From positions 1 to 34,505 of IMG/VR virus record IMGVR_UViG_3300031240_000027: DNA of 34,505 nucleotides; one strand, written 5' to 3'. Source of the stretch: a virus. The translations under genes and the position numbers were made by a program. The notes below the pieces were generated by a model that worked only from the letters and a program-made list of their open reading frames with translations, searched no databases and was not told the origin of the DNA. Positions 1-34,505 of the stretch are shown here, in pieces (position 1 is the first letter of the stretch; every line of letters begins with the position of its first letter).

Positions 1-119
1 ACACCCTCACCAACACCCAGACCCAAAAAGCCCCATTGGTCTTCAAGTTTTGCAATAGCCTTACCGGCAAGCATAGTTATAGCATCAACAACATTTGATG
101 TTGCATTTTGCAATAACAC
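1..119. repeat. terminal direct repeat, left copy (circular join)
   Basis: These 119 bases are identical to 34387-34505. The repeat lies inside the major capsid gene, and the capsid frame stays open and in phase when the two ends are merged (178 codons from the ATG at 653 down to base 120, then straight into the open frame at 34505). This is the signature of a circular or circularly permuted molecule assembled as a linear contig. The exact length of 119 also fits an assembler k-mer overlap, so it need not be a biological terminal repeat. Confidence 0.95.
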
Positions 120-653
120 TTTGGACACGGGGACAATAACACCAACGGTTTTAGCCCTCAATTGGACTGCGCCGGTGGTTGGTTGGGATGCAGTAACGGC
201 TGCTGTGTCACCTGCCAAACGATATGCTTGGACTGTTGACATAGTTGGTACGTTTTCGTTTACGCCCTGCATGGGCCAACTTCTCCCGTACTTTCGTACA
301 AGACCGTACTTTTGCGCTACTGTGATTATCTGGTCAGACACATAGGTTGGGACAAGCTCACTACCGCTGGTACTTACACCAGATGATAATGCTTTAGTTT
401 TCGCGCTGTCTTTTCCAACCAAGGCTTTCAAGTAATCCGCTGCATCTTGCTTTTTAGTAAGATACTCTGCATCTTTGGTGTCAGTGTCTCCACTTCCAAA
501 AATATCTTTGCGGAGAGGTTTATTGGCTTTTAACTGCTCAATAATTTTAGGCACAGACTTCTCTGTGACTGCCTCAACAATGGTCTCCATTGCTTGTTTT
601 TCCTCAAGTTCTGCGTCAGCTTTTGCTTTCGCTTCAATTTCCTCTTTAGTCAT
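1..653 (-). CDS. major capsid protein, HK97 fold (N-terminal part; gene crosses the circular join)
   Basis: N-terminal part of the major capsid protein. The ATG is at 651-653, overlapping the last codons of the prohead protease, with a strong Shine-Dalgarno (GGGGGTGA) about 7 nt upstream. Joined to the fragment at 33855-34505 it gives 394 residues, a normal length for an HK97-type subunit. The first ~90 residues are charged and helical (many E, K, A), like the delta domain that acts as scaffold and is removed by the protease. The mature part then begins around the motif GSELVPTYVSDQII, followed by a typical HK97 N-arm and spine region (KYGRSWPM, VPVSKVLLQNA). No late-type promoter is seen directly upstream, so the gene is probably co-transcribed with the protease. 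The fragment has no stop because it runs off the window edge; it is not a broken gene. Confidence 0.9.
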   Translation of the reverse strand, partial: MTKEEIEAKAKADAELEEKQAMETIVEAVTEKSVPKIIEQLKANKPLRKDIFGSGDTDTKDAEYLTKKQDAADYLKALVGKDSAKTKALSSGVSTSGSELVPTYVSDQIITVAQKYGLVRKYGRSWPMQGVNENVPTMSTVQAYRLAGDTAAVTASQPTTGAVQLRAKTVGVIVPVSKVLLQNATSNVVDAITMLAGKAIAKLEDQWGFLGLGVGEG

Positions 654-1863
654 TTATATTTTCACCCCCTCTCTTTTTTTCCCTCTCAATTGTATTTAAT
701 AATTGTAGGGTCAAGTTAGTGCTGCGGTTTGTTTTTCGCAGTTCTTTTGCCAGTCTCTTTGCCAATGTTGGCTTGAGCTGTGCAATCTCTTTTTTGTCAT
801 CATCCTCATTGTCTGCGCCGTCACCGTCATCTGTCTCTGCAACAGTGTCCAAAACTGCTTTGAGATTGTCCATGCACTTGCTGTGCATATCAACACACTC
901 TTTGAGCAACGCTTCATTTTTGGCACTGATTGTACGCCCGGATTTTATGGTTGCCTCACCAAGTTTGATTGTCTTCTGGCCAATAACGGCTTGCATCTGG
1001 GTTACTTCCATGACCAAGCCAATTGCCTGTTGCAGTTTATCAATGCTCTCTTTGCTGACACCGTTTTGCTGAAACATCCTGATAAAATAGTGCAGCTCAT
1101 CCAAAACGTAAGCCAATGCAATTACCTCATTGATGTCTTTGGCCACAACCTCTTTGACTTCCGGGGCTGGCGGGTCTGCCGGCGCGGGGTCAACTGGTGC
1201 TGGGTCTGCCGGGGCTGGCTCTGCTGGTTTTTCCGGCTCAACCGGGTCTGCCGGCTTCGGGTCTTCAACTTCTTTTTTACCAATCAATAAATCAACGTCA
1301 ATGCCCTTTGAGCGCATGACGGTCAACGCTTCTGCATTGTCCGGCACTGGTACACCGCTAAACTCAAACAACTCCCAAGATTTAAAATTGTACCCGCCGG
1401 CATCATTCTCATCAAAATCAAGTGGCATAAAACCAATTGACCAAGCATTTAAAAAGCCACCTTTGTACATCTGATAAACAATGTCTGATTTTGGATTGAC
1501 ACCCTCATCTGGGAATTGTACCGTTGCCAAAACGCCGTCATCAGTTACTTTGAGGCCGGTGCATTTTGCAATGGGTATGTCTTTGTAATCGTGTGCGTAC
1601 AGCACAACGGGGTTTTTCAAGAAGTTATCAGCAACCATGCCGGATGGCTGCACAGTATCTTTTGACCTGTCCGGGTTTGCCGTGGTGATTTTTACAACCA
1701 AAGTACGGGGTGCGCCGTCAGCAAGTTTGGTCTCACTAACAGCAAAGTCTTTAAATAAGATTGCTTTTTTTAACTGCGCTGCTGTTGCAGACTTTAAAAA
1801 CGCATGGATGTCTGCCTCTTTTATAGCAGTAAAGTTTTTGATTGTGCGCGCATCTTTTAACAT
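646..1863 (-). CDS. HK97-type prohead protease with C-terminal scaffold-like extension
   Basis: 405 residues. Residues ~40-185 form a caudovirus prohead protease (S78/U35 type): candidate catalytic His91 in YAHDY and Ser142 in AWSIGF, plus the acidic WELFEFS motif near 163-169 and VPVPDNAEAL. Residues ~200-236 are a Pro/Glu/Ala/Asp-rich linker with repeats of PADP and PVDP. Residues ~237-405 are charged, predicted helical, and end in a K/R-rich tail. This extension is long for a stand-alone protease and probably acts as an internal scaffold, as in other protease-scaffold fusions. A late-type promoter lies immediately upstream (1873-1904) and its -10 box is 9 nt from the ATG. The stop codon overlaps the capsid start, so the two are translationally linked. 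Function is well supported; the scaffold role is inferred. Confidence 0.88.
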   Translation of the reverse strand: MLKDARTIKNFTAIKEADIHAFLKSATAAQLKKAILFKDFAVSETKLADGAPRTLVVKITTANPDRSKDTVQPSGMVADNFLKNPVVLYAHDYKDIPIAKCTGLKVTDDGVLATVQFPDEGVNPKSDIVYQMYKGGFLNAWSIGFMPLDFDENDAGGYNFKSWELFEFSGVPVPDNAEALTVMRSKGIDVDLLIGKKEVEDPKPADPVEPEKPAEPAPADPAPVDPAPADPPAPEVKEVVAKDINEVIALAYVLDELHYFIRMFQQNGVSKESIDKLQQAIGLVMEVTQMQAVIGQKTIKLGEATIKSGRTISAKNEALLKECVDMHSKCMDNLKAVLDTVAETDDGDGADNEDDDKKEIAQLKPTLAKRLAKELRKTNRSTNLTLQLLNTIEREKKRGGENIND

Positions 1864-1872
1864 ATCTCTTTT

Positions 1873-1904
1873 ATTGTACTAACAATTTTGGTCAGTCTTA
1901 TACA
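1873..1904 (-). promoter_or_regulatory. late-type promoter for prohead protease
   Basis: Minus-strand TGTATAAG (1897-1904), 18-nt spacer, TACAAT (1873-1878), then 9 nt to the ATG at 1863. The spacer holds an A-tract. It shares boxes and spacing with eight other sites in the genome. A start point 7 nt past the -10 box leaves a leader of only about 3 nt. Confidence 0.8.
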
Positions 1905-1913
1905 TTTTATGTT

Positions 1914-4028
1914 TTAACCCTCGTCACCCTCAACCACTGGTTGCAAGCTGCACTCACAGTTTGGGTGAGCTGTTGGTGAGTCGTCACCGCTGCTAAAATC
2001 ATCATCAAGCGGTATAACGCCGTCATCCTCATTGCCCAAGCATACATCACAAGCACTGTCATCTGCCAGCCATTCTTTGCCGGCAACAACGCCGGATTGT
2101 TTATACCCCTCAAGACTTCCCTGACTGTACGCATCCCCGGTCTCTGTTCTGGCCAACCGTTCTGCCCGGTAATCACTCTGGCCGTCAAAAAATGCACCAA
2201 TGCTTGCGGTTATGTCTGGGATGCTCTCACCGTTTGCCACGCCGTCTGTAACAACTTGGCCAATGTCATCTTTGAGCGTGCCACTATAACTGGTGGCGTT
2301 TTCCAATGCGTTCTTTTGCAGCCAATCAGTTGCCCGCGGGTTTTCCAAGTCAAAATCAGTGTCAACATTTACCTCTGCCAATGCAACCTTGCCAGAGTCG
2401 CCAAGCACTTTGGTCATCTGCTCTTTGCTGGCGTTATAAACCAAACCAACCCACTCATTGTAATTGGTAAACAATAACCGCACCAAGTCGCCGGCTGTCT
2501 CATCTGCTTTGTTGACCAGCCCCATACTCTTTGCCAGTTTGCTGACCGGCCCGGCTGGTTTATGCTCTTTGGTAAATACTGCCCGTGCTGCTTTTGATTG
2601 CGCGTTGGTGAGTATCAGATTTTTGAGTTGGTCATTTAACTCTTTGTATGTTTTGGTTGCAGTTTTTACTTGAGCGTCAATGTACGTTTTGCGCGCAGCA
2701 ACAGCCTCTTTTTTAACGGCATACTTGCGCTTTTTATTTATGCGTTTTTGCATAACTCTCTTTTTTAACTCACGCAATGCTTTTGGCGTTGTGGTGTCTG
2801 TGCCATCACCGGCTGGCGGGGTTGGCTCACCCATTGGTGACATGGTGTTTGGGATGTATAGTTTGTCCCCACCCTCAATTGGTAACTCACCAATCTGTGC
2901 GCGGGCTTCGTTTGGTGTCATGTAGTAATGCTCAATGGCACTTGCGCGTATGCTTATCTGTTGGTCAATGTTATCCGGCACTGGGTCTGTAAACGCAAAG
3001 CGGTACTCATACGGGTCAAGGTTAAATAGTGGCAAGTAATACTCATTGAGTTTGCTGACAAAAAATACCATTTTTGGCTTGATGACATATTTACCAAAAA
3101 CGTACTCTGTGGCTTGTGCTGCTGCAAAGTTTACGTCTTCTGTGATGCCCAAAATAACCTTTGGCACACGGAATATGGCCAAAATCTCATCACGGATTGT
3201 TTTGCGTGAGTTATCAAACTGCATCTCGCGCATTGTTGGATTTAACGGGGTAAACTTGAGGCCACCTTCCATGATTGCCATTTTGTGAGCGTTTTGCACG
3301 CCTTTGTATTTACTGTCCCAGTTGGCGCGTATTCTGCCGTACTGCTCATCTGACAATGTACCCTCTGTTGATAACAGCGCAGACGGCATTGCAGAGTTAC
3401 CAAAAAAGTTGCGTTGCCATTCGCTTGCGTATGTATCTGTGTCAATTGCCAAGCCGGCTGCCTCAACCGTACCCATACCGCGGTACTTACTCATGGGGTT
3501 AAAATGCGCCCAGTGTAAAACTTCTGACGGGGTGAGTGGGACTTTTACGCCCATCTCATTGGTATAAACATACCCGGCAATAAAATCTGCCTTGCTTTTG
3601 ATGATGTTTACGCGGGTTGGGTCAAGTGGCCATATCTCAACGGGTGGGCCTGATTTATTTTGTCCGGCGCGGGGTAAATACCAAAATGAGTTGCCGTTTA
3701 ACTCTTGATATGCAGCATAGGAATACAAAAGCTCATACAGCGTCACAAAATCATTGACGTGGTGCAGCACATCAAGTGCCGGGTGTTCGTCAATGTCTTG
3801 CCAGTCGTTTGTTTTAACATTCCACTTTTGCAGTTTTATCTCCATGTCAGCAACACGCTCTGCAATGGCGTTGGTGCAAGCAAAAACCCATCCACGGTAT
3901 GCTTTCAACGCTTCCTTTTCATTCATGCGGGGCATGTCAGTTGGGTTAAAAAACCCAAAGATGCCAGGGTTGGCTGCACCTTTGACAACGGATGCCCACA
4001 GATTTTTTATGTTTTGCAAAATTGACAT
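1914..4028 (-). CDS. portal protein fused to a MuF/SPP1 gp7-like head morphogenesis domain
   Basis: 704 residues from the ATG at 4028. Upstream in-frame codons exist, but this ATG sits 9 nt after the -10 box of a late-type promoter. Residues ~30-400 are a phage portal of the HK97/SPP1 class (RGWVFACTNAIAERVA, the crown/stem region around NPTMREMQFDNSRK, and DPVPDNIDQQISIRA). After a Lys/Arg-rich helical linker, residues ~540-704 carry a MuF-type minor head domain: ARTETGDAYSQGSLEGYKQSG, then a Cys/His pattern CDVC...HPNCECSL that probably binds a metal. Portal and MuF are usually separate neighbouring genes; here they are one polypeptide, so every portal ring would carry twelve MuF domains. 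It lies between terminase and protease, as expected for a packaging-head module. Confidence 0.9.
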   Translation of the reverse strand: MSILQNIKNLWASVVKGAANPGIFGFFNPTDMPRMNEKEALKAYRGWVFACTNAIAERVADMEIKLQKWNVKTNDWQDIDEHPALDVLHHVNDFVTLYELLYSYAAYQELNGNSFWYLPRAGQNKSGPPVEIWPLDPTRVNIIKSKADFIAGYVYTNEMGVKVPLTPSEVLHWAHFNPMSKYRGMGTVEAAGLAIDTDTYASEWQRNFFGNSAMPSALLSTEGTLSDEQYGRIRANWDSKYKGVQNAHKMAIMEGGLKFTPLNPTMREMQFDNSRKTIRDEILAIFRVPKVILGITEDVNFAAAQATEYVFGKYVIKPKMVFFVSKLNEYYLPLFNLDPYEYRFAFTDPVPDNIDQQISIRASAIEHYYMTPNEARAQIGELPIEGGDKLYIPNTMSPMGEPTPPAGDGTDTTTPKALRELKKRVMQKRINKKRKYAVKKEAVAARKTYIDAQVKTATKTYKELNDQLKNLILTNAQSKAARAVFTKEHKPAGPVSKLAKSMGLVNKADETAGDLVRLLFTNYNEWVGLVYNASKEQMTKVLGDSGKVALAEVNVDTDFDLENPRATDWLQKNALENATSYSGTLKDDIGQVVTDGVANGESIPDITASIGAFFDGQSDYRAERLARTETGDAYSQGSLEGYKQSGVVAGKEWLADDSACDVCLGNEDDGVIPLDDDFSSGDDSPTAHPNCECSLQPVVEGDEG

Positions 4029-4037
4029 ACTAACTTT

Positions 4038-4069
4038 ATTATATTGGCTTTTTTGCCTGTTCTTATACA
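4038..4069 (-). promoter_or_regulatory. late-type promoter for portal
   Basis: Minus-strand TGTATAAG (4062-4069), 18-nt spacer containing GGCAAAAAAGCC, TATAAT (4038-4043), then 9 nt to the portal ATG at 4028. It lies in the 43-nt gap after the terminase stop. No Shine-Dalgarno is visible between the -10 box and the ATG. Confidence 0.85.
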
Positions 4070-4071
4070 AT

Positions 4072-5523
4072 TTAGTCTAACCACCTCACATTTGGCTCTG
4101 GCTTCGGTTGAGTAAATGTTAGCATAAACGCATCTGCAAAATCCGGGCTTTTGCCGGTGCGGGCTTTCAAGTCTTCTTTTGGCTCACACTGCAAAACCTT
4201 GTCTGTACTGACTTTGTATTTTATCCAAGTAAGTTGTTGCCATTGCCCGTCTTTGCGCAGTTTGCCACCGGCTTTTATCCACTGCTCTGCTTTCCATGCG
4301 TTCTCTGCTTTGAGGTTTTTATACTTTGTTGGGTCAGATGCCGGGACACCAACGCTCACTGCATTGACCATATAACCCAACTCATGCAATCGGTCAGTAA
4401 CGCCACGGCCCACGCCAATATCATCAACGCTTACCGCTTCCGGCTTGATGAGTCTGTACCATTGCTTGCCGTCTGTGTCTGTGCAATTGTGATGCTCTGC
4501 TGTGCCGGCCAGTTGATACTTTTCAATAATCCTGATTGTCTCATTTACGTTGGTCATGGTGTCATTGCTGTGGTTAAATGACTCAATCCAAGAGGTCTGC
4601 CCCTGCCGGATGACATAAGTGTTAAAATCACCGCCGGCAGCAACGTCAACGCCAAGTGTCATTGGTGTTGCCTCATCCGGGTCAAACAATCCAACAAACG
4701 CGCCCTCAATGTCCTCTGTTGATAGCAATTGCCTGTAACCGCGTGAGTCAATGGCATCCTCATCTGGGAATAGACACTCATAAAATACGTCAAAAAACGC
4801 CTCATTGCGCATCTCCTCAATAAACTCTGGGGAAAAACGGCCCTCTGCCATTGCCAGTTTGTAGTCAATAAAAAGTTTGTGATATTTTGGGTCATGCCAT
4901 GTACGGTAAAAATGGTTGCGGTGAAACGGGTTGCCAATCTCAAGCAAAAATGTCTCACTGTATTTATAACCGCCAAGCATACGTTTAACTGTGGCATACA
5001 GCGGGTCATCAATCATGCTGCTCTCATCAAGTATCAGATTTTGGCCACCAAAACCCATGGCTGCCTCAATGTTGCGCTTCATGTTGCGTGAGTCAAGCGT
5101 TAGTGTTTGGATGCCACCACCGCCCAAAAAAGTAATGTGGTTGCGTGAGCGTTCACGCTTTAAACGGTCAAGAGTTGTACTGCGGTCTAACTCAAGCCGG
5201 GATGTAAAAAACTCATCATCAAACGCATGCTCAATAACTTGGCCCATGATTATCTGGGCTTTTTTTTCGCTGGGTGCAAGTATGGTAAAACGGTCATCAT
5301 CAATGGTGGCGCAAAGAAGTAATGCCCCGGCAACGGTCATTGATTTACCGTACTGTGTTGGCGCAATAACCTGATTGCGTGGGTGTTCTTTACACACAAT
5401 CATCATTGCAATCTCAAGTTGGTTGTCAGTCAGCTCAAGAGGTTTGCCGTTATTTTTTAGCAGCGTTTTTACCAGTGCGCGCAACTGGCTTTTTGTGGGC
5501 TTGTACATCTTTTTTTGGGCCAT
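4072..5523 (-). CDS. terL: terminase large subunit
   Basis: About 483 residues. The DNA-packaging motor couples ATP hydrolysis to translocation and cuts the concatemer. The ATPase domain has Walker A APTQYGKS (about residue 55) and Walker B LILDE (about residue 165). The C-terminal RNase H-like nuclease has its acidic residues in TLGVDVAAGGD, DDIGVGRGV and SPDFADAF. It overlaps the small subunit by about 74 nt, so coupled translation is likely. A GTG at 5535 and an ATG at 5508 are alternative starts; none has a clear Shine-Dalgarno, so the exact N-terminus is uncertain. The identity is not in doubt. Confidence 0.93.
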   Translation of the reverse strand: MAQKKMYKPTKSQLRALVKTLLKNNGKPLELTDNQLEIAMMIVCKEHPRNQVIAPTQYGKSMTVAGALLLCATIDDDRFTILAPSEKKAQIIMGQVIEHAFDDEFFTSRLELDRSTTLDRLKRERSRNHITFLGGGGIQTLTLDSRNMKRNIEAAMGFGGQNLILDESSMIDDPLYATVKRMLGGYKYSETFLLEIGNPFHRNHFYRTWHDPKYHKLFIDYKLAMAEGRFSPEFIEEMRNEAFFDVFYECLFPDEDAIDSRGYRQLLSTEDIEGAFVGLFDPDEATPMTLGVDVAAGGDFNTYVIRQGQTSWIESFNHSNDTMTNVNETIRIIEKYQLAGTAEHHNCTDTDGKQWYRLIKPEAVSVDDIGVGRGVTDRLHELGYMVNAVSVGVPASDPTKYKNLKAENAWKAEQWIKAGGKLRKDGQWQQLTWIKYKVSTDKVLQCEPKEDLKARTGKSPDFADAFMLTFTQPKPEPNVRWLD

Positions 5524-5974
5524 GAAGTATGGCACGCAATAGTTTTAACTTCTCTGCATCTGCGCTGTTTTCCGTGGTTTGTTTTATCTTTTGCTCTGGG
5601 GTAAATCCACTGCGGTCAAGCAAACTCTCTGCTGCTTTCCAAGAGCGTTTGGCTGCCCGGCGCAATGTCTCAAGTGCATCCGGCGCGTACTCTTTAAACT
5701 TGGTTGTGAGGTCATCATATCGCTCAATTGCCTCATGCGCCTGTGCTGTGGTTATCTCCTCATAAGCTGCTTTGCAAAAGCCGTCTTTGCTTGAGCTAAA
5801 CCAGCCCCGTACAACGCTGTAATTTACTTTGCACTCAACAGCAATCTCTTGGTAATCCGCACCATCAAGCCGGGCAATAATCGCTTGCTGGTATATCGGT
5901 TTTAACGTGTCAATAAGCCAGACGCGCTCTGGTTTGTATTCTGGCTCTGTTGGTTTTGTCTTTTTTTTTGCCAT
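5450..5974 (-). CDS. terS: terminase small subunit
   Basis: 174 residues. An N-terminal helix-turn-helix lies at about residues 35-60 (QEIAVECKVNYSVVRGWF), of the kind that recognises the packaging site. A helical oligomerisation region follows (RYDDLTTKFKEYAPDALETL), then a basic C-terminus rich in Lys that could contact DNA or the large subunit. Position directly before the large subunit and the HTH-plus-helix layout support the call. Low sequence conservation is normal for this family. The start follows the methyltransferase stop by 3 nt. Confidence 0.8.
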   Translation of the reverse strand: MAKKKTKPTEPEYKPERVWLIDTLKPIYQQAIIARLDGADYQEIAVECKVNYSVVRGWFSSSKDGFCKAAYEEITTAQAHEAIERYDDLTTKFKEYAPDALETLRRAAKRSWKAAESLLDRSGFTPEQKIKQTTENSADAEKLKLLRAILHGPKKDVQAHKKPVARTGKNAAKK

Positions 5975-5976
5975 AG

Positions 5977-6504
5977 TTATTTTTTAAATATCGCTGCGTA
6001 ACTGCCACCCTCTGATAATCTCACAACTTGCCCGCCATATTGCCACACCATGTCAGTGGCAAGCGTTTCCATGCCCTTGCAGTGAGCAAACTGCGGAAAG
6101 TAACCCGCGCCCCAGTCTTCAATGATGTACAAACCGCCGGGTGCAACAAACTGATATAAACCGTTAAATGTGCTGGCTGTTAAATCCCGCACATGGCTGC
6201 CGTCATCAATAACAATGTCAAACGGCCCGCGGTCTCTGCCAAAAGTCTCAAGACCCTGTGTGTCTGCTTGGTCAATTACAAGCATCTCAACGCCGTCAAT
6301 TGGTTTTGATTTTATCTCACGGTCAAGACCAATGATGGTTGACCCGGATGCAAAAAACTCTTTGGCCCAAAGAAGTGAGCCACCGTATAAAATGCCCATC
6401 TCAACGTACTTGACTGGCTTTGCTCTCAAGCCGGCAAACAATCGCTCATACGCCGGTATGAGACCGCTTTTGTACTTATCTGTTGGCCACTCTTTGTTTT
6501 GCAT
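5977..6504 (-). CDS. class I SAM-dependent methyltransferase (macrocin/cephalosporin-hydroxylase-like)
   Basis: 175 residues with a Rossmann methyltransferase fold. The SAM-binding motif I is at residues ~34-42 (VEMGILYGG), acidic residue Asp61 ends strand 2 (IIGLDRE), and IDDGSH at 99-104 and GGLYIIEDWG follow. This pattern is typical of the Methyltransf_24 / macrocin O-methyltransferase group, which methylates sugars and other small molecules, rather than of DNA methyltransferases (no NPPY or PC motif). It sits 2 nt after the double glycosyltransferase, so the likely substrate is a sugar added by that enzyme, on the virion or on a host surface glycan. The substrate is inferred from context only. 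Confidence 0.8.
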   Translation of the reverse strand: MQNKEWPTDKYKSGLIPAYERLFAGLRAKPVKYVEMGILYGGSLLWAKEFFASGSTIIGLDREIKSKPIDGVEMLVIDQADTQGLETFGRDRGPFDIVIDDGSHVRDLTASTFNGLYQFVAPGGLYIIEDWGAGYFPQFAHCKGMETLATDMVWQYGGQVVRLSEGGSYAAIFKK

Positions 6505-6506
6505 AG

Positions 6507-7937
6507 TTATGGTTTATCAATCCCAAGGTTTGCTGCGCATATCTCTTGCCAGTGCTTTGTGCTAATGCCGGTCATCAGCTCAAAAGCATACGCATCACCC
6601 CGGTTTATCCACCAATATGTGCCATACTGATTGTGAAAGTTTTGGCTGCTCTTGCTGCCCAAGTGGAATACTGACGCATCCGGGCAAAACACACTCTTTT
6701 TTTGCAACTTCTCAACTTTCCAAGTAAGCCAGTAATCGTTAAACCACATCACCAAGTCTCTGGGTATGGGGAATAGTGCAGCAACCGCTTTACGGCTCAT
6801 CATGTAGCATGTACCGCGTATGTCAATGTTGCCGGCTCGCTCTGCTTTGCCGTATGGTTGTGAGCATCCGGGGTCAGTCTGGTATGGGTTGGCAATAAAT
6901 ACACCGGGATTGTCCAACTCATTCATTAGCACCACATCCCAGTTTTTACTAAACGTGATGTCATTATTGATAACTGCAACGTAATCGCCGGTGGCATGAG
7001 CAACGCCAAAGTTCCAAGCGTAAGTACACATGCGGTTTGGGGTCAATGTAAACTTTTTGACGTTGGGGTGTGTAATCTCTTGCATCAATTGTGGGATTGC
7101 CGGGTCAGTGCTGCCGTTATCAACCAAAATCAACTCAACCTCATGGTAAGTGTTGGCGTATAAGCTCTCAATGGTCATCAAGGTCTCTTTGGGGCAATTG
7201 TAAATTGGCATGACCACTGACAGTTTGCCTTGGTTTACCCGGACAACTTTGCCCTGCTGCAAACTCTCAAGATGCCATTGCTCAAACCTGTGCCGTCTTT
7301 GGTTGTAAACATCATTGTCATGTCTCATATTATCGCGCTGCGCAACGGTGTACGTTTCGTCTTTGACCGCTTCGCCATTGCACCAGTGGTGGTGATGTAT
7401 CAGCGCATCACTCATGGCAAACGCGCCACGCTTCATTGCGGTTTGCTCTGTCTCAATGTCTGTATTGTAGTGATTGTACGCGCTTGAGTAAATTACATCT
7501 GGCTCATCCTCAACGCCACTGTGGGTTTGGATATAAGACCGGCGCACCAATAAATGACTGCCATGTTTGCCGGTTTTGCTTATTGGCCAATTATCAATGT
7601 GGCCCACAATGCCAATCTTGGGGTTTTCCATGACTTTGAGCATGTCTGTGTCCCAGCCCTTTGTAAACTCAACGTCATCCGCTGCAAGCATCAAAAATGG
7701 CTCTGCGGTTTTGTGGTAGCAATTGTTGATGGTCGGGCCGTACTTTGACGGTGTGGCGTTTATGACCATGTTGGCGTTTAACGCTTTGCATGCTGCCTTT
7801 GTGGCAATGTCATCCGGGTCAACACCAAAATAAACAGCGTATGGCTCTGTTGTGGTCTTCTCAATGTTATCAAGAAGTTTGGCCACTCGCTCTGGTCTGC
7901 CCCGTGTTGGTATGATTATCGCTATTTTGTTTGTCAT
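6507..7937 (-). CDS. tandem GT-A glycosyltransferase (family 2-like, two domains)
   Basis: 476 residues with two nucleotide-sugar-binding GT-A domains. The first (residues 1-~215) opens with IIIPTRGRPERV, has the acidic pair in LAADDVEF (~85-91), and a His cluster HHHHWC at 181-186 that may bind a metal. The second (residues ~238-476) is a canonical GT2: SVVMPIYNCPKET, LVDNGSTD, and NND at ~324-326. Such enzymes transfer sugars from nucleotide donors to glycans or proteins. No membrane segment is seen, so it should be cytoplasmic. It heads a cassette with the methyltransferase and appears to have its own late-type promoter (7946-7977). It probably decorates virion proteins or remodels host surface polysaccharide. 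Confidence 0.85.
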   Translation of the reverse strand: MTNKIAIIIPTRGRPERVAKLLDNIEKTTTEPYAVYFGVDPDDIATKAACKALNANMVINATPSKYGPTINNCYHKTAEPFLMLAADDVEFTKGWDTDMLKVMENPKIGIVGHIDNWPISKTGKHGSHLLVRRSYIQTHSGVEDEPDVIYSSAYNHYNTDIETEQTAMKRGAFAMSDALIHHHHWCNGEAVKDETYTVAQRDNMRHDNDVYNQRRHRFEQWHLESLQQGKVVRVNQGKLSVVMPIYNCPKETLMTIESLYANTYHEVELILVDNGSTDPAIPQLMQEITHPNVKKFTLTPNRMCTYAWNFGVAHATGDYVAVINNDITFSKNWDVVLMNELDNPGVFIANPYQTDPGCSQPYGKAERAGNIDIRGTCYMMSRKAVAALFPIPRDLVMWFNDYWLTWKVEKLQKKSVFCPDASVFHLGSKSSQNFHNQYGTYWWINRGDAYAFELMTGISTKHWQEICAANLGIDKP

Positions 7938-8133
7938 CTGCTTTTATTGTACTCTCAAAAATCGTGCCACTTATATCTTTTTGCTCAAAGATGGTTGCCC
8001 GGACACAATCGGCAACCACTATGCAATTGTCGCACTCACCGGCACACCGCTTTGCGTAGTCTTTGACTTGGTTGTGATGCCGGCTGCGTTCCCAGTGAGA
8101 CCCTTTGTTTGAGTAGTGCAGCCGTTCACTCAT
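7870..8133 (-). CDS. small Cys-rich hypothetical protein
   Basis: 87 residues, function unknown. The middle holds four cysteines (CAGECDNCIVVADC, about residues 30-43) preceded by a His-containing basic stretch (SHWERSRHHNQ), which suggests metal binding. The start follows the stop of the preceding gene by 2 nt. The last ~20 codons overlap the glycosyltransferase start and contain that gene's candidate promoter, so the C-terminal tail, rich in Thr, Gly and Ser, may be under little constraint. The long overlap lowers confidence that the whole frame is used. Confidence 0.55.
   Translation of the reverse strand: MSERLHYSNKGSHWERSRHHNQVKDYAKRCAGECDNCIVVADCVRATIFEQKDISGTIFESTIKADDKQNSDNHTNTGQTRASGQTS
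7946..7977 (-). promoter_or_regulatory. variant late-type promoter for the double glycosyltransferase
   Basis: Minus-strand GATATAAG (7970-7977), exactly 18 nt, TACAAT (7946-7951), then 8 nt to the ATG at 7937. The -35 hexamer TATAAG and the spacing match the other late sites, but the two bases before it (GA rather than TG) do not. It lies inside the 3' end of the preceding small gene. Confidence 0.55.
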
Positions 8134-8135
8134 AG

Positions 8136-8315
8136 TCAGTTACTTTTTAAATACATTGTCTGCAAGCTCTCTGCCAATCGCATTGCGTTGTCGTTTTTGA
8201 GTTTGAGTGTGTGTACTACATCATCAACTTTAAACTCAATCACCAACTCGCCATCAACACGTTGCAAAAAGATGCCATCCACTTCCGTTTTTTCGGTGTT
8301 TTCGTTATCAGCCAT
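8136..8315 (-). CDS. small acidic hypothetical protein
   Basis: 59 residues from the ATG at 8315, chosen because GAGGTGAT lies 5-6 nt upstream. A short acidic N-terminus (ADNENTEKTEVDG) is followed by a beta-rich core (FLQRVDGELVIEFKVDDVVHTL) and a short helix. No known domain is recognised. It overlaps the end of the preceding membrane-protein gene by 8 nt. Confidence 0.65.
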   Translation of the reverse strand: MADNENTEKTEVDGIFLQRVDGELVIEFKVDDVVHTLKLKNDNAMRLAESLQTMYLKSN

Positions 8316-8538
8316 TTTTATCACCTCGCTTTTTAACCAGCCAATTGAGTGCTTTGACCACTGGTATAAACATCAAGACCAGCGCGTTGTAAGCCACCAA
8401 CTCGCCAATTACCGCAAGAATACCGCGCACTCCCCCACTCTCCCCCACTTCCGGGGTCTCCCCTCTTTTGAGGCTGGCTGGCTCTGTTTTGGCCCTGCCC
8501 GGTAGGGTAGGGGACTGCTTGTTTTTATGCGTGTTCAT
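8308..8538 (-). CDS. small single-pass membrane protein
   Basis: 76 residues from the ATG at 8538. A polar N-terminus rich in Pro, Gly, Lys and Glu is followed by one or two hydrophobic segments (about residues 38-65, with GELVAYNALVLMFIPVV) and a basic C-terminal end (KKRGDKNG), which predicts a cytoplasmic C-terminus. It overlaps the end of the SEC-C gene by 14 nt. Position in the middle block argues against a classical holin, but a role at the membrane is likely. Not recognised. Confidence 0.6.
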   Translation of the reverse strand: MNTHKNKQSPTLPGRAKTEPASLKRGETPEVGESGGVRGILAVIGELVAYNALVLMFIPVVKALNWLVKKRGDKNG

Positions 8539-8827
8539 GCCTATAACCTTGCTCACCCACTGATGCAACCTTGGCTTGTCTGACTTTTGACTGCTTGGAT
8601 GGTTTTATCTGCCCCAGTACCATACGGCACTGACCGCAAAATACTACCTGCCCGCCTTTGACAATCAAAATGCGCCTCTTGCTCTCTGGGTGCGCACAAG
8701 TGCCATCCGGGTTGTAACCCTCATCTTTTAGCTTGCAACAGTTTTTGTATTTTTTAAAACTGCCACATGGGCATGGTCTGTTGACCAATGCGCCTTTGCC
8801 ATTATTGCGTGCTTTTTTGCTGCTCAT
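8525..8827 (-). CDS. SEC-C zinc-binding motif protein
   Basis: 100 residues. Residues ~17-31 contain the SEC-C signature PCPCGSFKKYKNCC (Cys19, Cys21, Cys30, Cys31), the zinc motif first known from the SecA C-terminus and found in many small phage and bacterial proteins. A second cluster further on (Cys44 and His46 in CAHPESKRR, then VVFCGQC) could form another zinc site. The C-terminus is basic. The start overlaps the preceding stop as ATGA. The SEC-C motif is clear; the partner or function is not known. Confidence 0.75.
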   Translation of the reverse strand: MSSKKARNNGKGALVNRPCPCGSFKKYKNCCKLKDEGYNPDGTCAHPESKRRILIVKGGQVVFCGQCRMVLGQIKPSKQSKVRQAKVASVGEQGYRHEHA

Positions 8828-9063
8828 TTTTTTAACTCTCCTCTCAACACTTGGATTGCAACACCCAAAGCGTCAACAACATTTTGCCACCTGTCCAATG
8901 TCTTCTTGTCATTGGCAGATTTAAAAACGTACTCATCTGCGCTTGGCGGTGTCATCTCAAAATGGTCTGCCGTAACCGTGAGCTTTACTTTGACTGCGCC
9001 ACTAACAACAATCATTGTCTTTTTTGTTGTGATGACTGTGTAATCTTTTTTGACTTTTACCAT
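8824..9063 (-). CDS. small hypothetical protein
   Basis: 79 residues from the ATG at 9063, which has GAGGGGGTGA 5-6 nt upstream; longer in-frame starts are therefore unlikely. The N-terminal half is strongly beta (KDYTVITTKKTMIVVSGAVKVKLTVTAD) and the C-terminal half helical (KKTLDRWQNVVDALGVAIQVLRGELKK). This resembles a compact beta-sheet plus helix domain, but no family is recognised. Confidence 0.7.
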   Translation of the reverse strand: MVKVKKDYTVITTKKTMIVVSGAVKVKLTVTADHFEMTPPSADEYVFKSANDKKTLDRWQNVVDALGVAIQVLRGELKK

Positions 9064-9076
9064 AATGCTCACCCCC

Positions 9077-9301
9077 TCACCAACCAACCCCGGACTTGAT
9101 AAACTCTTGCCGTATGTCTTCAACCACTGACGTTAAAACTTTGAGTGTTGGCCGGCGGTACTCTTTTAAAATGTTTGACTTATACCAACCGTCATACAAT
9201 CGCTTTGGCGTGCCAACCGGGTGTGTCATCAAAAATAACGTCATCATTGCTTGTAAATTGTGACCGCTTAACCCGTAACCATAAACTCTTTTTTTTGCCA
9301 T
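9077..9301 (-). CDS. small basic hypothetical protein
   Basis: 74 residues, basic, with aromatic residues (GYGLSGHNLQAMMTLFLMTH; YDGWYKSNILKEYRR). It ends 13 nt before the next start. No domain is recognised. The start is right after the preceding stop, with no clear Shine-Dalgarno. Confidence 0.6.
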   Translation of the reverse strand: MAKKRVYGYGLSGHNLQAMMTLFLMTHPVGTPKRLYDGWYKSNILKEYRRPTLKVLTSVVEDIRQEFIKSGVGW

Positions 9302-9306
9302 ATTTT

Positions 9307-9522
9307 TTAGCCAATTGATAACCCCAACTCATCTTGTAAAAATCTCTGCCAATCCCAAGTGTAAACAAAAAACTTGCCATCATCAGTGATGCCCCCGGTC
9401 TGTCCGGCAAACCAATTGTTAAACTTGCTGTACTGCTCTGGTGTCAATGCTTGTTTGATGTCTGCAATATCGTAACCCTCTGCGTCTGCGTTTTTAACTA
9501 TTTTTAAATCAAGTATTGTCAT
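9307..9522 (-). CDS. small hypothetical phage protein
   Basis: 71 residues. It starts inside the stop codon of the HTH gene (ATGA overlap), so it is likely co-translated with it. The sequence has a short acidic helical start and a C-terminal part rich in aromatic residues (FNNWFAGQTGG, FFVYTWDWQRFLQDELG). No domain is recognised. Tight coupling makes it a possible partner of the HTH protein. Confidence 0.65.
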   Translation of the reverse strand: MTILDLKIVKNADAEGYDIADIKQALTPEQYSKFNNWFAGQTGGITDDGKFFVYTWDWQRFLQDELGLSIG

Positions 9523-9734
9523 TGTGTTTTAAATTGTAAATTGACTGACACGCCGGCCTTTGTTACCAGTCGCCGTCTGATGCGCGCCACAATCTGATGT
9601 ACTGCTTGGTGTGTTACTTCCGGCACAAGTGTTTGCGCTGTCTCTTTGCGTGAGAAGCCCATATACAACAATTGCACCACTTCAAGCTGTCTTGAGGTGA
9701 GGTATTTTTTTAAAACTTCCGGGTCAGCAAGCAT
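9519..9734 (-). CDS. stand-alone sigma-region-4 / LuxR-type helix-turn-helix protein
   Basis: 71 residues, almost all of it one HTH domain: LTSRQLEVVQLLYMGFSRKETAQTL followed by the recognition-helix region VTHQAVHQIVARIRRRL. This matches the shared pattern of sigma factor region 4 and LuxR/GerE domains (helix starting at the L(T/S)xRQxEV motif, then the S.kE.A..L turn). There is no sensor or sigma region 2 domain. It is the first gene after the tandem terminators at 9844-9900, so it starts a new transcription unit. A free region-4-like domain is what would be needed to change -35 recognition of host RNA polymerase; see the late promoter family. That regulatory role is inferred. Confidence 0.7.
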   Translation of the reverse strand: MLADPEVLKKYLTSRQLEVVQLLYMGFSRKETAQTLVPEVTHQAVHQIVARIRRRLVTKAGVSVNLQFKTQ

Positions 9735-9839
9735 ATAGTTTTAAATCACAAAAATGGCCCAAAGCAACAAAATTGCTGTGAGCCAATAATCAATAATAAG
9801 TGTTGCACCAACTTGCGCAGATGTCAAGTGTTTATACGC

Positions 9840-9859
9840 AAAACCCGGCAAAAGCCGGG
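9840..9859 (-). terminator. second (weaker) intrinsic terminator
   Basis: Minus-strand hairpin with arms 9854-9859 and 9844-9849 (CCCGGC/GCCGGG, 6 bp, loop TTTT) followed by four T (9843-9840). The U-tract is short, so on its own it may only attenuate. It lies about 20 nt downstream of the stronger terminator. Confidence 0.6.
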
Positions 9860-9876
9860 CATCAGTATCATAGCAC

Positions 9877-9900
9877 AAAAAATGCGGGTGTTGCCCCGCA
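9877..9900 (-). terminator. intrinsic terminator ending the early operon
   Basis: Minus-strand hairpin with 6-bp G/C-rich arms (9895-9900 and 9883-9888, TGCGGG/CCCGCA, loop of 6) followed directly by six T (9882-9877). This is a canonical rho-independent terminator placed 25 nt after the stop codon of the zinc-ribbon gene at 9926. Confidence 0.8.
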
Positions 9901-9925
9901 CTTCTTGGATTATCAGCCCTTGCTT

Positions 9926-10165
9926 TTAGTTTTTGACTATTTTGCCATCACCCCCTTTTACTACAACTGGCGCGTCATTCATTTCAACGTCACGGGTCTT
10001 TTGGCGTGCAAAGACTTCTGGTGAGCCGGTCAAGTCAAGTATGCTCTCACCGCATTTTGGTGATGCGCAGACAATGGTGCTGCGGTCTGGTCTCACTATC
10101 ACGCGCAACAATGCACCACCGCATTTTGGACATACCATAATTTTTACTGTTTGCTGTATTCCCAT
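9926..10165 (-). CDS. zinc-ribbon protein
   Basis: 79 residues from the ATG at 10165, with GGGGGTGA 6 nt upstream; the upstream TTG at 10171 is less likely. The N-terminal half is a zinc ribbon: CPKCGG, then CASPKCGE about 20 residues later, giving four cysteines. The rest is polar with a Val-rich stretch (APVVVKGGDGKIVKN). It could bind nucleic acid or act as a small protein-interaction module. It is the last gene before the terminators. Confidence 0.7.
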   Translation of the reverse strand: MGIQQTVKIMVCPKCGGALLRVIVRPDRSTIVCASPKCGESILDLTGSPEVFARQKTRDVEMNDAPVVVKGGDGKIVKN

Positions 10166-10179
10166 AATCAATCACCCCC

Positions 10180-10869
10180 TCACTTGTAATAACTGCTAAA
10201 ATCGGAATTGTTACCGTCTGGGTCTTCAACGTAACGTAAATCTGACCAGTCAATATCTTTGCCGGATGCCTCAAACCCTATAAACCAATTGGCCATGCGC
10301 AATCTTGCCTCAAGCGGTTGCCCATTGTCCCGGTACGCTGACAGTGTGCTGCCGTTCCAACCAAGATGCTCAACCAGACTTGGCGCGGTGGCGTATGTCC
10401 AACGGTTTGTGTAAAACAAAAACATTGCCCACCTGTTGTCATCAAAATAAATACGCTGGTCAATGTGCAACGCTTCCCATGCCAAAAACTCTTTGATGAG
10501 AGCAACCGGGACAATATACGCCTGTGCCATGAGCCACTTGCGCATCTTGAGCCAATGTACGTTTTGCAGTTTGCACTGCTCAATGCGTGCTTTGTTACTA
10601 AACAATGTAATGGGGTCATCTGGTCGCAGCGTCATCAATAGCTTTGCGGTCTCCACAATGTCTTTACAGGGCAGTATGTCGTCTTGCAGCACTAACATGT
10701 GGGTATCACCGGGTTTATAAGACATGAGCGTGTTTTTTGCCCCTGTCCACAAGTCGCCGGATAAATCAAGCATGATGTTTGCATCCGGGCCAAACCACTC
10801 ACGCATCTGTTTTGCCCACCTGATGCGCTTCATGGTCGCCGTTATTCTGATACAAAGATGTTGTCTCAT
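10180..10869 (-). CDS. GT-A type glycosyltransferase-like protein
   Basis: 229 residues. The N-terminal region carries a nucleotide-sugar-binding pattern, HMLVLQDDILPC, with the QDD acidic motif at about 62-64 in the DxD position. Later motifs are WLMAQAYIVP, IYFDDNRWAMFL and PSLVEHLGW, which recall GT25/GT2-like enzymes, where a distal acidic pair and a PS.VEH.G motif are common. No membrane segment is seen. It is in the early operon, well apart from the late glycosyltransferase-methyltransferase cassette, so its sugar product could be made before virion assembly. The stop codon TGA runs into the Shine-Dalgarno of the next gene. Confidence 0.7.
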   Translation of the reverse strand: MRQHLCIRITATMKRIRWAKQMREWFGPDANIMLDLSGDLWTGAKNTLMSYKPGDTHMLVLQDDILPCKDIVETAKLLMTLRPDDPITLFSNKARIEQCKLQNVHWLKMRKWLMAQAYIVPVALIKEFLAWEALHIDQRIYFDDNRWAMFLFYTNRWTYATAPSLVEHLGWNGSTLSAYRDNGQPLEARLRMANWFIGFEASGKDIDWSDLRYVEDPDGNNSDFSSYYK

Positions 10870-11063
10870 TTTTTAAACGTAAAACCGCATTGCTGACACT
10901 TGCACCTCTTTGATAATAGCAGAGCCAGACCCAGTAAAATCAATATAATACCAAACCCAAAGATTGCTGTTACCAACCCGGCCACAATACAAACTTTGCC
11001 GGTCTTGCTGTCTTGCAGCACTCTGTAACTCTGACATTTTGGACACTGTAATTGTTTACTCAT
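10866..11063 (-). CDS. zinc-ribbon protein with transmembrane helix
   Basis: 65 residues from the ATG at 11063 (AGGTGGTGA 5 nt upstream). It begins with a CPKC knuckle, then a very hydrophobic segment (about residues 24-48, IVAGLVTAIFGFGIILILLGLALLL), then CKCQQCGF, which provides the second cysteine pair. The two halves of the ribbon flank the membrane segment. A small membrane-bound metal-binding protein of unknown role. It overlaps the next gene by 4 nt. Confidence 0.7.
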   Translation of the reverse strand: MSKQLQCPKCQSYRVLQDSKTGKVCIVAGLVTAIFGFGIILILLGLALLLSKRCKCQQCGFTFKK

Positions 11064-11484
11064 ATGTATCACCACCTTTTAACAACATAGGCAAACCGTT
11101 TGCCTCAAAGTTCTCAAACAATGTTTTGCCGTTGTTGCCCACGGCGTAAGGCAAAAAAACTTCTTCAACTTTTACCATGTCCCAGTCAATCAAAGCCATC
11201 TGCACATCAATCCAGTCTCTTATTGTGGCCCATGCTGTTCTGTATGGCTGCTCTGGTTTATAGTGATGCCCTTGCTGGTCAAAAATCTCTTTTACCCGGT
11301 CAAAACGCGCCGGTAATTTAACAGCCAGTGGCCCGCGCTTGGTATCAACAACAAAAGAGATTGCTGTTATCAAACCGTTGTCATATTCTCTGGTGACTTG
11401 TTTTGCACCATGCGTTGTCAGCGTTTTTTCAATTGCTGCAAAGATGTTTGGCAATGGTGATGAGCTTTCGTAATTTTTTAACAT
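11056..11484 (-). CDS. hypothetical phage protein of the replication region
   Basis: 142 residues, soluble, alpha/beta, with conserved-looking aromatic and charged motifs (FDRVKEIFDQQGHHYKPEQPYRTAW, split here by a loop, then IRDWIDVQMALIDWDMVKVEEVFLPY). I have an impression of similar phage proteins near recombination genes, but I cannot name a family. The gene lies 4 nt after the putative nuclease, in the replication-recombination operon. Confidence 0.65.
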   Translation of the reverse strand: MLKNYESSSPLPNIFAAIEKTLTTHGAKQVTREYDNGLITAISFVVDTKRGPLAVKLPARFDRVKEIFDQQGHHYKPEQPYRTAWATIRDWIDVQMALIDWDMVKVEEVFLPYAVGNNGKTLFENFEANGLPMLLKGGDTYE

Positions 11485-11488
11485 ATTT

Positions 11489-12049
11489 TTATATCTCTGC
11501 CATGTCTTTTAAATCGTTAAACGGTATCATGTAACTCTGCTGCGCTCTGCCCTGTGTGTCTTGCCAATCTCTGACGTGCCGGGCATTGCCGTACTCATCA
11601 ACAACAATGTACTGGCTCTCAATCCAACCAGTGACAATGCACTGCGTAAAATCCCGGTTGATAATCGGGAATATATAACCGTAAACGCCACGCCCTCTGC
11701 CGGCATCAAACTGCACTTTTGGCACTTGTGCTGTAAAGTTTGGGCTGCTCACTGCTGCATCAATGGGGTCTTTGGCACAACCGCTTTTAACCTCAAACTT
11801 TGACTCACCAATAAGTAAATCATAATGTGCTGTACGGCCAACGCTGGCATCAAACATATGGTCTTTGCCCAGCCGGTATAATTCCATGCTCACCATAATC
11901 ATTGCCACTAAACCCTGTTGTTGGTTTGCTAAACTACCCCCAAAAAAATTGGTAAGTCTGCGCGCTTGAGCATAGGCAATTATCTCTTTGGCCACAAAAA
12001 AGCCAGCTTCTTTAAATGCCGGTTGCACAATAATTATGTCATCAATCAT
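11489..12049 (-). CDS. putative PD-(D/E)XK nuclease (resolvase-like)
   Basis: 186 residues. The core motif is HYDLLIGESKFEVKSG: Asp77, then Glu86-Val-Lys88, which fits the catalytic D...(E)xK of the PD-(D/E)XK fold used by Holliday-junction resolvases and restriction-like nucleases. An upstream helix at residues ~45-60 (GLVAMIMVSMELYRLG) would supply the structural helix before the first strand. A plausible role is resolving recombination or replication intermediates before packaging, given RecT and a second nuclease in the same operon. The start overlaps the replication gene stop as ATGA. The fold call rests on one motif. Confidence 0.55.
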   Translation of the reverse strand: MIDDIIIVQPAFKEAGFFVAKEIIAYAQARRLTNFFGGSLANQQQGLVAMIMVSMELYRLGKDHMFDASVGRTAHYDLLIGESKFEVKSGCAKDPIDAAVSSPNFTAQVPKVQFDAGRGRGVYGYIFPIINRDFTQCIVTGWIESQYIVVDEYGNARHVRDWQDTQGRAQQSYMIPFNDLKDMAEI

Positions 12050-12909
12050 ATTTTTTTGTTTTGTACGCCGTTGCTGGGCGGTGTTGCCCTGTCCATGCTC
12101 AATCTTGGGTTTAACTTGGCCCGTATCTCATCAATCTTTTTTTGGCTGGCTGCACGCTGTTCTGGTGTCTGTGGCTTCTCATCCGGCAATGGTGCGGGCT
12201 TATACACTGGCTTGCGCATCCCAAAGTCTTTGATGCACGCATTGTTGAGCATTGCTTTGTAATTTTTGTATGTCTTGCCATGTCCCATGCAATAGTTTGC
12301 CAACTCTTGCGCCTTGCGTCTGATTACTGCTGCGTTGGCTTCGTACTTCTCTGTAAACTCAACAACCTCTGACTCTGGCATGTCCGTTAAATATGTCAGA
12401 TGCTTGTACACTTCTTGTTTAAAATCCTCTGGCACTTCTGTTGCGCCGGGGTTTATGGTTTTTGATTTATTATTTATTATTTTTGATTTATGGTTAGTAT
12501 GCCTAGTAGTATAAATACTACTATGGATACTACTATCACCACCACTATTGATAGCACTATCAAAAAAGCCCGTAACTTCGGCTGGTATTGCCTCAAGCTC
12601 TCGGTTATACACCGCAATGTTTTTGGGTGAGTTCTGGTAATTGTTGTGTTTTTCGGCGTTGACCACTCTGACCCATCCGTTATAAAACAAAATGCGCTTT
12701 GCATCTGCAAGGTATTGTTTTGCCACTTCAATCTCTTTGGGTGTCAGCCCGGTCTCAAGCATGATGTATTTATCACCCAGCTCATAAATACCGCACATGT
12801 TGATGCGTGGGTTTGATAAGCAATAAATAAACAACAACCGGGCCTCTGTCGGTACATCCCGGCTGGCCATGTCTTCCCAAAACTCTGTATGTAAAATGCG
12901 TGTCTTCAT
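12046..12909 (-). CDS. phage replisome organizer (replication initiator, DnaD-like)
   Basis: 287 residues. The N-terminal ~110 residues match the winged-helix replisome-organizer type: ILHTEFWEDM, LLFIYCLSNPRINMCGIYEL, ETGLTPKEIEVAKQYL, ILFYNGWVRVVNAEKHNNYQ. A low-complexity linker at about 116-152 (Ser, Thr, Ile, Asn, Lys) is encoded by the iterons and AT-rich block described as the origin. Residues ~155-225 are helical (a DnaD-like or loader-contact domain), and the C-terminus is Pro/Lys-rich. Such proteins bind the phage origin and recruit the host helicase; no polymerase or helicase is encoded here, so replication depends on the host. Confidence 0.75.
   Translation of the reverse strand: MKTRILHTEFWEDMASRDVPTEARLLFIYCLSNPRINMCGIYELGDKYIMLETGLTPKEIEVAKQYLADAKRILFYNGWVRVVNAEKHNNYQNSPKNIAVYNRELEAIPAEVTGFFDSAINSGGDSSIHSSIYTTRHTNHKSKIINNKSKTINPGATEVPEDFKQEVYKHLTYLTDMPESEVVEFTEKYEANAAVIRRKAQELANYCMGHGKTYKNYKAMLNNACIKDFGMRKPVYKPAPLPDEKPQTPEQRAASQKKIDEIRAKLNPRLSMDRATPPSNGVQNKKI
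12455..12563. other. putative origin of replication (12-bp iterons plus AT-rich block)
   Basis: Inside the replisome organizer gene. Four 12-bp units lie in tandem: 12515-12526 ATACTACTATGG, 12527-12538 ATACTACTATCA, 12539-12550 CCACCACTATTG, 12551-12562 ATAGCACTATCA, all sharing an ACTAT core at the same phase. A 9-bp inverted repeat with a 2-nt centre (12504-12523) and a 7-bp one with a 2-nt centre (12548-12563) flank them. Directly beside them, 12455-12500 is almost pure A/T with two copies of TTTTTGATTTA. Iterons inside the initiator gene next to an AT-rich unwinding block is the layout of the lambda-type origin. The repeats keep the frame as four-residue units. Confidence 0.65.
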
Positions 12910-13118
12910 GTTTTTAACTTTTTTGTCACCGGCTCAATCATCCCGGCTTTAAATAAACTCTCTGTCAAAATCATCCATGCCATCTGCATGTGTTTGCAGT
13001 TTTTTAACTTGTGCAAGTACACCGGGCAAGTACACCTGCTGTATGGAAACATCAGCGTCACTTGGTAAACCAAACCCGCTGTGCTTTCACTTGGTACATC
13101 AATAATAATCTGACTCAT
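12906..13118 (-). CDS. SWIM zinc-finger-like small protein
   Basis: 70 residues. The centre holds C-x-C then C-x-H (CTCPVYLHKLKNCKHM, about residues 29-44), the spacing of a SWIM zinc finger. The flanks are a short beta start (QIIIDVPSESTAGLVYQVTLMF) and a helical end. SWIM domains are found in proteins that touch DNA or recombinases such as Rad51-associated factors. It lies between the replication initiator and the nuclease (overlap of 4 nt with the former), so a role in DNA metabolism is plausible but not shown. Confidence 0.7.
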   Translation of the reverse strand: MSQIIIDVPSESTAGLVYQVTLMFPYSRCTCPVYLHKLKNCKHMQMAWMILTESLFKAGMIEPVTKKLKT

Positions 13119-13124
13119 AGTTTT

Positions 13125-13721
13125 TTATTGCCCGCAAAACGGGCATCCTATATAATTGCAAAAATGACTGCGCCCTGTGCCGTTATAATCAAAGTTGCCC
13201 GCCTCAATGATGGCAATACCTTTGTCAATCCACTCACGGGCCATCTGACGGTCTTTGTCCGTTACATCAATTTTATAAACCGCCGGATTGCGCAAGTCGC
13301 GTGTGCATGTGATAAACCAAGCGGTCTTGTAGGCCGGGTTGGATAGCGCATAAACACGCCACTGCATCAGTCTGGCAAACTGGCCCATACTCCATGGGTT
13401 GCTGCTGGTTTTTATCTCCAAAAACCTGTCAATGTCCAAGCCGTCAAGATACCCATGCACGGCATAATTTTTGCTGTGGGGTATCAAGAAGTGAGTGGCG
13501 GGGTCTTGGTCTTTGGTCTCAACGGTTTTAAACGTACACTTGACCATTGCCAAGCGTGGGTCAATTACCCGGCCACTCACATGCTCTTGTATGACCTTGT
13601 GAGCTGCTTTGCCCTCTGTCATTGCACCCGTGGTGAATGTGGGCAACCCCATCTGTTTACAGAGCCAAGTGTGTGGCTCAAGTATCAGATTGTTTATTGT
13701 GGTGTAGCTCAAAGTTATCAT
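13125..13721 (-). CDS. Cas4/RecB-like PD-(D/E)XK exonuclease with Fe-S cysteines
   Basis: 198 residues from the ATG at 13721, which lies 4 nt after the preceding stop; longer in-frame starts overlap that gene far too much. Nuclease motifs: His41 (GKAAHKVIQEH), Asp93 (HGYLDGLDI), Glu102 and Lys104 (FLEIKTSS), and Gln120-Tyr124 (MQWRVYAL), the order seen in RecB/lambda-exonuclease-like enzymes. Cys21 near the N-terminus and Cys188, Cys193, Cys196 at the C-terminus are placed as in Cas4/AddB iron-sulfur nucleases, where the cluster clamps the two ends. Next to a RecT homologue, it probably makes the single strands that RecT anneals. Confidence 0.78.
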   Translation of the reverse strand: MITLSYTTINNLILEPHTWLCKQMGLPTFTTGAMTEGKAAHKVIQEHVSGRVIDPRLAMVKCTFKTVETKDQDPATHFLIPHSKNYAVHGYLDGLDIDRFLEIKTSSNPWSMGQFARLMQWRVYALSNPAYKTAWFITCTRDLRNPAVYKIDVTDKDRQMAREWIDKGIAIIEAGNFDYNGTGRSHFCNYIGCPFCGQ

Positions 13722-13725
13722 AGTT

Positions 13726-14145
13726 TTACACTTCCGTTTTTGTCTCAACGGGCCTGACTGATAAAAACTCAATGACTGCCTCACCGGGAATTGTTGCGCC
13801 GGCATCATGCAGTTTTTTGAGCTTTGCTGTATCAACAGACTCTTTGACCGCTTCAAGCTCTTTGGCTTGCTCAAGCGTGGTCTGGGTAAACATAACGCGT
13901 TGCACTTTGGTAACGGCCATGTCTCCAACCACCTTGCCTTTGACACCCTCTGCATCCAATAAGCCAATGGCAATTTTGCCTATCTCTGACAAACCGGCCT
14001 CAATCTCCTCTTTTTGAGCGCGTAGGGCCGTATATAACGGTATAAGCTGCTCAATTGGCATCACTGCCACCTGCGCCGGGTCAATCTTTGACGGGTCAAT
14101 AAGCTGGTCAACTGTCTCTGTTTTTATTTTATTTTTGTCTGGCAT
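13726..14145 (-). CDS. hypothetical protein between RecT and exonuclease
   Basis: 139 residues, strong Shine-Dalgarno (GGGGGTGA) 7 nt upstream. The N-terminal half has a coiled-coil-like helix (LIPLYTALRAQKEEIEAGLSEIGKIAIGLL), then a short beta unit (GVKGKVVGDMAVTKVQRVMFTQ) and a second helix (TLEQAKELEAVKESVD). The layout, helix pair around a small sheet, recalls Gp157-like or nuclease-accessory phage proteins, but I do not recognise a family. Its place in the recombination operon suggests an accessory to RecT or the nuclease. Confidence 0.65.
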   Translation of the reverse strand: MPDKNKIKTETVDQLIDPSKIDPAQVAVMPIEQLIPLYTALRAQKEEIEAGLSEIGKIAIGLLDAEGVKGKVVGDMAVTKVQRVMFTQTTLEQAKELEAVKESVDTAKLKKLHDAGATIPGEAVIEFLSVRPVETKTEV

Positions 14146-14218
14146 AAGTTTTCACCCCCTCTCTTTAGTGCTTGTCTGTGCCTCGCACACAGATGGCTGC
14201 TGGTCAAGCTGCGCCGGG

Positions 14219-14353
14219 TCAATAACCCAGTGCTTTTAAACCGGCAACAGCTATTTTGTCGCCCAGTTCCTTTTGAGTCGTCTTTGCCTTTTTAACAGCG
14301 CGCATGACTCTCTTGTGCGTTTTATCTGTTACATATATTCTTGGATATGTCAT
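14219..14353 (-). CDS. ribbon-helix-helix-like small DNA-binding protein
   Basis: 44 residues from the ATG at 14353, with GAGGGGGTGA 5 nt upstream; the longer in-frame start upstream lacks one. Short N-terminal strand (RIYVTDKTHKRV) followed by two helices (RAVKKAKTTQKEL and KIAVAGLKALGY), the size and order of Arc/MetJ ribbon-helix-helix proteins. Very basic. Likely a small transcriptional regulator or DNA-binding protein of the early operon. The fold call is by pattern only. Confidence 0.6.
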   Translation of the reverse strand: MTYPRIYVTDKTHKRVMRAVKKAKTTQKELGDKIAVAGLKALGY

Positions 14354-14401
14354 AAATCTCACCCCCTCTTTGTGCGTACACCATGCGCACCCCGGCAGCA
14401 T

Positions 14402-15271
14402 TTACTTGCGTGGCTTTTTAGTGGTGGTCTCAACCACTATCTTTTTAAACTGCCCCTTGGTTAAATGCTCAATGTCAACCTCAAGACCCTTTTTATCCGC
14501 AATCCCTTTGGCTGTTGCTTTTTGGGCATCAGTCGCCGGCTCATCATCATCTGCGGTTGGCTGTAACGCCGGTGTCTCATAAAGAGGCACTGTGTCCATG
14601 GCTACCTCTGCAATATCAACTGCGCTGCCCAGTACGTCTGGTACATACGTTTTGATAATGCTTGAGGTTACGCCGTAACGTAGTTTGAGTTTGCGGTTTA
14701 TTCCGGCAAGCCATCCGGGTTTTAACCCGTAGCTTGATTTTGTCCAGCCGGATGCCTCTGCCTCTGCAAAAGTTAAACTGTCTGTGTAGCTCTCATCACC
14801 CTTGGTGATTGTTGCGGTGCATTTATCCAGCTCATCTTTATACTCAATGTGCCAGCCATGCTCACGCAGTCTGCGTATAACCGCAGCACCAAAAATGTTG
14901 AGTACACCATTTACGAAGTAAAAACTTTTGATTGACTCCACGGGCTTCATGCCCATCTCATAGCCGGCTTGTATTTTCATTACCAAGCGGGCTGCGTTGT
15001 CATCCTTGCTCAATGCGCCGGATGATGCAAACGTGGTGGCCATGCCTTTCATCTGTTCCCAGACTACCGGGTTAAAAAACGTGGTGGTCAACTCTCGCAC
15101 ATCCACTTTAAACTCATCCCGCGCCGGCTGCACCACTGTTGGTGTTACCACGGTTGGCACTGTCGGCTCGGTTTGTTGAGTTTGAGTGGCCGGTGCTGTT
15201 GCTGCTGGCGCACTTCCTTTTGTTGCGTCAACAACTGCTGGCTTCTCAACTTGCTGTGTTTGTTCTGTCAT
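14402..15271 (-). CDS. recT: RecT-like single-strand annealing recombinase
   Basis: 289 residues. A low-complexity N-terminus (first ~50 residues, Thr/Gln/Pro/Ala-rich) precedes the annealing domain: FASSGALSKDDNAARLVMKIQAGYEMGMKP, split by a turn from SIKSFYFVNGVLNIFGAAVIRRLREHGW, then LTFAEAEASGW and GWLAGINRKLKLRYGV. These match the RecT/RedB-type pattern in which an A-G-x-E-M-G-x-x-P helix is followed by a V-N-G strand. It anneals complementary single strands during recombination-dependent replication. A C-terminal Thr/Lys tail could contact the nuclease or SSB. The strong Shine-Dalgarno GGGGGTGA sits 8 nt before the ATG. Confidence 0.82.
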   Translation of the reverse strand: MTEQTQQVEKPAVVDATKGSAPAATAPATQTQQTEPTVPTVVTPTVVQPARDEFKVDVRELTTTFFNPVVWEQMKGMATTFASSGALSKDDNAARLVMKIQAGYEMGMKPVESIKSFYFVNGVLNIFGAAVIRRLREHGWHIEYKDELDKCTATITKGDESYTDSLTFAEAEASGWTKSSYGLKPGWLAGINRKLKLRYGVTSSIIKTYVPDVLGSAVDIAEVAMDTVPLYETPALQPTADDDEPATDAQKATAKGIADKKGLEVDIEHLTKGQFKKIVVETTTKKPRK

Positions 15272-15497
15272 TTATTTTTTCACCCCCTCTCTGTGTTAAA
15301 TTATCAATTGGTAATTGCATCTGATTTTTATTGACAATGCCCTTGGCCCGGCAACTGCCACATACACCAACAATCTCTGCTTTGCCTTTGTAAATGGTCT
15401 GGCGTTTTTTACCACAACTTGTGCAATGGTAGTAATAAATTGGCTGCCTTTGCGCGCCACTTTGTAACGTGATGATGTTAGATTTTTTGTATTTCAT
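15246..15497 (-). CDS. zinc-ribbon protein
   Basis: 83 residues. Two Cys pairs, CTSCGKK (about residues 25-31) and VCGSCRAKG (about 45-53), form a ribbon of the DksA/TFIIS-like size. The flanks are polar. The start overlaps the preceding gene as ATGA and the last codons overlap the RecT start by 26 nt, including its Shine-Dalgarno. Function unknown; nucleic-acid binding is possible. Confidence 0.65.
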   Translation of the reverse strand: MKYKKSNIITLQSGAQRQPIYYYHCTSCGKKRQTIYKGKAEIVGVCGSCRAKGIVNKNQMQLPIDNLTQRGGEKINDRTNTAS

Positions 15498-16000
15498 AGG
15501 CCAAGTGTGTACTCTGCATAATCACAGTCTTTTATGGTTGGGTCGCCGGTGTTGTAATAGCACAATGCTTGGGGTACTGTTTTGCTTGATAACTGGGCCT
15601 CAAACCAACCTGATACCAACGTGGCAATATCTTTGAGTGAGTGCCAACAGGGGTATGACCCGTTTTTTGCTTGTCCGTAACCAAAACCGTTATATAAACC
15701 ACTGGCCCGGCAACTGTCATGTTGGCCAGCCCCGGACTCATGCACATACGTCTGCCAAACCAGTTGGCCGTATGGTAATTGCAAAATCATCTCTTTGTCT
15801 GTGGGTGTTGGGGTTGGGGTGTTGACAACTTTGTTTACAACTAAAATTGGTTTGTTGACAACCTGCGCGGTGGTGCGCGCCGTCATTGCGTGGGCAACAA
15901 AGATTATAAATAAAATATCAAAAAGCCAGATTGCTGCTGCTAATCTTGGCAGATATTTTGCGCACTTCCTTTTGTATTTTGAGATTGTCCAAGGCTTCAT
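15494..16000 (-). CDS. membrane-anchored lytic transglycosylase/lysozyme-like protein
   Basis: 168 residues. A basic N-terminus (about residues 1-17) and a single hydrophobic helix at ~18-38 (LAAAIWLFDILFIIFVAHAM) give an N-in, C-out signal anchor. After a Thr/Pro linker, the outer domain has VWQTYVHESGAGQ with candidate catalytic Glu88, then DSCRASGLYNGFGYGQ and several cysteines that could pair as disulfides. Goose-lysozyme/SLT enzymes use a Glu followed by a GxGQ-like element in this way. It probably acts on peptidoglycan outside the membrane. Odd point: it lies in the early operon, two genes before RecT, and not in the lysis block. Confidence 0.6.
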   Translation of the reverse strand: MKPWTISKYKRKCAKYLPRLAAAIWLFDILFIIFVAHAMTARTTAQVVNKPILVVNKVVNTPTPTPTDKEMILQLPYGQLVWQTYVHESGAGQHDSCRASGLYNGFGYGQAKNGSYPCWHSLKDIATLVSGWFEAQLSSKTVPQALCYYNTGDPTIKDCDYAEYTLGL

Positions 16001-16224
16001 ACTTTTGAGTTTTTAACTTTCAACGTATTACCAACTTTTGATTTTTGGGCATTGCGTATAAAAGTGGGTATATCAATGGGGTCAATAAGAAGTCTGCCGG
16101 CAATCTTTTTAACGGGTAAAATCTCTGACCATATCCAACGCCGTACAGTGAATGGGTCAACGTCAAACTGTTTTGCAACTTGCTTGACTGTCAGTAATTT
16201 GTTTGCATCCGTTTCCAAGCTCAT
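15997..16224 (-). CDS. excisionase-type (HTH_17/MerR-like) DNA-binding protein
   Basis: 75 residues. LLTVKQVAKQFDVDPFTVRRWIWSEILPVKKIAGRLLIDPIDIPTFI (about residues 10-56) is a classic winged HTH of the excisionase/AlpA class: helix-turn-helix, W-x-x-x-G/I-x-L-P wing, and a closing helix. It is the first gene of the early operon, so an early regulator or DNA-bending protein is likely. No integrase is present, so an excision role is unlikely. The -10 box ends 6 nt before its ATG, so its mRNA is expected to be leaderless. Confidence 0.78.
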   Translation of the reverse strand: MSLETDANKLLTVKQVAKQFDVDPFTVRRWIWSEILPVKKIAGRLLIDPIDIPTFIRNAQKSKVGNTLKVKNSKV

Positions 16225-16230
16225 ACAAAG

Positions 16231-16260
16231 AGTATAAACACTTTACACATGAGTTGTCAA
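16231..16260 (-). promoter_or_regulatory. early sigma-70 promoter (leaderless)
   Basis: Minus-strand TTGACA (16255-16260), 18-nt spacer, TATACT (16231-16236), then 6 nt to the ATG at 16224. Both boxes are close to consensus. A start point 7 nt after the -10 box falls on the A of the ATG. The geometry is the same as in the late sites except for the -35 hexamer. Confidence 0.8.
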
Positions 16261-16264
16261 GGGG

Positions 16265-16567
16265 TTATTTTTTTGGTGGGGTTTTTAAGAAGTGGCCCAG
16301 TCTTTGAGCTTTGATTGTCTCCTCAAGTCTGTCAATCCGGGTATTGAGTAGTTTTATCTCTTTGAGCAAGTCATCAACTTTTTTAACCATCTCATCAATT
16401 TTTGCGCGCTGATATTTTATAACTTCAACGGCACTCACACTGTCAATGTCTGCCTGTTTTTTTACCCGGCTGTTGTGTGCCATACTCACCAAAATAACCA
16501 CCAAAGCAATAGCCTGAAACGTATCAAGGCTCACGCTGATAAAAAACAATATCTGGTTGCTTATCAT
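16265..16567 (-). CDS. TM plus coiled-coil lysis-associated protein
   Basis: 100 residues. An N-terminal hydrophobic segment (about residues 5-29, ILFFISVSLDTFQAIALVVILV) is followed by a long charged helix with a heptad-like pattern (about 45-88, VIKYQRAKIDEMVKKVDDLL, LNTRIDRLEETI). This is the architecture of a membrane-anchored spacer or spanin-like protein. It is the last gene of the late lysis block, followed by the early promoter. I do not recognise a family. A spanin would require a two-membrane host, which is not established. Confidence 0.6.
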   Translation of the reverse strand: MISNQILFFISVSLDTFQAIALVVILVSMAHNSRVKKQADIDSVSAVEVIKYQRAKIDEMVKKVDDLLKEIKLLNTRIDRLEETIKAQRLGHFLKTPPKK

Positions 16568-16571
16568 AATT

Positions 16572-16877
16572 TTATTGAGCTGCTGGTGTTGACACTGTTG
16601 TTGTCTCCTGTGCTGCCGGTGGCGTTGTAACCGTTGTGGTTACTTTGTTTGTCGCCGTCATTGCTTGAGACTTCAACCATGTGCGCTGGTAAATATAAAT
16701 GACTGCCGGCACAATGGTTATAACCCCACCAATGATTGCGGTGAGTGCTTGCGTCAGATGGTCGCCCTGTCCGGGTGCTACCACGCCAGTCATAGACAAA
16801 ATACCAACAACCTCACTAATGAGAGTAACGTAAAACTCTGTTGACTTGTAACCGGGTTGTACTGTTGTATTGTCCAT
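16572..16877 (-). CDS. putative holin
   Basis: 101 residues. Two hydrophobic segments, at about 14-34 (FYVTLISEVVGILSMTGVV) and about 42-64 (ALTAIIGGVITIVPAVIYIY), are separated by a short polar turn (APGQGDH). The C-terminus is long, Thr/Ala/Pro-rich and without structure. Two helices, small size and position two genes after the endolysin fit a phage holin. A Shine-Dalgarno (GGGGGTGA) precedes the ATG. Confidence 0.7.
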   Translation of the reverse strand: MDNTTVQPGYKSTEFYVTLISEVVGILSMTGVVAPGQGDHLTQALTAIIGGVITIVPAVIYIYQRTWLKSQAMTATNKVTTTVTTPPAAQETTTVSTPAAQ

Positions 16878-16908
16878 GTTTATTGCTCACCCCCTTTGTT
16901 TTTCATTT

Positions 16909-17049
16909 TTAAAAAAAGATTGATAATTTAAAATGCGCCAAGACTAAAAAGCCTATGCCCGCAGCAATTTTAAACCAGTTGGGCTTTGCATCAAAGCCAC
17001 TTATGATGGCCCAGCATCCCAGTAAATACTCAACTAAAAATACATCCAT
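16909..17049 (-). CDS. 46-residue small membrane protein (holin-like)
   Basis: This 46-codon frame starts at the ATG 17047-17049, 1 nt after the endolysin stop and with a GGGGGGTG Shine-Dalgarno 9 nt upstream; it stops with TAA at 16909. Two hydrophobic stretches (MDVFLVEYLLGCWAIISGF and IAAGIGFLVLAHFKLSIFF) flank a short polar turn (DAKPNW). It is a likely two-helix membrane peptide, either a second holin component or a regulator of the holin encoded next. The reading frame fills what would otherwise be a gap between endolysin and holin. Confidence 0.7.
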   Translation of the reverse strand: MDVFLVEYLLGCWAIISGFDAKPNWFKIAAGIGFLVLAHFKLSIFF

Positions 17050-17050
17050 G

Positions 17051-18160
17051 TTAGTTTGCACCCCCCTTGCTATTTGTTATTTTGTTTGCAGCACGTTTGA
17101 TAATCTCATTTATAAGCACCTTGGTTGCAGCGGTTGTGTATGAGGTATTTTTGAGTTGGGCATTGCTCTTTTGCGCTGTGGTCAATTGCGCTTGCAACCC
17201 AGTAACCGGCGTGTTTACGTCACTCTCAAGCTGGGCATATAGGTCTTTGTATAATTTACCGCTGGTTGGGTCTGTGGCTTTCGTTTCCCAGTCAGCAACC
17301 GTGCCGGATGTAGTTTGTAAAGTTTTGATTGCTGCAATGATGTCCTCATTTTTACTGCCGGTTGGCATAGCAAGTACAACCGCAATTGCATCCAAGGCTG
17401 CTTGGTCAGCAGTGATGTTGCCGGTTAAAATATCCATGGCTTTTTGTTTTGCTGCAAGGTCAGCGTTGTATTTATCAATGCCCACATACTGCTTTTGGTT
17501 GACCACAGCATCCCAGATGTCAACGGCAACTTTCATGCTGGCCGGGTTTGATAAATCCAAGCCTTTGTACATGTTTGGGCCACCGGCGTTTGTCCCGGTA
17601 ATTGGTGCTGGCGTGCCTTTGTAAACAACATACTTGAGAATTGTTTGCGCCGGATTGCTGCCATAGTTTTTGGCAAACGGGTCAATTGAGCCGGGGACTG
17701 GCCACGGGTCTGCAATCGTTACGTTTGTGCCGTCACAATCAACAGCCACAACAAAGTGAGTTTGGATGCCGTCATTGGGGTCATGGTCAAAATCAAGCTC
17801 AAGCACCACTGACAACGTAGGGTCAGAGAGTAAAGTTTTGAGCTGGTTTAAATCTGCTGCGGTGCTGGCATAGTTGTATGTTTTTTGGTAAACGCAGTCA
17901 GCAAACACTTTTTGCAAGATGTCATCAGTACACAAGTTACCATCAGCATAAAATGTCTTTTTGCCATCCCCGGTGTCACCGTTAGTAAATAAATCATCAA
18001 GCTGCGCGGGTGTAACTGGGTGGCCATAATAGTTGGCAAGCATGGCCAGTGAAGTGGTAAAACAGCCCTCTGCACCAATGGTTGTGCCGTTGACTGTCCC
18101 AAGGCGTTGTGAGGCCCACTTTGGGTCTCTTTGTGAGTAAACAATAGGTAACTGCCTCAT
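17051..18160 (-). CDS. endolysin with C39-like cysteine peptidase domain
   Basis: 369 residues. Residues ~1-175 are a C39-like papain-fold peptidase: candidate nucleophile Cys33 in EGCFTTSLAML, His135 in QTHFVVAVD, and Asp151 in IADPWP, in the right order and spacing. The opening LPIVYSQRDPKWA is typical of this group, which cleaves peptide cross-links in peptidoglycan. Residues ~190-369 are helical with Ala/Thr/Asp/Lys-rich coiled segments and may bind the wall or the virion. No signal peptide, so export would be by a holin. A late-type promoter precedes it (18167-18198), and two small membrane proteins follow. Confidence 0.75.
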   Translation of the reverse strand: MRQLPIVYSQRDPKWASQRLGTVNGTTIGAEGCFTTSLAMLANYYGHPVTPAQLDDLFTNGDTGDGKKTFYADGNLCTDDILQKVFADCVYQKTYNYASTAADLNQLKTLLSDPTLSVVLELDFDHDPNDGIQTHFVVAVDCDGTNVTIADPWPVPGSIDPFAKNYGSNPAQTILKYVVYKGTPAPITGTNAGGPNMYKGLDLSNPASMKVAVDIWDAVVNQKQYVGIDKYNADLAAKQKAMDILTGNITADQAALDAIAVVLAMPTGSKNEDIIAAIKTLQTTSGTVADWETKATDPTSGKLYKDLYAQLESDVNTPVTGLQAQLTTAQKSNAQLKNTSYTTAATKVLINEIIKRAANKITNSKGGAN

Positions 18161-18166
18161 ATTCTA

Positions 18167-18198
18167 ATTATAGCGCGCAAAGCGCAATTGCTTATACA
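18167..18198 (-). promoter_or_regulatory. late-type promoter for endolysin
   Basis: Minus-strand TGTATAAG (18191-18198), 18-nt spacer, TATAAT (18167-18172), then 6 nt to the ATG at 18160. The spacer is G/C-rich and partly self-complementary, unlike the A-tract spacers of the other sites. Confidence 0.85.
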
Positions 18199-18199
18199 T

Positions 18200-18571
18200 T
18201 TATCTTTTGCGTGATTTGGATAATTGCCCATCAACTTTTTTGGGAACTTCCGGGTGTGTTTTAAAAAACTCCATGAGTGCTGCCGTAATCAAACGCTCAA
18301 GGTCTGATTTTTGGGATGATAACCCCTCAACACGGCCTTTTAAAAATGCAATCTGCTCAATTGCCTCTTTGCGCCATATCTCAAGCGCATCAATGCTCTT
18401 TTTTTGGTCTTCAACCAGTTTGCGCAATAAATCATTGCTCTCATCTTGCACGTTGACCTTGCCTTTGCCCCACTGGCTTTTGACGTATGGGATGCCCACG
18501 GCAATAATCCCAGCCCCAACAACTAGGTTTAAAATCAACTGTACGATTGATACATTGCTCAAGTTTTCCAT
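18200..18571 (-). CDS. TM plus coiled-coil protein
   Basis: 123 residues. One N-terminal hydrophobic segment (about residues 8-30, IVQLILNLVVGAGIIAVGIPYV), then a charged helix rich in Glu, Lys and Gln (about 40-105). It may be a holin-like, lysis-regulating or tail-to-membrane protein. It lies between the tail fibre and the endolysin, 1 nt after the fibre stop. The family is not recognised. Confidence 0.6.
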   Translation of the reverse strand: MENLSNVSIVQLILNLVVGAGIIAVGIPYVKSQWGKGKVNVQDESNDLLRKLVEDQKKSIDALEIWRKEAIEQIAFLKGRVEGLSSQKSDLERLITAALMEFFKTHPEVPKKVDGQLSKSRKR

Positions 18572-18572
18572 T

Positions 18573-19859
18573 TTACATAACTGCTATTGCAGCAGCCCCC
18601 CCAACATCAAACTGGTACTGTATAAACATTGCTGTTAAATAGCTTGGCTCATTGTTTGCAGTGTCGCCAGTGGTGTTGGCTGCGTCATGCAATGGGGTCT
18701 CTGATGATACGTTTATCATGCTGTGCTGTCCGGGGTTACGGCATGTGTGGTCACCACCAACGCCATCAATGCCCCTGTCATGGTTGTGTACGTCAGATGT
18801 CCCGGTGTGGGTATGCCCAGAGCCAGCACCGTGGCTGTGAGACACCGCTGCGTGTGAGTGCGTATTGCTGCCCCCGGTTGTACCAACCTCACCGTCATTG
18901 GCTGCAATTTTTATATGCTGGTCGCGTAAATCCGGCGTGCCAAGTGTGCCGTCACAAACAGCCCAGCCCGGCGGTATTTTGGTTGGGTCATCCAAGAATA
19001 AACCAATCAACCCGGTTGGTGTTTTTGCCCCAGAGACTTTGTATGCAGTGTGCAGTTTGGTGTGGGCCGGCTCAACAGTCTCACCCATGGTTGTTGTGCC
19101 GGTATAAGCTGCCATGTTTGCATAGTTGCTGTCAGTATTCCAATAATGCCTGTGACCCTGTGATACGTCAGAGCCAGACCCGTCATTGCGGTCAAGACCG
19201 CCACCGTTTGTGGATGAGTAACATGAGTGGTAATGATATGCGCCATTGGCATGTGAGTGGTCAAGTACATGACTGTGGGTAAGTGCGCCACCCTCTGTGC
19301 CGGCATCATTGCCCGTCTGCGCACCTCTCACATATTTACTGCGTAAATCCGGCGTACCGTTTGAGCCATCACATATCTGCCAGCCGGTAGGTAAGTGCGC
19401 TGCAATGTCATTATAAAGACCAATGATGCCAACCGGCGGTAAAAGATAACTGCCACATTTTATAAAAATAAGCTCATGGTAAGGTGGCAAAGAGTTGAGG
19501 GTTGTTGCGCCGTAAGTGATTGCGTCAGATGATGATGAGCTGGTTGATGTGCCGGTCATTGTTGTACCGGGATGAGAATGAGAGCCGGTGACAATACCGT
19601 TTGATGTACCACCACCGCAGTCATCCGTATCACTGCCCACGCTGTTTAAATCAGACGTGTGCGTATGAGATTGTAAATTGTGGCTGTGGGCTGGTGAGGT
19701 GTGCGTGTGGGTATCTGACCCGCCGGTTATGTTTGCGCTTGCAGTGTCATGCGCACCTTTAGCAAACGCGCCATCAAGCGCGGTAACGCGGGAAAACCCC
19801 GCCGGTATTGAGGCAACTGTGCTTGCCCATAATAGTATTACGTTTTTTGGTACTACCAT
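18573..19859 (-). CDS. tail fibre with repeated tail-collar domains and His-rich loops
   Basis: 428 residues. Two clear collar-type units are seen: GIIGLYNDIAAHLPTGWQIC-DGSNGTPDLRSKYVRG and GLIGLFLDDPTKIPPGWAVC-DGTLGTPDLRDQHIKIA (phage tail collar, PF07484 type). Their N- and C-terminal neighbours carry many His pairs (HTHTS, HSHN, HTHTSD, HSHA, HYHS, HSHGAGSGHTHT). HxH motifs bind iron in the T4 gp37 and gp12 needles, so these are candidate metal sites in the fibre shaft. Probable receptor-binding or fibre-tip protein. The third unit at the N-terminus (around SLPPYHELIFIKCGSY) is a partial or diverged collar segment. Confidence 0.78.
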   Translation of the reverse strand: MVVPKNVILLWASTVASIPAGFSRVTALDGAFAKGAHDTASANITGGSDTHTHTSPAHSHNLQSHTHTSDLNSVGSDTDDCGGGTSNGIVTGSHSHPGTTMTGTSTSSSSSDAITYGATTLNSLPPYHELIFIKCGSYLLPPVGIIGLYNDIAAHLPTGWQICDGSNGTPDLRSKYVRGAQTGNDAGTEGGALTHSHVLDHSHANGAYHYHSCYSSTNGGGLDRNDGSGSDVSQGHRHYWNTDSNYANMAAYTGTTTMGETVEPAHTKLHTAYKVSGAKTPTGLIGLFLDDPTKIPPGWAVCDGTLGTPDLRDQHIKIAANDGEVGTTGGSNTHSHAAVSHSHGAGSGHTHTGTSDVHNHDRGIDGVGGDHTCRNPGQHSMINVSSETPLHDAANTTGDTANNEPSYLTAMFIQYQFDVGGAAAIAVM

Positions 19860-19861
19860 AT

Positions 19862-20053
19862 TTATTTTTGCTCAACATACTTTTCAACCACCATTGAGAG
19901 CCGGTAAAACGGTTTTTTGATAATCTCCTCTGCCCGCTTCATTGCCCCGTCAACTGTGGTGTCAATTAGTTGAAGCTCGCAAGTGTCGGTCAGTGAGCCG
20001 TCATCCATCCTTTGTGCATACCCTTGGATTATAAAAACAAGATACTTTTGCAT
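19862..20053 (-). CDS. small hypothetical tail-region protein
   Basis: 63 residues, small alpha/beta protein (KYLVFIIQGYAQR, then CELQLIDTTVDGAMKRAEEIIKKP). It lies between two fibre genes with 2-4 nt gaps. No domain recognised; a small fibre accessory or chaperone would fit the place. Confidence 0.55.
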   Translation of the reverse strand: MQKYLVFIIQGYAQRMDDGSLTDTCELQLIDTTVDGAMKRAEEIIKKPFYRLSMVVEKYVEQK

Positions 20054-20057
20054 ATTT

Positions 20058-20915
20058 TTATACGTTTTGTAAAACTATCGCGCCCTCACTGGTGTTTACG
20101 CTGTCACTGGTAACGGTTAAAAAGTCAATCTCAAACTTGTCTGACTTTGCATTGGTTGTACTCAATGTTGGTGCAGAGCCACCCGGCCAAGCCAAGCTGC
20201 CCCACCATATAACTGTTGAGTTGCCACCATTGGCTTGCGTAATGCGTACCTCAATTGATTTACAGTTGAGAGGCACATTGAGCAAAACAAACGTGGTTGC
20301 TGCGGTTTGTAAATTGACCTGAAACTTTTTGCCAAGTGATAAATCAAGCGTGGTTGTTGCGCCGGTTGCATTGACCACAACCCAAGCGTCAGAGTTAAAT
20401 AAATCAGTGCGCCATGTGGCTTGTGTTCTTTTATCGGCTACCTGCCCGGCAAGGGTTGATGCGCCGGATGCCACGGTTACATCTGCAAGTTTTGTCCAAG
20501 GGTTGCCAGCACCAACGGCTGACTGTATGGTTGAGCTTGATGGTGCGCTTGGTGAGCCGGCTGGTGTACCGTCAACCGCGGTAACAAGTGTGGTGTTTGT
20601 GTCATCAGTATTGGCTGTCCCAGCAAGATTTTTATATAAAACAATTGAGGTTATACGCGGGTTGCCGGATGCGTTTGAGTTGACTGCCTGTGAAACAGTG
20701 GCATCAATTATGACTGGGTAGCCATTGCCCCCGGATGCCAAAAGATATGCCCGGCCAACAGCAACGCTGACGTTTAGCCCGGATGCTGCTGCTACTTGGC
20801 ACATGGTTGTGGTTATGTCCAAAACACCAGATGCTTTGAGCATGTCAGTTAAATGCTGCAATACTCCTGCCTCGGTTATTCCTGTTGCGCCTGTTTTGAT
20901 ACTTCTGATTGCCAT
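20058..20915 (-). CDS. baseplate / receptor-binding tail protein
   Basis: 285 residues, beta-rich and Ser/Thr/Ala-rich. The N-terminus (AIRSIKTGATGITEAGVLQHLTDML, then VAVGRAYLLASGGNGYPVII) is like the base-plate-attached part of upper baseplate or neck-fibre proteins. The central part (ITSIVLYKNLAG, LADVTVASGASTLAG) is a repeat-poor beta region and the C-terminus has a jelly-roll-like set of strands (SIEVRITQANGGNSTVIWWG). It follows a late-type promoter, so it is transcribed as a strong late gene. Confidence 0.6.
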   Translation of the reverse strand: MAIRSIKTGATGITEAGVLQHLTDMLKASGVLDITTTMCQVAAASGLNVSVAVGRAYLLASGGNGYPVIIDATVSQAVNSNASGNPRITSIVLYKNLAGTANTDDTNTTLVTAVDGTPAGSPSAPSSSTIQSAVGAGNPWTKLADVTVASGASTLAGQVADKRTQATWRTDLFNSDAWVVVNATGATTTLDLSLGKKFQVNLQTAATTFVLLNVPLNCKSIEVRITQANGGNSTVIWWGSLAWPGGSAPTLSTTNAKSDKFEIDFLTVTSDSVNTSEGAIVLQNV

Positions 20916-20921
20916 ACTTTT

Positions 20922-20953
20922 ATTTTAACTGGTTTTGAGCCAGTAGTTATACA
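20922..20953 (-). promoter_or_regulatory. late-type promoter for baseplate/fibre genes
   Basis: Minus-strand TGTATAAC (20946-20953), 18-nt spacer with the hairpin ACTGG-N7-CCAGT, TAAAAT (20922-20927), then 6 nt to the ATG at 20915. Confidence 0.8.
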
Positions 20954-20960
20954 TTTTGTT

Positions 20961-21188
20961 TTATGAGAGTGTAACCGCTTTGATGACACCCGCTTTATTC
21001 CACTTCAATTGATTGCTGGTTGAGTTTATCCACACCTCATTGTTTTGTGGTGCTACCGGGTCACTTGTTACGATTTTTGGCACAAAATAACCGTCAGCCG
21101 GTATTGAGAGCTTTTTGATAAAAAACCCCTTTTCAAACTTCTCAAGTCTGTCTGACACGTCTTTTATAATTCTTCTTATCTCATCCAT
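20961..21188 (-). CDS. small tail-tip protein with N-terminal coiled coil
   Basis: 75 residues. N-terminal helix EIRRIIKDVSDRLEKFEKGF is coiled-coil-like; then a beta domain (PADGYFVPKIVTSDP, NEVWINSTSNQLKWNKAG) resembling small domains found at the ends of phage tail-fibre proteins. Likely a trimeric tail-tip component. It precedes the late promoter of the next gene in transcription order. Confidence 0.55.
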   Translation of the reverse strand: MDEIRRIIKDVSDRLEKFEKGFFIKKLSIPADGYFVPKIVTSDPVAPQNNEVWINSTSNQLKWNKAGVIKAVTLS

Positions 21189-21192
21189 AGTT

Positions 21193-22257
21193 TTATAGTG
21201 TTAGCATATCAAGCTGCACGGTAATCATGCCAGCTTGGTCAATATCCACGGTGCGTTTGCGCACCCGGTAATTTTGATACGCAATGTTTTCCTCTGGGAT
21301 GTTTACAACCAGCGTGTCACCAACATCATAGCTGGTCAAAACCGGGTCATCACCCTCATGTTTGATTGAGACTTGATAAATTGGCAATTGGTTGAGGCTC
21401 AACCACCTGTTGCCCAGCGCAGCCAGCAATGTGAGGTCAGATATATTTACGTCACTGGTCATGTCCTCAAGCAATGTATAGGCTGCAATGTCGCCAGACG
21501 GTGCTTGCTGGTTGACTGCTGCAATGTCATTGTTGACCCCCTGCCCAGTAACAAAAATTGAGTTGGTCAAAGTTAAGACCACCGGGATTTTAACGCTGTC
21601 AGCCAAAATGTTGTTGTCATCCAAAACAATCTCACTGCGCACACTGCCTTTGCCCGGATAGTACACGTTAAACTTTTTGGTGTAATCAATATCAAAATCA
21701 AAAGAGCCATATTGTTTGAGGTTTGAGAGGTTGGCAATCTCCTGTTTTATCTCTGCATTTTTATATGCCACGGTAACTGATAAGCCGGTGCTGGCCGTTA
21801 CGCCCTCTGTAATTCCCCAGTCGCCATGTGTCAAAGCCTGTGACGCGCTTATCAATGCCCACGGGATTGTGGCCGGGTCAACGGCAGCAAAATCAACCTC
21901 TGTGAGACCTGTGCGCCTCTTTTGGAATAGTGAGAAGTAATCAACACCGGCAACTGTTAGGGTAAATGACCCATCAGCCCCTTTGGCGCGGTTGTACTCG
22001 CTCACAACCCCCAACCAGATGATTGTGTCATTGAGGGTCACTTTTATCTCACGGAAAGTGGCAGTAAATAAATCAGCCACAGTTGTGTTGTATTTATCTG
22101 CTATGGCTTTGACAGCAACAAAATCAAGATTGATGGTAATTGACCCGCCGTTGTTTAACTCCTCAATGTACGTCAAAGAGCTGTACGGCATCTCAAAAAA
22201 ATCACCCGTGCCAACGTCTGTGATGTAAACTTTTACTACTGGTGATAAATTGCTCAT
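21193..22257 (-). CDS. tail hub / tail-associated protein (Gp37-like)
   Basis: 354 residues. The pattern (VYITDVGTGDFFEMPYSSLTYIEELNNGG, split by a loop, then TFREIKVTLNDTIIWLGVVSEYNR) matches siphovirus tail hub proteins that cap the tail tube (gp27/ReqiPepy6 Gp37 style), in which an LysM- or barrel-type domain is followed by a second barrel. The C-terminal DVGDTLVVNIPEENIAYQNYRVRKRTVDID is the usual last barrel of such hubs (rotated barrel with YRVxxR). It lies after the distal tail protein, the standard order Dit-Tal. Confidence 0.75.
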   Translation of the reverse strand: MSNLSPVVKVYITDVGTGDFFEMPYSSLTYIEELNNGGSITINLDFVAVKAIADKYNTTVADLFTATFREIKVTLNDTIIWLGVVSEYNRAKGADGSFTLTVAGVDYFSLFQKRRTGLTEVDFAAVDPATIPWALISASQALTHGDWGITEGVTASTGLSVTVAYKNAEIKQEIANLSNLKQYGSFDFDIDYTKKFNVYYPGKGSVRSEIVLDDNNILADSVKIPVVLTLTNSIFVTGQGVNNDIAAVNQQAPSGDIAAYTLLEDMTSDVNISDLTLLAALGNRWLSLNQLPIYQVSIKHEGDDPVLTSYDVGDTLVVNIPEENIAYQNYRVRKRTVDIDQAGMITVQLDMLTL

Positions 22258-22262
22258 AATTT

Positions 22263-23099
22263 TTAAACCCCAAGGTAAGTGTCACGGTAACTGATTGTGC
22301 ATTTACCAACGTCACCGCCATTGGTGGTGGTCAAAGCAACGCTGATTATGCCAACCGGGACTGTCCAAAATACGCCACTGGCCAACTGCCGGCCCACATT
22401 GCCGGATGGCAAAATTGTAACGGTGCGGTTGTAAGTGTCCACAACTATACTGTCCCCGGAAGTGGCCAAGTCAGTGGCAAGGGCAAAAGACTCACCCGTG
22501 GTTTGGTCGGTAATTGTGGGGTGATGTAGTGGGCCAACAAACGTAAATACCGGGTACGCAGCATAGTTGCCATTGTTGGTTAAACTGACCACACCGCTTG
22601 GATTGTGTGAGAGGTCAAGAGGCACGCCCATTGGTATGCTCATACCACCGCCGTTATAAAGTAAAACATCTTGCGCGGTGGGTATTGTACTCATCATAAA
22701 CGGGTACTCTGCATTGAGCGTAACTTGCACGTTTGACATGAGGCCATCATCCGTGGTCATGTCCCCGGTGACTTCAATTGTTTTTATATCAATCTGCAAG
22801 TTTATGCCGTTTGACCGGGTAATCACCAAAGTCTGCACGCCCATTGAGTGTACCAACCCAAGAGTTTTAAACAACGCCTGTCTTTGATTTACTAGGTCAG
22901 AGAATGACAAACCAATTATTGTGAGATTTATTACAAGTTGATATGACGCAAAAGTTGGTGTTGGCATTTTATTGCCTTGGAAGCCACCACGCTTTGACCG
23001 GGTGTAAACAGTCGCCGGAAAACTGCCATTGTTAAATGACTGCAAAAGTATCTGTGTTGATGTTAGTGGCAAACCGCCAATTGTTAAACCTGTAATCAT
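22263..23099 (-). CDS. distal tail protein (Dit-like)
   Basis: 278 residues. N-terminal beta barrel (ITGLTIGGLPLTSTQILLQS, then ATVYTRSKRGGFQGNKMPTP), ending in YRDTYLGV, with the central section around PFMMSTIPTAQDVLLYNGG and the C-terminal galectin-like strands. Typical position between tape measure and hub. Forms the hexameric ring at the tail tip. Confidence 0.72.
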   Translation of the reverse strand: MITGLTIGGLPLTSTQILLQSFNNGSFPATVYTRSKRGGFQGNKMPTPTFASYQLVINLTIIGLSFSDLVNQRQALFKTLGLVHSMGVQTLVITRSNGINLQIDIKTIEVTGDMTTDDGLMSNVQVTLNAEYPFMMSTIPTAQDVLLYNGGGMSIPMGVPLDLSHNPSGVVSLTNNGNYAAYPVFTFVGPLHHPTITDQTTGESFALATDLATSGDSIVVDTYNRTVTILPSGNVGRQLASGVFWTVPVGIISVALTTTNGGDVGKCTISYRDTYLGV

Positions 23100-23104
23100 A
23101 ATTG

Positions 23105-25096
23105 TTACCTGCTATTGCGCATGGCAAACGCCAGCTTTTGACCCAGCAAGTTGAGGTCAAAAGTCTCATTGATTGTTGCATTTATTGTAATTGGTTGCTG
23201 GTAAGTTTTGCTGTTTACCGTTGACGGTATCTGTTGTTTACCGGCCAACATGTCTTTGCTCAAAACAAACTCACCCTCATGGACAACAGCCAGCCCGGTC
23301 TTTGGTACATACCCGCCGGTCTCAAAATGCGGTATCAATGGTATGGTCAGATGGTTGCCGGGTATTTTACTCATAACAGAGTTTGCTCCGGATATGATGC
23401 CGTTTATAAATCCAATCACGGTGTCAAGCGCAAGTTTTACAGAGCTGATGATAAAATCAAGCGCACCCATGATGATGTCTTTGATGCCATCCCAGATGTC
23501 CCCAAGCCCTTTTTTGATGCCCTGCCATGCCTTTGTCCAATTGCCGGTAAACAGACCCATGGCAATGTCAATAAAAACGGTGATGATACCCCACGCAATC
23601 TCAACCACGCCTTTCATTATGTCCCAGATGGCCACCAAGTAGTCTTTGATTGCACCCCATGTGGTTTGCCAAAATCCCTGTATAAATCCAAGCGCAAAAG
23701 TAAAGATGCCTTTGATGACTTCCCAAAAAGCAACAAACGTGTCTGTGTTGTCTTTTATCCAATTGCCAATTGCGTTGACCACATACGTTATAAACTCACT
23801 GATGGTCTTCATTAGTGCCGTGAGTTGGGGTTGGATGCTGACCCAAAATTGCTGCAAGGCTTTAAAAATTGTGTCAATCGCCGGCTTTGCTTTTACAAAC
23901 GCTGCGGTGATTTCGTTCCAATGCGTATAAATAAGATATGCTGCCACGCCCACGGCCACCAAAATAACCGTGAGTGGCAATGCTGCGCCGGCAATTGCGC
24001 CAAACCCGGCAATCAGAGCCGGTAAAAATCCAATAAACAAAAGAATTGGCCCGCCAATAAGCGCAAAAGCTGTGCCAAACTTGAGTACATTTACAATGGT
24101 GTCATACGTCTTTGGTGAGAGGTTGTTTAAATGCTCAATCACTTTGACAATTGATTGCATAAAATCATTGAGCGTTGGCAAAAGTCGCTCACCCAGCGTC
24201 ACTTTGAGTTTGTCAAAATTGGCTGACAAGACCTGTGTTGCGCCCTCATAAGTATGCGCAAACGCTTCTGCTTGCCCGGATGTACGGCCCATGACCGCGT
24301 TGATGGCATCCATGCCCTGTGTCCCTTTGGGCAACTCAATACCCAAGGCTTTGAGTGCGCGGGTATTGCCCTCATACGCCAATGTCATCTTTTGGCCGGC
24401 ATCTGCAAGGTCAAGACCTTTGAGCCGGGCATAATCGGCTGTGGCCGCCAGCACTTTGTTGGCATCACCCACGTCTTTGGTGATAAATAAATCCTGTGCA
24501 AACGCTTTGCTGGTGTCGTCTTCGTTAAATCCAAGCTGCAACATGGTGTCTGCTGCTTTTTGCGTGGCATCTTGCAGTTGTTTTAAACTCATGGCATGCT
24601 CATTGACCACAGTAATTGACCCGCCGGTGGTAACTTTTACGTCTTGCTCTTTGAGTTTGAGCAAGTCTTCTGCTTTGACCTGTTCTTGTAATGCTGCAAT
24701 CTCACTTTTGTGACTGCCACCCATGGTCTCATAATTTAAAATCTGCTCTTTGAGGCTTCTGATGTGGTCATCAATTGCTGCTGTGGCTGATTTTACCTCT
24801 GTTTTATTCCCGGCGGTTGCAATGGTGGTTGTGGCCATACTTGCTGCCACATTTTTGAGGGTTACATCAACACTGGCCATGGCAACTTGATGCTCACCGG
24901 CTGCATCTGCCAAGACTTTCATTATGCCAACACCGGCAATACCAACACCCAAAAGCACGCCCCCGGCTTCTTTAAACGCCGTTGACATAGCTGCTGTGTG
25001 TTTTGAGGCATCATCAACTGCCCCGGTCATCCCCTCAATGGTTTTGGTGGCCTCATCACGCGCTTTTAAAACAATCTCAAGTACCGCATTGTCCAT
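23105..25096 (-). CDS. tail tape measure protein
   Basis: 663 residues. An N-terminal helical, charged region (about 1-330, with MTGAVDDASKHTAAMSTAF and the Gln/Thr/Ala-rich coiled segments LKQLQDATQKAADTMLQLGF) is followed by hydrophobic segments (about 335-390: FALIGGPILLFIGFLPALIAGF, then AALPLTVILVAVGVAAYLIY), then Trp-rich repeats (FWEVIKGIFTFALGFIQGFW, WGAIKDYLVAIWDIMKGV) and a C-terminal glycine-rich end (GISGAN, ETGGYVPKTG). By the usual ~0.15 nm per residue rule the tail would be around 100 nm. A late-type promoter sits directly before the start codon. Confidence 0.88.
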   Translation of the reverse strand: MDNAVLEIVLKARDEATKTIEGMTGAVDDASKHTAAMSTAFKEAGGVLLGVGIAGVGIMKVLADAAGEHQVAMASVDVTLKNVAASMATTTIATAGNKTEVKSATAAIDDHIRSLKEQILNYETMGGSHKSEIAALQEQVKAEDLLKLKEQDVKVTTGGSITVVNEHAMSLKQLQDATQKAADTMLQLGFNEDDTSKAFAQDLFITKDVGDANKVLAATADYARLKGLDLADAGQKMTLAYEGNTRALKALGIELPKGTQGMDAINAVMGRTSGQAEAFAHTYEGATQVLSANFDKLKVTLGERLLPTLNDFMQSIVKVIEHLNNLSPKTYDTIVNVLKFGTAFALIGGPILLFIGFLPALIAGFGAIAGAALPLTVILVAVGVAAYLIYTHWNEITAAFVKAKPAIDTIFKALQQFWVSIQPQLTALMKTISEFITYVVNAIGNWIKDNTDTFVAFWEVIKGIFTFALGFIQGFWQTTWGAIKDYLVAIWDIMKGVVEIAWGIITVFIDIAMGLFTGNWTKAWQGIKKGLGDIWDGIKDIIMGALDFIISSVKLALDTVIGFINGIISGANSVMSKIPGNHLTIPLIPHFETGGYVPKTGLAVVHEGEFVLSKDMLAGKQQIPSTVNSKTYQQPITINATINETFDLNLLGQKLAFAMRNSR

Positions 25097-25102
25097 ACTT
25101 AT

Positions 25103-25134
25103 ATTGTATTAGGTTTTTTGAGCGTTCTTATACA
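25103..25134 (-). promoter_or_regulatory. late-type promoter for tape measure
   Basis: Minus-strand TGTATAAG (25127-25134), 18-nt spacer with an A-tract (CAAAAAACC), TACAAT (25103-25108), then 6 nt to the ATG at 25096. Confidence 0.85.
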
Positions 25135-25146
25135 AAACAATGTGAG

Positions 25147-25694
25147 CTAACTTTTATTGAGGGCTGCTTCCGCTTGGTTTTTGCCGGAGAGGTACGCCAG
25201 CGTTGTGCCAACCCACCATGCCGGTTGGTCTTTAAACTGGGTGTAAGTGATACCAAGTAAATGGCAGATATGCGTTATTGCCAATGGTTTGTCACCTTTG
25301 AGGTTTGTTTTATCGTGGTAACTCTTGAAGACCGCCAGCGTTACGCTGTCTGTTTTTTTTTACTGAAAGCATCAGCAGCCTCTTTTGTGAGAGCGTTGAT
25401 GGCATCCACTATCTCTTGGCCGTCTTGAGGCGGTATTGGTAAACTGTTGATGTCGCGTGTAATTGCTGCGCCATCCGGGCCGGTTATAGATTTAACCAAA
25501 AAGCCAATAGCCAATTTTTGAGCATCATATACAAGGTTTGCGGGTACTTTGTTGAGGTCTTGCGCGCCGGTGGTGGGGTCAATGAGTGTGTTGTTTGTCC
25601 AAACTTTTTGCAACTCAACAAACTGGTCATACGTTAAGTAGGCATTGAGTGTGGCAGTGTAGCCACCTGTTGTTTTTACTTCCTTTGTTTCCAT
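25147..25694 (-). CDS. tail assembly chaperone, long form made by -1 frameshift
   Basis: Two overlapping reading frames. The 0 frame (25341-25694) ends in a TAA just after a run of nine A on the coding strand (25353-25361). Sliding back by one base at that run continues in an open frame of 68 further codons to a TAG at 25147-25149, with the protein-like sequence LAITHICHLLGITYTQFKDQ and WWVGTTLAYLSGKNQAEAAL. The fused product would be about 182 residues. This is the lambda gpG/gpGT arrangement, where a fixed share of ribosomes shifts. The shift sequence AAAAAAA is a known slippery type. The extension ends 12 nt before the late promoter of the tape measure. Confidence 0.75.
25341..25694 (-). 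CDS. tail assembly chaperone, short form
   Basis: 117 residues, the un-shifted product (gpG-like). Soluble, alpha-rich, with LTYDQFVELQKVWTNNTLID and AQKLAIGFLVKSITGPDG, and ending in a Lys-rich tail (AFSKKKQTA) that includes the slippery site. It lies between the tail tube and tape measure, as tail chaperones always do, and binds the tape measure during tail assembly. The short and long forms share the first 114 residues. Confidence 0.78.
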   Translation of the reverse strand: METKEVKTTGGYTATLNAYLTYDQFVELQKVWTNNTLIDPTTGAQDLNKVPANLVYDAQKLAIGFLVKSITGPDGAAITRDINSLPIPPQDGQEIVDAINALTKEAADAFSKKKQTA

Positions 25695-25698
25695 ATTT

Positions 25699-26646
25699 TT
25701 AGTACGCTGTTACTAGGTTGGTGAGCGTAACACCCAGTAATTTACCAGTTGACGTGTCGTAAATCCCGTTAAACTCAATCTCAAGTAAATTGTGCTGGTC
25801 AGTAATCTTTGTGGTTGCTGTGGTGTACACAGCTTTTGGAATAACTACATCAAGCACATACGCTGCTGCGCTTCCAATCGCTGCGCCGGTTGCAATCAAC
25901 TCAATTGCCTCTGTGGTTTTAGCAAGATAGTTTGTGAGTCTGGCAAGTGCTGTGGCATCCAAGTACATGCTGATTTTGCCACTGACTTCTGACCCGCCGG
26001 ATATACCAGCAAAACTTGGGTCATTGCTGCCAAGGGCATAAACCATCTCTGCGCCGTTTTTATAATCCAAGTCAATGCTCTCAACTTCACCAACAATTGA
26101 CCCGCCAATTTTAACTTGAAGCTGCGCAAAGTTAAATGCTGGGATTGTGGAAAATGCCGGGGTGATTGCGGTTGCGGGTGCTTGTCCCTTGGCAATTACT
26201 GATGCAATAACCTCAAGCATCTCACCAGTCTTGCCGGATAGTTTTAACTCTTTGACAATTGAGCCGGCAAACCGTCTGACGTTTTCGCTTTGGGCTTGCT
26301 CAATAGTAAATGATTGCTTTGGTGATGTCTCTGTAAAAACGTGGTCATACACAATGGTCTCACCAGCGTGTACTGCTGGGGTATCTGTACCAAGGGCTGA
26401 CAATAAGAAGTGGCCCAGATAATCCTCAAAAGCGTCAAAAGTCAACTCACCCTCATACGCAGACTTGCCCAAAATTGCATCATAATTTTTTTGCAATTGG
26501 CCTTTGATGGCCGGTATCATCTGCACATTTTTTTTGGCATCAATACCGCCGGTTGCCCGTACTGGCATTGATTTATCTGGCACAACTGGTGTGCCAAAAG
26601 TTACCTCTTTTTTAAAACTGATGACTGATTGTATTCCTGCGCTCAT
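25699..26646 (-). CDS. major tail tube protein
   Basis: 315 residues. N-terminal SVISFKKEVTFGTPVVPDKS is the typical opening of phage tail tube proteins of the tail_tube_2 type. A beta-rich tube domain follows (FTIEQAQSENVRRFAGSIVKELKLSG, split by a turn, then FNFAQLQVKIGGSIVGEVESIDLDYKN) with the C-terminal strands HNLLEIEFNGIYD. Hexamers stack around the tape measure. Size and position support the call. Confidence 0.82.
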   Translation of the reverse strand: MSAGIQSVISFKKEVTFGTPVVPDKSMPVRATGGIDAKKNVQMIPAIKGQLQKNYDAILGKSAYEGELTFDAFEDYLGHFLLSALGTDTPAVHAGETIVYDHVFTETSPKQSFTIEQAQSENVRRFAGSIVKELKLSGKTGEMLEVIASVIAKGQAPATAITPAFSTIPAFNFAQLQVKIGGSIVGEVESIDLDYKNGAEMVYALGSNDPSFAGISGGSEVSGKISMYLDATALARLTNYLAKTTEAIELIATGAAIGSAAAYVLDVVIPKAVYTTATTKITDQHNLLEIEFNGIYDTSTGKLLGVTLTNLVTAY

Positions 26647-26652
26647 ATTTTT

Positions 26653-26877
26653 TTAGTCTTCTTGTTTAACTTTTTTTTTCGTTCCTGTTTTGTCTTCAAC
26701 ATGCTCTGTTTGCTCTGGTACTGTTGTTGTGTCAACATCCGGCGTGCCATCTGTTGTCACCTGCACAAAGTCTGTGTGATTTATAGGCGTTTGTGTCTCT
26801 ATAATATCACCCGGCATAACTGTCTTGCCCACCTCTGGGATGTGTACTTCACTTGTGCCAAGATATTTATACCTCAT
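26653..26877 (-). CDS. small SH3-like tail/neck accessory protein
   Basis: 74 residues. N-terminal beta unit (MRYKYLGTSEVHIPEVGKTV, then PGDIIETQTPINHTDFVQV) resembles small SH3-like phage domains. The C-terminal half is acidic with a Lys-rich end. A very similar-sized protein is encoded at 33370-33594 after the capsid gene, and both may be small accessory or decoration factors. It starts directly at the end of a late-type promoter. Confidence 0.55.
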   Translation of the reverse strand: MRYKYLGTSEVHIPEVGKTVMPGDIIETQTPINHTDFVQVTTDGTPDVDTTTVPEQTEHVEDKTGTKKKVKQED

Positions 26878-26883
26878 GTCTCA

Positions 26884-26915
26884 ATTATATTAGTAATTTT
26901 GCCCCAGCTTATACA
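26884..26915 (-). promoter_or_regulatory. late-type promoter for small protein and tail tube
   Basis: Minus-strand TGTATAAG (26908-26915), 18-nt spacer with CAAAATTAC, TATAAT (26884-26889), then 6 nt to the ATG at 26877. It is placed just upstream of the major tail tube operon. Confidence 0.85.
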
Positions 26916-26927
26916 TTTTTAAAAAAG

Positions 26928-27365
26928 CTATACCAAGTCACCCGTATCTCTGCGCAGATGCACAGTTGCGCGGGTGGTCATTTCGTACACTCTCACCGGG
27001 GTCTCTTTGACACCATCACGCCAGACACCCGTTGCCGGCGCAGCATACTCACAAGTGCCGTTGAGTGTTACGTTTGACCTGATTGCCTGTTTTATATCGT
27101 CAACACAAGCCTCAAGTACATCCTCATAATCTGCGTCATTTTTTTCGTCAACCCGGAAGTAAACCCGGATGTTGTGTTTGATAACCACCAAGTTTGTGCC
27201 GGATGCGCCAATGCTGCTAAACTCCTCATCATCACTGTTTGCGCTGACGCATGCAGCCGGGAAGTTTGCCAGTGCTTTTGCCTCTTTGCCATAGACAATT
27301 TTGAGGCTTGGTACAGTCTCAAGTATTGTCACAATTGCATCTTTTATTGCTTTATATCCTGTCAT
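26928..27365 (-). CDS. tail terminator / tail completion protein
   Basis: 145 residues, alpha/beta. The N-terminal helix and strands (GYKAIKDAIVTILETVPSLKIVYGKEA, broken by a turn, then FPAACVSANSDDEEF) and the strand pattern VIKHNIRVYFRVDEKND recall tail terminator (Tt/gpU-like) proteins. Order after gp10-like and before the tube supports it. Overlaps the preceding gene by 4 nt. Confidence 0.65.
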   Translation of the reverse strand: MTGYKAIKDAIVTILETVPSLKIVYGKEAKALANFPAACVSANSDDEEFSSIGASGTNLVVIKHNIRVYFRVDEKNDADYEDVLEACVDDIKQAIRSNVTLNGTCEYAAPATGVWRDGVKETPVRVYEMTTRATVHLRRDTGDLV

Positions 27366-27853
27366 AAGTTAGTTGGCGTTGTCGCCAGATTATCAAGTAT
27401 AGTTTTGATTGCTGCCGTCATGTAATTGGTAAAAAATGGCACAACTGTCTCTTTGGCTTTTTTCATGTAGTATTTACCAGCCATGGCCGGTATATTGGCA
27501 AACGTGCCAAAAATCTGCCCGGTCTTTTTATTGGCCAGTACGCGCTTGCTGACCACAGCCACCTGATGTGCGCGTGTGCCACCCTCTTGGTATTTTGCAT
27601 ACTCAAGGTTTGTGCCAACATGGGCCTCAATGTTTGTGAGTGTAACCGTTGCCGGCTGCGCATGTATTGACCTCTGCAATGTCCCGGTCTGATGTGGCAC
27701 AAACTCTTTGGCCAATGCCTCTGTTTTGATTGCAGCTTTGTTGACCGCACCCAAAATGGCTTTTGTAGCCACGGACTGCGTGTTTGCAATTGCAGCTTTT
27801 AACTCTGCTGCGCCAATTAGGTCAACTGACAATTGATAGTTTTCGTCTGCCAT
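27362..27853 (-). CDS. HK97 gp10-like neck / tail completion protein
   Basis: 163 residues from the ATG at 27853 (AGGTGGT about 6 nt upstream, 2 nt after the preceding stop). Typical HK97 gp10 features: VDLIGAAELKAAIAN start, AAIKTEALAKEFVPHQTGTLQRSI, then HVGTNLEYAKYQEGGTRAHQV. It joins the tail to the head-tail connector. Confidence 0.8.
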   Translation of the reverse strand: MADENYQLSVDLIGAAELKAAIANTQSVATKAILGAVNKAAIKTEALAKEFVPHQTGTLQRSIHAQPATVTLTNIEAHVGTNLEYAKYQEGGTRAHQVAVVSKRVLANKKTGQIFGTFANIPAMAGKYYMKKAKETVVPFFTNYMTAAIKTILDNLATTPTNL

Positions 27854-27855
27854 AT

Positions 27856-28179
27856 TTATACCACCTGCTTTACTAAACAACGGATGTATTGCATGTACTG
27901 GTTATTGACCACAAACGGCATACCGTCAATCAGATACTCTTGATTATTGCTGGTTTTGATTTTATCGCCATTGTGCAATGAGAGCGTTACATCCATAAAA
28001 AATGCCTCAAAGACTTGGAAGCTCGGCACGTCACCAAAGCCGGTTGCAATGTCTGTGCCGGTGGGTGAGATTGACACGTTGACGTTTTGGTACACCGGGT
28101 CAACACTGTACCCCTCTTTGTCCCCGCTGCGTTGGAATTGGTAAATGACGCATGTATCTGTTATTGGTAATTTTGCCAT
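27856..28179 (-). CDS. head closure / stopper protein
   Basis: 107 residues, mostly beta (TCVIYQFQRSGDKEGYSV, VNVSISPTGTDIATGFGDVPSF, DVTLSLHNGDKIKTSNNQEYL). Position between connector (gp6-like) and gp10-like is that of the head closure protein Hc1 in HK97-type phages. Confidence 0.65.
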   Translation of the reverse strand: MAKLPITDTCVIYQFQRSGDKEGYSVDPVYQNVNVSISPTGTDIATGFGDVPSFQVFEAFFMDVTLSLHNGDKIKTSNNQEYLIDGMPFVVNNQYMQYIRCLVKQVV

Positions 28180-28183
28180 ATTT

Positions 28184-28852
28184 TTAAAACCTGTCTATTG
28201 CTGCCAACCTGTATTGGTCAAGCGCAAGTTTAACAAAATCCGGCATGCCACCAACTTTGTCTGTGGTAAATTGCACCTGCACCGTGCCGGTCTGTACTCT
28301 GTTTGGGTCTTTGTTGGCATCCCCGGAAGTTTGGATTTTGCGGGCAATCCACTCAATGACAGCCTGTTTAACAAGCGGTGGTACATTGCCGGCTGCATCA
28401 GATTTATATTTTATCTCAACGGCTTTAAACCCAAGCGGGTTTGGCAGCATGATGGTCATGGGCCTCAACCACAATTTAACGTGGGTGTCATAACTGTAAA
28501 CATACCGCATGTCCCATGGCACGCCACCAACGGTTACGCTGACAATCCCTTTGGCCAGCGGTGCAGTTGGGTCTGCCGGGTCTTGCGCAATCTTTGGTTG
28601 TTTAACAAAAAATGTGTCATTGGCATACGGCGCGGTCTCTGCTGCAACTGCATCAAAATACTCTGTGATAATGCCGTCACCATCTTGCTCTGTGGTCTGC
28701 CAAGACCTGTTGCAATACTGGTCAACCGCATCCATGATGGCCGGCAAAAGTAACGCAAACTGGTTTGCGCCATTCTCGGTCAACGTAACGCCCAAGTAAG
28801 CCTCAAGCTCACTCTGCTCTGCGTACATGTATGGTGTTGGTGTGTCGCTCAT
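28184..28852 (-). CDS. head-tail connector (gp6-like adaptor)
   Basis: 222 residues. EQSELEAYLGVTLTENGANQF and LLPAIMDAVDQYCNRSW match the N-terminal helices of phage gp6-like connectors; AVEIKYKSDAAGNVPPLVKQAVIEWIARK, broken by a turn, is the usual C-terminal helical part. Forms the 12-fold ring under the portal. It is the first gene after a late-type promoter. Confidence 0.78.
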   Translation of the reverse strand: MSDTPTPYMYAEQSELEAYLGVTLTENGANQFALLLPAIMDAVDQYCNRSWQTTEQDGDGIITEYFDAVAAETAPYANDTFFVKQPKIAQDPADPTAPLAKGIVSVTVGGVPWDMRYVYSYDTHVKLWLRPMTIMLPNPLGFKAVEIKYKSDAAGNVPPLVKQAVIEWIARKIQTSGDANKDPNRVQTGTVQVQFTTDKVGGMPDFVKLALDQYRLAAIDRF

Positions 28853-28857
28853 ATAGT

Positions 28858-31788
28858 TTAATTATAACTGTCACCGGGCCTCTTGTTATACAATTTGCCG
28901 GAATACACAAAAAGCTCACCAGTCAACTCTGCCATCAATCTTTGGCCTTGGATGTACAACGGCCCGCGCTTTCGGAATAAGCCCCATGCACGCTTGATAT
29001 GCGCGCACCCGTGTTGACGCTTCCAAGTAAAACCATTGACGCGTGTTTGCCCATAAATAAGCCGGTCAACCAAAACTGCCAGTGAGCTTTTAGCAAAGAT
29101 ATTTACCAAGTTTGTAATCTCAATGCGCGCTGTCCCGGTCAATTGCCTCACTGCCATTGCAGTTACCCGTGCCACTGCGTTTATTGGTTGAGCAACAGAT
29201 TGCATTATGCGTGAGACACCCGGAATAGTTTGCGCAACGGTTACTGCTATGCGCGCCACCCCGGTAATTACTCTGGTCACAATTTTCAATATCCGGGCAA
29301 CACCAACAATGTTACGGATGACAACGCTGGTGATGCGTGTGACCGCAGTGAGTGTTTGACTGGTTATAAGTTGGATGCGCGCAATAGCCGGCTGCGCTCT
29401 GGTAGTAATCAAAGCAATGCGGGTTATCCCGGTGAGAGTTTTAGCCGTAACCAAGCCAATGCGCGTGATGCCGGCAATTGTTTTGCTGGTAACAAGTTGG
29501 ATGCGGGCCAAGGCTGCTTGTGTCCGGGTGGTTATCAAACCAATACGCGCCACACCTGTGATAGTTTTGGTCACTGTTTTGAGTATTCGGGCAAGACCTG
29601 TCTGCGTATGCTGCGCAGTTGCCAGTATTCTGGCCCACGCAGTCTGCGCTCTTTGTGTGATTGCAGTTACTCTTGCCGTGCCTGTAATTGTTTTGAGTGT
29701 GCTTGCTGTGACCCGTGTGATGCCCTGTACGGTCTGATTTATCACTTTTAGTATTCGGGTAATTGCTGTCTGTGTCCGGGTGGTTGAGGCTGTGATGCGC
29801 GTTATAGCCGTGATTGTGCGTAAAACAGAGACCGTCAAACGCGCTAGGCCGGTTGTTGTCCTCAAAACTGATACAAGTACCCGGCTTTTTGCTGATTGTG
29901 TCTGCAAGGTGCTAATGGTAACGCGGGCCACTGCGGTAACTGTCCGGGTGACAGCGTTTGTTATTTTGGTAATTGCACTCTGGGTCTGCCCCACCACTTT
30001 TGTTATCCGGGCAAGTGCGGTTTGTGCTTGTGAGGTTGTTTTTAAAATGCTGGCTTTGGCTGCTTGAGTTCTGGTTGTGGTTATTCCAATGCGCGCAAGT
30101 GCAGTCTGCGCTCTTTGTGTGACCGCGGTGATGCGTGCCAATGCAGTCTGGGCTTGGGTCGTAACTTTAGTGATGCGGGTTACACCAGTAACAGTGCGCA
30201 GCGTTGAGGTAGTTATCCGGGTGACAGCGGTGACTGTTTGTGCCACAACTTTTAGTATTCTGGCAATTGCAGTTTGAGTTTTGGTTGTGGTTACACCACT
30301 TGCAGCAATGTTGGCAACACCGGCAATAGTTTTGAGTGTATTATTTTTTATGTTTGCCAATGCAGTCTGCGCTCTTTGTGTCAGCGCAGTCATTCTTGAT
30401 TTACCCGGTTGCGTTTTCGCTGTGGTCAATTGTATGCGGGATTTACCGGGCTGGGTTTTGTTTACTGCTTTTTGTATTCTGGTTTTGGCAGTTTGCAATT
30501 GTTTGGTCAGAGCGTTTATAAACGCTTTGCCGGTCTGGGTTTGCTGTGTTTGTGGGGTTGCTGGGTAAATGTTGACCATACCAACTGTACCGTTTGAGCC
30601 ATTGCCACCCATATCTGCGTTACCACCGCCAGCCCCCAAAAGCGCGCCAACTGACCCTATACCGCCAGTACCACCGCCCCATGAGCCACCAGTGCCACCC
30701 ACGCCATCAACCCCCGGTGTGCCACCGTTTGCTTTATTCCCTGCGCCACCACCACCACCCGGCCCGCTGTTGTTATAAGCGGTCAGATAGCCGTTACCGC
30801 CAGAGTATTTTATATCTCCTGTCCCGTTTGTTGCCAAACCACCGTAACTCTGTGTGGTAATATGGCCACCATCCCCACCTTTTGCCACCATAACATCAGA
30901 TGTGCCATTGTTAAACTTTGAGTCACCACCGGCTGTGCCACCATTGCCCCCGGATGTTGCCCCAGTACCGGCTGTGCCAACCGTTACTGTGTACCCAGTG
31001 CTGCCGGCAATAGTTATTGCGTATTTTGCAGAGTACGCACCACCACCACCGCCACATGAGTTTTGCCCGGTATTCGGGTTTGGGCCACCACCACCACCGG
31101 CCCAGCCCTCAACATCAATCAAAGTTAAACCAGATGGTGATGTCCAAGTGCCGGTTGTTTTTATTGTCGCCGGAAAAACCATTGACGCAGTTACAAACTC
31201 AACCCATCCGGGTTGTGTGGTTACGGAAGTTGAGCCATCTGTTAAATCGGTTGCGCCTTGGTTGCCATAATTGATTGTGCCGGTTTTTGAGGTTGCTGAT
31301 GAGCCGGTTTTTTCGTAACCAATCTCAACCACAATCCTATCACCCACCATTGCATTGACTGTGCCGGCCAGTGCCATTGCGCCATATCCTTTGCCGGTTG
31401 CTGTGGTTGGCCATTCGTTTGCACCAAGATAATCATTTAAAAGTGTACCGCGGTTGGTGTCAGCATCCCCGGAAGTTACATAAACATGTATATGTAAATG
31501 AAAAGACGCAGCGGAAGCCTCAAGACAACCCAAAACCCAGTTGATTGTATCGGATGCGGTAAACTGGTAATTGGTATGCAGTGGGTCAGAGACAAAACGG
31601 GCCAGCAAGACGTTATACGGGTTTGTGGCCACCGCTTCTGCCACAGCTTTGGTGGCTGCTGCACCAAGCGGAAAATTACCCAAACGCATATCAACAAAGC
31701 CAGTGGTTGTCTGCCAGTTCCCTTTGAGGGTCGCCGGTGAGTATGGGGCTGCGTTATTGTTTAAATAAAATCTCTTTGTGACTGCCAT
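28858..31788 (-). CDS. large repeat-containing adhesin-like structural protein
   Basis: 976 residues. Residues ~1-210 are a beta-rich head (LYLNN and FHLHIHVYVTSG motifs, then EIGYEKTG). Residues ~215-400 are strongly glycine-rich (GGGGG blocks, TAGTGATSGGNGGTAGG), like tail-fibre tip or adhesin domains. Residues ~416-893 are 34 units of a 14-residue repeat of the form [R/K/Q]-T-x-T-[G/A]-x-[A/T]-R-I-x-x-x-T-x (for example RTQAALARIQLVTS, KTITGVARIGLITT). The C-terminal ~83 residues are basic and aromatic. It sits between the capsid and the connector, which is an unusual place for a fibre, so it might be a head fibre or a tail-neck fibre. Exact function is not known. Confidence 0.7.
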   Translation of the reverse strand: MAVTKRFYLNNNAAPYSPATLKGNWQTTTGFVDMRLGNFPLGAAATKAVAEAVATNPYNVLLARFVSDPLHTNYQFTASDTINWVLGCLEASAASFHLHIHVYVTSGDADTNRGTLLNDYLGANEWPTTATGKGYGAMALAGTVNAMVGDRIVVEIGYEKTGSSATSKTGTINYGNQGATDLTDGSTSVTTQPGWVEFVTASMVFPATIKTTGTWTSPSGLTLIDVEGWAGGGGGPNPNTGQNSCGGGGGAYSAKYAITIAGSTGYTVTVGTAGTGATSGGNGGTAGGDSKFNNGTSDVMVAKGGDGGHITTQSYGGLATNGTGDIKYSGGNGYLTAYNNSGPGGGGGAGNKANGGTPGVDGVGGTGGSWGGGTGGIGSVGALLGAGGGNADMGGNGSNGTVGMVNIYPATPQTQQTQTGKAFINALTKQLQTAKTRIQKAVNKTQPGKSRIQLTTAKTQPGKSRMTALTQRAQTALANIKNNTLKTIAGVANIAASGVTTTKTQTAIARILKVVAQTVTAVTRITTSTLRTVTGVTRITKVTTQAQTALARITAVTQRAQTALARIGITTTRTQAAKASILKTTSQAQTALARITKVVGQTQSAITKITNAVTRTVTAVARVTISTLQTQSAKSRVLVSVLRTTTGLARLTVSVLRTITAITRITASTTRTQTAITRILKVINQTVQGITRVTASTLKTITGTARVTAITQRAQTAWARILATAQHTQTGLARILKTVTKTITGVARIGLITTRTQAALARIQLVTSKTIAGITRIGLVTAKTLTGITRIALITTRAQPAIARIQLITSQTLTAVTRITSVVIRNIVGVARILKIVTRVITGVARIAVTVAQTIPGVSRIMQSVAQPINAVARVTAMAVRQLTGTARIEITNLVNIFAKSSLAVLVDRLIYGQTRVNGFTWKRQHGCAHIKRAWGLFRKRGPLYIQGQRLMAELTGELFVYSGKLYNKRPGDSYN
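28861..28892 (-). promoter_or_regulatory. late-type promoter for head-tail connector
   Basis: Minus-strand TGTATAAC (28885-28892), 18-nt spacer, TATAAT (28861-28866), then 8 nt to the ATG at 28852. It lies inside the last codons of the repeat protein gene, so the two must be read together. Confidence 0.8.
29110..30543 (-). repeat. 42-bp (14-residue) tandem repeat block, 34 units
   Basis: Within the 976-residue gene. Aligned on the conserved R-I pair (for example TALARI, TGVARI, TAITRI), the units have a strict 14-residue period except one insertion of two residues after the sixth unit. The repeat is degenerate at the DNA level, which argues for old duplication with selection on the protein pattern. 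Alternating hydrophobic and polar residues suggest a beta-solenoid or an extended fibre shaft. Confidence 0.85.
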
Positions 31789-31789
31789 A

Positions 31790-32410
31790 TTAGTGTATTG
31801 TTACTACCTGCTGGTAATTTTTACCCGCAACGGTGCATTGCCAACCCAAACAATAAAGTGTTGGGTAGGCTGCAACGTATGGCAGTACATACACTTTTGA
31901 GATTTTTTGTTTTATGCCATCAAGCCACCCAAAACTGTCCTCTGTCCACATTTTATCAACATTCTCAAACGTCACTTTTTGACCTGCGCGGTTGGTAATT
32001 ATCCACTTTTTACCACCAACGTGGTCAACTTTTAGTGGGTTGTTAAATAACGCCGGGCTGGTATGGCTCTCATAGCGTGTGCGGAAGTATATCAATTTAA
32101 ACTTTGGCGGTAATGTTGGCAGTGGGTGGTCATCCTGTACGCCAAACTGCACACCGTTATGCTCAAAATGCCCGTCTTTTAAATCAACTGACCATTTATT
32201 GTCAGCCAATAAGCCTTGCTCAATCAGCACAAACTTATCAATTGCCAATTTATCAATGCCCTCTTGGATGTCTGACGTACAAGATTTACCCTGTGGCTCA
32301 CCTTTGTCATTGACTGTGTGTGGGGTATAAATGGAAGTATCTGCGCGGTTTTGTTTATAAACCACGCCTGTGTTAAATGTTGCCTCAAAAAGATATTTTA
32401 GTTTTAACAT
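31790..32410 (-). CDS. hypothetical head-region protein
   Basis: 206 residues, alpha/beta, rich in aromatic residues (KLKYLFEATFNTGVVYKQN; FEHNGVQFGVQDDHPL; GWLDGIKQKISKVYVLPYV). It lies 1 nt before the repeat protein and follows a short gap that holds two GCAATACAATGC copies. No family is recognised; a minor head or decoration protein fits the place. Confidence 0.6.
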   Translation of the reverse strand: MLKLKYLFEATFNTGVVYKQNRADTSIYTPHTVNDKGEPQGKSCTSDIQEGIDKLAIDKFVLIEQGLLADNKWSVDLKDGHFEHNGVQFGVQDDHPLPTLPPKFKLIYFRTRYESHTSPALFNNPLKVDHVGGKKWIITNRAGQKVTFENVDKMWTEDSFGWLDGIKQKISKVYVLPYVAAYPTLYCLGWQCTVAGKNYQQVVTIH

Positions 32411-32411
32411 A

Positions 32412-32441
32412 GCATTGTATTGCTGGGGCGCATTGTATTGC
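32412..32441. repeat. 12-bp direct repeat with TACAAT cores
   Basis: GCATTGTATTGC occurs at 32412-32423 and 32430-32441 (period 18), in the gap just upstream of the ATG at 32410. On the coding strand each copy contains TACAAT, a -10-like hexamer, but no TGTATAAG or TTGACA lies at the right distance. It could be a minor promoter or a protein-binding site. Confidence 0.45.
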
Positions 32442-32454
32442 GCAGATTATGATT

Positions 32455-32775
32455 TTATTCTGCTGGCGTTTCGCCCTCGGCTGCCGGGGTCGCATCAACT
32501 GGTGCTGTGTCCGGCTCTGCTTCACCATTCATTATGTCGTCAAGTAATGTTGCTGACTTCTCAACTGATACCTGACCAATGTTTGCCTCTTTGTGAGCTA
32601 CAAAATACGCTCTGGCCTCATCAGCGGTCATGTCTGCCGGAAGTTTGACAAACCTGCCACAATCCGGGGTTGTGCAAGTAAAGACCAGCTCACCATTGAG
32701 GTCAACTTCCCCAGTATGGGGTGTCTCTGCTTGGCAGTTTGCGCAAAAGATTATGATTGTTTTTTGTTTAGTCAT
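32455..32775 (-). CDS. zinc-ribbon-like small protein
   Basis: 106 residues from the ATG at 32775, just after the stop of the previous gene (the spacing stop then AAAATATG is common in this genome); an in-frame ATG at 32790 would overlap that stop. N-terminal CANCQAE and CTTPDCGRF give four cysteines of a zinc ribbon; the helix MTADEARAYFVAHKEANI follows, then an acidic Ala/Pro/Glu-rich tail. A capsid-accessory or scaffold-interaction role is only a guess. Confidence 0.6.
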   Translation of the reverse strand: MTKQKTIIIFCANCQAETPHTGEVDLNGELVFTCTTPDCGRFVKLPADMTADEARAYFVAHKEANIGQVSVEKSATLLDDIMNGEAEPDTAPVDATPAAEGETPAE

Positions 32776-32779
32776 ATTT

Positions 32780-33328
32780 TTAGTTTTCATTATATTGCAA
32801 CGTCAGTGTTTGGCTGGGTGTGTCCCCGGCTGCTGCACTGGCAGTTGTCTGTAATTGCGTTGTAAGCCAATTGGTATAGCAAGGGTTTGAGGTCATTGTG
32901 GCTGCGTGTGATGCAATCTCTGGGCTTGTTGGTGTAAACCAAACTGCTACCCCAGAGCCAATTGCAACCGCTGTGGTCATGTCTGTGGTCAATCCGGCAT
33001 CTGCGCCGGTTGACGGTGTAACGTATGAGTATGGGCCAGCAGCCGTTGAGCAAGCCGGTACACCTTTGAGCGTCATGTTTGTGAGTGTCCCTGCTGTATG
33101 AGCAAAAAGCCCTGCACTTATCTGGTTAAATGAGCCACTAAAATGACCAAACTGATTTTTTTGATATGAGTTATTGCCCGCTGTTATGGGGCTTGAGCTG
33201 TATGCCGTGGTGCTATCGTCAATGTTTTTCCAATTGCACTCTGTACGCGCAGCAGTACGGGTTGTCCCCTTTGTGGGGCTTCCCGTTTGTGCGCCGTTGT
33301 CTTCTTCAAACTCAAAAGTTGCTGCCAT
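32780..33328 (-). CDS. hypothetical structural (decoration-like) protein
   Basis: 182 residues, Ser/Thr/Asn/Gly/Ala-rich, beta-rich, no membrane segment or signal (FEFEEDNGAQTGSPTKGTTR; VAVWFTPTSPEIASHAATMT). The composition is that of a virion decoration or minor capsid protein. It follows one of the nine late-type promoters directly and so is a strong, first-of-operon late gene. No family is recognised. Confidence 0.6.
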   Translation of the reverse strand: MAATFEFEEDNGAQTGSPTKGTTRTAARTECNWKNIDDSTTAYSSSPITAGNNSYQKNQFGHFSGSFNQISAGLFAHTAGTLTNMTLKGVPACSTAAGPYSYVTPSTGADAGLTTDMTTAVAIGSGVAVWFTPTSPEIASHAATMTSNPCYTNWLTTQLQTTASAAAGDTPSQTLTLQYNEN

Positions 33329-33334
33329 AGTTTT

Positions 33335-33366
33335 ATTATATTAGCTTTTTTGCACTGACTTATACA
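33335..33366 (-). promoter_or_regulatory. late-type promoter for decoration-like gene
   Basis: Minus-strand TGTATAAG (33359-33366), 18-nt spacer with GCAAAAAAGC, TATAAT (33335-33340), then 6 nt to the ATG at 33328. One of the best matches to the consensus. Confidence 0.88.
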
Positions 33367-33369
33367 TTT

Positions 33370-33594
33370 TTAGTCAAGCCCTTTATTTACTGGGGCTGCT
33401 GCAATCATTCTGTTCTTTTTTGGTTTGGCTGCTTTTATAACCGGGGCGTTTGCCGGGGCTAGTTTAGCACCGCCAACAACTTTTGCATGTGCGCCAAGAG
33501 CCACAACAACCTCATCTGGTAACTCCACTGGTACACCGGCCTCATAGTGAGACCCTGCACAAAATCCTGTACGGTCAACAATTACTTTGGTCAT
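33370..33594 (-). CDS. small hypothetical protein after the capsid gene
   Basis: 74 residues. It begins with TKVIVDRTGFCAGSHYEAG and EVVVALGAHAKVV (small beta unit), then an Ala/Lys/Pro-rich tail. A Shine-Dalgarno GGCGGTGA lies 8 nt before the ATG. It lies between the folded non-coding region and a late promoter, so its expression may depend on read-through from the capsid gene. Could be a capsid accessory factor; not recognised. Confidence 0.65.
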   Translation of the reverse strand: MTKVIVDRTGFCAGSHYEAGVPVELPDEVVVALGAHAKVVGGAKLAPANAPVIKAAKPKKNRMIAAAPVNKGLD

Positions 33595-33854
33595 AAAATA
33601 TCACCGCCTTTGATTATAAAAATTGTTATCTGACAAGGGTTGAGAGCAAAAGGAAGTGGACAATTGCCCTGCCCAAGCAATTGTCAAACAAACCCTCAAC
33701 CCATGTCAAACAGCAATTATCTTTGTGCAAGATGCGGGGATTGCACCCGCGTCTGCGTGGTTACACTTCTTGCATTTGGGTTGTTTTCCGCTCAAACCCA
33801 TTAGGACTTGTTGAGTAATGCACTGACAAGTTAGTACATAAACTTGGCTGCCCG
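33595..33854 (-). ncRNA. structured non-coding region after the capsid gene
   Basis: About 260 nt without a convincing gene. Perfect stems in order along the transcript: ACTTGT/ACAAGT (33826-33831 with 33806-33811); TGGGTT/AACCCA (33795-33800 with 33777-33782); TGCAAGA/TCTTGCA (33768-33774 with 33726-33732) enclosing GCGGG/CCCGC with a 7-nt loop (33734-33750); and an outer stem of 13 pairs with one mismatch (33695-33708 with 33631-33644) that encloses a 9-bp stem (33677-33685 with 33659-33667). There is no U-tract, so none is an intrinsic terminator. This may be a stable 3' end or a processing element for capsid mRNA, or a small RNA. Folding was judged by eye. Confidence 0.6.
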
Positions 33855-34505
33855 TTAAGACGCTGCTGTTTCCAGTATAGCAAACGCTTTTGTTGGGTTA
33901 GACAACTCAATGTCAATCAAGCCCCAGATTTTGATTGCAACCATATTCTGTTGGAATAGGTTAATCAAAGTCTCGCCATCACTGTCTGTGATAGTGGCTT
34001 GGTCGCTAATTTCCATGGTGTACTGCATAGCATCACCGTGGATGAGATTGTCGTAATCAACTAATGCCAAAAACTTCGTACCGGGTTGTGACCCTGTGCT
34101 GTTCTTCGGCATAACTGCGCTTGTGTCAAACGGTAAATCCCAGAGTGTAGGCGGTAATGTCCCACCCAAACTTTGCAATAAGAAGCCCTGTTTATCAGAG
34201 CCAACTACACTGCGTAGTCTCCTCAAGTTATTTAGCACAGAGAGAGACATAATCCATCTCATGCTATCACCCAAGAAGTTCTCATCAATGGCATCCATAC
34301 AATCTAACAGATTTTCGGCTGTTATTTTGTTGTAGGTCGTCATGGTATTAGCCATGGTCACTACTGGGACACCAACGGTTTGGAAGACACCCTCACCAAC
34401 ACCCAGACCCAAAAAGCCCCATTGGTCTTCAAGTTTTGCAATAGCCTTACCGGCAAGCATAGTTATAGCATCAACAACATTTGATGTTGCATTTTGCAAT
34501 AACAC
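33855..34505 (-). CDS. major capsid protein, HK97 fold (C-terminal part; gene crosses the circular join)
   Basis: C-terminal 216 residues of the capsid subunit whose start is at 653. The frame is continuous through the shared 119 bases. It includes the A-domain-like stretch after the motif WGFLGLGVG, the DAIDENFLGD and SVLNNLRRLR helices, and ends in a TAA stop. The C-terminal part has the pattern of phage major capsid family proteins (the GD..YTMEIS and MVAIKIWGLIDIEL strands). The ~255 nt after the stop codon are non-coding and heavily folded, an unusual neighbour for the most highly expressed gene of the virion. Confidence 0.88.
   Translation of the reverse strand: MLLQNATSNVVDAITMLAGKAIAKLEDQWGFLGLGVGEGVFQTVGVPVVTMANTMTTYNKITAENLLDCMDAIDENFLGDSMRWIMSLSVLNNLRRLRSVVGSDKQGFLLQSLGGTLPPTLWDLPFDTSAVMPKNSTGSQPGTKFLALVDYDNLIHGDAMQYTMEISDQATITDSDGETLINLFQQNMVAIKIWGLIDIELSNPTKAFAILETAAS
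34387..34505. repeat. terminal direct repeat, right copy (circular join)
   Basis: Exact copy of bases 1-119, in the same orientation. Removing one copy leaves a circle of about 34386 bp in which the major capsid gene is intact. Confidence 0.95.

Follow-up and report, generated by a model that had tools for sequence, protein, structure and literature searches.

The nearest precedent for a separate sigma4 protein such as the one described here is SigO, which like our phages combines a separate small sigma4-like protein with a second small protein, RsoA. RsoA supplies sigma region 2, however, whereas the second protein of our phages has no significant fold match and the -10 element of their promoters is host-type. 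Xpf (the PBSX positive control sigma-like factor, NCBIfam PRK06930) is a sigma-like activator of phage late genes, to which only a weak likeness was found (L191, 5.5e-05; 22.9 bits, where the cut-off is 136).

The T4 middle promoters, which depend on AsiA and MotA, are alike in that the host -10 is kept and the -35 is replaced by a phage box, a likeness that stands at the level of sequence here (PMC2988021, PMC6755090), and in the use of two small phage proteins. The MotA box has its centre at -30 and a distance of 12 +/- 1 bp to the -10 (PMC2988021), while the box of our phages lies at about -42 to -31, with its TATAAS part 18 bp from the -10 in 78 of the 84 copies found at spacings of 10-26. 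MotA binds DNA through a double-wing domain and sigma4 is remodelled by AsiA (PMC2988021, PMC6755090), whereas the putative reader here is itself sigma4-like; the T4 system also serves middle genes, and the genes concerned here are structural. The late regulators Ltr, RinA and ArpU of phages of Gram-positive bacteria are similar in gene position. Their binding sites are four imperfect repeats that lie upstream of the core promoter (in phi13 at -107 to -42), and they drive a single late transcript (PMC13123087), in contrast to the one short -35 box that is repeated here before many units. No RinA/ArpU model is among the NCBIfam matches listed, which for several proteins were the first 25 rows.

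The DNA analysed here, called the window below, is the whole of a 34,505-nt stretch of a virus (IMG/VR record IMGVR_UViG_3300031240_000027). Judging from comparison with related phages and from a predicted fold, these phages seem to encode, as a small separate protein, a copy of the sigma-factor portion that recognises the -35 box, and to use it to redirect the host RNA polymerase to late promoters with a code of their own.

Predicted late promoters and their conservation

We found eight sites of the form TGTATAA(G/C)-N18-TANAAT and one variant (GATATAAG), all on the minus (coding) strand, in agreement with a preliminary description of this DNA made from its letters. The 18-nt spacing proposed there is exact, as pairs of TATAA and TANAAT occur nine times in the window at 18 nt and at most once at each other spacing between 12 and 25. 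Dinucleotide shuffles gave a mean of 0.02 TGTATAA matches and a maximum of one, against eight exact matches in the window, and a motif-free search (any 6-mer at a fixed spacing before TANAAT) placed TGTATA at the top, on the late strand only (P ~6e-19).

Five of these predicted late promoters precede connector, tail and portal genes. The site at 28861 to 28892 (TGTATAAC-N18-TATAAT) lies before the head-tail connector (28184-28852), that at 26884 to 26915 (TGTATAAG-N18-TATAAT) before a 74-aa ORF and a phrog_290 tail gene (25699-26646), that at 25103 to 25134 (TGTATAAG-N18-TACAAT) before the tape measure (23105-25096), that at 20922 to 20953 (TGTATAAC-N18-TAAAAT) before the tail fibre (20058-20915) and that at 4038 to 4069 (TGTATAAG-N18-TATAAT) before the portal gene (1914 to 4028, minus strand; ATG at 4028; phrog_2662, 5e-122), a member of the proposed late regulon. 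Two others precede the capsid protease (646-1863; site at 1873 to 1904, TGTATAAG-N18-TACAAT) and a glycosyltransferase (6507-7937; the variant GATATAAG-N18-TACAAT at 7946 to 7977, PWM score 19.5). The site at 33335 to 33366 (TGTATAAG-N18-TATAAT) stands before a gene (32780-33328) that has no family match, so that its earlier label of decoration protein is unsupported, and the site at 18167 to 18198 (TGTATAAG-N18-TATAAT) stands before a gene (17051-18160) labelled putative endolysin by the preliminary description, for which we found no match in PHROGs. No tRNA genes were found in the window.

At all nine sites an ATG begins 6-9 nt past the -10, a feature on which the earlier reading had not remarked, and the transcripts would therefore be leaderless or nearly so; for the gene at 32780-33328 the ATG coincides with the predicted +1. 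The early operon is presumably opened by a sigma70-type promoter (TTGACA-N18-TATACT, 16231 to 16260, minus strand), also predicted to be leaderless, and its first gene encodes a 75-aa HTH_17 (excisionase/MerR-type) protein (15997 to 16224, minus strand). This promoter, already recognised as carrying TTGACA, matches the consensus at 11 of 12 positions and is the only strong sigma70-like match between 7000 and 17200. Its spacing is likewise 18 bp, thus spacing alone cannot separate the early and late classes.

Relatives were collected by scanning IMG/VR with the motif and then with profiles of the large terminase and the tail tube; a portal-based search of viral contigs returned no relatives. 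Among the named phages of the GenBank phage set, even the nearest have portals of only ~28% identity, and the proteins of the relatives are ~30-75% identical to those of the window, in genomes of 37 to 59% GC. Across 23 related sequences we counted 78 distinct motif copies at 18 bp, compared with just six when all other spacings between 10 and 26 are taken together. All 78 are confined to one strand per record, that of the late genes, the predicted +1 is a purine in 70 of them, and the ATG usually lies 0-7 nt past it.

An alignment of 54 family sites showed that the TATAAG described earlier as the -35 hexamer is present but is only a section of a conserved box that is longer, AAWWTRTATAAS, and spans about -42 to -31. 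Conserved letters outside the search pattern are AAWW and TR before TATAA, together with a weak TCA before the -10; little information is found further upstream (read to about -65), and the box is short (~12 bp) with no obvious dyad. The central A-tract reported for the spacers is common in the window and was rejected as a family feature: across the 54 sites the spacer centre holds almost no information, and the tract is regarded as incidental.

Relatives that keep the genes without the motif would have spoken against a regulon; we found instead that orthologous genes retain it. The promoter is kept before the connector in 8/8 relatives (in G013 as RGATAA), before the 74-aa ORF in 7/7, before the fibre in 6/6 and before the portal in 6/6, including G013. 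The promoter of the gene at 32780-33328 has orthologs in G003 and G012, while that of the glycosyltransferase has none among the relatives compared. The motif also occurs just upstream of the protease in G006, G007, G010 and L152, and as RGATAA in G013; these cases were taken by reading coordinates, as the N-terminus of the protease is not alignable. With one exception, the motif is absent from the starts of 12 control genes.

The sigma4-like protein and its partner

The phage had been thought to lack a recognisable sigma factor. This is not supported, as the window encodes a 71-aa stand-alone sigma-region-4-like protein (9519 to 9734, minus strand), and both the presence of such a protein and the type of its recognition helix track the motif. 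On the basis of its sequence likeness, of the fold predicted for its L140 homologue and of this association with the motif, we propose it as the late -35 specificity factor, which would read the -35 element and touch RNA polymerase. Homologues in related phages have ~95-110 residues and are mostly encoded upstream of the terminase genes; the protein of the window is without the N-terminal ~40 aa that most of them possess.

For the L140 homologue, a confident helical core with a long recognition helix was predicted at about residues 41-94 (pLDDT near 90), and the best 50 rows of VIA-align for this model are nearly all sigma region-4 domains (8x6g_H, Z 10.0, rmsd 2.2 over 70 residues; 3vfz_A, Z 9.9, rmsd 1.8 over 61). 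Matches to Pfam and NCBIfam mostly fall short of the curated cut-offs, and both LuxR/GerE and sigma4 are among them. Sigma70_r4_2 is passed by L127 (26.2 against 25.7), with the other members below, and the GerE cut-off by three members (L133, 32 bits against 23.5). Because the sequence families also return LuxR/GerE, the choice between sigma4 and GerE rests on the ranking of folds and the position of the box.

The recognition helix of E. coli sigma70 is RERIRQI, with E585, R588 and Q589 in its numbering. The residues aligned to these three are Q, H and Q in most factors of the TATAA type, L, C and R in G013, and S, Y and K in the L183 group. Among relatives identified by their terminase, a QA(V/I)HQ-type factor and the TRTATAA motif occur together in 15/15 loci, and the motif is found in 0/20 loci without that factor, where factor-less loci were counted if their sequence reached 3 kb or more beyond the upstream side of the terminase (Fisher 3e-10, a value that overstates independence because the rows are related). 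The loci without the factor are mostly also the more distant ones. On the tree of the large terminase (4072 to 5535, minus strand, in the window) the trait changes about five times, and only two independent contrasts lie on well-supported branches, both as expected. Two further loci, L198 and L209, have the motif, but their sequence stops short of the expected position of the factor. When relatives with no detected factor were searched de novo for -35 elements, TTGACA at 17 bp was recovered in G016, while several others yielded no element.

The case is clearest in G013 (= L136), which pairs with the TATAA phage L140 with terminase tree support of 100/99. The recognition helix of the G013 factor differs, reading KRLQICRMRKRI, and promoters of the form RGATAAC-N18-TANAAT stand before the orthologues of the connector, the 74-aa ORF, the fibre and the portal. 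A third type of factor with a KLSKIYKIK helix (L183 group) is accompanied by -35 regions that are A-rich with CCATANAAT, a type that is poorly defined. From these comparisons, the recognition helix and the promoter code appear to have changed together among related phages.

Close to the factor gene in most relatives lies a gene for a small partner protein, in the window a 74-aa three-helix protein (9077 to 9301, minus strand) that is separated from the factor by one 71-aa gene. The partner has 63-77 aa across the phages and follows the factor directly in G006, G007, G010, G012, G013 and the prophage of Shapirobacteria, with conserved NLVYLF, W and LxEY; in G011 no partner was found after the factor. 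Factor and partner form one ORF in L183, L188, L191, L192 and L226, and these fusions point to joint action. The three-helix model of the partner has a pLDDT of 87, and a fold search returned no significant match in PDB, the only rows being weak and homeodomain-like.

Likely hosts

These phages are probably viruses of Patescibacteria, which are tiny bacteria. In a collection of genomes from 84,980 species we detected one homologue of the factor, on a contig of Candidatus Shapirobacteria where phage genes lie next to tRNA genes and to a gene for a glycosyltransferase that has its relatives within the same bacterial order. A profile search of 380 genomes of Patescibacteria recovered only this known prophage. 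In three genomes of that order, TANAAT peaks 5-6 nt before the ATG, so leaderless starts fit.

Five CPR genomes, which serve as proxies for the host of the window phage, contain 67 matches to TTGACA-N16-18-TANAAT against 13 in reversed controls, and TGTATAA-N18-20 is unenriched in them (8 against 10). In two of the five the RpoD recognition helix is the canonical RERIRQI. A -35 search pooled near the ATGs of the host genomes was less clear than the whole-genome count of TTGACA. Searches of an open-access library turned up no account of the late promoters of CPR phages, which does not prove that none exists.

Proposed mechanism and rival explanations

Our best explanation, to which we assign a probability of about 80%, is that the nine sites are late promoters and that a phage sigma4 module with its partner retargets the -35 contact of the host RNA polymerase; DNA binding, polymerase contact, activity and timing are all predictions from sequence. 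The retargeting idea put forward in the preliminary description is supported as to the host-type -10, the changed -35 and the coherent late regulon, and unsupported as to the absence of a sigma-like factor. Its core is supported by the conservation at orthologues, the rigid spacing, the purine at the start, and the lack of motif enrichment in likely hosts where TTGACA-N16-18-TANAAT is enriched. In the proposed sequence of events, the TTGACA promoter at 16260 would drive the early operon, including the factor gene. The host housekeeping sigma would recognise the -10 TANAAT through its region 2, and the factor (9519-9734) would take over the -35 role by reading the box at about -42 to -31. The partner (9077-9301) would probably help the factor to hold RNA polymerase or push the host sigma4 aside, and the factor would then open the late units as near-leaderless mRNAs. 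Given this model, we somewhat favour an outright replacement of the host sigma4 by the phage factor.

The main rival is a class II activator, that is, a LuxR/GerE-type or sigma4-derived protein that sits as a monomer or dimer on the -35 region and touches a host sigma4 or alpha left in place. GerE is among the best Pfam matches (see L133 above) and both sequence comparison and Foldseek place several LuxR regulators high, but sigma region 4 makes up nearly all of the VIA-align rows, and the ~12-bp box lacks an obvious dyad, lies in the -35 register and not at ~-41.5, and keeps an almost invariant spacing. A short, not visibly palindromic box in that register, at a rigid distance from the -10, is as expected for a single sigma4-like domain on RNA polymerase, and we judge the activator unlikely, while taking it more seriously than any other alternative. 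The sigma4-like gene could also merely travel with another phage protein that is the true specificity factor, for which the HTH_17 protein (15997-16224), the terminase small subunit (5450-5974) and the partner alone are candidates. The small subunit has a weak Sigma70_r4_2 match (5.6e-05), yet it has a packaging role of its own and the terminase module fixes its place; for the HTH_17 gene, first in the early operon, none of the motif phages compared showed a clear homologue. Conservation with the cassette extends to the partner gene too, but it is the sigma4 recognition helix that changes type in step with the -35, which makes this reading improbable.

Promoters of an alternative host sigma factor would account for the normal TANAAT and the sigma70-like spacing, but the motif follows the phage factor, and in the proxy genomes it is as rare as in the controls; a host sigma was rejected as the cause on these proxies and is very improbable. 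Sites with another function, such as binding for packaging, replication or repression, are hardly credible, as all 78 copies lie on the late-gene strand, are followed at a set distance by a -10 box, a start purine and an ATG, and head gene units instead of being grouped in one control region.

Returning to the phage sigma4 module, we tentatively suggest, at somewhat less than even odds, a broader view in which phages of Patescibacteria use a clip-on sigma region 4. It would consist of a reader and a three-helix partner, sometimes fused, would displace the host region 4 and would impose a private, exchangeable -35 code (TRTATAAS, RGATAACCG or A-rich), with regulon and helix switching together. 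Should this hold, -35 specificity has been altered in nature across a whole regulon on more than one occasion, and the matched pairs of minimal sigma4 readers and promoters would allow the code of sigma4-DNA recognition to be worked out and would offer small orthogonal promoter systems. It would also give a first view of how late transcription may be controlled, and near-leaderless mRNAs used, by the barely studied phages of Patescibacteria.

Window ends and a repeated-segment protein

The proteins of the 8.6-kb contig L066 (IMGVR_UViG_3300031250_000028) are 100% identical to those of the window over 26653-34505 and the end of the capsid protease gene (646-1863), showing that the two window ends are continuous in this record. 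The window encodes a 976-aa protein (28858-31788) that contains internally repeated segments, has a weak tail-fibre match and can be aligned to relatives in several of its parts.

Gene neighbourhoods in related genomes

In two relatives, G010 and G012 (L133:2873-4409 and L157), the stretch that separates the factor cassette from the terminase genes holds, judged by eye, a ParB-like protein as well as a gene resembling a DNA cytosine methyltransferase. The Candidatus Shapirobacteria contig (G009 contig C189; L165:16063-16629 and 1-15723) carries prophage-like genes next to a tRNA-Phe/Gly/Val/Leu cluster and host genes, and its phage portion extends past the contig end.

Translation starts

A GGGGGTGA or GGCGGTGA tract lies 8-13 nt upstream of the ATG in a few window genes (14145-14170, 15271-15300, 16877-16900 and 33594-33620); the majority lack a Shine-Dalgarno-like sequence. 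The early promoter (16231-16260, minus strand) is probably leaderless as well, since the ATG of the HTH_17 gene starts 6 nt past its -10 box. Across the Shapirobacteria-order CPR genomes (L168-L182), TANAAT peaks 5-6 nt upstream of ATG, which suggests that these genomes commonly produce transcripts with no leader.
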